Of a stretch of DNA of 64,000 bases, positions 1-64,000 are shown in pieces. Origin of the DNA: Actinomyces capricornis (GTDB lineage Bacteria > Actinomycetota > Actinomycetes > Actinomycetales > Actinomycetaceae); the NCBI RefSeq assembly GCF_019974135.1, contig NZ_AP025017.1, positions 2,604,001 to 2,668,000 on the forward strand, in the 5' to 3' direction. The position numbers and the translations under genes are program-made. A model generated the notes under the pieces. That model saw nothing but the letters and a program-made list of their open reading frames with translations. It made no database searches and was not told where the DNA came from. The first letter of the stretch is position 1, and each line of letters opens with the position of its first letter.

Positions 1-563
1 ACCTCGGGCAGGGCCTCGAAGGTGGCCAGGTAGTCGAAGGCGAAGGCCCCGGCCTCCAGGGGCAGGTGGGGGTGGTCGACCTCGGCGGCGGCCAGGAGGC
101 GCAGGGGCTCGATGGTCGACAGGGCGGTGAGGCGGGCCCGCTCCTCGGTGGTGGGGTCGTCGTCGGCGCTGGTGGGCAGGCTCAGGGTGAGGTGCCCGGC
201 TCGGCGGTCGACGACGTGCTCGCCCAGCTGGGACTCCAGGCGCTCGATGGCGGCCAGGCCGTCGGGGCTGGGGCCGGCGGCCGTGGCGGGTGCGCTGTGC
301 TCGGGCAGGGCCTCGACGACGACCTGGGGGCCCCAGCAGGTCAGGCGCGCGGAGGCCTCCAGGACGGCGATGGTGGTGCGCGAGGCCTTGGTGGTGATGT
401 CGGCGCTCTCCAGCAGGACGCAGTCCAGGGGGCGCGGGCGCTGGTTGTGCGGGCCCTGGTCGGTGCGCAGCACGCCCTCTTGGGCGAGGTGCTCGAGGAG
501 GGCGCCGCCGTCGGCGTGATAGGCCACGGTCCTGGTGACCGGCGTCGGTGGCGTGGGGGTCAT
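1..563 (-). CDS. trpE: Anthranilate synthase component I, N-terminal part (cut by window edge)
   Basis: Committed step of tryptophan synthesis: chorismate plus an amino donor (glutamine through the TrpG partner) gives anthranilate. About 187 N-terminal residues are visible, reading leftwards off the window. The segment LLESADI near residue 50 and a GAFAFDYLATFEALPEV segment near the edge match the N-terminal region of E. coli-type TrpE (its LLESADI and GLFSYDLVAGFEDLP stretches), which includes residues of the Trp feedback site. ATG at 563 has a purine-rich GGAAAGAGG upstream. The gene lies behind a Trp-rich leader peptide, which supports the identification. The catalytic chorismate-binding domain is outside the window, so a related chorismate enzyme is not strictly excluded. 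Confidence 0.86.
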   Translation of the reverse strand, partial: MTPTPPTPVTRTVAYHADGGALLEHLAQEGVLRTDQGPHNQRPRPLDCVLLESADITTKASRTTIAVLEASARLTCWGPQVVVEALPEHSAPATAAGPSPDGLAAIERLESQLGEHVVDRRAGHLTLSLPTSADDDPTTEERARLTALSTIEPLRLLAAAEVDHPHLPLEAGAFAFDYLATFEALPE

Positions 564-599
564 GGGGCCTCTTTCCTGAAGTGTCTCCTGGGGTGTCCT

Positions 600-655
600 T
601 GACGGCGGGAGTCAGGCGGGCCGTTCACGCATGGTGCCGGGGTGGCCCGCGGTGA
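600..655 (-). terminator. trp attenuator region
   Basis: Between the trpL stop and trpE. On the minus strand GCGGGCC (650-644) can pair with GGCCCGC (622-616). A competing hairpin ACGGC/GCCGT uses 624-620 and 606-602. Overlapping alternative stems downstream of a Trp-codon leader are what attenuation needs. There is no T-run, so termination would not be of the strict E. coli intrinsic type. Pairing was judged by eye only. Confidence 0.5.
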
Positions 656-670
656 GCGAGCCGGTGCGTC

Positions 671-736
671 CTAGCGCGGCGATGTGGCGGCTCGCCCTGA
701 GGGGAGCCACCACCAGATGGTGTGCCGAGCAGTCAT
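671..736 (-). CDS. trpL: trp operon leader peptide
   Basis: A 21-codon reading frame (MTARHTI, then three consecutive Trp codons, then a 3' part ending in SPR) between the promoter and trpE. Tandem TGG codons are the sensor of classical ribosome-mediated attenuation: a ribosome stalling for charged tRNA-Trp lets transcription continue into trpE. The Trp codons sit in the left arm of a possible hairpin (GTGGTGGCT with AGCCGCCAC, one G-U pair). The ATG lies 7 nt after a TACAGT hexamer with no Shine-Dalgarno, so the peptide is probably read from a leaderless transcript. The position and codon run are seen; the mechanism is inferred. Confidence 0.82.
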   Translation of the reverse strand: MTARHTIWWWLPSGRAATSPR

Positions 737-743
737 GGGGGCC

Positions 744-770
744 ACTGTAGACCGCGGTGGGCCGACCGGC
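744..770 (-). promoter_or_regulatory. Putative trp promoter (-10 TACAGT)
   Basis: On the minus strand TACAGT (749-744) lies exactly 7 nt before the ATG of the Trp leader peptide. This is the spacing expected when transcription begins at the start codon. The -35 side is weak: TTGTGC is present but 19 nt upstream of the -10. Confidence 0.4.
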
Positions 771-1019
771 ACAATCGTCCGCATCGCGGGATCTTCCTGC
801 GGCCCGCCCACATGCCCGCCTGTGCGGGGAGGGCGTCCGGGGGTGCGCGGGCGGGGAGGGGCTGGAGGATCGTGGTCCGCGGCTGCCGGCGGCCACTGCG
901 CACCGGTGGAGACGTCATGACAGCTGTTCTGGATATCATGCGGTCGCAGCGACCTCTGAATAGCACGTTGGAGTGCGGTCATGAGAATGGTCGCGGGACT
1001 AAGGAAGCCGGATAGCGAC

Positions 1020-2045
1020 ATGACGAACCTCGATCCTCACCCCACCGCCTCTGTGCTCGGGCCCGGGCAGCCGTGCACCGATATCGAGGTGCTGGAGCCC
1101 CGGCCGGTGCCGCTGGGCGGGCTGCGCGCCATGACCGTTTACCGGACCCTGCCGCAGCGGCAGCGGTCGCTGGTGGGTGCGTGGTGCTTTCTTGACCACT
1201 ACGGCCCCGACGACGTCTCGGCGACTGGCGGCATGCAGGTCCCCCGCCACCCGCACACGGGGCTCGCCACCGTCTCGTGGCTCTTCACCGGGAGGATCGA
1301 TCATCTCGACTCCGGCGGCAATGCCGCCTCGGTGAGCCCCGGGGAGCTGAATCTCATGATCGCCGGCCGTGGCATCACCCACCAGGAGTTCAGCACGCCC
1401 GAGACCACTTCGCTGCACGGGGTGCAGCTGTGGTATGCGCTGCCCGAGGAGACCCGGCATAGCGAGAACCACTTCGCCCACTACGCTCCCGAGCCCGTGA
1501 TCGGCGAGGGGGTCACCGCCCGGGTGTTCATCGGCGAGCTGCTCGGCTCGGCCTCCCCGGTGCGCACGCGCACGCCGGACCTGCTCGGCGCGGAGCTGCT
1601 CATCGATCCGGGTGCGACTATCGGGCTCGAGGTGCGTCCGGATTTCGAGCATGCGGTACTGGCCGAGGATGCCGATGTGGCGGTGAATGGAGTGAGGGCC
1701 CCGCACCGCTGCCTGGCCTACGCACCCGTCGGGTCGGATGCGCTTGAGATCACTGCGGGCCGGGCTGGGGCACGGGTGATCCTGCTCGGCGGCGTGCCTT
1801 TGGGCGAGCAGATCGTCATGTGGTGGAACTTCATCGGCCGCACCCATGACGAGATCGTCGAGTACCGCCGCCGCTACCAGGCCGAGATGGGATTCGAGGC
1901 CATGCATCCCGATGACGCCGGAAAGCCCGCGATCTTCGGCCGGTTCCCGCCGGGGCAGCCGGGGCCCCTTCCCGCTCCGCCGATGCCCACCTCCCGGCTC
2001 AGGCCGCGCAGGCAGCCCACCGGGAAGGACCCCCGTCATCACTGA
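1020..2045 (+). CDS. Pirin family protein
   Basis: 341-residue bicupin of the pirin family. The N-terminal cupin has the family's metal site: H77 and H79 in PRHPHTGLAT, then H121 and E123 in the GITHQE segment of the long pirin signature. Characterised pirins act as quercetin 2,3-dioxygenases or as redox or transcription cofactors; the substrate here cannot be read from sequence. An in-frame ATG exists at 981, but the ATG at 1020 has AAGGAAG about 14 nt upstream and gives a normal pirin N-terminus. It stands alone between the divergent trp leader and CRISPR array 1. The C-terminal 30 residues are Pro/Arg-rich. Confidence 0.88.
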   Translation: MTNLDPHPTASVLGPGQPCTDIEVLEPRPVPLGGLRAMTVYRTLPQRQRSLVGAWCFLDHYGPDDVSATGGMQVPRHPHTGLATVSWLFTGRIDHLDSGGNAASVSPGELNLMIAGRGITHQEFSTPETTSLHGVQLWYALPEETRHSENHFAHYAPEPVIGEGVTARVFIGELLGSASPVRTRTPDLLGAELLIDPGATIGLEVRPDFEHAVLAEDADVAVNGVRAPHRCLAYAPVGSDALEITAGRAGARVILLGGVPLGEQIVMWWNFIGRTHDEIVEYRRRYQAEMGFEAMHPDDAGKPAIFGRFPPGQPGPLPAPPMPTSRLRPRRQPTGKDPRHH

Positions 2046-2202
2046 GGCCCGGCGGTTGCCCCACCGGCCGAAGCGGGCCATCCCCGGCCGACGTGCCGGG
2101 CACTCGCCGTCCCTGGTAGCACCAACCGATTGATCCGCCGAGGGCTGTGGATGAGTCGGTCTGGGGGCATCGAAGAGCGTGGGGGTGGGACTTTGGTCGC
2201 GG

Positions 2203-2424
2203 ATATCGGATGTCTGATGTTGGCGGGGGAGGGTGACTTTTCCGCATGGTGTCGTTGGATTCCGGGTGACGGGGGCGCTGGAGGGGCGTCGCTGGCGCTG
2301 TGGCGCTGACCTGCATGGATGTGGTACAAAGGGGTCTGTGCCGGGGCGGTCTGGAGGGTGCTGACGGGTCGCCTGCACTGCGCCTCGTATCACTGCTGGT
2401 CACAGGGGGTGGTTCGAGGGGTGG
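2203..2424 (+). promoter_or_regulatory. CRISPR leader 1
   Basis: A non-coding stretch directly before array 1 that aligns without gaps to 35576-35797 before array 2, with about 12 differences in 222 positions by eye (roughly 95 % identity). It ends in the same GGGGTGG at the first repeat of both arrays. Conservation on this side only, with degenerate repeats at the other end, marks it as the leader where transcription starts and new spacers are added. The preceding 2046-2202 shows no gene. Confidence 0.85.
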
Positions 2425-2797
2425 GTCAGAAGGCACCCCGCGCCATAAGGTGCATTGAGACCAAGCTGGGGCTGTGCCCAGCCTTTAAAGGGAACCGTCA
2501 GAAGGCACCCCGCGCCATAAGGTGCATTGAGACGGCTCGACAAGACACGCCGCAAGCGGCTGCGTCCAGTCAGAAGGCACCCCGCGCCATAAGGTGCATT
2601 GAGACACGCCGAGCTGCCGGGCCCGAGCCAGGAACCACGGTCAGAAGGCACCCCGCGCCATAAGGTGCATTGAGACTTATCGACCCTTCCGCTATAGAGC
2701 CACTGACTCAAGTCAGAAGGCACCTCGCGCCATAAGGTGCATTGAGATGCGTTGATGCGCTTCTGGTTCTCGGCCACCACCTGGTCAGAAGGCGCCC
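2425..2797 (+). CRISPR. CRISPR array 1 (5 repeats plus a truncated one)
   Basis: 37-nt repeats start at 2425, 2497, 2569, 2640 and 2712. Each begins GTCAGAAGGCACCCCGC and ends GGTGCATTGAGAC, with inner dyad GCACC/GGTGC. The five spacers are 34-35 nt and all different. The fifth repeat carries two changes (C to T in the core, last C to T), and at 2784 only GTCAGAAGGCGCCC remains, so the distal (oldest) end is to the right and transcription runs left to right. The 8-nt 3' end ATTGAGAC resembles the 5'-handle of Class 1 (type I/III) crRNAs cut by Cas6. No cas gene lies within the window on either side. Confidence 0.97.
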
Positions 2798-2831
2798 TGT
2801 GTGGGTCGGTTCTCTGCCGGGTCGGTCGTTT

Positions 2832-2923
2832 TCTGCTGGGTGACTTGCATTCTGCCCGTTGAGATCCGCCTGTCTGGGTCAGCGGGATGTGGGTGACCCA
2901 GCGAGATGCGGGAGACCCCGCGG
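2832..2923. repeat. Dispersed palindromic repeat, copy A
   Basis: Begins CTGCTGGGTGACTTGCATTC and contains GGGTGACCCAGCGAGATGCG, so the left and right parts are imperfect inverted copies of a CGCTGGGTGA...GCATCC module. It lies immediately after the truncated last repeat of CRISPR array 1. Other copies are at 36250, 36901 and 40989. No ORF is conserved between copies. Confidence 0.7.
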
Positions 2924-3306
2924 CATAGCGCGTGCGCCCCTTGATCGCCGGGGCGACCGAGAGGGCCTCGACAGGTCTCCTGCACTGCGCCCATGGGGGC
3001 GGGCTCCTCCGGGATACCGTCATGAGGGCTATGCGCAGGCGTAGCGATCCGCTGTTCTTAGTCGGGTCGGGGAGCGGGAGCATCCTACGTCTAGAGACAT
3101 TCACCTCGGTCGGTGAGCAGCTCCCTGCATGGTCTCTGGGGCGGGATGTTATTCCGTCCAGTGACAGGTGGCCCGCCAAAGACTGGATTCCCTGTGAGCG
3201 AGCCTTTCGTGTAGTAGGGTAATGGGGCGCTCTATGGTGTGCTCAGTCGCCATGCTGAATCTGCCGGGAGTGCGATGCGCATCGGTGCGAGTTGAAAGGG
3301 AGAGGA
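2924..3306. other. Intergenic stretch, no gene seen
   Basis: Between the palindromic repeat and the Nudix gene. Base composition is visibly less GC-rich than the flanks and short reading frames lack coding-like codon use. Nothing was recognised apart from a possible promoter just before the Nudix gene. Confidence 0.5.
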
Positions 3307-3723
3307 TTGCTGGGCGCCTATCATTTCGGTGTTTACGCACGTATACGATGCAATGGCCTGCTGCTCTGCGTGAGAAAAACTCGTGGACCGTATCAAGGGC
3401 TCCTGGATCTTCCGGGAGGGAGCCCCGAGCCCTTCGAGTCATGGCATGAGGCGCTGCGTCGAGAGCTCCATGAAGAGCTCGGGGTCAGCAGTCTCGCCAT
3501 AGGAGATTTCTCGAGATTCGCGATCCACGTGGATCGCTCGGCGGACGGGTCGCTCATCGACTTCCATCATCACGGCGCCATCGCCCATGTGCGCCTCCGC
3601 GAGGATCCTCCCTCCGATGCGAGGAGCTCCTCCGATACCGCAGGATGGAGATGGTTCAACCCTCAGCAGGACGACCCCTCCGAGCTGAGCCGTCTCGCCG
3701 CTGAGGTGGGCATGGCGGAATGA
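3307..3723 (+). CDS. Nudix hydrolase
   Basis: 138-residue protein with a complete Nudix box: a glycine, E six residues later, then REL, EE and a final GV, in the segment GGSPEPFE...RRELHEELGV. This is the Mg2+-binding catalytic helix that hydrolyses a nucleoside diphosphate linked to another moiety; the substrate is not predictable. TTG at 3307 is preferred because AAAGGGAGAGG lies just before it; a TTG at 3292 would add five residues but has no ribosome site. Codons are noticeably less GC-rich at third positions than in neighbouring genes (TAT, TTT, CAT are used). With the adjacent CRISPR array and repeat this suggests an acquired gene. Confidence 0.85.
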   Translation: MLGAYHFGVYARIRCNGLLLCVRKTRGPYQGLLDLPGGSPEPFESWHEALRRELHEELGVSSLAIGDFSRFAIHVDRSADGSLIDFHHHGAIAHVRLREDPPSDARSSSDTAGWRWFNPQQDDPSELSRLAAEVGMAE

Positions 3724-3872
3724 GGCCTTCTCGTCACAAGGAGGGCGCGGGCGGGGCTGCGAGGGCGGGCGCGCACGCGGCTGCGCCTCGGAGCCGCTCT
3801 CGGCTACGAGCGCATGTGCTCAGGAGGGGCCCAAGGAGCGTCAGAGCCGGAGGGGGAGTGCTCACCGCATAC

Positions 3873-4352
3873 TCACGCGCCCGCCCGCGTCAGGCGGCTC
3901 TGCTTGAGACGGCGGTGCTGGAGGACCACCGAGGTGGCGAAGGCCGCGATGATCGCCACCGAGACGATCCGGCCGGTCGTGGTGGAGAACCAGGCGCCCA
4001 GCACCGCCATGCCCACGGTCGTGTAGATCGTGGCCCAGGCCACCGCCCCCACGGCGGTGGCCGGGATGTAATGCCGCAGCGGCATGCGCGCCACCCCGGC
4101 CGAGAGCTGGATGAAGCTCTGGAGCCCCACGGTCAGGAAGGACATGGGGATGGCCAGCACGCCCCAGCGAGCTGTCCAGGCCTGGGCCGTGGCGTACAGG
4201 GGGTGATCGAGCATCGCCGCCCACCTGCTGCGGGCCGTGCCCGCCGTCACGCCCCGCCCGATCCAGTACATGGTGTGGGAGCGCATCATGGCCCCGCACC
4301 AGAAGAACAGGAAGACCCAGGCGTAGGGCAGCTCGTTGATCCGGTCCATCAC
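3873..4352 (-). CDS. DedA/VTT-like membrane protein
   Basis: 159 residues, mostly membrane-spanning: segments near 8-25, 65-90, 98-120 and 123-145, with a short basic C-terminus. The layout and the phrase FLTVGLQSFIQLSAGVARMP resemble the SNARE-associated/DedA (VTT) family, whose members move or scramble lipids or support membrane homeostasis. It is shorter than a typical DedA (about 200 residues), so the assignment is moderate. GTG at 4352 (or the adjacent ATG at 4349) lies 7 nt after TAGCCT with no Shine-Dalgarno, suggesting leaderless expression. A DtxR-like palindrome overlaps this position. Confidence 0.62.
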   Translation of the reverse strand: MMDRINELPYAWVFLFFWCGAMMRSHTMYWIGRGVTAGTARSRWAAMLDHPLYATAQAWTARWGVLAIPMSFLTVGLQSFIQLSAGVARMPLRHYIPATAVGAVAWATIYTTVGMAVLGAWFSTTTGRIVSVAIIAAFATSVVLQHRRLKQSRLTRAGA

Positions 4353-4371
4353 GCGGGTCAGGCTAGCCTAA
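4353..4371 (-). promoter_or_regulatory. Possible DtxR/IdeR-like box
   Basis: On the minus strand TTAGGCTAGCCTGACCCGC matches about 14 of 19 positions of the iron-repressor consensus. It overlaps the presumed -10 (TAGCCT) of the DedA-like gene. The GC-rich core makes a chance match plausible. Confidence 0.25.
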
Positions 4372-4474
4372 GCAGGGGAGCGGGTCGCAGTGATGCCGGC
4401 GATACCTCTGTACCTCTGTGCGGCCCGGCAGGCCGCGACCACCCCGCAACCCCGCCCCGGGGCAGCACCCGCAA

Positions 4475-5266
4475 CTACCCCCGCAGCGTCGCCTGGAGCG
4501 CCTGGAGCCAGGCGCTGTAGGCCGGGCCGGCCCAGCCCCTGCCCGCCGGTGCGGCCGGGTCGCGCTGGAAGGCGGCCGGGTTGGCCCCCGGCCCCTGGAG
4601 CAGGAGTGCCTTGTAGTGGTCGGGGAAGCGCATCTTGAAGGTGAACTCCACATTGCTCAGGCCCTTGGTGATCCTGCGGGAATCGCCCAGGCTCCCGCCG
4701 GCCAGTGCCCCCTCGGCCTCCAGCTGCATGAGGTGGCGGGCCAGGAGGGGCACGGAGAACCGGGCCAGGTCGATCGTCAGGCCCTGGCCGCGGCTGTCGC
4801 GCACGACCGCCGTGCGCCGGTTCGCCGCGTGGTACGTGGTGATCTCCTCATGGGCCACCCGCTTCTCCCGGCCGCGCCAGGTGGTCATGATCGTCATCGT
4901 CGGGGCATCCACCAGCGAGCAGTTCCGGTAGGAGCGCAGGGTGTGCACGCCCGCGCCGGTGATGACGGCCCCCATCACCCCCAGGACCGCCACGGCCATG
5001 GGATCGGGGACCACCGCCGCGATCAGCACCAGGATCGCGCCGCAGGCGATCGTGATGACGCCGAGCACCCTCATGGAGCCCGACGGGCGCTGGCGGGGCA
5101 CATCAATGGTCTCCGCCGCGCCACTGGGGCCACCCGGGCCGACGGGCGCGGTGATGCGCACCGGCCCGTCGCGGCGGGCGCCCCTGGAGGCTCCGACGAT
5201 GAGGGCCACCACGAGGATGGTGAGGGCCACGAGGGCCGCCTTGATGAGCATGAGGCTGGTATCCAT
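4475..5266 (-). CDS. PH-domain-like membrane protein of unknown function
   Basis: 263 residues. One membrane segment at about 5-25, a Pro-rich linker, then a hairpin of two segments at about 65-105, followed by a soluble part. The stretch CSLVDAPTMTIMTTWRGREK and the following strands resemble bacterial PH-like domains that follow membrane hairpins; no enzyme motif is visible. AGGAGG four nucleotides before the ATG at 5266 fixes the start; the open frame continues upstream but without a supported start. Divergent from lepA. Function not recognised. Confidence 0.65.
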   Translation of the reverse strand: MDTSLMLIKAALVALTILVVALIVGASRGARRDGPVRITAPVGPGGPSGAAETIDVPRQRPSGSMRVLGVITIACGAILVLIAAVVPDPMAVAVLGVMGAVITGAGVHTLRSYRNCSLVDAPTMTIMTTWRGREKRVAHEEITTYHAANRRTAVVRDSRGQGLTIDLARFSVPLLARHLMQLEAEGALAGGSLGDSRRITKGLSNVEFTFKMRFPDHYKALLLQGPGANPAAFQRDPAAPAGRGWAGPAYSAWLQALQATLRG

Positions 5267-5471
5267 GGGACCTCCTGGGAGGGGAAGGAGAGAAGAGCAG
5301 GGGACGGGTGGCACGCTACCTGCGGCGCACCGTCCCTGGCGGCCATTCGGCCCCGGATGGCAGCACTGCCGGATGGGGAGTCCGACCCGTCTCACATCGG
5401 CGCCTGATGGCGCGGGCGCGGGCACGTGGGAGACTTGGGCCCGACCCATGCCCGCCTGAGGAAGAGCACAC

Positions 5472-7349
5472 GTGTCACCGATCCCCACGCCAGAGCAGAT
5501 GAGCAGCGTCCAGCCCGCGGCCACCGCGCCCGAGCTGCTGCGCAACTTCTCCATCATCGCGCACATCGACCACGGCAAGTCCACCCTGGCCGACCGCATG
5601 CTCCAGGCCACCGGCGTCGTCCAGCCCCGCGACATGCGCGCCCAGTACCTCGACCGCATGGACATCGAGCGCGAGCGCGGCATCACCATCAAATCCCAGG
5701 CCGTGCGCATGCCCTGGACCGTGGAGGGCCCCGACGGCTCCCTGCGCACCTACGCCCTCAACATGATCGACACCCCCGGCCACGTCGACTTCTCCTACGA
5801 GGTCAACCGCTCCCTGGCCGCCTGCGAGGGAGCCGTCCTCCTGGTCGACGCAGCCCAGGGTATCCAGGCCCAGACCCTGGCCAACCTGTACATGGCCATC
5901 GAGGGGGACCTGACCATCATCCCCGTGCTCAACAAGATCGACCTGCCCGCCGCCGAGCCCGAGCGGCACGCCGAGGAGATCGCCTCCCTCATCGGCTGCG
6001 ACATCGAGGACGTCCTCAAGGTCTCGGGCAAGACCGGGGCGGGCGTGCCCGAGCTGCTGGACCGCATCGTCCAGGCCGTCCCCGCCCCCGTGGGCGACCC
6101 CGCCGCCCCGGCCCGCGCCATGATCTTCGACTCGGTCTACGACACCTACCGGGGCGTGGTCACCTACGTGCGCGTCGTCGACGGCGCCCTCAAGCCGCGC
6201 GAGCGCATCGAGATGCTCTCCACCGGCGCCGTCCACGACCTGCTGGAGATCGGCGTCATCAGCCCCGAGCCCAGGCCCTCGGCGGGACTGGGGGCCGGGG
6301 AGGTGGGCTACCTCATCACCGGGGTCAAGGACGTGCGCCAGTCCAAGGTGGGCGACACCGTCACCTCCGCGGCGGCCCCGGCCACCGAGCCGCTGGCCGG
6401 CTACCAGGACCCCAAGCCCATGGTCTTCTCCGGCCTGTTCCCCGTGGACGGCTCGGACTTCCCGGCTCTGCGCGACGCCCTGGACAAGCTCAAGCTCAAC
6501 GACGCCGCCCTGACCTACGAGCCCGAGACCTCCGTGGCCCTGGGCTTCGGCTTCCGCTGCGGCTACCTGGGTCTGCTGCACCTGGAGATCATCCGCGAGC
6601 GCCTGGAGCGCGAGTTCAACCTGGACATCATCTCCACCGCCCCCTCGGTGGTCTACGAGGTGACCATGGAGGACCGCACCACCCACACGGTGACCAACCC
6701 CAGTGAGTTCCCCGAGGGGAAGGTCTCCACCGTCTCCGAGCCGGTGGTGCGGGCCACGATCCTGACCCCCAGCGAGTTCGTGGGCACCGTCATGGAGCTG
6801 TGCCAGTCGCGCCGCGGCACGATGGCCGGCATGGACTACCTGTCCGAGACGCGGGTGGAGATGCACTACACCCTGCCGCTGGCCGAGATCGTCTTCGACT
6901 TCTTCGACGCCCTGAAGTCGCGCACGCGCGGCTACGCCTCCCTGGACTACGAGATGGACGGCTCCCAGGAGGCCAACCTGGTCAAGGTCGACATCCTGCT
7001 CAATGGCGAGAGGGTCGACGCCTTCAGCGCCATCGTCCACCGGGATGCGGCCTACTCCTACGGGGTGATGATGACCAAGCGCCTGAAGGACCTCATCCCG
7101 CGCCAGCAGTTCGAGGTGCCGGTGCAGGCCGCGATCGGCACGCGGGTGATCGCCCGGGAGACCATCCGGGCCCTGCGCAAGGACATGCTGGCCAAGTGCT
7201 ACGGCGGTGACATCACCCGTAAGCGCAAGCTGCTGGAGAAGCAGAAGGAGGGCAAGAAGCGCATGAAGGCCATCGGCCGTGTGGATGTGCCCCAGGAGGC
7301 CTTCATCGCCGCCCTGGGCGCTGACACCCCCACGGGCAGGGACAAGTGA
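5472..7349 (+). CDS. lepA: Elongation factor 4 (ribosomal back-translocase GTPase LepA)
   Basis: 625-residue translational GTPase, full length for the family. G1 is AHIDHGKST near residue 32, with DTPGHVDF and NKID as G3 and G4 in the N-terminal 200 residues. EF-G-like domains and the LepA-specific C-terminal domain follow ([22 protein letters not shown] near the end). Known for remodelling stalled or mistranslocated ribosomes and for 30S biogenesis. GTG at 5472 is preceded by GAGGAAG; an internal ATG at 5499 is possible. It heads the conserved block that continues with trmB, hemW, hrcA and dnaJ. Confidence 0.97.
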
Positions 7350-7438
7350 GCCGGGACGAGTGAGCGGGTGCAGGTGAGAGGGCCGCGGATCGCAGGCCGT
7401 GCCGGCGGCTCGCGCCGGGGCGCGGTCAGGAGTAGCAG

Positions 7439-8356
7439 ATGAGGCAGGCGAGTACCAGGATCGGTGCGGCACCGGCGGGCGGTGGCGCGCCGGTCGCCTC
7501 GCCCAGCGTGCGCGCGGCCATGGACGACGACGGCGCGGGCCTGGTGCTCACCCGGGAGCTGGCCCGGGTGCTGGGCGAGCCCCATGCGGGCGCTGACGGT
7601 CGCCACCGCGGGGAGCCCTCGCCCTTCGGCCGGGGCGAGGCCGTGGGCCGGGTCTCGGCGGTGTGCGCCGTGGAGCGGCTGCGCCCGGACTGCGGGTCGC
7701 CGGGGGTCTCGGCCATCCACAAGGCCGCGATCGCGGGCGCGGTGGCCGTCAACTCCCTGGGCATCGTCGTCGACCAGCAGGCCGACCGCGCCCACCACGG
7801 CGGCCTGGACAAGGCCCTGTACGTGATGAGCGGCGCGGAGGCGCGCCACTGGTCCCGCGAGCTGGGAGGGATCGGCCCGGGGGCGCTGGGGGAGAACATG
7901 CTCATCGAGGACGACGGCGCCGCAGGGATCGACGACGTCGAGATCGGCGCGGTGCTGTCCATCGGCCCGCCCGGCCGCTCCGATCACCCCGGCCGGGGCG
8001 CTGAGGATCGTGGGAGCCCCGGATCCGACGGCATCCTGGTGCGGGTCACCGGGGTGCGCAACCCCTGCTCCACCTTCGCCCGCGGCATGGGTCGGGCCGA
8101 CTGGGTGGAGCTCTTCTCCGCCCGCGACCGCGTGGGCGTCTACCTGTCGGTCCTGGCCGAGGGCCGGGTGCGGGCCGGGGACGAGGTGCGGGTGGTCTCC
8201 ACTGCTGGCCACGGCGTGAGCTGCCGGCGCTGGTTCGCCCACCACGACCCCCGCGATGCCCGGGCCGTGCTCGCCGCCGAGGCGCGCGGCGACTGCGTGA
8301 TCGCGGACTTCACCAGGAAGTACCTGCTGGCCGCCGTCGATGAGCCGGTCGGATGA
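7439..8356 (+). CDS. MOSC domain protein (YiiM-like)
   Basis: 305 residues. The middle carries the MOSC signature: GIVVDQQADRAHHGGLDKAL followed by W..ELG, PGALGENM and later RNPC. MOSC domains handle sulfur from a conserved cysteine in molybdenum cofactor sulfurases, and YiiM-type members reduce N-hydroxylated substrates. The conserved Cys is present in VTGVRNPCSTF. The N-terminal 30 residues and an inserted Gly/Arg-rich loop are less conserved. It overlaps the first possible start of trmB by 4 nt, so the two are probably co-transcribed. Confidence 0.8.
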   Translation: MRQASTRIGAAPAGGGAPVASPSVRAAMDDDGAGLVLTRELARVLGEPHAGADGRHRGEPSPFGRGEAVGRVSAVCAVERLRPDCGSPGVSAIHKAAIAGAVAVNSLGIVVDQQADRAHHGGLDKALYVMSGAEARHWSRELGGIGPGALGENMLIEDDGAAGIDDVEIGAVLSIGPPGRSDHPGRGAEDRGSPGSDGILVRVTGVRNPCSTFARGMGRADWVELFSARDRVGVYLSVLAEGRVRAGDEVRVVSTAGHGVSCRRWFAHHDPRDARAVLAAEARGDCVIADFTRKYLLAAVDEPVG

Positions 8357-8367
8357 GGAGGAGACCC

Positions 8368-9393
8368 ATGGCCCAGCAGCACCCGCCCCGCTCCCACGCC
8401 ATTCCCTCGCGCGTGCGCTCCTACTCGCGCGCCGGGGGCAGAATGCGGCCGGCCCAGGCCCAGGCGCTGTCCGAGCTGGGGCCGCGCTACGTGGTGGAGG
8501 TCCCGCGGGATGACGCCGTGCGCACCGTCGCCCCCGGGTTCCGCCTGGAGCCGGAGGCGCTCTTCGGCCATGCCGGCCAGGCCCGGCCCCTGATCGTGGA
8601 GGTGGGCCCGGGCAGCGGGGAGGCCCTGCTGGCCCACGCCGCCTCCCATCCGGGCGCCGACCACCTGGCCATCGAGGTCTGGGAGACGGCCATCGCCAGG
8701 ATGGTGGCGGCCATCGCTCGCCAGGGGCTGCGCAATGTGCGGGTGGTGCCCGCCGACGCCGCCCAGGTGCTGGCCCGCGCCCTGCCGGTGAGCAGTGCCA
8801 GCGAGGTGTGGGTGTTCTTCCCCGACCCCTGGCGCAAGGCCCGCCACCGCAAGCGCCGCCTGGTCACCGAGGGCTTCGCCGACTCGGTGGCGCGCGTGCT
8901 GCGCCCCGGCGGGGTGTGGCGCATGGCCACGGACTGGGCGGACTACGCCTGGCAGATGCGCGACGTCGTCGAGGAGGTCTCGGCCCTGCCCGCCGGGCTG
9001 CGCCCCGATGCCACCCTGCCCTACTTCCGCCATGACGATGCCGGTGCCCGGCCGGGGCTGGGCGCGCAGGGCGCGGTGGCGGGCGACCCGGGCAATGGCA
9101 TGGACCCCGGCTCGCCCGCAGGTGTCATCGGGGGGTGGTCCGAGCGCTTCGCCGGCCGGGTGATGACCCGTTTCGAGCAGCGCGGCCTGGAGGCGGGCCG
9201 GACCGTGCGCGACCTCAGGGCGGTGCGCACCGAGGTGGCCTGGGAGCCCGAGCTGGGCGCCTCCATGCTCCAGCGCCTGGAGGCCCAGCGGGCGGCCTGG
9301 GACGCCGTGGAGCGCGAGCCCTGGCGCCTGCGCGAGGCCGACGCTCTGGGGGGCCTACGCCCTGATGGGCCGGGCAGGGGGCTGCGGGAGTGA
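8368..9393 (+). CDS. trmB: tRNA (guanine-N7-)-methyltransferase
   Basis: Makes m7G46 in tRNA with S-adenosylmethionine. The SAM-binding loop EVGPGSG is near residue 80, and the TrmB-specific FPDPWRKARHRKRRL lies in the middle, followed by ATDWADYAWQM. About 341 residues, longer than usual because of an N-terminal RSYSRAGGRM region and a Gly-rich insertion near 225-245. ATG at 8368 is chosen because GAGGAGGAG sits 5 nt before it; ATG at 8353 lacks that spacing. The end overlaps the hemW GTG by four bases. Confidence 0.93.
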   Translation: MAQQHPPRSHAIPSRVRSYSRAGGRMRPAQAQALSELGPRYVVEVPRDDAVRTVAPGFRLEPEALFGHAGQARPLIVEVGPGSGEALLAHAASHPGADHLAIEVWETAIARMVAAIARQGLRNVRVVPADAAQVLARALPVSSASEVWVFFPDPWRKARHRKRRLVTEGFADSVARVLRPGGVWRMATDWADYAWQMRDVVEEVSALPAGLRPDATLPYFRHDDAGARPGLGAQGAVAGDPGNGMDPGSPAGVIGGWSERFAGRVMTRFEQRGLEAGRTVRDLRAVRTEVAWEPELGASMLQRLEAQRAAWDAVEREPWRLREADALGGLRPDGPGRGLRE

Positions 9394-10703
9394 GCCCCGC
9401 CCAGCCCCTGGGCCCGCCCCTGCCGGGCATGGGGGAGCTGCCGGGGAGGGCCGCCGCGCCCGCCCCGGGCGGCGAGCCCCGGCCCCTGTCGATCTACCTG
9501 CATGTGCCCTACTGCCGGGTGCGCTGCGGGTACTGCGACTTCAACACCTACACGAACCTGTCGATGGGGCCGGGCGCCTCCGCTGAGGACTTCGTGGGCA
9601 CCCTGGCGGGTGAGTTGAGGGCCGCCCGGGCGGCCATGGACGCCGTCGGCCTGCCGCCGCGGCCCGTCCAGACCGTCTTCGTGGGCGGGGGCACCCCCAC
9701 GATGCTGCCCGCCGCCGACCTGGTGGCCATGCTGGGGCTGGTGCGCGAGTGCTTCGGGCTCGACCCGGGGGCGGAGGTGACCACGGAGGCCAACCCCGAC
9801 TCGGTGGACGAGGCCTCCCTGGCGGCCCTGGCCGAGGGCGGCTTCACCCGGGTCTCCTTCGGCATGCAGTCGGCCGTGCCCCACGTCCTGGCCGTGCTGG
9901 ACCGCACCCACGCCCCCCAACGGGTGCCGCAGGTGGTCGCCTGGGCCCGGCGCGCGGGGCTGAGCACCTCCCTGGACCTCATCTACGGGGCGCCGGGGGA
10001 GTCGATGGAGGACTGGCGCCGCTCCCTGGAGGCCGCGGTGGGCATCGGCCCGGACCACGTCAGCGCCTACGCCCTGGTCATCGAGGAGGGCACGCGCATG
10101 TGGTCGCAGGTGCGCCGCGGCGAGCTGGAGATGCCCCAGGACGACGACGAGGCCGCCAAGTACGAGCTGGCCGATCAACTGCTCGCAAGCGCCGGCTACC
10201 AGTGGTACGAGATCTCCAACTGGGCGCGCCCGGGGCACGAGTGCCGGCACAACCAGGCCTACTGGCTCGACTGGGACTGGTGGGGTGCGGGGCCCGGCGC
10301 CCACTCCCACCTGGGGGATGTGCGCCTGTGGAACACCAAGCACCCGGTGGCCTGGGCGGGGCAGATCGCCTCGGGGCACCTGCCGGTGGCCGGGCACGAG
10401 ATCATCGACGCCGAATCGCGCGAGCTGGAGCGGATCATGCTGGGCATCCGCCTGCGCCAGGGCATCGATCTGGCGGGGCTCGGCGCGGCGCCCGGTGGTG
10501 GGCCGGCCCGCGGCATCGTCCGGGCCGGCCCACCCGAGCGGCGTGCGATGGCGGTCGGTGGCGCTGCGCACCTGCCGCCCGTCGTCGCCGGCCTCGTGGC
10601 CGATGGGCTCCTGGAGCCGCGGGCCGCCGAGCAGGGCCGGGCCGTACTCACCCTGCGCGGCCGCCTCATGGCCGACGCCGTCACCCGGGCCCTGAGCGGG
10701 TAG
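9390..10703 (+). CDS. hemW: Radical SAM heme chaperone HemW
   Basis: 437-residue member of the HemN/HemW family. The 4Fe-4S cluster motif CxxxCxxC is seen at C42, C46 and C49 (YCRVRCGYC), with GGGTPT following. HemW lacks coproporphyrinogen oxidase activity in tested cases and inserts heme into respiratory enzymes; older annotation calls it HemN. The position after lepA and before hrcA is the classical HemW neighbourhood in Gram-positives. GTG start in a GTGA overlap with trmB indicates translational coupling. Confidence 0.92.
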   Translation: MSPAQPLGPPLPGMGELPGRAAAPAPGGEPRPLSIYLHVPYCRVRCGYCDFNTYTNLSMGPGASAEDFVGTLAGELRAARAAMDAVGLPPRPVQTVFVGGGTPTMLPAADLVAMLGLVRECFGLDPGAEVTTEANPDSVDEASLAALAEGGFTRVSFGMQSAVPHVLAVLDRTHAPQRVPQVVAWARRAGLSTSLDLIYGAPGESMEDWRRSLEAAVGIGPDHVSAYALVIEEGTRMWSQVRRGELEMPQDDDEAAKYELADQLLASAGYQWYEISNWARPGHECRHNQAYWLDWDWWGAGPGAHSHLGDVRLWNTKHPVAWAGQIASGHLPVAGHEIIDAESRELERIMLGIRLRQGIDLAGLGAAPGGGPARGIVRAGPPERRAMAVGGAAHLPPVVAGLVADGLLEPRAAEQGRAVLTLRGRLMADAVTRALSG

Positions 10704-10922
10704 CGGCCGCGCGCAGTAGGCAGGGGGCTGGCCGGCGGTCGCCCCCGGTGGTACCCCGCGCGGCCACGGCACCAGGAGCAGGCGGAGGGCATCGCCGCGA
10801 TCCGGCAGGCCCGGGCCTCGCCGGGCCATCCCCCATGGCGACCCGATCGCCCCAGCACGGGATGCGCATAGATCCGGCATTCACCTGCGATTGAGGCCTT
10901 ACCTGTGGAAGAGTGATGGGCT

Positions 10923-11747
10923 ATGAGTACCTATCCACCCAACCCGCAGTACCCCGACCACGGCCAGCAGCCAGGTGACGGCCAATCCGGCTACGGCGCC
11001 CAGCAGCAGCCCGGCTACCCGCCCTACCCCGCGGGAGGAGCCGGCCAACAGGGATATGCCGCCCAGCCCGGATACGGCGCGCCCGGCTATGGCCCGCAGC
11101 CCGGCTACGGGGCGCCGGTGGCGCCGCCCAGTGTCGGTGAGGGCCTGTCCTGGGCGTGGTCGGTCGTCACCTCCAATGCCGCGGTCATCCTCGGGGGTTT
11201 CGGCCTGTGGACCCTGGTCATCGGCCTGCTTACTGCGCAAATGACCGTCACCATCGACAACGAGGAGGTCACCTACGGCCTGGGCATCCCCTTCGGCCAG
11301 CCCGTCGGCTACGTGCTGAGCCTGCTGTCCACCATCGTCTTCGCCCACGTCGGCCTCAAGGCCGCCTCCGGGCAGCGCGTAGCCTTCTCCGACTTCTTCA
11401 CCTTCCCGAACCTGGGAGGAACCCTGGTTGCAGCCCTCCTGACCTGGCTGGCCGTCGGGGTGGGCACCCTGCTGTGCCTCATCCCCGGGATCATCGCGCT
11501 TTTCCTGCTCTACTTCTCCGTGTACGCCGCAGCGGACAGGGGCGTGGACGGCATCGAGGCCATGAAGATCTCCTGGCGGACCCTGAGCGCCAACGTCGGG
11601 ACGTACCTGCCCTTCGCCCTCACCGGATCCGGCCTCTACCTCCTTGGTGCGGTGACCGCTATCGGCTGGGTCGTCACGGTCCCACTGGTCGCGCTGATGA
11701 CCGCCTACGCCTACGTGCGCTCCCAGGGCCGCCAGGTGGCGGCCTGA
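10923..11747 (+). CDS. Integral membrane protein with Gly/Tyr/Pro/Gln-rich N-terminal tail
   Basis: 274 residues. The first 70 are a low-complexity cytoplasmic tail made of repeated YG/QPGYG units, as in many actinobacterial membrane proteins. Four or five hydrophobic segments follow (about 83-105, 120-145, 155-190, 235-262). GLSWAWSVVTSNAAVILGG and the soluble WRTL segment suggest a DUF975/glycerophosphodiester-phosphodiesterase-like membrane domain, but no catalytic residues are visible. Stand-alone gene with a strong hairpin after it. Function unknown. Confidence 0.7.
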   Translation: MSTYPPNPQYPDHGQQPGDGQSGYGAQQQPGYPPYPAGGAGQQGYAAQPGYGAPGYGPQPGYGAPVAPPSVGEGLSWAWSVVTSNAAVILGGFGLWTLVIGLLTAQMTVTIDNEEVTYGLGIPFGQPVGYVLSLLSTIVFAHVGLKAASGQRVAFSDFFTFPNLGGTLVAALLTWLAVGVGTLLCLIPGIIALFLLYFSVYAAADRGVDGIEAMKISWRTLSANVGTYLPFALTGSGLYLLGAVTAIGWVVTVPLVALMTAYAYVRSQGRQVAA

Positions 11748-11759
11748 TACCGCCGGCCC

Positions 11760-11797
11760 GGGGCGCCCGGCGCCGTCCTGGCAGCATCGGGCGCCCC
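11760..11797 (+). terminator. Hairpin terminator after 10923-11747
   Basis: GGGGCGCCCG (11760-11769) pairs perfectly with CGGGCGCCCC (11788-11797), 10 bp with an 18-nt loop. There is no T-tract, as is common in very GC-rich actinobacteria. Confidence 0.6.
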
Positions 11798-11908
11798 GGA
11801 GCGCGGCAGGCATCCCGCCCATGGAGCCCGATCGGGCCGATCGGGCCTGAGGATCGCGGGGCGGGCGTAGTGTGGACGCAGGAGCACTGATCGATCAAGG
11901 AGACAGCC

Positions 11909-13318
11909 GTGCACCTGCAATGGTGGTCCGTCCTCCCCTTCGCAGCGATGCTGGCCTGCATCGCCGTCCTGCCCCTCATCCCCGCCACGGCGCACCACTG
12001 GGAGCGCCGCCCCACCCAGCTGGGGGTGGCCCTGGCCCTGGGACTGCCCGTGGCGGCCTGGATGGGCCTGGCCGGGGGCTGGCAGGTGGTCCTGGCCTCG
12101 GTGGTGGAGTACCTGCAGTTCATCAGTCTGCTGCTGTCCCTGTTCGTGGTCTCGGGGGGCATCTTCCTCAAGGGCGACATCAAGGCCACCCCCCGCAACA
12201 ACACGGTCTTCCTGGCCGTGGGGGGCCTGGTGGCCTCCTTCATCGGCACCACCGGGGCCGCCATGCTCCTCATCCGCCCGCTGCTGGCCACCAACCGGGA
12301 GCGCTGCTACCGCGTCCACACGGTGCTGTACACGATCTTCATCGTGGCCAACTGCGGCGGCCTGCTCACGCCCCTGGGCGACCCGCCCCTTTTCCTGGGC
12401 TTCCTGCGAGGGGTGCCCTTCACCTGGACCCTCACGCTGCTGCCGCAATGGCTCTTCGTCAACTGCCTGCTGCTGCTGGGCTACTACGCCCTGGACTCCT
12501 ACTACTACTCGCGCGAGCCGGTGGCCGCCGTCGAGGCCGACGACACCCAGATCGAGCCGCTGGGGCTGCGCGGAGCCCTCAACTTCGCGCTCTTCGCCGT
12601 CATCATCGCCGCGGTGGCCCTGGCCCCCTCCGTGGACGCCCACGCCATCGAGGCCGGGCACACCACGGCGGGGGACTGGCTGCCGCTGCGCGAGATCATC
12701 ATGCTCGCCGCCGCGGCGGCCTCCTACCTGCTGACCGACCGCGGGATCCGCTTCGGGGACAACCAGTTCACCTGGGGGCCCATCACCGAGGTCGCCGCCC
12801 TGTTCATCGGGATCTTCCTGACCATGATCCCGGCCCTGCACTACCTGGACGAGGTGGCCGGGAGCCTGCCGCTGAACCGGATCACCTTCTTCGTCTTCAC
12901 CGGGGGGCTGTCCTCGGTGCTGGACAACGCCCCCACCTACGTCACCTTCTTCGAGATGGCCGGGCAGGTGCCCCACCCCGGCGGGCCGAGCGTGGCGGGC
13001 GTGCCCGAGGCCTACCTGGTGCCCATCTCCCTGGGCGCGGTGCTGTGCGGGGCCATCACCTACATCGGCAACGGCCCCAACTTCATGGTCAAGTCCGTGG
13101 CGGAGGCCGACGGCGTGCAGATGCCCACCTTCGGCTTCTACATCCTGCGCTCCTTCCAGCACCTGGTCCCGGTCATCACCGCCATGGTGCTGCTCTTCCT
13201 CGCCCAGGGCGCGCTGTGGAGGGCCCTGGGGGCAGCGCTGGTGGCGGCCCTGCTGCTGCGCGACGCCCTGCTGCTCATGCGCGCACGCCGCCTGGAGCTG
13301 GCCGCCCCCGCGGTGTGA
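11909..13318 (+). CDS. Ion transporter-superfamily sodium:proton antiporter / citrate-type transporter
   Basis: 469 residues with about 11 to 12 membrane segments. The signature GLLTPLGDPPLFLGFLRGVPF and a second half ending IGNGPNFMVKS place it in the ArsB/NhaD-CitMHS (IT) superfamily; close relatives are annotated as sodium:proton antiporters. The exchanged ion cannot be decided from sequence. GTG at 11909 is chosen because AAGGAG lies 7-8 nt before it. It converges on the DUF3097 gene. Confidence 0.8.
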   Translation: MHLQWWSVLPFAAMLACIAVLPLIPATAHHWERRPTQLGVALALGLPVAAWMGLAGGWQVVLASVVEYLQFISLLLSLFVVSGGIFLKGDIKATPRNNTVFLAVGGLVASFIGTTGAAMLLIRPLLATNRERCYRVHTVLYTIFIVANCGGLLTPLGDPPLFLGFLRGVPFTWTLTLLPQWLFVNCLLLLGYYALDSYYYSREPVAAVEADDTQIEPLGLRGALNFALFAVIIAAVALAPSVDAHAIEAGHTTAGDWLPLREIIMLAAAAASYLLTDRGIRFGDNQFTWGPITEVAALFIGIFLTMIPALHYLDEVAGSLPLNRITFFVFTGGLSSVLDNAPTYVTFFEMAGQVPHPGGPSVAGVPEAYLVPISLGAVLCGAITYIGNGPNFMVKSVAEADGVQMPTFGFYILRSFQHLVPVITAMVLLFLAQGALWRALGAALVAALLLRDALLLMRARRLELAAPAV

Positions 13319-13358
13319 GCGGCCGCGTGGGCCGCTACCGGGGAGGCTTCTGGGGCCG

Positions 13359-14423
13359 CTACCGGGTGCCCGGGGCGGTGACGAAGTCGATGAGCTCCTC
13401 CATGCGCCCCAGCAGGCTGGGCTCCAGGTCCTTGTAGGAGCGCACGGTGGCCAGGATCCGCTGCCAGCCCCGGGCGATATCGGCCTGGTCGGCATGCGGC
13501 CAGCCCAGGGCCTCAAGGGTGCCGTGCTTGATGTCGATGCCGCGCGGGACCTCGGGCCAGCGCTCCAGGCCCAGGCGCTCGGGCTTGACCGCCTGCCACA
13601 CATCCACATACGGGTGGCCCAGCACCAGCACATTGTCCCCGCCGGGCATGGAGCGCACCTGCTCGGCGATGCGCCACTCCTTGGAGCCGGCCACCAGGTG
13701 GTCCACCAGCACGCCGGCCCGCCGCTGGGGGCTGGGGGCGAAGTCCTCCAGGACGGCCGCCAGGTTGTCCACGCCCTCGAGCATGAGGACCACCACGCCC
13801 TCATGGCGCAGGTCGTCGCCCCAGACCCTCTCGACCAGCTCGGCATCATGCCTGCCCTCCACCCAGATGCGCGAGGCGCGCGCGACCCGGGCCCGCTCGC
13901 CCTCCACCGCATAGGAGCCCGAGGCCGTCAGCCGTCGCCCGGCGGCGCTGCGCGGCCCGGCCGGCGGGCGAGGGCGCGCCACCGGCGGGTCCAGGATCAC
14001 CGGCCGGCCCTCGAACCAGAAGCCCGGCCCCAAGGGGAAGGCCCGCCTGGTGCCGTGGCGGTCCTCCAGGACCACCAGGTGCTGGCCGCCGGACTTCTCC
14101 ACCGCCACGGCCGCCCCCACGAAACCGGTGCGGCGGTCCTCGACCACCATGCCCCGCGCCACGGGCATGGTCACCGAGGCGGGGCGCACGGCGTGGGGGC
14201 CACTGCGGTGGGGGTCGGCGGACAGCACATCCCCGCCGTAGCGGTCCGAGGCGGAGGGGCGGCGGGCCGCCTGCCCGGCGTCGCCGCCCCGGGCCCCTCG
14301 GCGCCCCTGCCGGCCCTGCTGGCCCTGCGGGGACTGGCCGGCGGACTGCTCGGCCCGGGCGCGCAGGGCGGCGCGGCGAGCGGCGGTGCTTCCGGGGACG
14401 GGCGGGCGGTAGGGCGTGTTCAC
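13359..14423 (-). CDS. DUF3097 family protein
   Basis: About 354 residues; matches the actinobacterial DUF3097 proteins that occur next to hrcA. The N-terminal 60 residues are basic and Gln/Arg/Gly-rich. The C-terminal half has a conserved-looking GRHDAELVERVWGDDLRHEG region and VLVDHLVAGSKEWRIAEQV, a Toprim-like pattern (G-x-D at the start, VDHLV later). This hints at nucleic-acid work but is unproven. GTG at 14423 is chosen because TACCGT lies exactly 7 nt before it; a GTG at 14432 would add three residues. Divergent from hrcA. Confidence 0.8.
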   Translation of the reverse strand: MNTPYRPPVPGSTAARRAALRARAEQSAGQSPQGQQGRQGRRGARGGDAGQAARRPSASDRYGGDVLSADPHRSGPHAVRPASVTMPVARGMVVEDRRTGFVGAAVAVEKSGGQHLVVLEDRHGTRRAFPLGPGFWFEGRPVILDPPVARPRPPAGPRSAAGRRLTASGSYAVEGERARVARASRIWVEGRHDAELVERVWGDDLRHEGVVVLMLEGVDNLAAVLEDFAPSPQRRAGVLVDHLVAGSKEWRIAEQVRSMPGGDNVLVLGHPYVDVWQAVKPERLGLERWPEVPRGIDIKHGTLEALGWPHADQADIARGWQRILATVRSYKDLEPSLLGRMEELIDFVTAPGTR

Positions 14424-14460
14424 CCTCGGCACGGTAGGGGAACCTCACGGCTCACCACCC

Positions 14461-14513
14461 TCTGACCCGCCGATCCACGGCGTAGGATGGCACTCACAGC
14501 CCGGGAGTGCTAA
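14461..14513 (+). promoter_or_regulatory. hrcA promoter with CIRCE operator
   Basis: A CIRCE element: CACTC at 14491-14495, nine bases, then GAGTGCTAA at 14505-14513. The right arm is identical to the consensus half-site; the left arm is ATGGCACTC instead of TTAGCACTC. Just upstream are TCTGAC (14461-14466) and TAGGAT (14483-14488), spaced 16 nt, a fitting -35/-10 pair. HrcA binding here would repress hrcA-dnaJ until heat shock. Confidence 0.88.
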
Positions 14514-14561
14514 GCGCTCATCGCCTCCCGGGCGCGGGCGCGAGGGAGGAAGGAGGCGCCC

Positions 14562-15671
14562 ATGGCCGATGACAGGCGCCTCAAGGTGCTCTCAGCGATC
14601 GTCACCGACTACGTGCGCAACCGCGAGCCGGTGGGCTCCAAGGCCCTGGCCGAGCGCTACCGGCTGGGCGTGTCCCCCGCGACCATCCGCAACGACATGG
14701 CGGCCCTGGAGGACGAGGGCTACATCCTCCAGCCCCACACCTCCGCCGGGCGCGTGCCCACCGAGAAGGGCTACCGCCTCTTCGTCGACCAGGTGGCGCG
14801 CATCAAGCCCCTCTCGGCACCCGAGCGCAACGCCATCACCGCCCTGCTGGAGGACGCCGTCGACCTGGAGCAGGTGGTGGCCCGCACCGTGCGGGCCCTG
14901 GCCCAGCTCACCGGCCAGCTCGCCATCGTGGAGTACCCCAGCCTCAAGCTCGCCGCCCTCCAGCACCTGGAGCTGGTGGCGCTCAGCCCCACCCGGCTCC
15001 TGCTGGTCATCATCACCGACACCGGCCGCGTCGAGCAGCGCACCATCGCCCCCGGTCACCCGGCCGCCGTGCCGCTGCAGCCCGAGGGCCCCGAGGTCAT
15101 CGGCCTTCCCTACCTCATCGACCCCGCGCTCCTGGATCGCCTGCGCACCCGGCTCAACACCGCCCTGGTGGGGCGGCGTGCCGCCGAGGCCGCCCCCATC
15201 CTGGCCTCCCTGGCCGAGCAGGCACCCCCAGACGAGCGGCCCCTGCTCGAGGCCGTCGCCGAGGCCCTGGTCGAGGCCCTGAGCCCCGACGCCGAGGAGC
15301 GCCTCGTCGTCGCCGGCACCGCCAATCTGGCCCGCTCCACCCCCGACTTCGCCTCCATCGGCCCCCTGCTGGACGCCATCGAGGAGCAGGTGGTGCTCCT
15401 GCGCCTGCTCAGCTCCGAGCAGGACCCCCGCCGGGAGTCCGATGAGGGCGTGCGCGTGAGCATCGGCTCGGAGAACCGCGACGACGCCCTGGCCGAGGCC
15501 TCCGTCGTCACCACCGTCTACGGCCCGCGCAGCGGGGACGTGGTCGCCCACCTGGGCGTCATCGGCCCCACCCGCATGGACTACCCCGCCACCATGGCCG
15601 TTGTGCGCGCCGTGGCCCTCTACCTCTCCCGATTCCTGTCCCCACCCGAGAGCCAGGACCCGGCCCCCTAG
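14562..15671 (+). CDS. hrcA: Heat-inducible transcription repressor HrcA
   Basis: 369 residues. The N-terminal winged helix includes VGSKALAERYRLGVSPATIRNDM (about 27-49) and the typical GYILQPHTSAGRVPTEKGYR motif; the GAF-like dimerisation domain follows. It binds CIRCE operators and is reset by GroEL in known species. A CIRCE lies 50 bp upstream, so it is autoregulated. GGAGGAAGGAGG before the ATG gives a strong ribosome site. dnaJ follows 54 bp downstream on the same strand, forming an hrcA-dnaJ operon. Confidence 0.97.
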   Translation: MADDRRLKVLSAIVTDYVRNREPVGSKALAERYRLGVSPATIRNDMAALEDEGYILQPHTSAGRVPTEKGYRLFVDQVARIKPLSAPERNAITALLEDAVDLEQVVARTVRALAQLTGQLAIVEYPSLKLAALQHLELVALSPTRLLLVIITDTGRVEQRTIAPGHPAAVPLQPEGPEVIGLPYLIDPALLDRLRTRLNTALVGRRAAEAAPILASLAEQAPPDERPLLEAVAEALVEALSPDAEERLVVAGTANLARSTPDFASIGPLLDAIEEQVVLLRLLSSEQDPRRESDEGVRVSIGSENRDDALAEASVVTTVYGPRSGDVVAHLGVIGPTRMDYPATMAVVRAVALYLSRFLSPPESQDPAP

Positions 15672-15686
15672 ACCGCGGCTCCGTGA

Positions 15687-16847
<1,161 letters not shown>

Positions 16848-16849
16848 GC

Positions 16850-16894
16850 TGCGGGGCCGCCTGACGGGCCACGCGCACTGCCGAGGGCCCCGCA
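16850..16894. terminator. Bidirectional hairpin between dnaJ and yggS
   Basis: TGCGGGGCC (16850-16858) and GGCCCCGCA (16886-16894) are perfect inverted arms between two convergent genes. The symmetrical position suits termination from both sides. Confidence 0.5.
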
Positions 16895-16913
16895 CCCGGG
16901 GCGGCCGCGGTAC

Positions 16914-17699
16914 TCAGGCGGGTGGGCCCTGCTCGGGCCGGCCGTGGGAGTCGGGCGTGGCGCGGGCCCCGAAGATCGCCTGCCCCACCCGCACGCAGTC
17001 CGAGCCCTCCTCGATCGCCAGCTCCAGATCGCCGCTCATGCCCATCGACAGCAGGCCCGGGCCCACCGTGCCCTCCGCCAGGGCCGCCTCGCGCAGCTCG
17101 CGCATGAGCCGGAAGCAGGCGCGTACGCGCTCGCAATCATCGGTGCGCGCCGCCAGGGTCATCAGGCCCTGGACCCGCAGGGCGGGGTAGTCGGCCAGGG
17201 CCTCGAGGAAGGCGGGCAGCTCCTGCGGCTCCAGGCCGGACTTGGAGGCCTCGCCCGAGGAGTTGACCTGCACGTAGACCTCCAGTGTGCGCCCGGCCGC
17301 CTCCAGGCGGCGCTGGAGGGCCTGGGCCAGGCGCAGGGAGTCCAGGGCCTGGAACTCATCGGCGAAGGAGGCGGCATCGCGCGCCTTGTTGGTCTGCAGG
17401 TGCCCGATGAGCGCCCAGTGGATCCCCAGGTCCGCCAGGCCCCGGCTCTTGCGCAGCCCCTCCTGGACCTTGTTCTCACCCATCTGGGTGATGCCCGCGG
17501 CGAAGGCCGTCCGCAGGCGCTCCTCGGGCACGGTCTTGGACACCGGCAGCAGGCGGATGGCCTGGGGATCGCGGCCCGCCCGCCGGGCGGCCTCGGCGAT
17601 GCGGTGGCGCACCGCCCTCAGACTGCGGGAGAGGTCCTCGGGCGTGACGGCGGTGGGGACGGGGGCGCCGGTAGGCGCGGAGTCCGGGGGCTGGGTCAT
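16914..17699 (-). CDS. YggS family pyridoxal-phosphate homeostasis protein
   Basis: 261 residues; single-domain alanine-racemase-like fold binding PLP. LLPVSKTVPEERL carries the PLP lysine, followed by GENKVQE, IHWALIGHLQTNKA and the C-terminal GMSGDLELAIEEGSDCVRVGQAIFGAR, all hallmarks of the YggS/PROSC family. It buffers free PLP and affects amino-acid pools. Convergent with dnaJ. ATG at 17699 follows TAGCGT by 8 nt and has no Shine-Dalgarno. Confidence 0.95.
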   Translation of the reverse strand: MTQPPDSAPTGAPVPTAVTPEDLSRSLRAVRHRIAEAARRAGRDPQAIRLLPVSKTVPEERLRTAFAAGITQMGENKVQEGLRKSRGLADLGIHWALIGHLQTNKARDAASFADEFQALDSLRLAQALQRRLEAAGRTLEVYVQVNSSGEASKSGLEPQELPAFLEALADYPALRVQGLMTLAARTDDCERVRACFRLMRELREAALAEGTVGPGLLSMGMSGDLELAIEEGSDCVRVGQAIFGARATPDSHGRPEQGPPA

Positions 17700-17862
17700 G
17701 GGCTATGACGCTACACCCGCGGCGCACCTACGGCGCGAGGCCGGCGCGGTGCGGGACTGGTGCGGGGTGAGACCGGAGTCACGACGATGCCGCCGTGCCC
17801 CACCGACACCATGGCCCCAGCGCCGCACCCTGCGGGGCGCGCTCGCCCCGTAGGCTGGAGGC

Positions 17863-18669
17863 GTGAGCGCCCCCGTCTTCATCCTCACCCCCCAGACCAC
17901 CACCCCGGCTGTCGGCCAGGCCATTGCCTCGGGCGCCGAGCTCGTGCTCACCGGCCCCGAGGCCCGCCACGCCCTGACCGTGCGGCGCCTGCGCGCCGGC
18001 GAGCGGGTGGATCTGGTCGACGGCGCCGGGCTGCGCCTGCGCTGCCTGGTCACCAGCCCCGGGGCGAGCGCCAAGGATCGGCTGGGGGTGCGCGTCGTCG
18101 AGCGCGTGGAGGAGCCGGCCCCGCCGGTGGCCCTCACCCTCATCCAGGCCCTGGCCAAGGGCGGGCGCGATGAGCAGGCGGTGGAGACCGCCACCGAGGT
18201 GGGCGTGGAGGCGATCCTGCCCTGGCAGGCCTCGCGCTGCGTGTCCCTGTGGCAGGGCCCCAAGCGGGACAAGGGCCGCCAGCGCTGGCAGAACACCGCT
18301 CGGGAGGCCGCCAAGCAGGCCCGTCGCGCCGTCATCCCCACGGTGGAGGCGCCCCACTCCACCGCTGAGCTGGCCGCCCGGGTGCGCCGGTGCGTCGCCG
18401 ACGGCGGCGTCGTCGCCGTCCTGCACGAGGAGGCGACAGTGCCCCTGGCCTCCCTGCCCGCACCGGCGCCCCGCGATGAGCCCGGGGCACCGCGGCCGGT
18501 GCTGGCCGTCGTCGTCGGCCCCGAGGGCGGGATCACCGATGAGGAGATCGCGGCCCTGGAGCAGGCCGGGGCGGTGACGGTCCGGCTGGGGCCCCACATC
18601 ATGCGCACCGCCTCGGCGGGCCCGGTGGCCCTGGCCGTCCTGGCCCAGCGCCAGGGCCTGTGGGGCTGA
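17863..18669 (+). CDS. rsmE: 16S rRNA (uracil-1498-N3)-methyltransferase
   Basis: 268-residue SPOUT methyltransferase. Visible motifs: the N-terminal EARHALTVRRLRAGERVDLVDG PUA-like part, LIQALAKGGRDEQAVETATEVGVEAI, VVVGPEGGITDEEI and the C-terminal LGPHIMRTASAGPVAL knot. It modifies U1498 of 16S rRNA in the assembled 30S. It follows hrcA-dnaJ as in many Gram-positives, but here yggS intervenes on the other strand. GTG at 17863 is 6 nt after TAGGCT, a leaderless arrangement. Confidence 0.95.
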   Translation: MSAPVFILTPQTTTPAVGQAIASGAELVLTGPEARHALTVRRLRAGERVDLVDGAGLRLRCLVTSPGASAKDRLGVRVVERVEEPAPPVALTLIQALAKGGRDEQAVETATEVGVEAILPWQASRCVSLWQGPKRDKGRQRWQNTAREAAKQARRAVIPTVEAPHSTAELAARVRRCVADGGVVAVLHEEATVPLASLPAPAPRDEPGAPRPVLAVVVGPEGGITDEEIAALEQAGAVTVRLGPHIMRTASAGPVALAVLAQRQGLWG

Positions 18670-18732
18670 GAGACCCCGGCGGTGCTCGGCTCCTCCCCGC
18701 GCCTGCTCGGTGCCGCCTCTACTCGGCCGCTC

Positions 18733-21549
18733 CTACTCGCTGAGGCGCTTGATGACGGTATGCGCGCTCGAGCCCGGCACCGGGGCGTAGACCACCACGT
18801 GGCTGCCGTCGTCGTCCATGTACAGGATCCGGTAGGGCAGCTCGATGAGGCCCAGGAGCGGATGGTTGATGGTCTCGGTGCCCTCATTGGCCAGGCGCTG
18901 GGGCGTGGTCTCCGACCACATGCGCCCGAAGTCCCGGCTGGCGGTCATGAGCGCGCCCACGGTGCTGATGACCTCGGGGTCGTCGGGGTGCTGCTCGGCC
19001 ATGAGGCTCAACTCGCTGATCGCCGTGGAGACCACGAGCGGCCAGTCCGGCCAGAACCCGCGGGCCGTCTCGCCTCCCACCAGGGCGAACTCCAGGAGGT
19101 TGACGTGCTGGCCGTGCCCGCCGCTCCACTGCAGGACCGGGGCGTACAGCTGCGAGCCACTGCGGTTGGCCGCCAGGATGCCCAGGGTGCGGCTGCGCAG
19201 CAGCGCGGGCATGTCGAAGGTCTCCAGGAACTGTGCCAGGGCGGGCTTGGGCGACTGGGCCCGCTGCTGGCCGGGTGCCGCCACCTGCTGACCAGTGATG
19301 GCCTGCTGCTGACCGGTGATGGCCGGATGCTGGCCGGTCGCCGCCTGCTGCTGGGCCGTCGGGGCGGGACCGACCGGCCCGACGGGTGAGGCCGCCGCCG
19401 GCGGGGATGCCTGGGCCGCGGGGAGGGCGGGGGCCGACTGGAGGGCGGGGGCCGACTGGAGGGCCTGAGGCGAGGGGAGCTGCTGGGCCTGCGCCGATGC
19501 GGGCAGGGCCTGGATCTGCTGGATCCCCTGGGGACCGGTCTGCTCGGGGGCCGTCGGGTAGCCGATGGGTGCAGTCGCGGAGGCCAGGGGCGCCGCCCCC
19601 GGGGCAGCAGCGCCCTGGGGGGACTGGGGCACTTGCGGCTGAGGGCCGGTCATGCCGGGCTCGCGGGCGTGGGCGAAGGCAGCGCGCAGCTCATCAGGCG
19701 CCATGCCCTGGGCCGGGACCCGCTCCATCTGAGCGGACTGGGCCGACTGTGCCGAGTAGGCGGACTGCGCTGAGTAGGCCGACTGCGCCGACGGCGTCGA
19801 GCGGGCTGAGGGGGCCGAGGAGCCGGGCGGCCCTGAGGGCCCGGATTGCTCCGGCGACCCAGCCGGACCGGGCCGGGCGAATCGGGCCGCAGGAGCGGTG
19901 GCGGGCGCCGCCGACGGCGTTGGACCGGGCTGGGGCTGGGCCGCCTGGAACTGGGCCGACGCGGCCGACGCGGCGCCTGCGGGTGCGGGCAGCGCGGGCG
20001 AGGGCCGTGCCGGGCCCGCCTGCGTCTCAGGCGCCTGCATGCCGGGCATCCGCGCAGGGCGGCCGGGATTCGAGACGGCGGCGGTTGCCGAGGGACGCAG
20101 ACCGGGCCAGCGGTCCGAGTGCTCCCAGACCTCCGGGGCCGCGGGCTGGTCCTGAGAGGCGACCCGCGGCTGGGATCCGGTGTGCTGCGCTGAGAGCGGC
20201 GCGGCGTGGACCGGCTGAGGCTGGACCTGCTGAGACTGGGCGGGCTGTGCCTGGTCGTTCTGGGCGGCGCTGGCGGGCCCGGGCTGGGAGATGGTAGGGA
20301 TCGCATCCCAGGTGCTGTGCTCCGCGGAGGACCCGGCCACCGGCTGGGGGAGCAGTGAGGCCGGATCGGGGGATGCCGGCAGGGCCTCCGGGGAGGGCGT
20401 GCGGGGCGGGAGCGCCGCAGGCGAGGCCTGCGGCTCCGATGAGGCCAGGGAGGACCACTGGCCGGTCTGGGCGGAGGGTGCGGACAGCGGCGCGGCCGAT
20501 GCGGCCGACAGGGGAGCGGCCGAGGGCGCGGACAGCGGTGCCGCCGAGGGCGCCGATAGCGGCGCCGACAAGGAGTCCGACGCCGGCGCGAGGGGCAGCG
20601 ACTCCGCGGAGCGGGCCGACAGCGGGGCGGTCAGGGGTGCGGACAGCGGATCGGAGGCCTCCGAGGCGGTCCCGGGCTGGGGGGAGGTCAGGGGCGCCGT
20701 CAGCGGCTCGGACCACGAGCCGGTCTGGGCCGATGCGGGGGAGGAGCCGGGCGGGGAGCCGATGCGGGAGGGGGCCGAGGCCGGTGCGGGCTGCTCGGGT
20801 ACGGAGCCGGTCTGCGTGGACGGCGTCGGCCGGCTCCCAGGCAGGTGACTGCCGTGATTCCCGGCTGCCTGAACTCCTGTTGCCGGGGTCCAGACGGCCT
20901 GTGGCCCGGTGGGCTGGGTCCGGGAGGACAGGGAGAAGGAGAAGGGGGCCTCGGCCTGCGCGGGCGCATCCGTGGAGGTGCCCGCCGGGGCCTCCGCCGA
21001 GACCGCCGGGACGACGGGGGACTGGCTGGTGGCGGGCACCGTGCCGTAGCCGATATCCCGGGTGGCCTGAGCCGGCTGCTCCGGGATCGCGGTCACCGGC
21101 GCCGATGCGGCCACCGCCCCCTGCTCGGGTGCCGAGCCGGGGGAGGCATCCAGGCCCGGGGAGGCGGAGTCGGTTGCGGCCGAGGCCCGGTGCCGTCCGG
21201 TGGCCTGGGCCGATGCGGCAGGAGCGTCTGGCCTGACCTCATAGACATCGCGCAGCCGCGTCGCCAGCTCCTGGCGGTATTCGCCCTCAAGATGGAGGGC
21301 GCGGGCGATCCGGTCCTCCAGCTCGGCCGGGATCGGTGTCTCCAGGAGCCCACGCTCAAGATCGGCGTAGTAGTCCGTGTCGACCCCGAGCACGGCGGCG
21401 AGCTCGTCGCGTCGGATACTGGGCACGCGCCGCGGAGAGCTGCTATGGGCCAGGCCTGCCGCGGCCGGGGAGGTCCCTTTGCGGCAGTCCACAAGAAAAC
21501 TGTACAAACTGGCCCGTGCTTTGACCTTGTCGTACATGACGACCACCAT
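18733..21549 (-). CDS. Giant HTH regulator with MmyB-type C-terminal domain
   Basis: 938 residues. The N-terminus (about 5-100) is an XRE-type helix-turn-helix with the RRVPSIRRDELAAVLGVDTDYYADLERG pattern of MmyB regulators. The C-terminus (about 767-938) has the MmyB ligand-binding pattern (TLGILAANRSGSQLYAPVL, WPDWPLVVSTAISEL, NHPLLGLIELPYRILYMDDDG). Between them lie about 650 residues rich in Ala, Pro, Ser and Gln, with short repeats such as SAPLSAPSAAP. Normal family members are near 280 residues because the two domains adjoin. ATG at 21549 is chosen for GGAG six nt upstream. The bound ligand and target genes are unknown. Convergent with rsmE. Confidence 0.85.
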   Translation of the reverse strand: MVVVMYDKVKARASLYSFLVDCRKGTSPAAAGLAHSSSPRRVPSIRRDELAAVLGVDTDYYADLERGLLETPIPAELEDRIARALHLEGEYRQELATRLRDVYEVRPDAPAASAQATGRHRASAATDSASPGLDASPGSAPEQGAVAASAPVTAIPEQPAQATRDIGYGTVPATSQSPVVPAVSAEAPAGTSTDAPAQAEAPFSFSLSSRTQPTGPQAVWTPATGVQAAGNHGSHLPGSRPTPSTQTGSVPEQPAPASAPSRIGSPPGSSPASAQTGSWSEPLTAPLTSPQPGTASEASDPLSAPLTAPLSARSAESLPLAPASDSLSAPLSAPSAAPLSAPSAAPLSAASAAPLSAPSAQTGQWSSLASSEPQASPAALPPRTPSPEALPASPDPASLLPQPVAGSSAEHSTWDAIPTISQPGPASAAQNDQAQPAQSQQVQPQPVHAAPLSAQHTGSQPRVASQDQPAAPEVWEHSDRWPGLRPSATAAVSNPGRPARMPGMQAPETQAGPARPSPALPAPAGAASAASAQFQAAQPQPGPTPSAAPATAPAARFARPGPAGSPEQSGPSGPPGSSAPSARSTPSAQSAYSAQSAYSAQSAQSAQMERVPAQGMAPDELRAAFAHAREPGMTGPQPQVPQSPQGAAAPGAAPLASATAPIGYPTAPEQTGPQGIQQIQALPASAQAQQLPSPQALQSAPALQSAPALPAAQASPPAAASPVGPVGPAPTAQQQAATGQHPAITGQQQAITGQQVAAPGQQRAQSPKPALAQFLETFDMPALLRSRTLGILAANRSGSQLYAPVLQWSGGHGQHVNLLEFALVGGETARGFWPDWPLVVSTAISELSLMAEQHPDDPEVISTVGALMTASRDFGRMWSETTPQRLANEGTETINHPLLGLIELPYRILYMDDDGSHVVVYAPVPGSSAHTVIKRLSE

Positions 21550-22163
21550 AAGTGCTCCCAGGCCCCGGGGGATAGGTTTCGGCCCCTGGCGTGCACGTCC
21601 GCTCAGTGAGCATGGCCCCGCCGGCCCGCCACGGCACCCGGCACGCCGCTGTGATCGACCTGTGATATCCGTGGGATCACACAAGAAAACTGCTGAGCCG
21701 GCTCGGGTGCCCTCGTCCTGGTAGGGGCGTGAGGCGGGTGTGCTGCGAGTTCCCGCCATCACGAGGTAGGACCTTGGTCCCGTGGTGTGGCGGGCGACGC
21801 ATGCCTCAGCCGGACGGTGCGCGCGGACGGAGGCGGGTGGCTGTGGGTGAAGGGCTGTGGGGTGAAGGGCTGTGAGCGGCCCGCGGAGCGCCTCATGACC
21901 GAGCGGGGCGGGCGGTGGCAGAGTCGGGGTCTCCGGTGGCGTGGATGCCCGACGGTGTGCGGGCGGCCGGAGCGATGCGGTGGCGGTGGGCGGCCGGCGT
22001 CGGATCGTGCAAGCAGACGAGGAAATGAGGTGCGGAAGGTGTCAGGAGCGGTCAGGCGGTGCGGGGTCGGGATGCAGCGCCGGTGGTGGCGGGGCGGAGC
22101 TGGAGGGGGCCTCCGTGCGGTGTGCGGTGCTGGTGATGCGGCCGGCGCGGTGCGGGCCCTGGT
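21550..22163. other. Intergenic region upstream of the MmyB-type and TetR genes
   Basis: About 600 bp with no convincing gene. It holds an inverted repeat TGTGAT (21661-21666) and ATCACA (21676-21681), a 13-bp sequence at 21680-21692 that recurs inside the MmyB-type coding region at 21490-21502, and a tandem GGTGAAGGGCTGTG doublet near 21845-21873. The reading frames here are long only because of high GC. Confidence 0.5.
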
Positions 22164-22796
22164 GTGGGGGCGCCGGTGAGCCCCCGCGGCCGGCGCCCGG
22201 CCGGCGCCCCCGACGCGCGCCAGGCCATCCTGGACTCGGCCCGCACCGCCTTCGCGCGGGATGGCTACCGGGCCTCCCTGCGGGCGGTGGCGCGCGAGGC
22301 CGGTGTGGACCCCGCCCTGGTCCACCACTACTTCAAGGACCGCTCCGCCCTGTTCCTGGAGGCGGTGGTGGTCAATGAGGCGGGCGCGCGCCTGGATATC
22401 CACGAGCGCCTGGCCGACGTCGTCGCCCTGCCCGATGACGAGCTCGGCGAGGGGATCGTGCGCGCCTTCGTCTCCCTGTGGGACGGAGTGGGCGGCGAGC
22501 GCTTCGCCGCGGTGCTGCGCGCGGCGGTCGAGGCGGACGAGACCCTGGGGGCCTTCCGGGAGTTCCTGGCCGAGGGGGTGCTCTCGGTGCTCGCGCAGCG
22601 CCTGAGCGGTGACCGCCCCCGGCTGCGGGCCCAGCTCATCTCCAGCCAGCTGCTCGGGCTGGGCCTGACGCGCTGGGTGGCGCGCATGGATGAGCTCGGC
22701 CCGCTGGGCCTGGAGGAGGTGGTCGCCGTCGTGGGGCCCACCATCCAGCGCTACGCGGTGGGCGACCTTCCCGCGCTCTCACCGCCCCGGACCTGA
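22164..22796 (+). CDS. TetR family transcriptional regulator
   Basis: 210 residues. The N-terminal helix-turn-helix is typical: ILDSARTAFARDGYRASLRAVAREAGVDPALVHHYFKDRSALF, at about 22-65. The C-terminal ligand domain is helical with no recognisable specificity. It precedes an ABC exporter operon read in the same direction, and a perfect 16-bp palindrome sits on the exporter's start, so it most likely represses that operon. GTG at 22164 is used; GTG at 22176 is an alternative. Confidence 0.9.
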   Translation: MGAPVSPRGRRPAGAPDARQAILDSARTAFARDGYRASLRAVAREAGVDPALVHHYFKDRSALFLEAVVVNEAGARLDIHERLADVVALPDDELGEGIVRAFVSLWDGVGGERFAAVLRAAVEADETLGAFREFLAEGVLSVLAQRLSGDRPRLRAQLISSQLLGLGLTRWVARMDELGPLGLEEVVAVVGPTIQRYAVGDLPALSPPRT

Positions 22797-22825
22797 CCGG
22801 CCCGGGCTGGTCCCTCGATATGCCC

Positions 22826-22868
22826 TGGACGTGGAGCGTGACACCCTCTATATTCATCACATGATGAA
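22826..22868 (+). promoter_or_regulatory. Exporter promoter with palindromic operator
   Basis: TGGACG (22826-22831), 17 nt, then TATATT (22849-22854) form a good promoter. The perfect palindrome TTCATCACATGATGAA (22853-22868) overlaps the -10 end, the expected transcription start and the first codons of the ABC gene. This is an ideal site for a dimeric TetR repressor. Confidence 0.65.
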
Positions 22869-23679
22869 AAACGAGATGGGAGGAGCGCCTGCCGGCTCCG
22901 CCTGCCCCGGGGCCGGCGGCTGCCGGGGCATCGTGGCGCAGGCCGCCGTCGAGGCCGAGGGGCTCACGGTCAGCCGTGGGGGGAGCGAGATCCTGCACGG
23001 CCTGGATCTGGCGATCCGGCCGGGAACGATCACAGGGCTGCTGGGTCCCTCGGGCTGCGGCAAGACCACGCTCATGCGCACGCTGGTGGGCGTCCAGCGC
23101 TACTCGGGGCGGGCGCGGGTCCTGGGGCACGCCCCCGGGGCCCGTGCCGCGCGCGGGCGCATCGGCTATGTCACCCAGGACCTCGCGGTCTACAAGGACC
23201 TCACCGCGCGCCAGAACATCAGCTACTTCGCGGCCCTGGCGGGGGATCGCGCCCGCGGCGTCGAGGAGGTCCTGGCGGAGGTGGGGCTGGAGGCGATCGC
23301 CGACCGGCCCGTGACCAGCTACTCCGGCGGGCAGGCCGGGCGCGTGAGCCTGGCCTGCGCCCTGGTGGCCAATCCCGACCTGCTGGTCATGGATGAGCCG
23401 ACCGTCGGCCTGGATCCGGTGACCCGCGAGGACCTGTGGGCCGCCTTCCGCGCCATGGCCCGGGCCGGGGCGGCCCTCCTGGTCTCCAGCCACGTCATGG
23501 ATGAGGCCTTCCGCTGCGACCAGGTGCTCCTCATGCGCCAGGGGCGCATCCTGGCAGCCACCACGGCCCAGGACCTCCTGGCCAGCACCGGCCAGGAGAC
23601 GATCGACGCCGCCTTCCTCGCCGTCATCCGGCAGTCCGGTGCTGGACAGGAGAACAAGGATCAGGAGGAGGGCCGATGA
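22861..23679 (+). CDS. ABC transporter ATP-binding protein (drug-type exporter)
   Basis: 272 residues. Walker A GPSGCGKTT near 61-69, signature SGGQAGR, Walker B LLVMDEPT and the switch His in VSSHVMDEA are all present. The Q-loop Gln is in YVTQDLAVYKDL. Of the ABC-2 (DrrA-like) exporter class. ATG at 22861 follows the -10 by 6 nt and has no Shine-Dalgarno, so a leaderless mRNA is expected. It overlaps the permease by 4 nt (ATGA). The preceding TetR gene suggests substrate-inducible efflux. Confidence 0.9.
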   Translation: MMKNEMGGAPAGSACPGAGGCRGIVAQAAVEAEGLTVSRGGSEILHGLDLAIRPGTITGLLGPSGCGKTTLMRTLVGVQRYSGRARVLGHAPGARAARGRIGYVTQDLAVYKDLTARQNISYFAALAGDRARGVEEVLAEVGLEAIADRPVTSYSGGQAGRVSLACALVANPDLLVMDEPTVGLDPVTREDLWAAFRAMARAGAALLVSSHVMDEAFRCDQVLLMRQGRILAATTAQDLLASTGQETIDAAFLAVIRQSGAGQENKDQEEGR

Positions 23680-24428
23680 GGCTGAGCCTGCGCACCTACC
23701 TGGCCACGACCGGCCGCATCCTGGCCCAGCTGCGGGCCGACCGCCGCACCGTGGGCCTCATCGCGGTGGTGCCCGCCCTGCTGCTGACCCTGCTGTACTT
23801 CGTCTACCACGACTACCCGGGGGCCGACCTGCTGTTCAACCGGATCGCGGTCTCGATGATGGCGATTCTGCCCATGGTGGTGATGTTCCTGGTCACCAGC
23901 GTGGCCATGCTGCGCGAGCGCACGGGCGGCACCCTGGAGCGGCTGTGGACCACCCCCGCGCACCGCACCGACCTGCTCTTCGGCTACGCCACCGCCTTCG
24001 CCCTGACCGCGGTGGGCCAGTCCCTCATCCTGTGCGCCGTGGCGGCCTGGGGGCTGGAGGTGCGCATCGAGGCCGCCTGGGGCTGGGTGGTGCTCAGCTC
24101 CCTGATCAACGCCCTGGTGGGCGTGTCCCTGGGGCTGGTGGTCTCGGCCTTCGCCCGCACCGAGTTCCAGGCCGTGCAGTTCATGCCGGTGGTCATCGCG
24201 CCCCAGCTGTTCCTGTGCGGGCTGCTGGTGCCCCGCGACCAGCTGCCGCGGGCCCTGGAGGTGATCAGCGACGTGCTGCCCATGAGCTGGTCGGTGGACG
24301 CCGTGGGCCAGCTGACCGCCCACGCCGAGGTCACCGGCGACTACCTGCGGAACCTGGCCTGCCTGGTGTGCCTCGCCCTGGTGGTGCTGGCTGTGGCGGC
24401 CATGACGATCCCGCGCCGGACCCGCTGA
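23676..24428 (+). CDS. ABC-2 type transporter permease
   Basis: 250 residues with six membrane segments (about 26-44, 55-78, 105-130, 138-162, 170-188, 225-245). The family pattern MLRERTGGTLERLWTTP in the first cytoplasmic loop and the late FMPVVIAPQLFLCGLLVPRDQLP are typical of ABC-2 drug or polyketide exporters. It pairs with the preceding ATPase through an ATGA overlap and would form a homodimeric channel. The substrate is not predictable. Confidence 0.9.
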   Translation: MRLSLRTYLATTGRILAQLRADRRTVGLIAVVPALLLTLLYFVYHDYPGADLLFNRIAVSMMAILPMVVMFLVTSVAMLRERTGGTLERLWTTPAHRTDLLFGYATAFALTAVGQSLILCAVAAWGLEVRIEAAWGWVVLSSLINALVGVSLGLVVSAFARTEFQAVQFMPVVIAPQLFLCGLLVPRDQLPRALEVISDVLPMSWSVDAVGQLTAHAEVTGDYLRNLACLVCLALVVLAVAAMTIPRRTR

Positions 24429-24492
24429 GACCGACCTGCTTCTCCGGTCCCGCCCCGCCGTCCCGGCCGCGTCGTGGGCTTAGGGTGTCCTT

Positions 24493-25365
24493 ATGTGGAT
24501 GCTCTTCGCCTGCGGCGCAGCCTTCTTCGCCGGGGTGACGGCCGTGCTGGCCAAAGCCGGGATCCGGCACACGGACTCCACGGTGGCCACGGCGCTGCGC
24601 ACTCCGGTGGTGCTGGCGGGGGCCTGGGCGATGGTGCTGCTGGTGGGCTCGCAGGACTCGCTGGGACGGGCCGATGCGCGCAGCCTGGTGCTGCTGGTGC
24701 TCTCGGGCCTGGCCACGGGCGCCTCCTGGCTGTGCTACTTCCGGGCGCTCCAGCTGGGGGAGGTCTCCAAGGTGGTGCCGATCGACAAGATGAGCACCGT
24801 GATGACCGTGCTGCTCGCCGTGGTGCTGCTGGGGGAGGGGCTGAGCCCGGCCGGCGGCGCGGGCGTGGCGCTCATGACGGCCGGCACCCTGCTCATGCTG
24901 GAGCGCGACGATCTGCGGGCCCTGCCCCACGCGCTGCGCGGCGGCGGGGGCTGGCTGGTCTACGCCCTGGGGTCGGCGGTCTTCGCGGCCCTGACGGCGG
25001 TGCTGGGCAAGGCCGGCATCGTGGGGGTGGAGCCGAGCCTGGGCACCGCGGTGCGCACCGCGGTGGTGCTGGTGATGGCCTGGGCGCTGGTCCTGGCAAC
25101 GGGCAAGTGGGGGGAGGTCAGGCGGGTGCCGCGCGGCGAGCTGGGCTGGGTGCTGGCCTCGGGGGCGGCCACGGCGGCCTCCTGGCTGTGCTTCTACCGC
25201 GCCCTGCAGGAGGGCCCGGCGAGCGTCGTGGTGCCGATCGACCGCTTGAGCGTGCTGGTGACAGTCGCCTTCTCCGCCCTCGTGCTGCACGAGCCCGTGG
25301 GCCGGCGCTACCTGGTGGGCCTGGCCCTGCTCGTGGCCGGGACCCTGGCGCTGGTGGCCGCCTGA
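24493..25365 (+). CDS. EamA/DMT family transporter
   Basis: 290 residues, ten membrane segments arranged as two homologous EamA halves. Each half contains AVLAKAGI or AVLGKAGI near its start and a SWLCYFRAL or SWLCFYRAL stretch, with PID motifs (VVPIDKMS and VVPIDRLS). Members export metabolites or amino acids; the substrate is unknown. ATG at 24493 is exactly 6 nt after TAGGGT, which indicates its own leaderless promoter rather than read-through from the ABC operon. Confidence 0.88.
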   Translation: MWMLFACGAAFFAGVTAVLAKAGIRHTDSTVATALRTPVVLAGAWAMVLLVGSQDSLGRADARSLVLLVLSGLATGASWLCYFRALQLGEVSKVVPIDKMSTVMTVLLAVVLLGEGLSPAGGAGVALMTAGTLLMLERDDLRALPHALRGGGGWLVYALGSAVFAALTAVLGKAGIVGVEPSLGTAVRTAVVLVMAWALVLATGKWGEVRRVPRGELGWVLASGAATAASWLCFYRALQEGPASVVVPIDRLSVLVTVAFSALVLHEPVGRRYLVGLALLVAGTLALVAA

Positions 25366-25384
25366 GCCCCGCACCGCCCCCGTG

Positions 25385-25463
25385 GCACATCTTCAACGCC
25401 GGCCCCGACCGCATCATGCGGAAAAGTCGCAGTCCGCTGCTCCGCGGGCCTCTGAAGATGTGC
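25385..25463. repeat. Inverted repeat between the EamA gene and phoH
   Basis: GCACATCTTCA (25385-25395) and TGAAGATGTGC (25453-25463) are perfect 11-bp arms around a 57-nt centre. The arms are AT-rich for this genome. It may end transcription from the EamA gene. The centre (25415-25428) shares 14 bases in inverse orientation with CRISPR leader 1 (2235-2248). Confidence 0.5.
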
Positions 25464-25499
25464 AGCAGGAGCGCTGCCCGGCCCGCTAGGATCGGCTCG

Positions 25500-26702
25500 A
25501 TGACCAACGCGCCCATCGACCCAGGAGCGCCGTCCCCGACGCCGCAGACCACCTCCAGCCCCGCGCGGGATGCCGCCCGCGTGCCCGACGCGCCCGCCGA
25601 CCCGGCCACCGGCGGGGCCGACCGGGTCGTGCGCACCCTCTCCCTGCCCGCGGACCTGGCCCCCGTGGCCTTCCTGGGGGCCCGCGACGAGGTGCTGCGC
25701 GCCATCGAGAAGGGCTTCCCCGACCTCGACATCCACGTGCGCGGCACCTCCGTGACCGTCACCGGCCCCGCCGAGCGCGTCGAGACCGTCATCGTCCTCA
25801 TCTCCGAGCTCATCGACGTCGCCCGCACCGGCGCGCCGCTGACCGCCGACGCCGTGGAGCGGGCCATCGGCCTGCTGGAGGCGGCCACCCGCCCCACCGA
25901 GGTCCTCACCGAGGGCATCCTCACCTCCCACGGGCGCACCGTGCGGCCCAAGTCCCTGGGGCAGAAGGCCTACACCGACGCCATCGACCAGGCCACCATC
26001 ACCTTCGGCATCGGCCCGGCCGGCACCGGAAAGACCTACCTGGCCATGGCCAAGGCCATCGATGCCCTGGCCCGCAAGCGGGTCTCGCGCATCATCCTCA
26101 CCCGCCCCGCCGTCGAGGCCGGCGAGAACCTGGGCTTCCTGCCCGGCTCCCTGACCGACAAGATCGACCCCTACCTGCGCCCCCTCTACGACGCCCTGCA
26201 CGACATGCTCGAGCCCGAGGCCCTGCCCCGGCTCATGGCCGCCGGGACCATCGAGGTCGCCCCCCTGGCCTACATGCGCGGGCGCACCCTCAACGACGCC
26301 TTCGTCATCCTCGATGAGGCCCAGAACACCACCCCCGAGCAGATGAAGATGTTCCTCACCCGCCTGGGCTTCGGCTCCACCATGGTGGTCACCGGGGACA
26401 CCACCCAGGTGGACCTGCCCGGCGGGCGCCCCAGCGGACTGGTCACCGTCCAGCGCATCCTCCAGGGCGTGGAGGGCATCGCCTTCTGCGAGCTGGGCAG
26501 CGCCGATGTCGTGCGCCACCGCCTGGTGGGCCGCATCATCGAGGCCTACGCCCAGGACGAGGCCCAGCGCGCGGCTCAGGAGGCCCAGCGCGCCGCCCGC
26601 GCCGGCAGGGCCCGCCCCGAGCGCTCGGGGCACCGCCCCCGGGCCCGCACCACCGCGGGCCCGCGCCCCTCCACCCACCGCAGCGACAGGAGCCGCGCAT
26701 GA
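25500..26702 (+). CDS. phoH: PhoH-like ATPase
   Basis: 400 residues. N-terminal KH-like part, then a P-loop [10 protein letters not shown] near residues 177-186 and Walker B VILDEAQN, with the typical [10 protein letters not shown] segment. PhoH proteins are RNA-associated ATPases; linkage to ybeY is conserved and points to rRNA maturation or RNA quality control. The first 40 residues and the last 60 (Arg/Ala-rich) are disordered extensions. ATG at 25500 lies 7 nt after TAGGAT. ATGA overlap with ybeY. Confidence 0.93.
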
Positions 26703-27157
26703 CCACCGAGGTCAACAACGAGACATCCGTGCACATCGACGCCGCGGAGTTCACCGCCCTGGCCGACCACGTGCTGCGCGCCATGCACGTCAACCCCGCC
26801 GCCGAGCTCAACATCCTGTTCATCGACCCCGAGCCCATGGCCGAGCTCCACATGCGCTGGCTGGACCTGCCCGGCCCCACCGATGTCATGAGCTTCCCCA
26901 TGGACGAGCTGCGCCCCGGTGCCCCCGGCGCCCAGACGCCCGCCGGCACCCTGGGCGATATCGTGCTGTGCCCGCAGGTGGCCGCCGAGCAGGCCCTCAA
27001 GGCGGGCCACTCCGCGGTGGAGGAGATGCTGCTGCTGACCACCCACGGCATCCTCCACCTCCTGGGCTTCGACCACGCCGAGCCCGAGGAGCGCAAGGAG
27101 ATGTTCGACCTCCAGCGCAAGCTGCTCCTGACCTTCCTGGCGGAGCGGCGCGCGTGA
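26699..27157 (+). CDS. ybeY: Endoribonuclease YbeY
   Basis: 152-residue zinc-dependent rRNA maturation factor. The metal motif [11 protein letters not shown] (three His) is near residues 118-128, and [11 protein letters not shown] lies upstream, both diagnostic. Involved in 16S rRNA 3' processing and ribosome quality control. It is locked between phoH and the CorC-type gene by 4-nt overlaps, so the three are co-translated. Confidence 0.96.
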
Positions 27158-28491
27158 GCGGCATCCCCGTCGCTCCCCTCATCTCCTGCGCCGTGGTCGT
27201 CCTGGGCCTGGGGGCCCTGCTGTCCGCGGGGGAGGCAGCCCTGGGGCGCTTCACCCGGGCCGCCGCCGAGGACCTGGTGGAGGAGGGGCGCCGCGGGGCC
27301 CGGCGCGTGCAGGACCTGGCCCGGCGCCGGGGCCCGGTGCTGGCCGCCGTCGGCGTGGCGCGCATCGCCGTGGACATGCTGGCCGCCGTCCTGACCACCC
27401 TGGCCGTCTCCGGGCTGGTGCACCGCTGGTGGCTGGTGCTGGCCGCGGCGGTGGTCCTCAACATCCTCCTGCTGGGCCTGGTGGTGGGCCTGTCCCCGCG
27501 CACCTACGGCCAGCGCCACCCCGCCGCCACCCTGCTGGCCCTGGGCCCCCTGCTGGTCTGGGTCGATGCGGCCGCCCGGCCCTGGCAGCGCCTGGCCTCC
27601 CGCCGCCTCCGCGGCGCTCCGCCCACCGACGCCGAGGCGGCCGAGGCGGTCACGCAGGACCTGCGCGAGATGATCGATGAGGTCGGCGAGCCCGAGACCA
27701 TCGAGGACGAGGACCGCCAGATGCTGCGCAGCGTCGTCGAGCTGGGCCAGACCCTCGTGCGCGAGGTCATGGTCCCGCGCACCGACATGGTCACCATCGA
27801 GGCCCTCAAGCCGGCCTCGGCGGCGATGCGCCTGTTCGTGCGCTCGGGCTACTCGCGCGTGCCGGTCATCGGGGAGGACGCCGACGACGTGCGCGGCCTG
27901 CTCTACCTCAAGGACGTCCTGCGGCGCCTGGCGGCCCACCCCGAGCATGAGGAGCTGCCGGTCTCGGCCTTCGTGCGCGAGGCCGAGTACGTGCCCGAGA
28001 CCAAGCCGGCCGACGACCTGCTGCGCGAGATGCAGACCGGCCGCTTCCACATGGCCCTGGCCGTCGACGAGTACGGGGGCACCGCCGGGCTGGTGACCAT
28101 GGAGGACCTCCTGGAGGAGGTCGTGGGCGAGCTCACCGACGAGCACGACCCCGAGCTTCCCGAGCCCGAGCCGGTCGGCCCCGGGGTCTACCGCGTGCCC
28201 GCGCGCCTGGGCCTGGACGAGCTCGGCGCCCTGTTCGATCTGGAGATCGACGACGACGACGTCGAGACCGCCGGCGGCCTGCTGACCAGGGCCATCGGCC
28301 GTGTCCCCCTGCCCGGCGCCACCGGGGACATCCAGGGGCTTAGGCTGACGGCCGGGGAGGTCGCCGGGCGGCGCCGCCAGGTCGCCTCCCTGCTGGTCTC
28401 CCGCATCCCCGAGGCCGATCCCGACGACCGCCCCGCCTGCGAGCCCCACGACGCCCACGACCCCGCGCACGACAAGGACACCGATGACTAG
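27154..28491 (+). CDS. CorC/HlyC family transporter-associated protein (DUF21-CBS)
   Basis: 445 residues. N-terminal DUF21 membrane part with about four segments (5-25, 60-80, 90-115, 125-140), two CBS domains containing [20 protein letters not shown] and [27 protein letters not shown], and a C-terminal CorC/HlyC domain. The family affects Mg2+/Co2+ efflux. The gene is regularly found between ybeY and era. GTG start in a GTGA overlap with ybeY; its end overlaps era by 8 nt. The C-terminal tail is His/Asp-rich. Confidence 0.92.
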
Positions 28492-29665
28492 GACGCACGA
28501 CAGCCACGAGACCAGCCCGGAGCCCGTGGGCACCGACGGCCCTGAGCGGGATGCCGAGCGCCCCGGGCCCCCGGCGGGCTTCCGCTTCCCCTCCGACGCC
28601 GAGCTCATGGACGGCCCCAACGCCCTGGAGGACGACTGGGAGGACGGTGACGACGGCGGCGACGGTGATGACGACGGTGAGTGGCCCGAGGGCCCCGGGG
28701 GCCTGCCGGCCTCGGCCCGTGTGGAGGTGAGCATCCCGGACTACCCCGAGGACTTCCGGGCGGGCTTCGCCTGCCTGGTGGGGCGCCCCAACGCGGGCAA
28801 GTCCACCCTGACCAACGCCCTGGTGGGCACCAAGGTGGCCATCACCTCCGGGCGCCCCCAGACCACGCGCCACAATGTGCGCGGCGTGGTCCACCGCGAG
28901 GGCGCCCAGCTGGTGCTGGTCGACACCCCCGGCATGCACCGGCCCCGCACCCTGCTGGGCAAGCGCCTCAACGACCTGGTGCGCCAGACCCTGGCCGATG
29001 TCGACGTCGTGGCCCTGTGCATCCCGGCCGATGAGAGGATCGGGCCCGGCGACCGCTTCATCGCCCGGGACCTGGCCGATCTGCGCAGGCCCGTGGTGGC
29101 CGTGGTCACCAAGGCCGACAAGGTCTCGCGCCAGGACCTGGCCGCCCAGCTGCTGGCCGTCGACGCCCTGGGGGAGTGGGCCGACATCGTGCCGGTCTCG
29201 GCGGTGAGCGGCGAGCAGATCGGGACCCTGGAGGAGGTGCTCATCAAGCACCTGCCCCTGTCCCCGCCCCTGTACCCCACCGGGGAGATCACCGATGAGC
29301 CCCAGGAGGTGATGATCGCCGAGCTGGTCCGGGAGGCCGCCCTGGAGGGGGTGCGCGAGGAGCTGCCCCACTCCCTGGCCGTCGTGGTCGATGAGATCGC
29401 CGACCCCAGTGACACCACCCGCGAGGCCGGCCTGGTCAAGGGCGCGGGCCAGCGGCTCCAGGTGCGCATCTCCCTGGTGGTCGAGCGCGACTCCCAGAAG
29501 GCCATCATCATCGGCAGGGGCGGCTCGCGCCTCAAGGAGGTGGGTGTCAAGGCGCGCCGGGGCATCGAGGAGCTGGTGGGCCGCAAGGTCTACCTCGATC
29601 TGCATGTGCGCACCGCCAAGGACTGGCAGTCCGACCCCAAGGCCCTGGCCCGCCTCGGGTTCTGA
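28484..29665 (+). CDS. era: GTPase Era
   Basis: 393 residues. GTPase domain with GRPNAGKST (G1), DTPGMH (G3) and TKAD (G4), and a C-terminal KH domain with IIIGRGGSRLKEVGVKARRGIEELVGRKVYLDL. Era binds 16S rRNA near its 3' end and assists 30S assembly, in line with the neighbouring ybeY. The first 90 residues are an acidic, low-complexity extension (DDWEDGDDGGDGDDDGE) absent from the usual 300-residue Era. The start overlaps the CorC-type gene. Confidence 0.95.
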   Translation: MTRTHDSHETSPEPVGTDGPERDAERPGPPAGFRFPSDAELMDGPNALEDDWEDGDDGGDGDDDGEWPEGPGGLPASARVEVSIPDYPEDFRAGFACLVGRPNAGKSTLTNALVGTKVAITSGRPQTTRHNVRGVVHREGAQLVLVDTPGMHRPRTLLGKRLNDLVRQTLADVDVVALCIPADERIGPGDRFIARDLADLRRPVVAVVTKADKVSRQDLAAQLLAVDALGEWADIVPVSAVSGEQIGTLEEVLIKHLPLSPPLYPTGEITDEPQEVMIAELVREAALEGVREELPHSLAVVVDEIADPSDTTREAGLVKGAGQRLQVRISLVVERDSQKAIIIGRGGSRLKEVGVKARRGIEELVGRKVYLDLHVRTAKDWQSDPKALARLGF

Positions 29666-29807
29666 GGCCATCGGGGCGGATCGTGTCGCGGCCCGGCTGT
29701 GCTTCGGCGCGGTCATGGCGCACACTGGGACTCATGAACTCGTGGGCCGCCGCGGCAGGCCCATCGGTCCTGGCCACCCTCCTGACGCACAAGAATGGGA
29801 GTGCACT

Positions 29808-32800
29808 ATGACAACGACGTCACCTCACACCGGCCCTGAGCCCGCCCCCGGGCGCCCGGCGCCCGGAGCCTGCCCCGCCGAGCTGTGGGATCTTGGCGCC
29901 CGGGCGGTGGCCCGCGCCCGCATCTGGGCGGATGCCTCAGCCCATGAGCCGGTGCCCCGCACGGCCGAGCTCCTGTCGCGCATCCTGGCCGACCCCGATG
30001 GCCTGGAGTTCACCACGCGCTTCGTCGACGACGTCGTGCGGCCCGCCGACCTCGACGTGGCCGGGCGGGCCCTCCAGCGCCTGGCCGCTGGGCGCACCGG
30101 CTTCCTGCCCCCGGCGCTGTCGGCGGCCATGGGCCTGGGCGGGCTCGCCTCGCGCCTGGCCCCCTCGGCGGTGGCGGCCATCGCCCGGCGCACCTTCCGC
30201 GAGCTGGTCGGCGACCTGGTGGTCGACGCCACCGAGCGGGGGCTGGGCCCGGCCCTGGCCCGCCTGCGCAAGGGCGGCAACCGGCTCAACGTCAACCTGC
30301 TGGGCGAGGCGGTCCTGGGCGAGCAGGAGGCGGGGCGCCGCCTGGCCGATGTCGCCGACCTGGTGGCCCGCGAGGACGTCGACTACGTCTCGGTCAAGGT
30401 CTCGGCGGTCACCGGTCCCCACAACCCGTGGGGCTTCGATGAGGTGGTGGCCCACGGCGTGGAGGTCCTCACGCCCCTGTACCGCCTGGCCCGCGACCAC
30501 GGCACCTTCCTCAACCTGGACATGGAGGACTACAAGGACCTCGACCTGACCCTGGCGGTCTTCACCGCCATCCTGGACCAGGAGGACCTGGCCGGCTATG
30601 AGGCCGGCATCGTCCTGCAGGCCTACCTGCCCGACTCCCTGGCCGCGATGCAGCGCCTCCAGCAGTGGGCGACCGCCCGCGTGGACGCCGGCGGCGCCCG
30701 CATCAAGGTGCGCGTGGTCAAGGGCGCCAACCTGGCCATGGAGGCCGTCGATGCCCAGATCCACGGCTGGCAGATGACCACCCTGCCCTCCAAGCAGGCC
30801 ACCGACACCAACTACAAGCGCATCCTGGACTGGGCGATGACCCCCGAGCGCACCCGGAGCATCCGCCTGGGCGTGGCCGGCCAGAACCTGTTCGACATCG
30901 CCCTGGCCTACGAGATGCGCGCCGAGCGCGGCCTGGAGGACGGCGACGCCGTGGAGTTCGAGATGCTCTCGGGCATGGCCACCGGCATCCAGGAGGTCGT
31001 GCGCCGCGACGTGGGTCACCTGCTCCTCTACGTCCCGGTGGTCTCGCCCACCGAGTTCGATGTGGCCATCGCCTACCTGGTGCGGCGCCTGGAGGAGAAC
31101 GCGGCGCCGGCCAACTTCATGTCCGGGGTCTTCGACATCGCCACCGATGAGGCGGTCTTCACCCGGGAGCGCGACCGCTTCCTGGCGGCCCTGGCCGACG
31201 TCGATCCCTCCGCGCCCCTGCCCACGGCCCGTCGCGATCAGGACCGCCTGGCCGAGCAGGAGGCGGGCCTGCCGCCCATGGACGCCGAGCCGCGCCCCTT
31301 CGCCGCCACCCCCGACTCCGACCCGTCCCTGGCCGCCAACCGGCGCTGGGCCCGCCAGATCGCCGCGGCGGTGCCCACCTCCCAGCGCGGCGTCCAGGCC
31401 GTGGCCTCCGGGGCGGCTCGCCTGGCGACCGCCGAGGCCGTCGACGCCGCCGTCGAGCTCCTGCGCGACTCGGCCCCCGCCTGGGCCGGGCTCGGCGCCA
31501 CGGAGCGGGCCGCCATTCTCAACCGGGTCGGCGACGTGCTGGCCGTGCGCCGCGGCGAGCTCATCGAGGTGGCGGCCTCCGAGGCGGGCAAGACCATCGA
31601 CCAGGCGGACCCCGAGGTCAGCGAGGCCATCGACTTCTGCCGCCACTACGCCGAGATGAGCCTGTGCCTGGAGGACCCCGACTACCTGGCCGGGGCGCGC
31701 TTCGTCCCCTCGCGCCTGACCGTGGTGGCCTCGCCCTGGAACTTCCCCCTGGCCATCCCCACCGGGGGCGTGGCCGCGGCCCTGGCCACGGGAAGTGCCG
31801 TCATCCTCAAGCCCGCGCCGCCGGCCAAGCGCTGCGCCGCCGAGCTCGTGGCGGCCTTCCACGAGGCGGGCGTGCCCCAGGACGTCCTCATGCTGGCGCC
31901 CATCGAGGACGGCGAGGTCTCCCAGCACCTGGTCACCCATGAGGGCGTGGACCGGGTCATCCTCACCGGCTCCTACGACACCGCCCGGCTCTTCCGCTCC
32001 TGGAGGCCGGACATGCACCTGCTGGGGGAGACCAGCGGGAAGAACGCCATCATCGTCACCCCCTCGGCCGACCCCGACCTGGCCGTGCGCGACACGGTGG
32101 CCTCCGCCTTCGCCCACGCCGGGCAGAAGTGCTCGGCCTCCTCGCTGCTCATCCTCGTGGGCTCGGCCGGGCGCTCGGAGCGCATCGCCCGCCAGCTCGT
32201 GGACGCCACCGCCTCGCTGCGCGTGGCCGCCCCGGAGAGCCTCGACGCCCAGGTGGGGCCCGTCGTCGTGCCCGATGAGCCCAAGGCCCTGCGGGGCCTG
32301 ACCACCCTGGGCGCCGGCGAGCACTGGGTGCTGCGCCCCCAGCACCTGGGCGGTGGCCTGTGGCGCCCCGGCATCCGGGCGGGGGTCAGGCCCGGCAGCG
32401 AGTACCACCTGACCGAGTACTTCGCCCCCGTCCTGGGGGTCATGCGCGTCGACACCCTCCAGGAGGCCATTGACGCGGTCAATGCGGTGGACTACGGCCT
32501 GACCTCGGGGCTGCAGACCCTCGACGCCGAGGAGCTGGCCCTGTGGCTGGAGCAGGTCGAGGCCGGCAACCTCTACGTCAACCGCGGCATCACCGGGGCG
32601 ATCGTGCGGCGCCAGCCCTTCGGCGGCTGGAAGCGCTCGGCCATCGGCTCGACCACCAAGGCCGGGGGCCCCAGCTACCTGCTGGGGCTGGGCGACCTCG
32701 TGGCGGGGGACCGGGACGGGGCGCGGGCCGAGGGCCAGGCCTCCCCGGCGGTCGAGGGCCTCTACGACGCCGCGCGCCACGAGCTGTCCCACGAGGACCT

Positions 32801-33359
32801 GGCCTTCCTGCGCGGCGCCCTGGCCGCTGATGCCCGGGCCTGGGATGAGGCCTACGGCCGGGCCGTGGATGTCACCGGCCTGCCCTGCGAGCGCAATGTG
32901 CTGCGCTACCGGCCCGGCCCGGCCGTGGTGCGCGCCGAGGCGGGCACCGCCCCGGTGGACCTGGTGCGCGTCATGGCCGCGGCGGTCCTGTCCGGTGCCC
33001 CGGTGCGCCTCTCGACGGATCAGCCGCTGAGCCCCGGCCTGGGCGGGGCGCTGGCGGGCGCCGGCGTCGAGGTGGTGGTCGAGGCACCGGTGGTCTGGCA
33101 GGCGCGCCTGGCCGACCTGGCCGCCTCCGGGGAGCTGGGCGTGCGGGTGCGCCTCCTGGGGCCGCGCGATCAGAGCGCCGAGGCGCGGTGGGACGAGGCC
33201 TCCCGGATCACCGGGGGCAGCCCGGATGTGGCCCTGTACACCGGGGAGGTGACGGCCTGCCCGCACAGCGAGCTGCTGCCCTTCCTGCACGAGCAGTCGG
33301 TGTCGGTCACCAGCCACCGCTTCGGCACCCCCTTCGACATCGCCGAGGGGCTGCTGTAG
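29808..33359 (+). CDS. putA: Bifunctional proline dehydrogenase / L-glutamate gamma-semialdehyde dehydrogenase
   Basis: 1183 residues. The N-terminal half (about 60-460) is the FAD proline dehydrogenase barrel, with VSVKVSAVTGPHN, LDMEDYKDLDLT and YKRILDWAMTPERTRSIRLGVAGQN. The second half (about 530-1020) is an aldehyde dehydrogenase with WNFPLAIPTGG, LGETSGKN (Glu741) and GQKCSASS (nucleophile Cys775). Together they oxidise proline to glutamate with channelled P5C. There is no N-terminal ribbon-helix-helix, so it is not self-regulating as in E. coli. The last 150 residues match a C-terminal extension of larger PutA forms. ATG at 29808 has GGGAG 7 nt upstream. Confidence 0.95.
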   Translation: MTTTSPHTGPEPAPGRPAPGACPAELWDLGARAVARARIWADASAHEPVPRTAELLSRILADPDGLEFTTRFVDDVVRPADLDVAGRALQRLAAGRTGFLPPALSAAMGLGGLASRLAPSAVAAIARRTFRELVGDLVVDATERGLGPALARLRKGGNRLNVNLLGEAVLGEQEAGRRLADVADLVAREDVDYVSVKVSAVTGPHNPWGFDEVVAHGVEVLTPLYRLARDHGTFLNLDMEDYKDLDLTLAVFTAILDQEDLAGYEAGIVLQAYLPDSLAAMQRLQQWATARVDAGGARIKVRVVKGANLAMEAVDAQIHGWQMTTLPSKQATDTNYKRILDWAMTPERTRSIRLGVAGQNLFDIALAYEMRAERGLEDGDAVEFEMLSGMATGIQEVVRRDVGHLLLYVPVVSPTEFDVAIAYLVRRLEENAAPANFMSGVFDIATDEAVFTRERDRFLAALADVDPSAPLPTARRDQDRLAEQEAGLPPMDAEPRPFAATPDSDPSLAANRRWARQIAAAVPTSQRGVQAVASGAARLATAEAVDAAVELLRDSAPAWAGLGATERAAILNRVGDVLAVRRGELIEVAASEAGKTIDQADPEVSEAIDFCRHYAEMSLCLEDPDYLAGARFVPSRLTVVASPWNFPLAIPTGGVAAALATGSAVILKPAPPAKRCAAELVAAFHEAGVPQDVLMLAPIEDGEVSQHLVTHEGVDRVILTGSYDTARLFRSWRPDMHLLGETSGKNAIIVTPSADPDLAVRDTVASAFAHAGQKCSASSLLILVGSAGRSERIARQLVDATASLRVAAPESLDAQVGPVVVPDEPKALRGLTTLGAGEHWVLRPQHLGGGLWRPGIRAGVRPGSEYHLTEYFAPVLGVMRVDTLQEAIDAVNAVDYGLTSGLQTLDAEELALWLEQVEAGNLYVNRGITGAIVRRQPFGGWKRSAIGSTTKAGGPSYLLGLGDLVAGDRDGARAEGQASPAVEGLYDAARHELSHEDLAFLRGALAADARAWDEAYGRAVDVTGLPCERNVLRYRPGPAVVRAEAGTAPVDLVRVMAAAVLSGAPVRLSTDQPLSPGLGGALAGAGVEVVVEAPVVWQARLADLAASGELGVRVRLLGPRDQSAEARWDEASRITGGSPDVALYTGEVTACPHSELLPFLHEQSVSVTSHRFGTPFDIAEGLL

Positions 33360-33391
33360 TCCCGGCCTCGGCCTTGTCGGGCGCTTGCCGC

Positions 33392-33433
33392 CGGCCCCCG
33401 CCGCCCCGGATCCCTCGGGTGCGGCGGGGGCCG
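33392..33433 (+). terminator. Terminator hairpin after putA
   Basis: CGGCCCCCGCCGC (33392-33404) and GCGGCGGGGGCCG (33421-33433) form a perfect 13-bp stem with a 16-nt loop directly after the gene. Confidence 0.75.
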
Positions 33434-33542
33434 TGCACGTGGTGACGGCCCGGTTCGCCCCACGCAGGACTGTCCTTGCCGCATGACGATATGTAGTAGT
33501 AGTGCTACACTAGATCGTGTATCCACTGTGAGGAGGTGTGCC

Positions 33543-34430
33543 ATGTCAGAGGTGGTCCGATGCGAGGGCCTGGACTTCTCCTACGGTGCCCTGCCAGTGC
33601 TGCGATGCGTGAACCTGAGCATCGGCCGGGGTGAGGTGGTCTGCCTGCTGGGCCCCAATGGGGCGGGCAAGACCACCCTGGTCGAGCTCCTCCTGGGCTC
33701 GCTGCGCCCGTCCTCGGGCGCCGTGCGGGTCCTGGGCCGTGACCCCAGGCGGGCGGGTCCGGCTTTCTGGGCCCGGATCGGACTGGTCCAGCAGAACTGG
33801 TCAGACCACCCCAAATGGCGGGTGCGCGACCAGCTGGAGTGGATCCGCTCGGCCCAGCGGACCGTCGTCGACCAAGTGCTTCGGGCGGAGCAGGCCCTGG
33901 CCGCCGTCGGCCTGGAGGACAGGGCCTCCGCCCGCCTGGGCGACATCTCGGGCGGGCAGCGGCGCGCCGTCGACCTCGCGGCCGCGCTGCTGGCCCGCCC
34001 CGAGCTGCTCATCCTCGATGAGCCCACCACGGGGCTGGATCCTGCCGCCAAGGCCCGTATGCACGACCTCATCCTGGATCAGGTCGACCAGTCGGGCGCC
34101 ACGGTGCTCATGACCACCCACGACCTGGCTGAGGCCGAGCGCATCGCCTCGCGCATCCTCATCCTGGCCGGGGGAGGGATCGTGGCCAACGGCACCGCCA
34201 CGCAGCTGCGCGAATCCCTGCCGGGTCGGGCCGAGGTCACCTGGATCGAGGGCGGCGGCCGCCACGTCCACGTGACCGACCGCCCCGAGGAGTTCATCAG
34301 CACCCTGGATCTGGAGCACGTCAGCAGCCTGTCCGTCTCGCGCTCCACCCTGGAGGAGGCCTATCTGGCGCTCGTGGCCAGGGCCGGCTCCGCCGGTGGA
34401 CTGCCGACCGGGAAGGAGAATCAGCCATGA
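33543..34430 (+). CDS. ABC transporter ATP-binding protein
   Basis: 295 residues. Walker A GPNGAGKTT near 37-45, Q-loop VQQNWSDHPKW, signature SGGQRRA, Walker B LLILDEPTTGLDP and switch His in TTHDLAEA. About 70 C-terminal residues follow the ATPase fold, as in ABC-2 exporters. GAGGAGG upstream of the ATG at 33543 fixes the start. Possible promoter TACACT lies 30 bp upstream, inside a TAGTAGTAG run. Operon with a permease (ATGA overlap) and a small XRE regulator; this set resembles antimicrobial-peptide or self-resistance exporters, but the substrate is not known. Confidence 0.9.
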   Translation: MSEVVRCEGLDFSYGALPVLRCVNLSIGRGEVVCLLGPNGAGKTTLVELLLGSLRPSSGAVRVLGRDPRRAGPAFWARIGLVQQNWSDHPKWRVRDQLEWIRSAQRTVVDQVLRAEQALAAVGLEDRASARLGDISGGQRRAVDLAAALLARPELLILDEPTTGLDPAAKARMHDLILDQVDQSGATVLMTTHDLAEAERIASRILILAGGGIVANGTATQLRESLPGRAEVTWIEGGGRHVHVTDRPEEFISTLDLEHVSSLSVSRSTLEEAYLALVARAGSAGGLPTGKENQP

Positions 34431-35272
34431 GTCCCATCGCCGTGCCCCTGGGAATCCTGCGGGCGGGAGTCCGCCAGGCCCTGGCCGACCTGCGCCCCCA
34501 GTTCCTCAGCGCAGGGGTCGTCTCCGTGGTCCTGCCTGTGATGATCGTTGTGCTCGTGGCCCGGACGCAGGCGGACGTCCCCGATGCGGGCGGCCTGTCC
34601 TTCGGCAGCGTCCTGGCCGCCGGCGCTGTGGGCTCCTTCAGCGCCCTGGCCGTCATCCAGATCGCCAACGAGGCCTACCAGGACCGGGCCGGCGGGGCGC
34701 TGCTGCGGGTGAGGATCCTGCCTCACGGGCCCATGGTCTGGGCGGTGGGCAAGACCATCTCCTGCGTGGTCACCGTGCTGGTCACCCAGTGCTCCCTGCT
34801 CCTGGCCGCCTCGCTGCTCATCGATGGGGTGTCGCTCGATCCTGCCGACGCCTTGCTCAGCCTGCTGGCGCTTCTCCTGGCGTCGCTGGCGGTTGCGCCG
34901 ATCGGCTTCCTGGTGGCCTCGGTGGCTCGCAGCGCCTATGGCCTCATGGCGACCACTGCCGGGGTCATGGCGCTGCTGGTCACCAGCGGGTTTGCGATCC
35001 CGATGACGCAGATGCCCCTGTGGCTCCAGCGGCTGCAGTACGGCATGCCCTTCTACTGGGCGGGTCACCTGAGCCGGTGGCTGCTGGTGGGCTTGCCCGC
35101 CTGGGAGCCCGGGGGGCGCTTCCAGCCTGTAGTAGCTATTGGGGTGCTGGCGGCGTGGGCGGTGGTGGGCTTCGCCGTTGTCCCCTTCATTATCCGCCGT
35201 TCGGTCGATCAGGAGACCATCGGCAGCCTGTCGCGCATGCAGGCCAAGATCCGCCGCCAGACGGGCATGTGA
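34427..35272 (+). CDS. ABC-2 type transporter permease
   Basis: 281 residues, six membrane segments (about 28-48, 62-85, 105-132, 142-165, 170-192, 240-262). It begins in the ATGA overlap with the ATPase gene. The loop YQDRAGGALLRVRILPHGPMVW corresponds to the coupling helix region of ABC-2 permeases. The downstream XRE gene starts one base after its stop, so all three form one transcript. Confidence 0.88.
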   Translation: MSPIAVPLGILRAGVRQALADLRPQFLSAGVVSVVLPVMIVVLVARTQADVPDAGGLSFGSVLAAGAVGSFSALAVIQIANEAYQDRAGGALLRVRILPHGPMVWAVGKTISCVVTVLVTQCSLLLAASLLIDGVSLDPADALLSLLALLLASLAVAPIGFLVASVARSAYGLMATTAGVMALLVTSGFAIPMTQMPLWLQRLQYGMPFYWAGHLSRWLLVGLPAWEPGGRFQPVVAIGVLAAWAVVGFAVVPFIIRRSVDQETIGSLSRMQAKIRRQTGM

Positions 35273-35273
35273 T

Positions 35274-35513
35274 ATGGCGCCGGGAACCCAGGAGGCCGAC
35301 GCCATTCACAACCGCATCGCCGTCATGCGCGCCGACCGCAGGGTCAGCCGTCGCCAGCTCGCCGAGGCCCTGGGCGTGCACTATCAGACCGTGGGCTACC
35401 TGGAGCGCGGGGAGTACGCCCCCTCCCTCCACCTGGCGCTGCGGATCGCCCGCTATTTCGAGGTGCCGGTGGAGTCGGTCTTCTCCCTGGAGGAGTTCCC
35501 GCCGCTGGGCTGA
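35274..35513 (+). CDS. Small XRE-type helix-turn-helix regulator
   Basis: 79 residues, essentially one HTH domain: NRIAVMRADRRVSRRQLAEALGVHYQTVGYLERGEYAPSLHLALRIARYFEVPVESVF. This short form acts as a repressor of a neighbouring transporter or toxin operon in other bacteria. ATG at 35274 is one base after the permease stop, implying translational coupling and feedback control of its own operon. CRISPR leader 2 begins about 50-60 bp after its stop codon. Confidence 0.85.
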   Translation: MAPGTQEADAIHNRIAVMRADRRVSRRQLAEALGVHYQTVGYLERGEYAPSLHLALRIARYFEVPVESVFSLEEFPPLG

Positions 35514-35575
35514 GGTCCGGGCGGGAGTGCCGGCCGGGCTGGCGGGATGGGCGACGAGCAGGACCTTGGTCCTGC

Positions 35576-35797
35576 ATATCGGATGTCTGATGTTGGCGGG
35601 GGAGGGGGACTTCTCCGCATGGTGTCGTTGGATTCCGGGTGGCGGGGGCGTTGGAGGGGCGTCGCTGGCGCTGTGGTGTTGACCTGCGTGGATGTGGTAC
35701 AAAGGGGTTTGTGCCGGGGCGGTCTGGAGGGTGCCGACGGGTCGCCTGCGCTGCGCCTCGTATCGCTGCTGGTCACAGGGGGTGATTCGAGGGGTGG
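35576..35797 (+). promoter_or_regulatory. CRISPR leader 2
   Basis: Aligns without insertions or deletions to 2203-2424 before array 1 (about 12 differences by eye). Similarity fades upstream of about 35562. The shared TGGTACAAAGGGG element may contain a -10 (TACAAA), unproven. Conservation of leader and repeat implies that both arrays are served by the same Cas machinery. Confidence 0.85.
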
Positions 35798-36240
35798 GTC
35801 AGAAGGCACCCCGCGCCATAAGGTGCATTGAGACGGTGATGATCTGCATGGGGTCTCCTAACCGATGTGTCAGAAGGCACCCCGCGCCATAAGGTGCATT
35901 GAGACTCACCTCCTTTCGGGTGGTGGGGACGGGTTAGAGCTGTCAGAAGGCACCCCGCGCCATAAGGTGCATTGAGACTCACCTCCTTTCGGGTGGTGGG
36001 GACGGGTTAGAGCTGTCAGAAGGCACCCCGCGCCATAAGGTGCATTGAGACTCATTGAAGCGATGCCGGTGTTTTCGCGGTTGTGTCAGAAGGCACCCCG
36101 CGCCATAAGGTGCATTGAGACCCTCTCCCTGCTGAGATATATCTCCAGGTCAGCGTCAGAAGGCACCCCGCGCCATAAGGTGCATTGAGACCTTGTTCCA
36201 CATGGGCTGCACCCACTTGTAGAACAGTTAGAAGGCGCCC
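35798..36240 (+). CRISPR. CRISPR array 2 (6 repeats plus a truncated one)
   Basis: Repeats identical to array 1 start at 35798, 35869, 35942, 36015, 36085 and 36155. Spacers are 33-36 nt. Spacers 2 (35906-35941) and 3 (35979-36014) are identical, so one repeat-spacer unit was duplicated. A truncated repeat GTTAGAAGGCGCCC follows at 36227. Leader side is left, decay side is right, as in array 1. No spacer is shared between the two arrays. No cas gene lies within the window. Confidence 0.97.
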
Positions 36241-36249
36241 GCGCACAAT

Positions 36250-36365
36250 TGCTTTCCGCTGGGCTTGTCGTTCTCTGCTGGGTGATCCGCATCCTGCCCG
36301 GTGAGATCGGGCTATGTGACCCAGCGGGATGCGAGTGACCCAGCGAGACGCGGGAGAGTCCGCTG
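36250..36365. repeat. Dispersed palindromic repeat, copy B
   Basis: CTGCTGGGTGATCCGCATCC (from 36275) is mirrored by GACCCAGCGGGATGCG further on. It lies directly after the truncated last repeat of array 2, in the same relation as copy A to array 1, and is closest to copy C. Confidence 0.75.
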
Positions 36366-36900
36366 TACCGCGGGTGCGCCCCTCATGGCGGAGACGATTC
36401 CTGTGTGGGTTCTGGTCTGAGGCTGGTCGGGGGAGATGTGCGGATTGCTGAGTCGTCTGCAGATCGCTGGGGTTGTCGGTGGATCGGAGGGGTCCCAGGG
36501 GTGCGAAGTACTGACAAGCCCTGCGATCTGCAGACAACCCCGCGAAGTGCTGCCAACCCGGCGAACGGGGGCCGGTCTCCACTAACAGCGGCAGCCACCG
36601 CTACGGCCTGGCCCGCAAGAGGATCCTCGTCCTCGGCCGGGCGTTGGAAGATGCTCTGGCCGGGCCACAACTGCGGCCCCGATGGCCAGGAAGACACTTG
36701 CCTTCCATCGGGCGGGTCCTGGGCGATGCCTCGGGACGTCTACCGCGATAGTCTCGACCTTGCCAGCCAAGGGCCATGGACACCACTCCTGTGCCCTGCG
36801 CGGTGGCCGGGCTCAGTTGTCCTCGCCCGTCAGGGTGATGGCCACAACCTCGGTGACCTGTTCCCCGAGAGTGTGGGCCCGTCCCAGCATGGGCACGGCT
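36366..36900. other. Repeat-rich stretch without intact gene
   Basis: Contains a perfect 13-bp inverted pair, GTCTGCAGATCGC (36455-36467) and GCGATCTGCAGAC (36523-36535), a second interleaved pair GGGGTTGTC (36469-36477) / GACAACCCC (36533-36541), and about 20-bp imperfect direct repeats of the form GCGAAGT-CTG-CAACCC between 36504 and 36560. Open frames overlap in several phases without one clear gene, apart from a short remnant on the minus strand at 36813-36911. Confidence 0.45.
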
Positions 36901-36911
36901 GGTTTCCCGCT
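36813..36911 (-). pseudogene. Possible decayed gene remnant
   Basis: A minus-strand frame ending at 36813 reads GKPAVPMLGRAHTLGEQVTE followed by VVAITLTGEDN and a stop. G/C fills most third codon positions and the residue pattern looks protein-like, but upstream it runs straight into palindromic repeat copy C and no full-length start is found. Either the 3' end of a gene destroyed by the repeat or a very small gene from the internal ATG. Not recognised. Confidence 0.3.
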
Positions 36912-37017
36912 GGGCTTGCCGTTCTCTGCTGGGTGATCCGCATCCTGCCCGCTGAGATCGGCCAATGTGACCCAGCGGGATACGGAGAACCCCGCGGGAT
37001 GCGGAGAACCCCGCGGC
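36901..37017. repeat. Dispersed palindromic repeat, copy C
   Basis: Nearly the same as copy B over its first 60 bases (TTCCCGCTGGGCTTG, CTGCTGGGTGATCCGCATCC) and ends with two direct GCGGAGAACCCCGCGG-like units. It lies about 95 bp before the leu leader promoter. Confidence 0.75.
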
Positions 37018-37111
37018 GCAGGCCGGCCCCGTCCCTGCCATCACCCCCACCCTCGGCACCATCTGCCCACCCCTCCTGCCCACCCACCCCCAGTCCACAC
37101 TGCGTCGCAGC

Positions 37112-37140
37112 CTGACAGGGATGCGGATTCGCGATAGGTT
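37112..37140 (+). promoter_or_regulatory. leu operon promoter
   Basis: CTGACA (37112-37117), 17-nt spacer, TAGGTT (37135-37140). The GTG of the leader peptide is 7 nt beyond, which places the transcription start on the start codon. Confidence 0.65.
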
Positions 37141-37146
37141 CATCCC

Positions 37147-37206
37147 GTGCGAGCGATCCTGCGGCCCTGCCAGGGCCTGCTGCTTAGTCGCCGCGGCGGG
37201 GCCTGA
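37147..37206 (+). CDS. leuL: leu operon leader peptide
   Basis: 19 residues from GTG: MRAILRPCQG, then three consecutive Leu codons (CTG CTG CTT), then SRRGGA and a stop. Leader peptides with Leu runs ending in SRRGGA-like tails precede leuA in other actinobacteria and sense charged tRNA-Leu. There is no ribosome-binding site; the GTG sits at the predicted transcription start. It lies 94 bp before leuA with a hairpin in between. Short length limits certainty, but codon run, position and promoter agree. Confidence 0.75.
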   Translation: MRAILRPCQGLLLSRRGGA

Positions 37207-37224
37207 CAGGCCGGCACCCCGACC

Positions 37225-37270
37225 GCGGCTGACGCCCATGCCCGGCCCGCGGCGACCCAGGTCGCCGGGC
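37225..37270 (+). terminator. leu attenuator hairpins
   Basis: GGCGAC (37251-37256) and GTCGCC (37261-37266) form a tight stem-loop with CCAG in the loop, just before the leuA ribosome site. CCGCGG upstream can pair with CCGCGG at 37247-37252 and would exclude that stem, giving a possible switch. No T-run; function is inferred from the leader context. Confidence 0.45.
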
Positions 37271-37300
37271 ACCCACGACGCACGCCCCAGGAGACACCCC

Positions 37301-39100
37301 ATGCGCACCGCCCGCCCTGCACCCCAGCAGCCCTCAGGCATGCCCTTCCAGAAGTACCGGCCGTTCCTGGACACGGTCGCCACCGACCTGCCCGACCGCA
37401 CCTGGCCCACCAGGCGCATCACCCAGGCGCCCCGGTGGCTGTCCACCGACCTGCGCGACGGCAACCAGTCCCTCATCGAGCCCATGGGCCCCACCGCCAA
37501 GCGCTCCATCTTCGACCTGCTGGTGGCCATGGGCTTTAAGGAGATCGAGGTCGGCTTCCCGGCCGCCTCGCAGACCGACTTCGACTTCGTGCGCTCCCTG
37601 GTCGAGGACGGCGCCATCCCCGAGGACGTCACCATCTCGGTCCTCACCCAGTCGCGCGGCGACCTCATCGAGCGCACCCTGGACGCCTGCGTGGGCATCC
37701 CGCGGGCCACCGTCCACCTCTACAACGCCATCGCCCCCCTCTTCCGGGAGGTCGTCTTCCGCATGGACCGCGGCCAGGTCCGCGACCTGGCCGTCGAGGG
37801 CACCCGCCAGGTCATCGCCCGCGCCGAGAAGGTCCTCACCCAGGACACGGTCTTCGGCTTCGAGTACTCCCCGGAGATCTTCGTCGACGCCGAGCGCGAG
37901 TACGCCCTGGAGGTCTGCAGCGCCGTCATGGACGTCTGGCAGCCCGAGGACGGGCGCGAGATCATCCTCAACCTGCCGGCCACCGTCGAGCGCGCCACCC
38001 CCAACGTCTACGCCGACCAGATCGAGTGGATGAGCCGCAGCCTGCCCCACCGCGAGCACGTGTGCCTGTCCCTGCACAACCACAACGACCGGGGCTCGGG
38101 CGTGGCCGCCACCGAGTTGGGCCTGCTGGCCGGGGCCGACCGCGTGGAGGGCTGCCTGTTCGGCCACGGGGAGCGCACCGGCAACGTCGACCTGGTGACC
38201 CTGGCCCTCAACCTGTTCAGCCAGGGCGTGGACCCCATGCTGGACATCTCCCGCATCGATGAGATCCGGCGCACCGTCGAGCGCGCCACCGGCATGGATG
38301 TGCCCCCGCGCACCCCCTACGCCGGCGAGCTGGTCTACACCTCCTTCTCCGGCTCCCACCAGGACGCCATCAAGAAGGGCTTCGCCGCCCGCGCCGCCCA
38401 GGTCCAGGCCCGCCGGGCCGAGGGGCTCGGCGAGGAGCAGGCCGAGACCGCCGTGCCCTGGTCCATGCCCTACCTGCCCATCGACCCCCACGACGTGGGC
38501 CGCTCCTACGAAGCCGTGGTGCGGGTCAACTCCCAGTCCGGCAAGGGCGGGGTGGCCTATCTGCTGGGCACCACCCGCAAGCTCGACCTGCCCCGCCGCC
38601 TGCAGATCGAGTTCTCCCGCATCGTCCAGCGCCACACGGACACCTATGGCGGCGAGGTCGACGCCTCCGGCCTGTGGCGCATCTTCGCCGACGAGTACCT
38701 GCCGGCCGACGGCGTGGGCGGGGAGGGCCAGGAGCACCTCGAGGGCCTGGAGCCCTGGGGCCGCTATGCGCTCAAGGGCGCGACCCTGACCTCCAACGGC
38801 GAGGGGGAGTGCTCGGAGCTGACCGTCACCGTTGCCGATGGCGGTCAGGAGCGCGAGCTGGTTGCCCAGGGTAACGGTCCCCTGGACGCCTTCGTCACCG
38901 CCCTGGAGACCACCGGGCTGGAGCTGCGGATCCTGGACTACGCCGAGCACGCCCTGTCCCGGGGGCGCGACGCCCAGGCCGCCGCCTACGTCGAGTGCGA
39001 GGTGGACGGCCAGGTCCTGTGGGGCGTGGGCATCGACCACTCCATCACCACCGCCTCCTTCAAGGCCGTCATCTCCGCGGTCAACCGCGCCCTGCGCTGA
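37301..39100 (+). CDS. leuA: 2-isopropylmalate synthase
   Basis: 599 residues, the actinobacterial (type II) LeuA. First step of leucine synthesis: acetyl-CoA plus 2-ketoisovalerate. Catalytic-site motif STDLRDGNQSL near 48-58, GFKEIEVGFPAASQTDFDF, the metal motif SLHNHNDRGSGVAATELG and GCLFGHGERTGNVDLV are present. The C-terminal LeuA allosteric domain (about 470-599) should mediate leucine feedback. ATG at 37301 has CAGGAG 7 nt upstream. Preceded by a Leu-codon leader. The other leu genes are not in the window. Confidence 0.97.
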   Translation: MRTARPAPQQPSGMPFQKYRPFLDTVATDLPDRTWPTRRITQAPRWLSTDLRDGNQSLIEPMGPTAKRSIFDLLVAMGFKEIEVGFPAASQTDFDFVRSLVEDGAIPEDVTISVLTQSRGDLIERTLDACVGIPRATVHLYNAIAPLFREVVFRMDRGQVRDLAVEGTRQVIARAEKVLTQDTVFGFEYSPEIFVDAEREYALEVCSAVMDVWQPEDGREIILNLPATVERATPNVYADQIEWMSRSLPHREHVCLSLHNHNDRGSGVAATELGLLAGADRVEGCLFGHGERTGNVDLVTLALNLFSQGVDPMLDISRIDEIRRTVERATGMDVPPRTPYAGELVYTSFSGSHQDAIKKGFAARAAQVQARRAEGLGEEQAETAVPWSMPYLPIDPHDVGRSYEAVVRVNSQSGKGGVAYLLGTTRKLDLPRRLQIEFSRIVQRHTDTYGGEVDASGLWRIFADEYLPADGVGGEGQEHLEGLEPWGRYALKGATLTSNGEGECSELTVTVADGGQERELVAQGNGPLDAFVTALETTGLELRILDYAEHALSRGRDAQAAAYVECEVDGQVLWGVGIDHSITTASFKAVISAVNRALR

Positions 39101-39161
39101 CCCTCTCGCAGTGCCCGCGGCAGCGCCGGCGGCGGCCGGTAGCTTTCCAGGCAGCAGTGGT

Positions 39162-39263
39162 CGGGTGCGGGTGGGGGTGCTCGCAGGCGTGGCGGGGCTG
39201 GCGGGAGCGGCGCGAGGAACGAGCGACGCGGATGGTAGCCAAGAGCACCCCCACCCGCACCCG
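39162..39263. repeat. Large inverted repeat between leuA and recO
   Basis: Perfect 21-bp arms at 39162-39182 and 39243-39263 (left arm begins CGGGTGCGGGTGGGGG), with a 60-nt centre. As RNA it would form a very stable hairpin after leuA. Arms this long and perfect exceed what a terminator needs. Confidence 0.7.
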
Positions 39264-39346
39264 CCTGCCTCCCACTCGCCCCCAGTGACGGACTCGGCCC
39301 TGGTCGCAGCGTCCTGGCGGGTGCCGGGCCGTGAGAGACTGCGGCC

Positions 39347-40096
39347 GTGACGAGCAGGCTGTACCGCGACGAGGCCGTGGTACTGCGCACCTACAAGCTC
39401 GGCGAGGCCGACCGCATCATCGTCATGCTCACCCGCCACCACGGCCAGGTGCGTGCCGTGGCCAAGGGCGTGCGCCGCACCTCCTCGCGCTTCGGCGCCC
39501 GCCTGGAGCCCTTCTCCATGATCGACGTCCAGCTCCACGCCGGGCGCAGCCTCGACGTCGTCACCCAGGTAGAGACCATCGACCCTTTCGGGCGGGCGAT
39601 CTGCGCCGACTACGCCATGTTCACCTGCGCCTCGACCATGGCCGAGACCGCCGAGCGCCTCAGCGCCGACAACGGCGACCTGGGCACCGAGACCAGCCCA
39701 CAGCAGTACCTCCTGCTCGCCGGGGCCCTGGCGGCCATGGCCCACCGGCGCCACGCCCCCGGCCTCATCCTGGACTCCTACCTGCTGCGCTCCCTGGCCC
39801 TGGGCGGGTGGGCCCCCTCGTGCTACGACTGCGCCCTGTGCGGGGCGCCCGGGCCTCATGGGGCCTTCCACATCCAGGCCGGGGGTGCGGTGTGCGAGAC
39901 CTGCCGCAGCGCCGGTGCGGTGGTGGTCGACCCCGCGGCCATGGCACTGTTGGGGGCACTGCTCTCCGGGGACTGGCCGCTGGCCGACGCCTCGGGGAAG
40001 CGTGAGCGCTCCGAGGCATCCGGCCTGGTCTCGGCGTACACAACCTGGCATCTGGAGCGCCGACTGCGCTCCCTGGCACTCGTGGAAAGGGCATGA
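39347..40096 (+). CDS. recO: DNA repair protein RecO
   Basis: 249 residues. N-terminal OB fold ([41 protein letters not shown]), helical middle and a zinc knuckle with CYDCALCG and CETCR cysteines. Loads RecA with RecF/RecR on gapped DNA. The order leuA-recO-uppS is known in actinobacteria. GTG at 39347 is 6 nt after GAGACT with no Shine-Dalgarno. uppS starts 3 bp after its stop. Confidence 0.95.
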
Positions 40097-40099
40097 GCC

Positions 40100-40966
40100 G
40101 TGGCATCTGATGACCCCCGTCGCGCACCGGAGGCTCCTGGGCCCGACGACCCGCGGGCCGAGCCGCGCAACGAGCTGATCCCCGAGATCCCCGTCTCCGC
40201 GCCCACGCCGCTGCACCGCCCCGGACTGACGCCTCCGGCCATCGAGCCCGCCAGGCTCCCCGCCCACATCGGACTGGTCATGGATGGCAACGGGCGCTGG
40301 GCCAACGCCCGCAACCTTCCCCGCACCGAGGGCCACCGGGCGGGGGAGGCCAACCTCATCGACGTCATCGCCGGCGCCGTCGAACTGGGGGTCCAGGAGC
40401 TGAGCGCCTACGCCTTCTCCACCGAGAACTGGAGGCGCTCACCGGCCGAGGTGCGCTTCATCATGGGCTTCACCCGCACCGTCCTGCGCGAGCAGCGCGA
40501 CCAGCTCCACTCCTGGAATGTGCGCGTGCGCTGGGTGGGCCGCACCCCGCGGCTGTGGCGCTCGGTGCTCTCCGAGCTGCGCGCCGCCGAGCGCCTGACC
40601 GCTGGCAACACCGGCATGACCTTCAACATGTGCATCAACTACGGGGGGCGCGCCGAGATCACCGACGCCGCCCGGGCCATCGCCGAGGATGTGGCCGCAG
40701 GCCGCCTCAAGCCCTCGGCGATCTCCGAGAGCCTCTTCCAGCAGTACCTCTACTCCCCGACGATGAGAGAGGTCGACCTGTTCGTGCGCACCGGGGGAGA
40801 GCGGCGCACCTCCAACTTCCTCCTGTGGTCCTCGGCCTACGCCGAGCTGTACTTCTCCGACCTGCCCTGGCCCGAGTTCGACCGCACCGAGTTGTGGAAG
40901 GCCTGCGAGGACTACGCCCTGCGCGAACGGCGCTTCGGCGGCGCCATCGACCGCGTCGCCCCCTGA
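40100..40966 (+). CDS. uppS: Isoprenyl (undecaprenyl) diphosphate synthase
   Basis: 288 residues, cis-prenyltransferase. [13 protein letters not shown] carries the catalytic Asp, followed by [27 protein letters not shown] and [18 protein letters not shown], all five conserved regions. Makes the C50/C55 lipid carrier for cell-wall synthesis. The first 50 residues are a Pro-rich extension. GTG start 3 bp after recO, with AAAGGG upstream inside recO, so it is coupled. Whether the product is decaprenyl or undecaprenyl cannot be read. Confidence 0.95.
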
Positions 40967-40988
40967 GTGCCAAGGCCTACGCCACCGG

Positions 40989-41105
40989 CCCGCTGGGTGA
41001 CTCGATTACTGCTGGGTCACTCGTATCCTGCTGGCCCGGATGGCACTGTTCGGGCCAGCGGAATGCGGGTCACTCAGCGAAACGTGGGTGATCCAGCGAA
41101 ACCCA
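40989..41105. repeat. Dispersed palindromic repeat, copy D
   Basis: CGCTGGGTGACTCGATTACT and CTGCTGGGTCACTCGTATCC on the left face GGAATGCGGGTCACTCAGCG and GTGGGTGATCCAGCG on the right, around a GGCCCG...CGGGCC dyad. It is the clearest multi-stem palindrome of the four copies. Between uppS and the convergent SRPBCC gene. Confidence 0.75.
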
Positions 41106-41179
41106 CTGCCACTATGAACAGCCCTGGAGGTGCCCTGCCCATCGCGGGGCGCTCAAGGCCCACGACCTCATCAGGCCCC

Positions 41180-41671
41180 TCAGGCCTCCTTGGCGGTGAT
41201 AAGCCCCTGGCCGGTCTCCACCACGCTCTTCAGCCCGCTGAGCACCAGCATCCAGCCCTCTCCTGCCACGCCGTCGGCAGTGATGGGGGAGTGCTCCAGG
41301 TGGTCGTGGGTGACCCTCAGCAGGCAGTACCCACCTTCCTGCTCGGTGATCTCCCAGGTCACGCGGCTGGCGGGCTCGTCGTGGGCCCGGGGGTCGTACA
41401 GGGAGCGCCAGGTGTGCACCAGACGGTGGGGCGGGTCCCATTCGGCGATAGTCCCGCGCCCCCACAGGCTCTGCCCGTCGGGCGACAGGTAGTTGAAGGC
41501 GCCGTCGGGACGGGCCTCGGTCTGGACGGCCGACCCGTAGAAGTACTGCCTGGTCAGCTCTGGTGTGGTGATGGCCTCCCACACCGCCTGGGGCGTGGCG
41601 CGGATGAAGAGCTGGTAGATCTGTGGGACTCCCGAGCTCGGGGGAGGGGTGGTGTTGGTGGCTGCGTTCAT
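41180..41671 (-). CDS. SRPBCC/AHSA1 domain protein
   Basis: 163 residues. Hydrophobic-pocket fold of the activator-of-Hsp90/START-like type: IYQLFIRATPQAVWEAITTPELTRQYFYGS at the start and GEGWMLVLSGLKSVVETG at the end are characteristic. Members paired with an ArsR regulator are common and bind small ligands; no catalytic residues stand out. ATG at 41671 has AGAGGACC upstream and overlaps the regulator's stop by 4 nt, so both are in one operon. Confidence 0.88.
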   Translation of the reverse strand: MNAATNTTPPPSSGVPQIYQLFIRATPQAVWEAITTPELTRQYFYGSAVQTEARPDGAFNYLSPDGQSLWGRGTIAEWDPPHRLVHTWRSLYDPRAHDEPASRVTWEITEQEGGYCLLRVTHDHLEHSPITADGVAGEGWMLVLSGLKSVVETGQGLITAKEA

Positions 41672-42030
41672 GGCTGGTCCTCTAATACTGATTTCAGATC
41701 GATGAGGTGCTGGCTGAATCCGGTGGTGTAGGGGTTCATCCACCGGTGGTGGATCTGCTGGATGGGGACTGGATTGAGGTAGTGCGCAGTGCATCGCCCC
41801 TCGCGCCGCATCACCACCAGACCGGCGTCTTGCAGGATGCGCAGATGCTTGGCCACGCCGAAGCGGCTCATCTCGAAGCCCTCGGTGAGCTCGGCCAGCG
41901 ACTGGCCGTTGCGGGAGCGCAGCCGGTCGAGCAGCGCCCGGCGAGTGCGGTCGGCCAGTGCCTTGAAAACCCTGTCCTGATCGTCATCGTCCACCGCCTC
42001 ATGATTGGTGACTGTATAGTCACATGTCAA
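41668..42030 (-). CDS. ArsR family helix-turn-helix regulator
   Basis: Up to 120 residues. Winged helix typical of ArsR/SmtB: VFKALADRTRRALLDRLRSRNGQSLAELTEGFEMSRFGVAKHLRILQDAGLVVMRREGRC. No cysteine or histidine metal cluster typical of metal sensors is seen. The ATG at 42030 lies upstream of a probable -10 (TATACA, 42018-42013), so the GTG at 41994 is an alternative start. A palindrome GTGACTATACAGTCAC overlaps the region, suggesting autoregulation. Pairs with the SRPBCC gene. Confidence 0.88.
   Translation of the reverse strand: MTCDYTVTNHEAVDDDDQDRVFKALADRTRRALLDRLRSRNGQSLAELTEGFEMSRFGVAKHLRILQDAGLVVMRREGRCTAHYLNPVPIQQIHHRWMNPYTTGFSQHLIDLKSVLEDQP
42008..42023 (-). promoter_or_regulatory. 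Palindromic operator at the ArsR gene
   Basis: GTGACTATACAGTCAC has perfect 6-bp arms (GTGACT/AGTCAC) and contains the -10-like TATACA. A dimeric ArsR protein bound here would block its own promoter. Confidence 0.45.
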
Positions 42031-42181
42031 GAGGCGGTCCGTGCGGTGCAGCTATGGGGCATGACAGGAGTCGGGTTCAGTGCGAGGAGGCGCTCCTGCG
42101 GGATCGGCCCCGGCGTCACCCCTGGGCGCCGCCGCCCCGCGAGGCGCATGGCCCGCCCATTCCCGAGCTCCGCCCTCAGTC

Positions 42182-42595
42182 TCAGTCCCCGACGGCGGAG
42201 CAGGAGCCGCACAGGCCGAAGAACTCCGCGGTGTGCTCCATGGCCGTGAAGCCGTGGGCCTGGGAGACCCGGTCGATCCAGGCCTCCAGCTCACCGCCGG
42301 CAACCTCCACCGTGTGACCGCAGCTGCGGCACACGATGTGGTGGTGGTGCTCGGAGCGCTCGCAGGCCCGGTAGAGCAGCTCCCCCTCGGCGCTGCGCAA
42401 CTGGTCGACGTCGCCGGACTCGGCCAGGGACTGCAGGTTGCGGTAGACGGTGGCCAGGCCCACCTTGGTCCCCTCGGCCTCCAGGGCGGAGTGGATCTGC
42501 TGGGCGGAGCGGAAGCCCTCGGTGCGCGCCAGGATATCGGCCACCGCGGCGCGCTGGCGGGTGGCCCGGGGGCGGATCGTGGTCTTCTCGCTCAT
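42182..42595 (-). CDS. zur: Fur family regulator, probably zinc uptake regulator
   Basis: 137 residues. Winged helix with RATRQRAAVADILARTEGFRSAQQIHSALEAEGTKVGLATVYRNLQSL, then EHHHHIVCRSCGH and CGSC, giving the structural Zn site with four Cys. Last gene of the znuA-znuC-znuB operon, which defines it as the zinc sensor rather than an iron Fur. ATG overlaps the znuB stop (ATGA) and AGGAGG lies upstream. A Zur/Fur-type box at the operon promoter closes a feedback loop. Confidence 0.92.
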   Translation of the reverse strand: MSEKTTIRPRATRQRAAVADILARTEGFRSAQQIHSALEAEGTKVGLATVYRNLQSLAESGDVDQLRSAEGELLYRACERSEHHHHIVCRSCGHTVEVAGGELEAWIDRVSQAHGFTAMEHTAEFFGLCGSCSAVGD

Positions 42596-43482
42596 GGGCT
42601 GGCCTCCTGATGACGACGTGCCCGACGGGACAACCGTACCGCCCCGACCACGGCGGTCAGAACCGCTACGGCGGCGTAGGCGCACACCAGCAGCACCACG
42701 ATCATGGCGCCGGGCGACAGGCGCACGAAGTAGGTGATCGTCAACCCGCTGACGCAGGCCACCACGCCCAGGGCCATGGCCAGGTGCATGGTGCGGGTGA
42801 AGGAGTGGGAGACCAGCTGGGCGATCGCCACCGGCACGATCATCACCGCCGAGACCATGAGTGCGCCCACCACCCGCATCGACACCGAGACCGTCAGGGC
42901 CGCCACCATGGCGATGACGATATTGAGGGCCCCGGTGGGCAGGCCGCAGGCCCGGGCGAACTCCTCGTCGTGGCACAGGGCGAACAGAGGTCCGCGCAGG
43001 CCCAGGCCCACCAGGAGCACCCCGGCGGCCAGCACGATGGCGAACCAGGTATCGGAGACCGAGACCGTGGCGATCGAGCCGAACAGGTAGGAGTTGAGGT
43101 TCGTCGTCGTTCCGCCGGCCAGGGGCATGAGGATGACGCCCCCGGCGATGCCCCCGTAGAACAGGATCGCCAGGGCCACGTCCCCGCGGGTGCGGCCGCG
43201 GGCCCGGATGACCTCGATGACCACCGCCCCCAGGACGCTGGCCAGGATCGCCCCGGGGATGGCCAGGGCGTCGCGCGGACTGGCGTGCGCCGCGGCGCCG
43301 GCCAGCCAGCCCAGGGCGACCCCGGTCAGCGCGATATGGCCGATGCCATCGCCCAGGAGCGCCAGGCCCCGCTGAACCAGGTAGGTGCCCACCACCGGGG
43401 CGGACAGGCCCACCAGGACGGCCACGATGAAGGCCCGCTGCATCAGGTGGGTGGAGAGCATGGCGGTCAGGTCGGCAAGCAT
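42592..43482 (-). CDS. znuB: Zinc ABC transporter permease
   Basis: 296 residues with eight or nine membrane segments. ABC-3 permease pattern: VLVGLSAPVVGTYLVQRGLALLGDGIGHIALTGVALG at the N-terminus and VSMRVVGALMVSAVMIVPVAIAQ in the middle. Forms the membrane channel for Zn(II) (possibly Mn(II)) delivered by the lipoprotein encoded upstream. Overlaps the ATPase gene by one base (TGATG). Confidence 0.93.
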   Translation of the reverse strand: MLADLTAMLSTHLMQRAFIVAVLVGLSAPVVGTYLVQRGLALLGDGIGHIALTGVALGWLAGAAAHASPRDALAIPGAILASVLGAVVIEVIRARGRTRGDVALAILFYGGIAGGVILMPLAGGTTTNLNSYLFGSIATVSVSDTWFAIVLAAGVLLVGLGLRGPLFALCHDEEFARACGLPTGALNIVIAMVAALTVSVSMRVVGALMVSAVMIVPVAIAQLVSHSFTRTMHLAMALGVVACVSGLTITYFVRLSPGAMIVVLLVCAYAAVAVLTAVVGAVRLSRRARRHQEASP

Positions 43483-44393
43483 CAGGGGTGCTCCTCTCGG
43501 GGCAGTCGGGCGCGCAGCACCGGCGCGTGGTGGACCGGTGGGGCCTGCTCGCCGTGGGGGTGCTCGTGCTCGCAGTCCTGGGTGGTGTCGTGGCCGATCT
43601 CGTCATGGCGGGCGTGGTCGTGGCGCTCGGGCCGCAGGTCGGCGGCCCGGCCGTCGCTGAGGACCCGGCCGTCCTGGAGTACCACGGCCCGCTGGACGAC
43701 CTCGGCCAGCTCGCCCATCTCGTGCAGCACCGTGATGAGCGTCAGCCCACTGCTGCGCAGCCCGGTGAGGATCGCGGCCAGGGACTCGCGGCTGGCCCGG
43801 TCGATGCCCGCCAGGGGCTCATCGAGGATGAGCAGCTCAGGGCGGCGCACCAGGGCGCGCGCGATGAGCACGCGCTGGGCCTGCCCGCCGGAGAAGACCT
43901 GGACGTGGTCGCGGGCGCGGTCCGCCAGGCCGACGGCGTCCAGCGCCTCCATGGCCCGCCTGCCGGCCCGGGGGCCGCGGTCGCCCCAGGGGCGCCGTGG
44001 CCCCAGCAGTCCCGAGCGCACCACCTCCAGGGCGGTGGCCGGCACCCCCGAGGCGGCGGTGACCCGCTGGGGCACGTAGCCCACCCGGTCCCACTCCACG
44101 CCGCGGCGCTGGTGCACCTGCCTTCCCAGGAGGCGCACCGAGCCCGCCACCGTGGGCACCAGCCCCAGGATGGTCTTGACCAGGGTCGACTTGCCCGAGC
44201 CGTTGGCCCCCAGGAGGGCCACCGACTCTCCTCGGCCCACACGCAGACTCACCCCGTCCAGGATGAGGGAGGAGCCCAGGACGACACTGACGTCCTCGAC
44301 CTCCACCAGCGCGGGTGACGGCGGCGACGCCGCCCAGGAGTTCCGGGGCGGCGTCGCACTGCTGACGGAATGGCTCATGTCGGGGCGGATCAC
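43482..44393 (-). CDS. znuC: Zinc ABC transporter ATP-binding protein
   Basis: 303 residues. Walker [10 protein letters not shown] near 62-70, Q-loop YVPQRV, signature SGGQAQRV, Walker [13 protein letters not shown] and switch His VLHEMGEL. The last 45 residues carry many His ([20 protein letters not shown]), which may bind zinc near the transporter. GTG at 44393 overlaps the znuA stop (GTGA); ATG at 44378 is an alternative. Confidence 0.93.
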
Positions 44394-45466
44394 GTGCAGG
44401 ACAGCCCGGTGCGCAGAGCCTGCAGGTTCGCCTTCATCCCATCGACGTAGCTGCCCTTCTCAGGGGCCGACTCCATGGGGCTCAGAACAGCGGTGGTGGC
44501 GCCCGTCTCGCTGGCCAGGGCGTCGGCGGTCTTGGTGGAGACCAGCTCCTCGGTGTAGATCGTCGTGGTCCCGGTCTCCTCCACGACCTTCTTGATCGCC
44601 GCGATCTGGGCGGGGCTGGGCTCGGCCTCGGGGTCGATGCCCGAGACCGAGGCCTGGGTCAGTCCGTAGCGCTCGGCCAGGTAGCCGAAGGCGGAGTGGG
44701 AGGTGACGAAGGTCGTGCGCTCGCAGGTGGCCAGGCCCTCCTGGTAGCTGGTGTCCAGGGAGGTCAGCTCGGTGGTGAGGGCCTCGAGGTTCTTCTGGTA
44801 GTCGGCGGCGTGGTCGGGGTCGGCGGCCGAGAGGGCCTCCTCCACGGCGGTGGCCGCTGCGCTCATGCGCTGGGGGTCGAGCCAGAAGTGCGGGTCGAGG
44901 CCGTCGGAGTGCTCATGGTCGTGGTCGTGGGCCTCCTCGGTGCCGTGGTCGTGGGCCTCCTCGGTTCCGTGGTCGTGGCCCTCCTCGGTGCCGTGGTCGT
45001 GGGCCTCCTCGGTGCCGTGGTCGTGGTCATGCCCATGATCGTGGTCGTGCTCCACGCCGTCGTGGTGGACCAGGTCGGCCTGGGCCGACAGGTCCAGGAC
45101 CGTGGGCCCGGAGACCTGGGCGACGGCGTCGTCGAGCGAGGGCTGGAATCCCGGGACATAGGCGATGATGTCGGCCTGGCCCAGGGCGGCGACGTCCTTG
45201 GGGGAGAGCTCGTAGTCATGGGGCTCGACATTCGTCGGCGTCACCGAGGTCACGGTGACGTGCTCCCCGCCGATGGTCTCGGCCAGGAAGCCGATGGGGT
45301 AGAAGGAGGTCGAGACGGCCAGCGAGCCGCCGTCGGCGCCTCCCGAGGAGTCCTCCCCGCTCAGGGCGGAGCAGGCCGTCAGGCCCGCTGCCAGGATGAG
45401 TGCCGCGCCTGCCGCGGCCGCGCGGCGCAGTGGGCGCGCCGCGGATGTGCTCGTCGAATCATTCAT
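44390..45466 (-). CDS. znuA: Zinc-binding lipoprotein of ABC transporter
   Basis: 358 residues. Lipoprotein signal with RRAA and lipobox LTAC (Cys32), so it is anchored outside. Cluster A-I solute-binding fold with metal ligands in [35 protein letters not shown] and the late YTEELVS. Between the first and second ligand is a His/Asp-rich loop made of repeated HDHGTEEA units, as in zinc-specific ZnuA. ATG at 45466 is 7 nt after GAGAAT and touches a Zur-type box. Further upstream starts lie inside the promoter. Confidence 0.94.
44921..45016 (-). repeat. 24-bp tandem repeat inside znuA
   Basis: Four consecutive 24-bp units (44921, 44945, 44969, 44993) based on GTGGTCGTGGGCCTCCTCGG plus TGCC on the + strand, encoding four copies of an eight-residue HDHGTEEA unit. 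Near-identity of the units implies recent expansion and likely length variation between strains. Confidence 0.85.
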
Positions 45467-45502
45467 GCGAATCATTCTCAACGCATCGGGTGGTCGGGTC
45501 AA
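45466..45502 (-). promoter_or_regulatory. znu promoter with Zur/Fur-type box
   Basis: Minus strand: TTGACC (45502-45497), 17 nt, GAGAAT (45479-45474), then 7 nt to the ATG. The 15-mer TGAGAATGATTCGCA (45480-45466) fits the 7-1-7 pattern TGAnAATnATTnTCA except for one base and covers the -10. Binding of Zn-Zur would shut the promoter. Confidence 0.75.
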
Positions 45503-45643
45503 ACCGCGCCACGCCCCTTCGTGAGACGCCTCGCACCCGCGGCCATCCAGCCCATGGCGGCCACCGGGGGCGGGCCGCCTACACTGGCCCCACTCGTTCC
45601 CGCCAACCAGGTGGGATCGCGACGACTCCCAAGGAGAGAACCG

Positions 45644-47035
<1,392 letters not shown>

Positions 47036-47053
47036 CCGGTCCCTGAGCCCACC

Positions 47054-47094
47054 GCGCATCCCCGGCCGCCCATCCTCGGCGGCCGGGGATGCGC
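47054..47094 (+). terminator. Terminator hairpin after glyS
   Basis: 17-bp perfect arms, GCGCATCCCCGGCCGCC (47054-47070) and GGCGGCCGGGGATGCGC (47078-47094), with a 7-nt loop. No T-run follows. Confidence 0.85.
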
Positions 47095-47151
47095 CGTCAT
47101 GGGGAGTGCCGGCATCGGGACGGCGCGGCCACCGGGGCGCCCGCGGGGTGC

Positions 47152-48528
47152 ATGATGGTCCGCGTGAGCCACGAGACGACGTCGGAGACCGCCCCATCGG
47201 ACAGCGCCCCCCAGCCGCCCCACGGCACGGGCGGCCATATCCACTCCCACTCCCACTCCGGCCCCCTCAACCTCGACGCCTACGAGGCCCAGGTGGTACG
47301 CACCGTCCTGGCCATCATCGTGGGGGTCCTGGTGATCGCCACCCTGGTGGGCCTGGCCATCCTGTGGCCGGGCAGGAGCACGCTGGTGGGCTCGCGCCCC
47401 TTCGCCGTCGAGGGCGTGGCCCTGGAGACCGCCACCGTCACCTCCCGCGATGTCGAGGACTGCCAGGACGCCACCGGCGCCCTGGAGGGGGTGTCCAACG
47501 GCGCCCTGCTCAAGGACGCGGTGTGCGCCACCATCAACTCCGGCGCCGGCGAGGGCCTGGTCATGCCCGTGCACATCCCGACCGAGTCGCTGCGCATCGC
47601 CAAGCCGGGCGACACCCTCCAAGTCATGTACTCCCCGGAGGCCGTGGCCTCGGGCACCCCCTACGTCTTCGTGGACTACCAGCGCCAGGTTCCCGTGGCG
47701 GCCCTGAGCGTCCTCTACCTGGTTCTCGTGGTGGCCGTGGCCGGGCGCAAGGGCGCCCTGAGCGTCCTGGGACTGCTGGTGGCCACCGCCGTGCTCGTGC
47801 TGTTCATGATCCCCGCGCTGCTGGCCGGCTCCTCCCCGCTGGCGGTCACCCTCGTGGGCTCCATGGCCATGATGCTGGCCGCCGTCTACGTGGCCCATGG
47901 GGTGAGCGTGCGCACCACGACGGCGCTGCTGGGCACGGTGGCGGGCGTGGTCATCACCGTGGTGCTCTCCCTGTGGGGCACGGGCACCGCCCGGCTGACC
48001 GGCGCCACCGACGAGTCCGCCCTGACCCTGGCCTCGGTGGTCGAGGGCATCGACCTGCAGACCCTGCTGACCTGCGGCATGGTCATCGCCGGGCTGGGGG
48101 TCCTCAACGATGTCACCATCACCCAGGCCTCCGCGGTCTGGGAGCTGCACGCCGCCAACCCCGCGATGTCGGGCGCCCGCCTGTTCACCGGGGGCATGCG
48201 CATCGGGCGGGACCACATCGCCTCGACCGTCTACACCCTGGCCTTCGCCTACGCCGGCACAGCCCTGCCCCTCATCCTGTCGGCCGCCCTCATCGACCGG
48301 CCCGTGATGGGGACACTGCTGTCGGGGGAGATCGCCGAGGAGATCGTGCGCACCCTGGTCTCCTCCATCGGCCTGGTCCTGGCCATCCCCGCCACCACCG
48401 CCATCGCCGCCGCCCTGTGCCGCATCACCGTTCCGGTGGAGGAGGACGAGGACATCGAGGGCCCTGAGCAGGCCGAGCGCATCGAGCAGGCCGAGGAGCC
48501 CGGGGGCCTGGCCGCTCGCGGTGCCTGA
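47152..48528 (+). CDS. YibE/F-like membrane protein
   Basis: 458 residues. A His-rich N-terminal patch (HIHSHSHSG), one membrane segment near 50-70, an extracellular domain to about 185, then seven or eight membrane segments. The second part contains the YibE/F pattern GMVIAGLGVLNDVTITQASAVWEL and GRDHIASTVYTLAFAYAGTALPL. Family function is unknown; a transport role has been suggested elsewhere. ATG at 47152 or 47155 is possible, and no clear ribosome site decides. Convergent with dusB. Confidence 0.82.
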   Translation: MMVRVSHETTSETAPSDSAPQPPHGTGGHIHSHSHSGPLNLDAYEAQVVRTVLAIIVGVLVIATLVGLAILWPGRSTLVGSRPFAVEGVALETATVTSRDVEDCQDATGALEGVSNGALLKDAVCATINSGAGEGLVMPVHIPTESLRIAKPGDTLQVMYSPEAVASGTPYVFVDYQRQVPVAALSVLYLVLVVAVAGRKGALSVLGLLVATAVLVLFMIPALLAGSSPLAVTLVGSMAMMLAAVYVAHGVSVRTTTALLGTVAGVVITVVLSLWGTGTARLTGATDESALTLASVVEGIDLQTLLTCGMVIAGLGVLNDVTITQASAVWELHAANPAMSGARLFTGGMRIGRDHIASTVYTLAFAYAGTALPLILSAALIDRPVMGTLLSGEIAEEIVRTLVSSIGLVLAIPATTAIAAALCRITVPVEEDEDIEGPEQAERIEQAEEPGGLAARGA

Positions 48529-48590
48529 CCCGCCGCCGCTGGCCTGCCTGACCCGCCGTCGCTCAGACGCCGCTGCGCGGGCCGTCTCGC

Positions 48591-49892
48591 TCAGCCCCCG
48601 GAGACGTCGTGCTCGGCGTCGGCCAGCATCTCGCGATCCGCGTGGGCCAGGTAGGGGGAGTCCAGCCAGCCCTCGGGCAGGTGGGGGGTCTTGGGGCTGC
48701 CGGCCCGGCCCCGCGGGCCCTCGGCGGCCGCGCCCGGGAAGGGCACCTGCTCGGGCAGCTGGGAGCGCATCCGGGCCAGGCCTGCCTCCAGGGTGGCCAG
48801 GTCCCGCACCTGCATGAGCATGGCGCGAGCCGCCCCGCCCACCGGGTAGCCCTTGAGATACCACCCCACATGCTTGCGCAGATCGCGCACACCCCGGTCC
48901 TCACCCATCTCCTCGGCCAGCATCCGCCCGTGCTCGCAGATGACGGCGATGACGGCGTCCAGATCGGGGCGGGTGCGCTCCTCACGCCCGTGCATGGCCG
49001 CCACGATGTCGGCGAAGAGCCAGGGCCGCCCCTGGCAGCCGCGCCCCACCACCACGCCGTCGCAGCCGGTGGAGCGCATCATCTCCACCGCGTCCTGGCC
49101 GCTCCACACATCCCCGTTGCCCAGCACCGGCAGGCTGGTGGCCTCCTTGAGCCGGGCGATCTGGTCCCAGCGAGCCGTCCCCGAGTAGTGCTGGCGGGCG
49201 GTACGGGCATGCAGGGCCACGGCGCTGATCCCCGCATCGGCCGCGGCCCGGGCGGCGTCCAGGAAGGTCTCGTGGGACTCATCGATCCCCAGGCGCATCT
49301 TGATGGTCACCGGCACCTCGCGCTCCCGCCGCGCCGCCCTGGCGGCCTGCCCCGAGGCGCGCACCGCCTCGCCCATGATGGCCGCCAGCAGGTCGCGCTT
49401 CCACGGCAGGGCCGCGCCCCCGCCCTTGCGGGTGACCTTGGGCACCGGGCAGCCGAAGTTGAGGTCGATGTGGTCGGCCAGGTCCTCCTCCACCAGGATC
49501 CTCACCGCGGCTCCCACCGTGGCCGGGTCGACCCCGTAGAGCTGGATGGAGCGCACCCGCTCGCCCGGATCGGTGCGCACCATGCTCAGGGTCCGCTCGT
49601 TGCGCTCCACCAGGGCCCGGGTGGTGACCATCTCGGTGACGTACAGCCCGGCGGGACCGGTCAGGCCGCCCTCGGGCGTGGGCTGGGGCCCGGGCCGGGA
49701 GGGGCGCAGCGCCTCGGGCAGGGCCTCCTCGGCGAAGCGGCGGCACAGCCTGCGGAAGGAGGCATTGGTGACCCCCGCCATGGGGGCGAGCTCGACCGGC
49801 GTGGCGACCTCGATGGGGCCGATGCGCAGCGGGGCTGCCTGCGGTGCGTGCGTGGGCGATGCGTCGACGGGGGTATTCTCAGCGGTGGTCAC
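48591..49892 (-). CDS. dusB: tRNA-dihydrouridine synthase
   Basis: 433 residues. FMN TIM barrel with VELAPMAGVTNASFRRLCRRF, IDLNFGCPVPKVTRKGGGAAL (catalytic Cys in NFGCP), VTIKMRLGID, ALHARTARQHYSG and VLGNGDVWSGQDAVEMMRSTGCDGVVVGRGCQGRPWLF. Reduces uridines in tRNA D-loops. The glyS-dusB proximity is common in actinobacteria. The C-terminal helical domain ends with a Pro/Gly-rich tail. GTG at 49892 is 6 nt after CAGCAT. Confidence 0.93.
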   Translation of the reverse strand: MTTAENTPVDASPTHAPQAAPLRIGPIEVATPVELAPMAGVTNASFRRLCRRFAEEALPEALRPSRPGPQPTPEGGLTGPAGLYVTEMVTTRALVERNERTLSMVRTDPGERVRSIQLYGVDPATVGAAVRILVEEDLADHIDLNFGCPVPKVTRKGGGAALPWKRDLLAAIMGEAVRASGQAARAARREREVPVTIKMRLGIDESHETFLDAARAAADAGISAVALHARTARQHYSGTARWDQIARLKEATSLPVLGNGDVWSGQDAVEMMRSTGCDGVVVGRGCQGRPWLFADIVAAMHGREERTRPDLDAVIAVICEHGRMLAEEMGEDRGVRDLRKHVGWYLKGYPVGGAARAMLMQVRDLATLEAGLARMRSQLPEQVPFPGAAAEGPRGRAGSPKTPHLPEGWLDSPYLAHADREMLADAEHDVSGG

Positions 49893-49964
49893 CGGGCCAT
49901 GCTGGCACAGGGCCGGCGCGGACCGGCACAGGCGTGACGCAGGCCGCGCGCGACCGGCCGCGCG

Positions 49965-50025
49965 GGGTCAGCATGCGGCCAGCGTGGGGCCAGCGTGGGG
50001 CCAGTGTGGGGTCAGTATGGGGTCA
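49965..50025. repeat. 11-bp tandem repeats upstream of fabG
   Basis: Five units of about 11 bp with consensus GGGYCAGYRTG, spaced one helical turn apart, ending 75 bp before the fabG promoter. May be a slippage product or binding sites on one face of the helix. Confidence 0.55.
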
Positions 50026-50112
50026 TGGCCCGCCGGGCCGGGTCCGTCGTGGCGCCCGGGCCCCGGAGGGCCGGACCCGCGCCCCGCGGCATCATTCCTC
50101 TAGGGTGAGGGC

Positions 50113-50838
50113 GTGAGTGAGCAGACCGCCCCCGAGCCGCGTGCCGTCGTCGTCACCGGCGCCTCGCGCGGCATCGGGGCCGCCGTCGCCGCGGCCCTGG
50201 CCGCCCGGGGGGAGCGCGTGGCCGGGATCTCCCGCAGCGGCACCGCCCCCGACGGCGTCCTCCCCCTGAGCGCCGACGTCAGCGACCGCACCGCCCTGGC
50301 GGCCGCGATGAGCGCCGCCGCCGGCGCCCACGGCCCCGCCCAGGTGCTCATCACCGCCGCGGGAGTGAGCTCCCCGGCCCTGGCCGCGGGCATCGGCCCC
50401 CAGGCCTGGGATGAGGCCCTGGGGGTCAACCTCAGCGGCACCTTCAACGCCGTCCAGGAGGCCCTGCCCGCCATGATGCGCCAGCGCCGCGGCGCCATCG
50501 TCCTGGTCTCCTCGGTCCTGGCCGCCCGCGGGGGAGTGGGCACCGCCGCCTACGGGGCCTCTAAGGGCGGGGTCGAGGGGCTGACGCGCAGCCTGGCCCG
50601 CGAGCTCGCGCCCCGGCGCATCACCGTCAACGCCGTCGCCCCCGGATTCGTCGAGACCGACATGACCGCCTCCCTGACCCCTGCCCAGCGCGAGGACCAC
50701 CTGCGCCAGATCCCCCTGGGGCGCTTCGCCGACCCCCGGGAGGTGGTCGGCCCCATCCTCTTCCTGGCCTCCCCGGGGGCCTCCTACGTCACCGGCGCCG
50801 TCCTGGGCGTCGACGGCGGACTGGGGATGGGCCGGTGA
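50113..50838 (+). CDS. fabG: 3-oxoacyl-[acyl-carrier-protein] reductase
   Basis: 241-residue short-chain dehydrogenase. NADP-binding VVVTGASRGIGAAVA at about 12-26, the NAG-equivalent ITAAGVSS, catalytic Ser in VLVSSVLA, YGASKGG with Tyr and Lys, and PGFVETDMT. Reduces beta-ketoacyl-ACP in fatty-acid elongation. Directly coupled to an enoyl reductase through GTGA, as in the mabA-inhA pair of mycobacteria. GTG at 50113 is 6 nt after TAGGGT. Confidence 0.9.
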   Translation: MSEQTAPEPRAVVVTGASRGIGAAVAAALAARGERVAGISRSGTAPDGVLPLSADVSDRTALAAAMSAAAGAHGPAQVLITAAGVSSPALAAGIGPQAWDEALGVNLSGTFNAVQEALPAMMRQRRGAIVLVSSVLAARGGVGTAAYGASKGGVEGLTRSLARELAPRRITVNAVAPGFVETDMTASLTPAQREDHLRQIPLGRFADPREVVGPILFLASPGASYVTGAVLGVDGGLGMGR

Positions 50839-51695
50839 CCCCGGCGGAGTCGGCGGACTCGGTGGGCCCGGTGGGCCCGGCGGAGCAGGTGGGCCCGGCC
50901 CCCGGTCTCCTGGCGGGCCGCACCATCGTGGTCACCGGGGTGCTGCGGCCCACCTCGATCGCCACCTCCATCGCCGCCCTGGCCCACCGCGAGGGTGCGC
51001 GGGTCCTGCTCACCGGCGCCCCGGCCACCATCGGCGCCACCCGCTCCCTGGCCCGCCGCCTGGGACTGGAGGAGGCCCTGGCCCTGGATGCCTCCGACCC
51101 GGCGCAGCTGGCGGCGCTGGAGGCCGACCTCAGGGCGGCCGGCGTCGAGCGCCTCGACGGCCTGGTCCACGCCATCGCCCACGCCGACCGCGGGCTGCTG
51201 GGCACCGTGCTGCCCGACCAGGCGGGGCCGCCGGAACAGGCGGTGCTCAGGCAGCGCCGTCTCCAGGAGGCCTTCACCACCTCCGCAGCCTCCCTGGTCG
51301 AGCTCACCCAGGCGGTGCGCCCCCTGCTGGCCCCCGGTTCCAGCGTGGTGGCCCTGACCTTCGAGTCCACCCGCGCCCACCCCGGCTACGGCTGGATGGG
51401 CCCCCTCAAGGCGGCGCTGGAGGCCGGTGTGCGCTACCTGGCCGCCGAGCTGGGCGGGCAGGGGGTGCGCGTCAACGCCCTGAGCTGCGGTCCCCTGCGC
51501 ACCCCGGCGGCCTCGGCCATCCCGGGCCTGGACGACATGGCCGCCCGCTGGGCCCGGGCCGCGCCCCTGGGGTGGTCGGCCGAGGACGCTCAGCCGGTGG
51601 CGCGCAGTGCCCTGGCCCTGCTCTCCGACTGGCTGCCCGCCACCACCGGGCAGGTCCTGCGCGCTGATGGCGGGGCCTTCCTGGCCGGTCCCTGA
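50835..51695 (+). CDS. fabI: Enoyl-[acyl-carrier-protein] reductase (NADH)
   Basis: 286 residues of the FabI/InhA group. IVVTGVLRPTSIATSIAALAHREGARVLLTG is the FabI-type nucleotide-binding start, and YGWMGPLKAALEAGVRYLAAELGGQGVRVNALSCGPLRTPAA carries Tyr-x6-Lys of the active site. Reduces trans-2-enoyl-ACP in the last elongation step; this is the triclosan or isoniazid-adduct target class. Some spacing around the first Tyr and the loop after RT is unusual. The N-terminal 25 residues are extra. GTGA overlap with fabG. Confidence 0.88.
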   Translation: MTPAESADSVGPVGPAEQVGPAPGLLAGRTIVVTGVLRPTSIATSIAALAHREGARVLLTGAPATIGATRSLARRLGLEEALALDASDPAQLAALEADLRAAGVERLDGLVHAIAHADRGLLGTVLPDQAGPPEQAVLRQRRLQEAFTTSAASLVELTQAVRPLLAPGSSVVALTFESTRAHPGYGWMGPLKAALEAGVRYLAAELGGQGVRVNALSCGPLRTPAASAIPGLDDMAARWARAAPLGWSAEDAQPVARSALALLSDWLPATTGQVLRADGGAFLAGP

Positions 51696-51747
51696 GCGTG
51701 ACGGCGCCCCGCCGTCGTGCATCGCCCCAGTGCCGTAAGGTGGCACT

Positions 51748-52266
51748 GTGACAGCACAGACAACGGATATGAGGCGCCTGGTCCTCGTGCGCCACTCCAA
51801 GGCCTCCCACGATGCCCTGACCGACATCGAGCGCCCGCTGACCGCCAAGGGGGCCGCGCTGGCCGATCTGCTGGCCCGCGAGCTGCGCAGCCGCCTGATA
51901 TCCACCGATCTGCTCCTGGTCTCCCCGGCCGCCCGCGCCCGTGACACCGCCCGGCCCATCCGCAGCCGACTGGAGCCGGCGCGCACCAGTGTCCATGAGG
52001 AGATCTACACCATGGGCGCCACCGGGATCCTGGATCTGCTGGCCCAGGAGGGCCGGGATGCGCGCTCCATCGTCGTGGTGGGGCATGAGCCCACCGTCTC
52101 CATCCTGGGGCACATGCTCCACGACACCGATGACGACATCGCCGCCCAGATCTCCTTCGGCGTGCCCACGGCCACCGCCGTCCTCATCGATGTGCCCACC
52201 ACCTGGACCCGGCTCGAGCCCCGCAGCGCCCGCATCCGCGAGATCTTCACTGCCCGCCGTCGCTAG
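51748..52266 (+). CDS. SixA-like histidine phosphatase
   Basis: 172 residues. The RHG-type motif is LVRHSKAS (His16 nucleophile), with SPAARARDTA and a late VVGHEPTVS supplying the second His. SixA dephosphorylates a phosphohistidine in signalling proteins in E. coli; other members are general phosphatases. Here the partner is unknown. GTG at 51748 is 6 nt after TAAGGT. Ends just before a long palindrome shared with serB. Confidence 0.88.
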   Translation: MTAQTTDMRRLVLVRHSKASHDALTDIERPLTAKGAALADLLARELRSRLISTDLLLVSPAARARDTARPIRSRLEPARTSVHEEIYTMGATGILDLLAQEGRDARSIVVVGHEPTVSILGHMLHDTDDDIAAQISFGVPTATAVLIDVPTTWTRLEPRSARIREIFTARRR

Positions 52267-52274
52267 CCCTAACC

Positions 52275-52342
52275 TTCGACAATTTGCATGAGATCGTACT
52301 TCTCCAGGCCCGGAAAAGGCCGATCTCATGCAAATTGTCGAA
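52275..52342. repeat. 22-bp perfect palindrome between sixA-like gene and serB
   Basis: Arms at 52275-52296 and 52321-52342 (left arm starts TTCGACAATTTGCATGAG) are perfectly complementary over 22 bp with a 24-nt loop. The right arm contains the last codons and stop of serB; the left arm repeats them inverted. AT content is far above the surroundings. Probably a two-way terminator. Confidence 0.85.
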
Positions 52343-53039
52343 AAGAAGGGGGTGATGGGAGGAGGTCGAGGACGGCGCGCAGATCGCGCACGTGCACCGC
52401 GGCGGGCGCCTGGTCCACCACCACCGGCTTGGCGCAGAAGGCCACCCCCAGGCCCGCCGCACCGATCATGCCCAGGTCATTGGCGCCATCGCCCACCGCC
52501 ACCGTGCGCTCCATCGGCACCCCATCGGCAGCCGCCCAGGTGCGCAGCAGCCGCTCCTTCTCCGCGCGGTCCACCACCCGGCCCAGCACCCGCCCGCTGA
52601 GGCCCCCTCCATCGACCCCCAAGCGGTTGGCCGCCACATGGTCCAGGCCCAGCCGGGAGGCCAGCGGGCCGACCACCTCCATGAAGCCCCCCGAAACCAC
52701 CCCCACACGGCAGCCACGGGCGTGGAGCTCCTCGATGAGCTCCACGGCCCCGGTGGTCAGGCTCACCTGCCGGCCCACCTCCTCCAGTGCGCTGACGGGA
52801 ACGCCCCGAAGGGCCGCGACCCGCTCATGCAGGGAGGCGGTGAAGTCCAGCTCTCCGCGCATCGCCCGCTGCGTGATCCGCGCGACCTGCTCGCGAACCC
52901 CCGCGTGCTCGGCGATGAGCTCGATGACCTCCTGGTCGATGAGCGTGGAGTCCACATCCATCACCAGCAGGCCCGGGCCCTCCTGAAGCAGTGGGCCACT
53001 GGCGCGCGCGCCGCTGACGCGGTCGGGGGAGGAGGTCAT
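52326..53039 (-). CDS. serB: Phosphoserine phosphatase
   Basis: 237-residue HAD phosphatase. DVDST (Asp28 nucleophile, Asp30) near the start, the MRGELDF substrate segment, GVVSGGF and VGDGANDLGMI complete the family motifs. Last step of serine synthesis. No ACT domain, so it is the short form. The C-terminal codons lie in the palindrome shared with the sixA-like gene. ATG at 53039 is 6 nt after TAGCAT. Confidence 0.94.
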   Translation of the reverse strand: MTSSPDRVSGARASGPLLQEGPGLLVMDVDSTLIDQEVIELIAEHAGVREQVARITQRAMRGELDFTASLHERVAALRGVPVSALEEVGRQVSLTTGAVELIEELHARGCRVGVVSGGFMEVVGPLASRLGLDHVAANRLGVDGGGLSGRVLGRVVDRAEKERLLRTWAAADGVPMERTVAVGDGANDLGMIGAAGLGVAFCAKPVVVDQAPAAVHVRDLRAVLDLLPSPPSFRQFA

Positions 53040-53153
53040 AGCCGCATGCTAGCGACCATGCGCGCGGGGCGCCGTCGTCGGGGGGAATCGACGACGGCGC
53101 CCCGCCAGCTGGGCTGACCGGCCGGCCATCGGGCCGCCGGCCCCTGCCGGGCC

Positions 53154-54398
53154 TCAGCGCGTGACCGCCTGGCCCTTGGCCACCACGGTGATGCCCGACT
53201 CGGTGACGGTGAAGCCGCGCTCACGGTCGTGCTCGGGGTCGATGCCCACCATGGCGCCCTCCTCCACGCGCACGTACTTGTCCAGGATGGCGCGGTTGAC
53301 CACGGTGTTGCGGCCCACCTCCACCCCGTCCATGAGCACCGACTCGCGCACCGAGGACCAGGAGTTGACCCGCACCCCGGGGGAGAGCACCGAGGAGATC
53401 ACCTCACCGCCCGAGACGATGACGCCGGGGGAGACGATGGAGTCCACCGCGTGGCCCAGGCGCTCGTGGTGCCCGTAGACGAACTTCGCCGGGGGCATGG
53501 CCGTCTGGTAGCCGGCGAACAGCGGCCAGCGGTCGTTGTAGAGGTTGAACACCGGGGTCACCGAGATGAGGTCCTGGTGCGCCTCGTAGAAGGCGTCCAC
53601 CGTTCCCACGTCGCGCCAGTAGTCGCAGTCTCGCTCCGAGGAGCCCGGGACGTTGTTGTCCTTGAAGTCGTAGACGCCGGCCCGGCCCTGGGCCACGAAC
53701 CAGGGCACGATGGAGCCGCCCATGTCGTGCTTGGAGGTCTCGTCGGCCGCATCCACGGTGACGGCCTCCAGGAGGGCGTCGGCGTCCATGATGTAGTTGC
53801 CCATGGAGGCCAGGACCTCCTCGGGGGAGTCTGGCAGGCCCGGAGTCTCCTTGGGCTTCTCCACGAAGGCCTTGATCTTGCCGCGGTTCTCCGGCGCCGT
53901 CTCGATGACGCCGAACTGGTCGGCCAGGGAGCGCGGCTGGCGGATGCCGGCCACCGTGCAGGGCAGCCCCGAGGCGATGTGGTGCTCCAGCATCTGGGAG
54001 AAGTCCATGCGGTAGATGTTGTCCGCGCCGGTGATGACCACGTAGTCCGGCCGCTCGTCGTCGAGCAGGTTGAGGGACTGGAAGATGGCATCGGCCGAGC
54101 CCAGGAACCAGTGCTTGCCCACGCGCTGCTGGGCGGGCACCGGGGCGATGTAGTTGCCCAGCATGTCGGACATGCGCCAGGTCTTGGAGATGTGGCGGTC
54201 CAGGGAGTGGGACTTGTACTGGGTGAGAACCACGACCTTGAGGAAGCCGGAGTTGATCATGTTGGACAGGGAGAAGTCGATGAGCCGGTAGATGCCGCCG
54301 AAGGGAACGGCGGGCTTGGCACGGTCCACCGTCAGTGGCATGAGGCGCTTGCCTTCACCGCCTGCCAGGACGATTGCGAGAACACGAGGTTGAGCCAT
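53154..54398 (-). CDS. glgC: Glucose-1-phosphate adenylyltransferase
   Basis: 414 residues. Nucleotidyltransferase core with [28 protein letters not shown] (about 8-35), [21 protein letters not shown]-like [13 protein letters not shown] and MGNYIM, then a left-handed beta-helix C-terminus. Makes ADP-glucose for glycogen. ATG at 54398 is chosen: it lies 7 nt after TAGTGT. Divergent from glgA with about 300 bp between. Confidence 0.96.
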
Positions 54399-54701
54399 GT
54401 GGCCCACACTACTTCCCCGGGGCGGCTTAGGGGAGGTATTGGCGTGACGGAATCATCAAACCGTGCGCCTCCCGCCTCCCTCGGGCCCAGCGGGCGCCTC
54501 ACCCCTGGCCTACGTCCCAGATACGGCCCGCTCCGGCTGCTGGAGGCCGTCGCTGGGGCCCAGAAGATCAGATCAGTGCGCCGAACGCTTCCGCAGCGGG
54601 CACGGTACGGCTACCGTCGGATGTGCAGCCCGGCACATCTCGGGCCGCCACCCAGACACCACCGCTGGTGCGAGATCAGCCCCCTAAGGAGAGGCACACC
54701 C
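54399..54701. promoter_or_regulatory. Divergent glgC-glgA control region
   Basis: About 300 bp without a gene. On the glgC side TAGTGT (54111-offset position 54106-54111 on + as ACACTA at 54406-54411) is the -10. On the glgA side CTAAGGAGAGG gives the ribosome site. No operator was recognised. Confidence 0.4.
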
Positions 54702-55931
54702 ATGAGGGTCGACCTGCTGACCAAGGAGTACCCGCCCTTTATCTACGGCGGCGCCGGAGTCCATGTCAACGAGCTGGCCAAGGTGCTGCGCCCCCTGGCC
54801 GACGTGCGCGTCCACGCCTTCGGAGGCCCCCGCGAGCCGGGCACGGAGGGGGCCGACGACGGCGTCACCGGCTACCCCGAGATCGCCGAGCTCGAGGAGG
54901 CCAACGCCGCCCTGCGCACCTTCGGGGTCGACCTGGAGATGGCCCAGGGCACCGCCGGGACCGACCTGGTCCACTCCCACACCTGGTACGCCAACCTCGC
55001 CGGCCACCTGGCGGGCCTGCTCCACGGTATCCCCCACGTCATCTCGGCCCACTCCCTGGAGCCGCTGCGCCCCTGGAAGGCCGAGCAGCTCGGGGGCGGC
55101 TACGCCCTGTCCTCCTGGGCGGAGAAGACCGCCTACGAGGGGGCCGCGGGCATCATCGCCGTGTCCAACGGCATGCGCGAGGACATCCTGCGCTCCTACC
55201 CCGCCGTGGACCCCGAGCGGGTCAAGGTGGTCCACAACGGCATCGACCTGGAGGCCTGGCAGCGCCCCGAGGGGGAGCAGGCCGACGCCGAGGCCGCCGC
55301 CACGCTGGCGCGCCTGGGCATCGACCCCGACCGGCCCACCGTCGTCTTCGTGGGCCGCATCACCCGCCAGAAGGGGCTGCCCCACCTCCTTCGCGCCTGC
55401 GAGATGCTGCCCGACGACGTCCAGCTCGTCCTGTGCGCCGGCGCCCCCGACACCCCCGAGATCAAGGCCGAGGTCGAGGCCCTGGTGGCCGGGCTGCGCG
55501 AGAAGCGCACCGGCGTGGTCTGGATCGAGGAGATGCTCCCGCGCCCCGAGCTCATCGCCGTGCTGGCCGCCTCCGACGTCTTCGTGTGCCCCTCGGTCTA
55601 CGAGCCCCTGGGGATCGTCAACCTGGAGGCCATGGCGGTGGGCCTGCCGGTGGTCGGCTCGGCCACCGGGGGCATCCCCGACGTCATCGTCGAGGGCGAG
55701 ACCGGCCTGCTCGTGCCCATCGAGCAGGTCCAGGACGGCACCGGCACCCCCATCGACCCGGCCCGCTTCGAGGCCGACCTGGCCGAGCGCCTGGCCGCCC
55801 TGGTCACCGACCCGGCGCGGGTGGCGGCCATGGGAGCGGCCGCGCGCAAGCGGGTCGAGGACCACTTCGCCTGGGAGGCCATCGCCAAGCGGACGATGGA
55901 GGTCTACGACTGGGTCCTGTCCCAGGGCTGA
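54702..55931 (+). CDS. glgA: Glycogen synthase / alpha-maltose-1-phosphate synthase (GT4 family)
   Basis: 409 residues. N-terminal LLTKEYPPFIYGGAGVHVNELA binding loop, VHSHTWYANLAGHLAG, VVHNGIDLEAW, FVGRITRQKGLPHLL and the donor-site SVYEPLGIVNLEAMAVGLPVVGSATGGIPDVI. This is the actinobacterial GT4-type enzyme found opposite glgC, called GlgM in mycobacteria, where it makes maltose-1-phosphate from ADP-glucose. Classical GlgA is longer and GT5, so the glgM role is likely; both uses are possible. Start fixed by AAGGAGAGG. Confidence 0.92.
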   Translation: MRVDLLTKEYPPFIYGGAGVHVNELAKVLRPLADVRVHAFGGPREPGTEGADDGVTGYPEIAELEEANAALRTFGVDLEMAQGTAGTDLVHSHTWYANLAGHLAGLLHGIPHVISAHSLEPLRPWKAEQLGGGYALSSWAEKTAYEGAAGIIAVSNGMREDILRSYPAVDPERVKVVHNGIDLEAWQRPEGEQADAEAAATLARLGIDPDRPTVVFVGRITRQKGLPHLLRACEMLPDDVQLVLCAGAPDTPEIKAEVEALVAGLREKRTGVVWIEEMLPRPELIAVLAASDVFVCPSVYEPLGIVNLEAMAVGLPVVGSATGGIPDVIVEGETGLLVPIEQVQDGTGTPIDPARFEADLAERLAALVTDPARVAAMGAAARKRVEDHFAWEAIAKRTMEVYDWVLSQG

Positions 55932-55961
55932 GCCTGCCGGCCCTGCCGGGGCGCGGCCGCC

Positions 55962-56663
55962 TCAGGCCAGGCTCCACCAGTCGGTGGCCGCCCCGGCACC
56001 CCGCAGGGCCACCCCCAGCAGCGGGCGCAGCACCTCGGCGCGGTGCTGCGCCTGCACTGCTGTGGCCGCGGCGCCGTCGTCGGACAGGGCCAGGCGGCAG
56101 ATCCCGGCCAGGCGCAGGGAGCGCTCCAGCAGCTGGATGCGGCGCGGCTCCAGGGACGGGGGCACCAGGCGGGGGTCGAGCACCGCGGTGACCAGGTCGT
56201 TGAGGGTGTCGGCCAGATCGGGGCGCTCGCGGGCCAGGTCCAGCTCGATGAGGGAGTCGATGGCCTCCTCGGTGGCGGCATGGACCTCCCGGCGGGCCTG
56301 GCCGGCATCGAAGGAGGGCACCGGGCGGGCCAGGGGCTCGAGGTGCCAGATGACATTGGTGCCCGTCTCCTGGGGCACCAGCAGGTGCGCTCCGGCCGCG
56401 CCCTCCAGGACCACGGCCTGACCGGCCTGCGCCGCCCGCCCCTGGGCCAGGACGCCGTCGGCGGAGGGGGCCAGGACCGCCGCCACGCGCCGCAGGGGCC
56501 GCACCGAGTCCAGCCACTCCTGGAGCCCCGGGCCCTGGGGCTGGGAGGCCTGGCGGACCTCGTGGGCGCCGTCGGGGCCCTGGACCAGTGCCGGGCCCCG
56601 GGAGGAGGGCAGCGGCGCCCACAGGGCCAGGACGACACTGAGGGGGAGCTCAAGAGGATCCAT
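55962..56663 (-). CDS. Conserved-looking protein of unknown function
   Basis: 233 residues with strong third-position GC bias, so certainly coding. No membrane segment, signal or catalytic motif was recognised. Alternating hydrophobic stretches and an Ala/Leu-rich C-terminus (LGVALRGAGAATDWWSLA) suggest a soluble alpha/beta protein. ATG at 56663 is 6 nt after TAAAGT, which looks like a leaderless promoter. It lies convergent with glgA and divergent from an ABC ATPase. Confidence 0.7.
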   Translation of the reverse strand: MDPLELPLSVVLALWAPLPSSRGPALVQGPDGAHEVRQASQPQGPGLQEWLDSVRPLRRVAAVLAPSADGVLAQGRAAQAGQAVVLEGAAGAHLLVPQETGTNVIWHLEPLARPVPSFDAGQARREVHAATEEAIDSLIELDLARERPDLADTLNDLVTAVLDPRLVPPSLEPRRIQLLERSLRLAGICRLALSDDGAAATAVQAQHRAEVLRPLLGVALRGAGAATDWWSLA

Positions 56664-56778
56664 GGGCGTACTTTACCGGTGGGTCGGCCGTGCCGCCCGG
56701 GAGCCATCGGCCCGGCGCCTGCCTCGCTGGGAGCGCACGCATGCGAGTCAGATCACGGCTCCGCGGTAGGGTAGGGCC

Positions 56779-57618
56779 ATGACCAGCGTGCTCAGATTCG
56801 ACGGCGTCTCCCTCAGGCGCGGCGAGACCCGCATTCTCGACCAGGTCTCCTGGGATGTGGATGAGGGGGAGCACTGGGTGATCCTGGGGCCCAATGGTGC
56901 GGGCAAGACGACGATCGCCAGGATGGCGGCCGCCCGGCTCTTCCCCTCCCAGGGCACTGTGGAGGTCCTGGCCGAGCGCCTGGGGCGCGTGGATGTCACC
57001 GAGCTGCACCCGCGGATCGGCCTGTGCTCCTCCGCCCTGGCCGCCCGCGTCGACCAGGGCGAGGACGTGCTGGGCATCGTCCTGTCCGCCTCCTACGGGC
57101 AGGTGGGGCGCTGGCGCGAGGAGTACGAGGACTTCGATATCGATCGCGCCCGGGGCCTGCTGGCCGCACTGGGGGCCGGGCATCTGGCCGAGCGCCGGTG
57201 GGCCGGCCTGTCCTCCGGGGAGCGCAAGCGCGTCGAGCTCGCCCGGGCCCTCATGCCCGATCCCGAGCTGCTCATCCTCGATGAGCCGGCCGCGGGCCTG
57301 GACCTGGCGGGGCGCGAGCAGTTCCTGGCCTCCCTGAGCGAGATCATCTCCTCGCCCGGGGCGCCCTCGATGCTGCTGGTCACCCATCACCTGGAGGAGA
57401 TCCCCACCGGCTTCACCCATGCCCTGGCGCTGCGCCGCGGCCGGATCCAGGGGGCGGGCCCCCTGGAGCAGGTGATCACCGGCGAGGTCATGTCGGCCAC
57501 CTTCGACCTGCCCCTGGAGGTCCGCCAGGACCGCGGGCGCTACTGGGCCCGGGGAGCGGTCGACGGCGCGCCGGGGGCCGCCGGGGCCGTTGAGACGGCG
57601 CCCGCACCCGCCCACTAG
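56779..57618 (+). CDS. Stand-alone ABC ATP-binding protein
   Basis: 279 residues. Walker A GPNGAGKTT near 39-47, signature SSGERKRVELARAL, Walker B LLILDEPAAGLDL and TNHHL-type switch VTHHLEEI. The signature is SSGE rather than SGGQ. The fold resembles YheS-independent molybdate/iron-type ATPases (ModF/FhuC-like) but no permease is adjacent. ATG at 56779 is 6 nt after TAGGGT. The substrate is unknown. Confidence 0.85.
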   Translation: MTSVLRFDGVSLRRGETRILDQVSWDVDEGEHWVILGPNGAGKTTIARMAAARLFPSQGTVEVLAERLGRVDVTELHPRIGLCSSALAARVDQGEDVLGIVLSASYGQVGRWREEYEDFDIDRARGLLAALGAGHLAERRWAGLSSGERKRVELARALMPDPELLILDEPAAGLDLAGREQFLASLSEIISSPGAPSMLLVTHHLEEIPTGFTHALALRRGRIQGAGPLEQVITGEVMSATFDLPLEVRQDRGRYWARGAVDGAPGAAGAVETAPAPAH

Positions 57619-57696
57619 GGTCCGCTGGGCTCCACCGGGGCCCTGGACCCACCGACCGTTTTCCGCTTTCCGCCCACCCGTATCAGGAGGTAGCCC

Positions 57697-58173
57697 ATGG
57701 GATGGCTGCTATGGCTCGCCGGGGCCCTTGTCCTCATCGTCATCGAGACCCTCACCGCCGAGCTGACCTTCCTCATGATCGCGGGCGGTGCGCTGGGCGC
57801 CGCCGGGGCCTCGGCCCTGGGCGCCCCGGCCTGGGCCCAGGTCGTCGTCTTCGCCTCGGTCTCCGCACTGCTGCTCTTCGCCGTGCGCCCCTGGGCCAGG
57901 CGCCGGCTGGCCTCGACGACGCCGGAGATGCGCACCAATGCCGAGGCCCTGGTGGGCCGGCAGGCCATCGCCCTGACGTCGGTGGACGACCAGGGCGGCA
58001 GGATCCGCCTGGACGGCGCGGAGTGGAGTGCGCGCCTGGCCTCGGCCGGGGGTGGCGAGCCGCTCGGCGCGGGGGCCCAGGTCAGCGTGGTCGATATCGA
58101 TGGCGCCATCGCGGTCGTCGCCCCGTCCGCCGGCGCCGAGACCCGTGACGCGCGAATCCGGACCACTGACTGA
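57697..58173 (+). CDS. NfeD-like membrane protein
   Basis: 158 residues. Two or three membrane segments in the first 65 residues, then a soluble OB-fold typical of NfeD (ALVGRQAIALTSVDDQGGRIRLDGAEWSARL). Members partner with SPFH/stomatin proteins; such a gene follows 60 bp downstream. AGGAGG before the ATG fixes the start. The pair probably organises membrane microdomains. Confidence 0.9.
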   Translation: MGWLLWLAGALVLIVIETLTAELTFLMIAGGALGAAGASALGAPAWAQVVVFASVSALLLFAVRPWARRRLASTTPEMRTNAEALVGRQAIALTSVDDQGGRIRLDGAEWSARLASAGGGEPLGAGAQVSVVDIDGAIAVVAPSAGAETRDARIRTTD

Positions 58174-58232
58174 GAACAAACTGAGAACAACGAGTAACCC
58201 AGCAGACCCCTATCTTCAGGAGGCCCTTCACC

Positions 58233-59492
58233 GTGGATGGCATCACCATCGTTCCCGTTTTCATCCTTCTGCTCCTCGCCGTGTTCGTCGTCGTCGCGAT
58301 CTTCCGCGCCGTTCGGATCGTGCCTCAGAGCTACGCCATCATCGTCGAGCGCCTGGGCAAGTTCCAGGCCGAGTACGGGGCGGGCATGCACTTCCTGGTC
58401 CCCTTCATCGACCGGGTCCGCAACACGGTGGACCTGCGCGAGCAGGTCGTGTCCTTCCCGCCCCAGCCGGTGATCACCTCCGACAACCTCGTGGTGAGCA
58501 TCGACTCGGTCATCTACTACCAGGTCACCGACCCCAAGCGGGCCACCTACGAGATCGCCAACTACCTCCAGGCGATCGAGCAGCTGACAGTGACGACCCT
58601 GCGTAATGTCATCGGCTCCATGGACCTGGAGCAGACCCTGACCAGCCGCGACCAGATCAACGGCCAGCTGCGCGGCGTGCTGGACCAGGCCACCGGCCGC
58701 TGGGGCATCCGCGTGAGCAATGTGGAGCTGAAGTCCATCGACCCGCCGGCCTCCATCCAGGGCGCCATGGAGCAGCAGATGCGCGCCGAGCGCGACCGGC
58801 GTGCCGCGATCCTGACCGCCGAGGGCGTCAAGCAGTCCCAGATCCTGACCGCCGAGGGTGACAAGCAGTCGGCGATCCTGCGGGCGGAGGGCCAGGCCCA
58901 GTCGGCGATCCTCAAGGCCCAGGGCGAGTCCCGGGCGATCCTCCAGGTCTTCGACGCCATCCACCGCGGCAACGCCGATCCCAAGCTGTTGGCCTACCAG
59001 TACCTGCAGACCCTGCCCAAGATCGCCAACGGCTCCTCGTCCAAGATGTGGATCGTGCCCACGGAGTTCACCGCCGCCCTGGATGGCATCTCCGGCGCCC
59101 TGGGCGGGCGCTCGGGCGGGCCCGGCCCCCAGGGCCCCTCGGGATCCTCGCCGGAGGAGCCCGTGGGGGTGGACCTGTCGGGCACCTCGGTGGACCTGGG
59201 CATCGCCTCGGATCTGGCCACCACCAACCTCCAGACCCCGGAGGAGGCCCTGGCCCAGGCCCGCGGGGAGGCGGAGTCCGCCTCTCAGGAGGCCAGTGAG
59301 GAGGTGCCCGGCGCTCCCCGCAGGGCGCAGGCCGCGCCCACGGCACCTGCTGGGCAGGCGGCACCCGCGGCGCCGCAGGCCCAGCCGGGTCATCCGGTTC
59401 AGCAGGGACAGGCGGCTCCGCCAGCGGTGCCCCCGGCACACAGGGACGGCGGGGCCGACCCCTACGGGGACTACCGCCGCCCCCAGCAGTAG
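58233..59492 (+). CDS. SPFH/Band 7 (stomatin-like) protein
   Basis: 419 residues. One N-terminal membrane segment (about 3-25), then the SPFH domain with RIVPQSYAIIVERLGKFQAEYGAGMHFLVPFIDRVR, VVSIDSVIYYQVTDPKRATYEI and IEQLTVTTLRNVIGSMDLEQTLTSRDQIN. A coiled coil follows with EGVKQSQILTAEGDKQSAIL repeats. The last 140 residues are Pro/Ala/Gln-rich. It assembles membrane rafts together with NfeD. GTG start after AGGAGG. Confidence 0.93.
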   Translation: MDGITIVPVFILLLLAVFVVVAIFRAVRIVPQSYAIIVERLGKFQAEYGAGMHFLVPFIDRVRNTVDLREQVVSFPPQPVITSDNLVVSIDSVIYYQVTDPKRATYEIANYLQAIEQLTVTTLRNVIGSMDLEQTLTSRDQINGQLRGVLDQATGRWGIRVSNVELKSIDPPASIQGAMEQQMRAERDRRAAILTAEGVKQSQILTAEGDKQSAILRAEGQAQSAILKAQGESRAILQVFDAIHRGNADPKLLAYQYLQTLPKIANGSSSKMWIVPTEFTAALDGISGALGGRSGGPGPQGPSGSSPEEPVGVDLSGTSVDLGIASDLATTNLQTPEEALAQARGEAESASQEASEEVPGAPRRAQAAPTAPAGQAAPAAPQAQPGHPVQQGQAAPPAVPPAHRDGGADPYGDYRRPQQ

Positions 59493-59506
59493 GCCCGTGA
59501 CGAGGC

Positions 59507-59544
59507 CCGTGCAGGGGCGCGCCGGCGGGCGCGCCCCTGCACGG
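59507..59544 (+). terminator. Terminator hairpin after the SPFH gene
   Basis: CCGTGCAGGGGCGCGCC (59507-59523) and GGCGCGCCCCTGCACGG (59528-59544), a perfect 17-bp stem with a 4-nt loop. Confidence 0.85.
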
Positions 59545-59618
59545 CTGATCGGCAGGTTGACGGATGTGGTACCTTGACCGGGTTTTGTCACGCCTTCACT
59601 AGTAGAGGTGGTCTTGTC

Positions 59619-60185
59619 ATGGGTCCCGCATCGCTCAAGGAGATGACTCAGCGCTCCTCCTCCGCTCTGCTCACCCTGGGTGTCCTGGGGGTGCTGTGGG
59701 GGCTGTTGCTCGCCCTGTGGCCCGGGGTCTCCACGCTGGTCTTCGCCATCATCTGGGGGGCCTACGCCCTCATGGACGGCATCACCTCGCTGGTCATGGC
59801 CGTCAAGGACCGCGGCGCCCGTGGCTGGCACCTGGTCTCCGGCGTCCTGGGGGTCATCGCGGGCATCGCCGTCCTGGCCAGCCCGGGCATCGGCGTGGCG
59901 GTCTCGGCCTGGATCCTGGGCGTCTTCCTGCTCGCCCGCGGCCTCACCGAGCTGGTGGCCGCTTTCGTCCCCGAGGCCGTCATGGACAAGGTCCTGCTCG
60001 CGCTGGGTGGCGTGCTGTGGATCCTCGCCGGCATCGTCGTCCTGGCCAACCCCGCCCAGGCGCTGCTCACCCTCACCTGGCTCCTGGGGATCCTGGCGGT
60101 GGCCTGGGGTATCACGCTCATCATCGCCGGCGTGCGCGCGCGCTCGGCGGCCAAGCAGATGCCCGAGTCCCCTCAGGCCGCCTGA
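59619..60185 (+). CDS. HdeD/DUF308 family membrane protein
   Basis: 188 residues with six membrane segments in three repeated hairpins, each with a W..L.G or ILAGI pattern (LGVLWGLLLALWPGVST, VSGVLGVIAGIAVLASPG, ALGGVLWILAGIVVLANP). HdeD is linked to acid resistance in E. coli; the role in Gram-positives is unknown. ATG at 59619 is used, with TAGAGGTGG upstream. Followed by a K+ channel and a CLC gene, giving a small ion/membrane group. Confidence 0.85.
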   Translation: MGPASLKEMTQRSSSALLTLGVLGVLWGLLLALWPGVSTLVFAIIWGAYALMDGITSLVMAVKDRGARGWHLVSGVLGVIAGIAVLASPGIGVAVSAWILGVFLLARGLTELVAAFVPEAVMDKVLLALGGVLWILAGIVVLANPAQALLTLTWLLGILAVAWGITLIIAGVRARSAAKQMPESPQAA

Positions 60186-60212
60186 GGCCCCTGAGCGGGA
60201 GGACTGGGAGCG

Positions 60213-60716
60213 ATGTCCCGGCGCACGGTCGAGCATCTGGTTGTCGCGGCCCTGACCATCGGGGCCTTCTACGTCCTGCCGGTCTCCCCGGACAAGGATC
60301 TTCCTGCGCGCACCGGCATGTCGGTGGTGCTGCTCGCGGGCCTGGCCGGGGTGGTCATCCGCCAGTTGCGCTACTACTCCGAGAGGATCGGCCGACTGGT
60401 CAACGTCTTCATCGCCGCCGTGGCGATGCTGGCGCTGATCTGCTACGCCATCGCGGTCCACCAGCCCGAGCAGTTCACCGGCCTGGAGACGCGTACCGAC
60501 GCCCTCTACTTCACCATCACGACCCTCTCGACGGTCGGATACGGGGACATCCACCCCGTGGGCCAGGCCGCGCGGGCCCTGGTGGCGATGATGATCATCT
60601 TCGACGTCGTCCTCCTGGGGGCCCTGGCCTCGGCCGTCTCAGACAGCCTGCGCCGGGTCCGGCAGGGCTCCTCCCGGGGGACGGGCCGGCCGCAGGAGGG
60701 CGGCGGTGAGCAGTGA
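60213..60716 (+). CDS. Two-transmembrane potassium channel
   Basis: 167 residues. Four hydrophobic segments; the pore loop carries the selectivity filter TVGYGD at 107-112 (TLSTVGYGDIHPVG), diagnostic for K+ channels. There is no RCK ligand-binding domain, and the C-terminus is short and basic. GGGAG before the ATG. Runs 28 bp after the HdeD gene, probably in one operon. Confidence 0.92.
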   Translation: MSRRTVEHLVVAALTIGAFYVLPVSPDKDLPARTGMSVVLLAGLAGVVIRQLRYYSERIGRLVNVFIAAVAMLALICYAIAVHQPEQFTGLETRTDALYFTITTLSTVGYGDIHPVGQAARALVAMMIIFDVVLLGALASAVSDSLRRVRQGSSRGTGRPQEGGGEQ

Positions 60717-60803
60717 GGCTCATCAGTGAGGCGCGGTGAGGACAGGGGCACCGGTGGGGCGCCCAGGAGTGCAGGAGTCAAAACGAATGATGGGGGCAGG
60801 ACG

Positions 60804-62054
60804 ATGATCGATGAGGCGAGCGCACCGGGGACTGTTGATGGTCCCGCCGGCGGGACCACTGGTGGGACCACCGGGCCGCACTTTCCGGCGCGCCTCTACG
60901 GCGTCGCCGTCGGCTATGGATTCGTGGCGGGTGCGGTCACAGGCGTGACCTTCTTCCTCATGAGGACCCTGCAGCACCTCATCTGGGATCACAGTCAGGC
61001 GCGGTGGTACACCGTGGCGGTGGTCATGCTCGGAGGTATCCTCATTGCCTCACTGCGCCATTACTCCCTGGAGGCGGACCTCGACGACCAGCTCGACCCC
61101 CGGGGCCCCACCTCCCGGCAGTGGCGCAAGATCGCGGTGCTGGGCCTGTCGGCCGTCATCGCGATCGGCTTCGGCGGGGCGATCGGCCCAGAGGCGGGCT
61201 TGCTGGCGGTGGTGGCCGAACTGTCCATCATCGTCAAGGACCGCATCGCCCGGACGCGGGCGGAGGCCGAGCTCATCACCGAGGCCGGCACGGCCGCGGC
61301 CCTCTCAGGGTTCTACGGCGCACCGCCCGTGGGCGCGGTCTACCGGGAGGGCGGGGTGCCCGCGGGGCGCCTGCCGATCTTCTGCGCCTCCCTGGCTGGC
61401 TTCGTCGCCTTCGTCCTGACCTGGCGCGTCCTGGGCCTGGAGTCCCACCCCCTGGAACTGCCGCCCGCCCAGGAGGCCACGCTGCCCAGCCTGCTGGCGC
61501 TCATACCGGCCGTGGTGGGGGCGGTCCTGGCGGCCCTCTACCTGCTGGTGCGCCACTGGCTGACGGGCCTGGCGCCCAGGCTCGGCTCCCCGCGCATGCA
61601 GACCCTCATCGGCTCCGCGCTGCTGGCGGTGCTGCTGGGCGCGTGGCCGGTGCTGCGCTTCTCCGGCCATGACGACTTCGGGGTGCTGGTCTCCTACACC
61701 GAGGAGGGGGCCTGGGGACTGCTGGTGCTCCTCGCATTGGGCAAGGTGGTGGCCACCGCCCTCAGCCTGGCCGCGGGCTGGCGCGGAGGGGACTTCTTCC
61801 CCCTCATGTTCGCCGGTGCCGGCGCGGGGGCGGCCACCCTGGCCCTCCTGCCCGCGCTCGATGCGCAGACGGCGATGGTGGCCGGCATGGCGGCGGCCAC
61901 CGCGGTGGCGCTGCGCAAGCCCGTGGCCGTCTTCGTGCTGGTGTGGTTCCTCCTTCCCGATGTCACGGTCCTGGCCCTGGCGGTGGCCTGCATCGTGGGC
62001 GTCCTGGCGGCCAGGACCCTGCCCGCGAGGCTCTCTGCGGGCCACGGGCACTAG
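60804..62054 (+). CDS. CLC family chloride channel/antiporter
   Basis: 416 residues, about ten membrane helices. FGGAIGPEAGL matches the CLC signature GxGxPEG region, and GWRGGDFFPLMFAGAG matches the second anion-site motif. The filter region is less canonical than in E. coli ClcA: the Ser/Tyr ligands are not obvious, so ion specificity (chloride or fluoride) is open. ATG at 60804 follows GGGGGCAGG. The TrmH-type gene starts 8 bp after its stop. Confidence 0.88.
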   Translation: MIDEASAPGTVDGPAGGTTGGTTGPHFPARLYGVAVGYGFVAGAVTGVTFFLMRTLQHLIWDHSQARWYTVAVVMLGGILIASLRHYSLEADLDDQLDPRGPTSRQWRKIAVLGLSAVIAIGFGGAIGPEAGLLAVVAELSIIVKDRIARTRAEAELITEAGTAAALSGFYGAPPVGAVYREGGVPAGRLPIFCASLAGFVAFVLTWRVLGLESHPLELPPAQEATLPSLLALIPAVVGAVLAALYLLVRHWLTGLAPRLGSPRMQTLIGSALLAVLLGAWPVLRFSGHDDFGVLVSYTEEGAWGLLVLLALGKVVATALSLAAGWRGGDFFPLMFAGAGAGAATLALLPALDAQTAMVAGMAAATAVALRKPVAVFVLVWFLLPDVTVLALAVACIVGVLAARTLPARLSAGHGH

Positions 62055-62062
62055 GCGGCGCC

Positions 62063-62917
62063 GTGCTCATCGACCTGCACGGCGCCGATGAGCGCCTGGC
62101 CGACTACACCGGCCTGACCGACGTCGCCCTGCGGCGCCGCCTGGAGACCCGGCGCGGCCTGTACATGGCCGAGTCCACCAAGGTCATCACCCGGGCGGTG
62201 GCCGCGGGGCACGCGCCCCGCTCCTTCCTCATGGCTCCGCGCCACTATGAGGAGATGGCGCCGGTGATCGCCGCCGCCACCGGCTGCCGGGGGCGGGCCG
62301 ACGGCGGTCCGGTGCCTGTCTTCCTGGCACCCGAGGAGGTGCTGGAGTCCATCACCGGCTTCCACCTGCACCGCGGCGCGCTGGCCGCCATGAACCGCCC
62401 CGCACTGGAGCCGGTGCCCGAGCTGCTGGCCCGGGCGCGGGGCGGCCTAGGGGCCCGGCGGGTGGCGATCCTGGAGGACCTGGTGGACCACACCAACGTG
62501 GGGGCCGCCTTCCGCAGTGCCGCCGCCCTGGGGATGGATGCCGTCCTGGTGACGCCGCGCTGCGCCGATCCCCTCTACCGGCGCAGCGTGAGGGTCTCCA
62601 TGGGCACCGTCTTCCAGGTGCCCTGGACCCGCATCGATCCGTGGCCCGCCATGGGCGAGCTCCACGGGGCGGGCTTCACGGTGGCCGCCCTGGCCCTGAG
62701 CCCCGAGGCGCTCACCCTGGAGGACTTCGCCGCCTCCCCGGCCTGCACGGGGGCGGATTCGCGGGTGGCCGTCGTGCTGGGCACGGAGGGTGATGGCCTG
62801 GGGCGGGCGACCGTGGCCGGGGCCGACGCCGTCGTGCGCATCCCCATGGCCGGGCAGGTGGACTCCCTCAATGTGGCCGCCGCAGCCGCCGTCGCCTTCT
62901 GGGCCCTGCGCTTGTAG
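62063..62917 (+). CDS. TrmH (SpoU) family RNA methyltransferase
   Basis: 284 residues. SPOUT knot motifs: ILEDLVDHTNVGAAFRSAAALGMDAVLV, VVLGTEGDGLG and IPMAGQVDSLNVAAAAAVAFW. The N-terminal L30-like substrate domain is present. It 2'-O-methylates a ribose in rRNA or tRNA; the exact site is unknown. GTG at 62063 is used because upstream frame lacks a supported start and overlaps the CLC gene. Confidence 0.93.
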   Translation: MLIDLHGADERLADYTGLTDVALRRRLETRRGLYMAESTKVITRAVAAGHAPRSFLMAPRHYEEMAPVIAAATGCRGRADGGPVPVFLAPEEVLESITGFHLHRGALAAMNRPALEPVPELLARARGGLGARRVAILEDLVDHTNVGAAFRSAAALGMDAVLVTPRCADPLYRRSVRVSMGTVFQVPWTRIDPWPAMGELHGAGFTVAALALSPEALTLEDFAASPACTGADSRVAVVLGTEGDGLGRATVAGADAVVRIPMAGQVDSLNVAAAAAVAFWALRL

Positions 62918-62960
62918 GCCCCCGGGGAGCGTGCGGGCGCGGCGCGTGGGAGACTCGGGC

Positions 62961-63845
62961 ATGGCCAAGAAGCACCCCAGGCACCCGAGGATGGACCGCG
63001 CCCTGTACGAGTCCGAGCTGCTCAGGCTCCAGGCCCGACTGGTGCAGATGCAGGAGTGGGTGACGGCCACCGGCGCCAGGATCGTCGTCGTCTTCGAGGG
63101 CCGCGACGCCGCGGGCAAGGGCGGGGCCATCAAGCGCATCACCGAGTACCTCAACCCCCGCGTCGCGCGCGTGGTGGCCCTGCCCGCCCCCACCGAGCGC
63201 GAGAGGACCCAGTGGTACTTCCAGCGCTACATCGCCCACCTGCCGGCGGCCGGGGAGATCTGCCTGTTCGACCGCTCCTGGTACAACCGGGGCGGCGTGG
63301 AGCATGTCATGGGCTACTGCACCCCCCAGGAGCACCGGCGCTTCCTCCAGCAGTGCCCGGTCTTCGAGCGCATGCTTGTCGACGACGGCATCCTGCTGCG
63401 CAAGTACTGGTTCTCGGTGTCCCGCAAGGAGCAGTACAAGCGGTTCGAGTCCCGCATGACCGACCCGATGCGGCGCTGGAAGCTCTCGCCCATGGACATG
63501 GAGTCGATCACCCGGTGGGAGGACTACTCGCGGGCCAAGGACGAGATGTTCGTGCACACGGATATCGATGCGGCCCGCTGGCATGTGGTGGAGGCGGTGG
63601 ACAAGCGCAAGGCGCGGATCAACATGATCCATCACCTGCTCAGCTCCATCCCCTACAGCGGGGTGGAGCGCCCGTCCCTGGCACTGCCCTCCCGCCCCGC
63701 CTCCAACGGCTACCAGCGCATGGAGCGCTCCCTGCAGCTGGAGGTGCCCGACTATGCGGGGACGCTGAGTGCAGCTGACGCACGTAACAGGTATGTGGAC
63801 CTGGAGGATGAGGGCCGTCAGGTCCAGGAGGAGCCTGAAGAATGA
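62961..63845 (+). CDS. ppk2: Polyphosphate kinase 2
   Basis: 294 residues. Walker A VVFEGRDAAGKGGAIKRI (about 44-60) and FDRSWYNR (103-110, lid/Walker B Asp-Arg), with RFESRMTDPMRRWKLSPMD typical of class I PPK2. Uses polyphosphate to phosphorylate ADP (or GDP) or the reverse. The single-domain form is common in actinobacteria. ATG at 62961 is 5 nt after GAGACT. Followed by a strong hairpin. Confidence 0.95.
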   Translation: MAKKHPRHPRMDRALYESELLRLQARLVQMQEWVTATGARIVVVFEGRDAAGKGGAIKRITEYLNPRVARVVALPAPTERERTQWYFQRYIAHLPAAGEICLFDRSWYNRGGVEHVMGYCTPQEHRRFLQQCPVFERMLVDDGILLRKYWFSVSRKEQYKRFESRMTDPMRRWKLSPMDMESITRWEDYSRAKDEMFVHTDIDAARWHVVEAVDKRKARINMIHHLLSSIPYSGVERPSLALPSRPASNGYQRMERSLQLEVPDYAGTLSAADARNRYVDLEDEGRQVQEEPEE

Positions 63846-63895
63846 GGCCGCGGAGCGCCGGGCGGATGGGGCGGCGCCGATGGAGCGGATAGAGC

Positions 63896-63933
63896 GGGGC
63901 GGGGCGGAAGGGTCATCCCTTCCGCCCCGCCCC
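63896..63933. terminator. Terminator hairpin after ppk2
   Basis: GGGGCGGGGCGGAAGGG (63896-63912) and CCCTTCCGCCCCGCCCC (63917-63933): a perfect 17-bp stem with loop TCAT. It may also serve a gene arriving from the right. Confidence 0.85.
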
Positions 63934-63983
63934 TGCGACTCCGGGGTTCCGGGGTCACTCGTCGGCGCTCATTCGCCGGTGGG

Positions 63984-64000
63984 TCACTCGTCCTTGGCGG
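63984..64000 (-). other. Possible 3' end of a minus-strand gene
   Basis: The last bases read on the minus strand as AKDE and a stop. Convergence onto the hairpin at 63896 would suit a gene end, but too little is visible to call it. Confidence 0.2.

Follow-up and report, generated by a model that had tools for sequence, protein, structure and literature searches.

CRISPR arrays that lie far from the cas genes and are served in trans are known from genomes with several arrays. A type III-D CRISPR-Cas system with RT-Cas1 has reportedly been studied in Vibrio vulnificus, and the targets of RT-Cas1 systems are, to our knowledge, mostly unknown. Among the records given in PMC5541045, the actinobacterial clade 10 of RT-CRISPR systems comprises 12, of which all 12 have RT-Cas1 and 7 have Csm (A-D) effectors; the name Actinomyces is absent from the main text of that paper. 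For the type III system of Thermus thermophilus, spacers complementary to phage transcripts are described in PMC7515739.

In this study, we analysed a window of 64,000 nucleotides (the whole stretch of DNA under consideration) from the genome of an Actinomyces near A. bowdenii. An earlier note on this DNA had described two CRISPR arrays there, named A and B in the following. We found that they are two of four arrays that very probably share one RNA-targeting system.

Results

Both arrays in the window have 37-nt repeats, spacers of 33-36 nt and a leader on one side that is common to four arrays of the genome. Array A (2425..2797, + strand) consists of five full repeats at 2425-2748, four of them exact and the fifth with two changes, five spacers of 34-35 nt and a truncated terminal repeat at 2784-2797. 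Array B (35798..36240, + strand) has six full repeats at 35798-36191, all six exact, and six spacers of 33-36 nt, of which the neighbours 2 and 3 are identical; it ends in a truncated repeat at 36227-36240. The description in the earlier note was confirmed: the two arrays are real, with the fifth repeat of A as the one full repeat that is not identical, both run from left to right, and their leaders align over 222 ungapped positions with 12 differences (94.6% identity). The similarity starts near -239, about 17 nt upstream of this stretch, and the leaders accordingly occupy 2186..2424 (A, + strand; 2203-2424 plus these 17 nt) and 35559..35797 (B, + strand; 35576-35797 plus the same). The truncated repeats at the two ends had been called the same, which is nearly exact: GTCAGAAGGCGCCC and GTTAGAAGGCGCCC are one base apart. 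The statement that there are no cas genes near the arrays agrees with a tblastn search of the window with ten Cas proteins of the same genome, which gave no match at E<=1e-3. An array scan of the window (at least 3 copies) found no arrays besides A and B.

Array A is preceded by an ORF of 354 aa (981..2045, + strand), whose product we take by eye to be pirin-like, and followed by one of 143 aa (3292..3723, + strand), presumably NUDIX-like, also by eye. The A site can be recognised as orthologous in A. bowdenii by the protein of 981..2045, which has a 94% identical match there (G003:C34:80644-81669); none of the remaining 47 of the 49 genus genomes searched gave a match at E<=1e-40. Directly 5' of array B is a helix-turn-helix gene (35277..35513, + strand; named by eye, start codon approximate), and this gene and the ABC-transporter-like genes at 33483-35272 mark the B site. 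The permease of this site is present in 30 of the 49 genus genomes, its own included, and the ABC plus helix-turn-helix module stands without an array in 5/5 other species examined. A dispersed intergenic repeat (36253..36383, no strand assigned), which is not part of the CRISPR, lies behind array B. It has 20 matches listed in the genome, with the query included and some overlapping, and one of them is behind array A. Because of this dispersal, this part of the similarity of the two trailers (about 36253-36383 and 2825-2941) was rejected as a feature of the arrays.

A search of the genome for the repeat and for cas genes, as the earlier note had proposed, revealed four arrays (A, B, C and D) with a common repeat and leader, and one cas locus. 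Thirty repeat copies were found with up to three mismatches, all on the + strand and all within the four arrays, and 25 of them are identical. Chance is excluded for the repeat because a reversed control pattern with the same tolerance had no copy in the genome. The four leaders are 91-97% identical in pairs. Over 222 nt, leader A is closest to leader C (97%, or 97.3%), which adjoins the RT-Cas1 gene, and is 95% identical to B and 92% to D. In A and B, the repeat next to the leader matches the consensus exactly, and in A and C the last full repeat is degenerate. Array C has two T-variant repeats on its leader side, a pattern consistent with the leader-proximal repeat being the one that is copied.

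The cas locus, which carries genes for adaptation, the effector and Cas6, is on the same chromosome about 257 kb from array B. Arrays C and D flank RT-Cas1/Cas2, and over 250 kb separates A and B from cas. Searches of the genome gave a single Cas1 match and a single RAMP locus, both of them here. The adaptation module has reverse transcriptase and Cas1 in one open frame of 704 aa (RVT_1 at 138-341, Cas1 at 367-658), with Cas2 adjoining (E 1.1e-16). After it come Cas10, III-D-type RAMPs, Csx19, CARF-HEPN, CorA and Cas6, in long open frames; the GGDD of Cas10 and the FADD of the reverse transcriptase are visible by eye. The III-D assignment rests on PADLOC models, which match Csm3-like RAMPs, CARF-HEPN, CorA and Cas6 as well as the components by which we recognised the subtype, namely a Cas10 with palm domain (E 1.4e-94; the Pfam palm domain itself is below cut-off, at 24.6 of 27 bits), the Csx10/III-D Cas7 set (Cas7_IIId 6e-52, and Cas5_IIId weakly at 1.6e-8; the NCBIfam Csx10 model reached 17.4 bits, far under its cut-off of 177.3) and Csx19 (E 6e-51). 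Csx19 is an accessory protein typical of III-D.

A contig of A. bowdenii is collinear with the window over 112-40748 and carries arrays at both sites, orthologous to A and B. No spacer is common to these arrays and A and B, which supports the suggestion of the earlier note that A and B acquired spacers independently. Among the 69 unique spacers of three genomes there was no pair of similar spacers, and none was common between genomes. The four leaders of A. bowdenii are 96.4-98.2% identical among themselves and at most 95.9% identical to any leader here, and its RT-Cas1 looks intact. In the stretch examined of another relative, G029, RT-Cas1 is present only as a 67-aa piece and Cas2 as two C-terminal pieces, and the effector genes remain. 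The repeats that depart from the commonest form of their own array number 10/24 in G029, 8/24 in A. bowdenii and 5/30 here. Decayed repeats in G029 were therefore not taken as evidence of dead arrays, because they are nearly as frequent in A. bowdenii with its intact-looking RT-Cas1.

No convincing protospacer was found for the spacers of this genome. Phages were searched with 16 of the genome's 24 unique spacers, namely those from A, B and D, and plasmids with the five from B; at E<=1, nothing among the phages matched the spacers of B or D, and nothing among the plasmids matched those of B. The last spacer of array A had a weak match (about 32/37, E 0.03; others E 0.4) at one shared position in 18 related Mycobacterium phages, 12 of which are among the rows listed, and in the one record examined it was antisense to gene 54. 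We treated this match as chance-level and not as a target. Seven scans of viral_contigs with six single spacers (B1, B2, B4, B6, A5 and D4), exact or codon-degenerate, found nothing, and the codon-degenerate pattern of B6 in 213 family genomes found only spacer B6 itself.

Because there was no convincing protospacer, the strand of the targets was inferred from codon usage, by a GC3-filtered model with an accuracy of 76.5%. An earlier model pointed in the same direction with a held-out accuracy of 61%, probably because long wrong-frame ORFs had entered its training set. The target strand was coding-like, and the spacers thus antisense, for 46 of the 69 spacers in the three closest genomes and for 286 of 439 at the RT-Cas1 loci of relatives, whereas spacers from non-RT arrays had no lean (226/442). 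For this genome alone the count was 14/24 (A 2/5, B 4/5, C 4/8, D 4/6), which is not significant. The 439 spacers came from 22 array-bearing loci among 29 around RT or RT-Cas1 matches (7 had none), and several of the 22 adjoin partial or interrupted RT-Cas1 matches. The control set was chosen by Cas1 without RT, whatever the CRISPR type, and comprised 23 loci, of which 16 yielded the 442 spacers, 6 yielded nothing and one contained no array except an unoriented one; L101, an RT fragment, is listed among these controls and is without an array. We collapsed exact duplicates before counting and left out 17 unique spacers whose arrays had no orientation (L115 and one array of L119), and the spacers of one L100 array, with a repeat consensus 5 nt short, were trimmed to suit.

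In the three closest genomes, spacers seem to be drawn from start-codon regions more often than expected. The 69 focal spacers are not an independent test of this, because the enrichment was noticed there by eye, and the 439 spacers served as a hold-out. The strict motif (SD5+ATG) occurred 9 times on the target strand and 3 times on the crRNA strand of the focal spacers (sign test p 0.07), and 11 versus 4 times in the hold-out (p 0.06). GC-matched pieces of the genomes would lead one to expect 6.9 instead of these 11 (p 0.09), and the non-RT arrays had the motif in 3/442 spacers, against 11/439 (Fisher p 0.03). With the SD hexamer taken by itself, the hold-out had 32 on the target strand versus 13 on the crRNA strand (p 0.003), and 32 versus 17.4 expected (p 0.0008). 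The hold-out therefore supports an enrichment of start regions weakly with the strict motif and more strongly with the hexamer alone, and part of the excess follows from the antisense lean alone.

Discussion

It is highly likely, as judged from sequence, that the four arrays depend on a single type III-D RT-Cas1 system, with A and B served in trans. The earlier note had left a choice between a distant cas locus and orphan arrays. As far as sequence tells, the former was right, since a locus flanked by arrays of the same repeat and leader lies about 257 kb off. A and B are not orphans because the same chromosome carries their cognate cas locus. The RT-Cas1/Cas2 complex would recognise the common leader-repeat junction at four places and insert new spacers at the leader end. 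Cas6 would then cut the transcripts of all four arrays at the common repeat, and the Cas10/Cas7 complex would load the crRNAs of all four, bind the complementary phage mRNA, to which they are antisense, and pass a signal on to the effectors CARF-HEPN and CorA. Our inference is that today A and B are served in trans by Cas1/Cas2, Cas6 and the effector.

Some of the evidence could be read differently. A and B might be used for storage only, being expressed and used in trans by the type III effector after changes in the leaders had ended acquisition. Both are short, their leaders differ from each other and from those of C and D at several positions, and the last full repeat of A has two changes. 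The shortness (5 and 6 spacers) could also mean low activity. However, the exact leader-proximal repeats of both arrays, and the closeness of leader A to the very leader that lies beside the RT-Cas1 gene, make such a loss quite unlikely, and the absence of any spacer common with the orthologous arrays of A. bowdenii implies turnover after the split in at least one species. It is very improbable that A and B are recent copies of the array at the adaptation locus, with leaders that are alike from recency and not from common machinery. Leaders are indeed alike within this genome, and those of A. bowdenii are closer to one another than to any leader here, but each of the two species has an array at both sites, which dates the copies to before the split. 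On that basis, the resemblance of leaders in one genome speaks for homogenisation afterwards, by gene conversion or shared selection, and not for recent copying.

That the arrays are relics of a dead system, kept by chance, is almost certainly wrong. The loss of cas with no other cas locus in the genome, by which the earlier note would have known relics, is a state that G029 approaches with its fragments of RT-Cas1 and Cas2. Here, by contrast, the genome has a cas locus of long open frames, 25/30 repeats are identical across four sites, and the placement of A and B is conserved in A. bowdenii.

The strand lean is consistent with spacer acquisition from RNA and also fits selection after acquisition; we infer an RNA origin for part of the spacers. 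A more tentative idea, which we consider rather doubtful, is that the RT-Cas1 system of this Actinomyces clade preferentially stores antisense spacers against the translation-start regions of mRNAs, either because RT-Cas1 takes its material from mRNA 5' ends or from pieces bound by ribosomes, or because crRNAs of this sort give the best protection. If this reading is true, natural arrays would record the 5' ends of transcripts, in four arrays written by one complex, two of them in trans.

The arrangement of four arrays and one cas locus is of an ordinary and known kind, and the strand result is the useful part. Because the apparent orphan pair belongs to a system of four arrays and one writer, writing in trans by RT-Cas1 can be tested at defined sites, and G029, with its writer in pieces and its effector genes remaining, offers a natural comparison. 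Like other remote arrays served in trans, A and B have the repeat and leader of the cas-adjacent arrays, with cas elsewhere on the chromosome, and there is no difference in kind; what is documented here is a placement conserved in two species with zero common spacers. The Vibrio vulnificus system is reportedly alike in being III-D with RT-Cas1, which here come with III-D-type RAMPs, Csx19 and Cas2; our system has four dispersed arrays with one leader, an actinobacterial host and CARF-HEPN and CorA ancillaries. With clade 10, as given in PMC5541045, our system shares the actinobacterial RT-Cas1 fusion and a type III effector, and its placement there is by taxonomy and fusion architecture alone. 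The strand bias resembles that of type III in Thermus thermophilus, where spacers are complementary to phage transcripts, but the data described in PMC7515739 concern freshly acquired spacers of a system without RT, whereas ours are natural RT-Cas1 arrays with the strand read from codon usage. Such a test gives the orientation of spacers even where no protospacer is known, an advantage for RT-Cas1 systems, and it clearly contrasts RT-linked arrays with other arrays of the same bacterial family.

Results

Arrays A and B were found where the earlier note had placed them, at window positions 2425-2797 (five full 37-nt repeats, then a truncated repeat of 14 nt) and 35798-36240 (six full repeats, then a truncated repeat of 14 nt), within bases 2604001-2668000 of a single-contig genome of 3.17 Mb. 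The truncated end repeats, described as the same, share their length but differ at one base; the leaders do differ at 12 of 222 positions (94.6% identity), but the shared sequence begins about 17 nt further upstream than had been noted. No third array of at least three repeat copies was found across the window, and ten cas proteins of the same genome had no match in it, as had been observed by eye. A dispersed intergenic repeat with a core like GTGACCCAGCGGGATGCG occurs at 2825-2941, 36253-36383 and 36904-37004, two of its copies falling less than 800 bases behind array B; counting the query, 20 matches on the two strands of the genome were listed.

The earlier note had offered a distant cas locus acting in trans as one option, to be sought by searching the whole genome for the repeat and for cas genes. 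A distant cas locus exists. The genome holds 30 repeat copies on a single strand, 25 of them identical, in four arrays; compared with leader A, the three other leaders show 92-97% identity. Between array C (from 2896984) and array D (from 2900381) lies a 704-aa frame with a reverse transcriptase (RT) domain (138-341) and Cas1 (367-658), after which comes Cas2. Behind D lie Cas10, Cas5/Cas7 RAMPs of III-D type, Csx19, a second large RAMP, a CARF-HEPN protein, a CorA-like protein and, on the opposite strand, Cas6; the III-D assignment comes mainly from PADLOC models, the NCBIfam Csx10 model scoring far below its cut-off. No other Cas1 match or RAMP locus was found in the genome. Array B lies about 257 kb, and array A about 291 kb, from the RT-Cas1 gene. 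Judged from sequence, A and B are very probably served in trans by this one type III-D RT-Cas1 locus.

Immediately upstream of array C are two adjacent similar genes of 220 and 230 aa (L032:10138-10800, 10822-11514 (-), in the stretch around this cas locus), apparently a tandem duplication, which by eye we take to be PaiB-like. Tandem-duplicated repeat-spacer units occur in three of the four arrays: spacers B2 and B3 are the same (window 35869-36014), C has two copies (G000:C1:2897341-2897484) and D three plus two (2900594-2900955). A Shine-Dalgarno (SD) motif stands on the target strand in two of the four duplicated spacers, and no duplicated units were seen in the listed arrays of the two relatives described below.

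A scan of the GTDB genome collection matched the repeat in records of Actinomyces bowdenii DSM 15435 only (own-genome records were possibly left out), and 3 of 49 genus genomes had it at up to 3 mismatches: the present one, G003, which we take to be this A. bowdenii strain, and a second relative, G029. Window 112-40748 has a collinear counterpart on an A. bowdenii contig, with 82-98% identity in most blocks and 74% in the one behind array B. Arrays occupy both orthologous sites there, at the same spacing of 33.4 kb. The other two A. bowdenii arrays flank its own RT-Cas1, which is 94% identical to that of A. capricornis. The three genomes (29, 23 and 22 spacers before de-duplication) have no spacer in common, and no pair among the 69 unique spacers reaches 72% ungapped identity. 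The suggestion that A and B once acquired, or still acquire, spacers independently, to be checked by comparing strains, agrees with this, the A. bowdenii arrays at the orthologous sites sharing no spacer with them. Because these sites are occupied in A. bowdenii and the spacers are all different, the sites are older than the species split and their contents have been renewed since; the window arrays are real, old and renewed. In all five other species examined, the ABC-transporter and helix-turn-helix module that precedes array B here has no array, so array B was either gained in the lineage of the two species or lost elsewhere.

Two further features were seen in A. bowdenii. The gene preceding array A (window 981-2045) has an orthologue there (G003:C34:80644-81669) that is reported with one in-frame TAG. 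Behind its TIGR03986-type RAMP, the last 1.8 kb of the fetched cas stretch (G003:C7, L070, reverse strand), where the counterpart of the A. capricornis CARF-HEPN gene would begin, had no match to it, so the two species may not have the same ancillary effectors.

The four leaders of A. bowdenii are 96.4-98.2% alike mutually and at most 95.9% identical to any A. capricornis leader, and leaders at orthologous sites (A 93.2%, B 94.1%) are not closer than those at non-orthologous sites. Among themselves the three leaders of G029 have 90.5-93.2% identity, against 69-76% to those of other genomes. This fits leaders being homogenised within a genome, which might occur by gene conversion or because one Cas1/Cas2 complex must read them all, but for the four A. 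capricornis leaders the pattern is not clean, as they are 91.4-97.3% alike mutually and up to 95.9% identical to those of A. bowdenii.

In G029, what is left of RT-Cas1 is a 67-aa piece, and of Cas2 two C-terminal pieces, each ahead of an array (G029:C1:1197576-1202403; L071:2577-7399). Matches remain for Cas10, a Csx10-like protein, RAMP, Csx19, a TIGR03986-type RAMP (two pieces), CARF-HEPN (31%), CorA (34%) and Cas6, the last cut by the end of the fetched stretch. The adaptation genes thus look deleted and the effector genes kept, and recombination between same-direction arrays would be a plausible cause. The share of repeats departing from the commonest form of their own array is 10/24 in G029, 8/24 in A. 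bowdenii and 5/30 in A. capricornis, so repeat decay does not distinguish G029. Both relatives have a second, more distant Cas1-like frame (313-324 aa; G003:C3:13665-14297, G029:C1:1644178-1644834), a weaker match of another kind, which was not found in the A. capricornis genome and possibly belongs to another CRISPR type.

We compared spacers from two groups of arrays in the bacterial family, those next to RT-Cas1 matches (of which some are partial or interrupted) and those next to other Cas1 genes. Strand was called by a codon model whose training set was GC3-filtered frames (76.5% correct on 930 held-out 35-nt pieces), and array orientation was taken from the repeat 3' end, for control arrays by analogy. 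The coding-like strand was complementary to the crRNA in 46 of the 69 focal spacers (p 0.008) and in 286/439 at other RT-Cas1 loci (p 2e-10), whereas spacers of non-RT arrays had no lean (226/442, p 0.67); the spacers are not fully independent, as some may share a phage origin. Allowing for the accuracy of the model, we would expect about 80% of the RT-linked spacers to be antisense to genes. The antisense counts for the single genomes were 14/24 in A. capricornis (A 2/5, B 4/5), where the lean is therefore not significant alone, 15/23 in A. bowdenii and 17/22 in G029.

Several reverse-complemented spacers contain an SD motif followed by ATG, in the window B1, while B2/B3 have the SD motif only. 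The strict motif, SD then ATG, occurred on the target strand of 9/69 focal spacers against 3 on the other strand (sign test p 0.07), with 1.1 expected from GC-matched genome pieces. In the 439 hold-out spacers it occurred in 11 against 4, with 6.9 expected (p 0.09), and in non-RT arrays in 3 and 5 of 442, with 6.3 expected. For the SD hexamer alone, the hold-out had 32 on the target strand and 13 on the other (p 0.003), the controls 14 and 12. The antisense lean alone may explain most of the hold-out strict-motif count, because the mRNA strand of phage Av-1 has the motif in 2.0% of 35-mers. The additional focal excess of translation starts is a lead only, since the idea for the test came from the focal spacers.

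Discussion

The result that most merits follow-up is the difference in strand lean between RT-linked arrays and the others. According to a review (PMC9048733), type III systems linked to an RT take up spacers from highly transcribed regions, and strand bias at acquisition is absent outside rRNA genes; a study of Thermus reports that phage-derived type III spacers are almost all complementary to transcripts (PMC7515739). In the light of these reports, the observed lean is as compatible with selection after acquisition as with sampling of RNA, or more so.

We found no literature on Actinomyces CRISPR with RT-Cas1, or linking RT-Cas1 to Shine-Dalgarno sequences, in a search that covered few subscription papers and does not establish novelty. 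PMC5541045 describes a clade of actinobacterial RT-CRISPR systems that have RT-Cas1 fusions. The arrangement itself, with arrays very probably served in trans, is of an already known kind.
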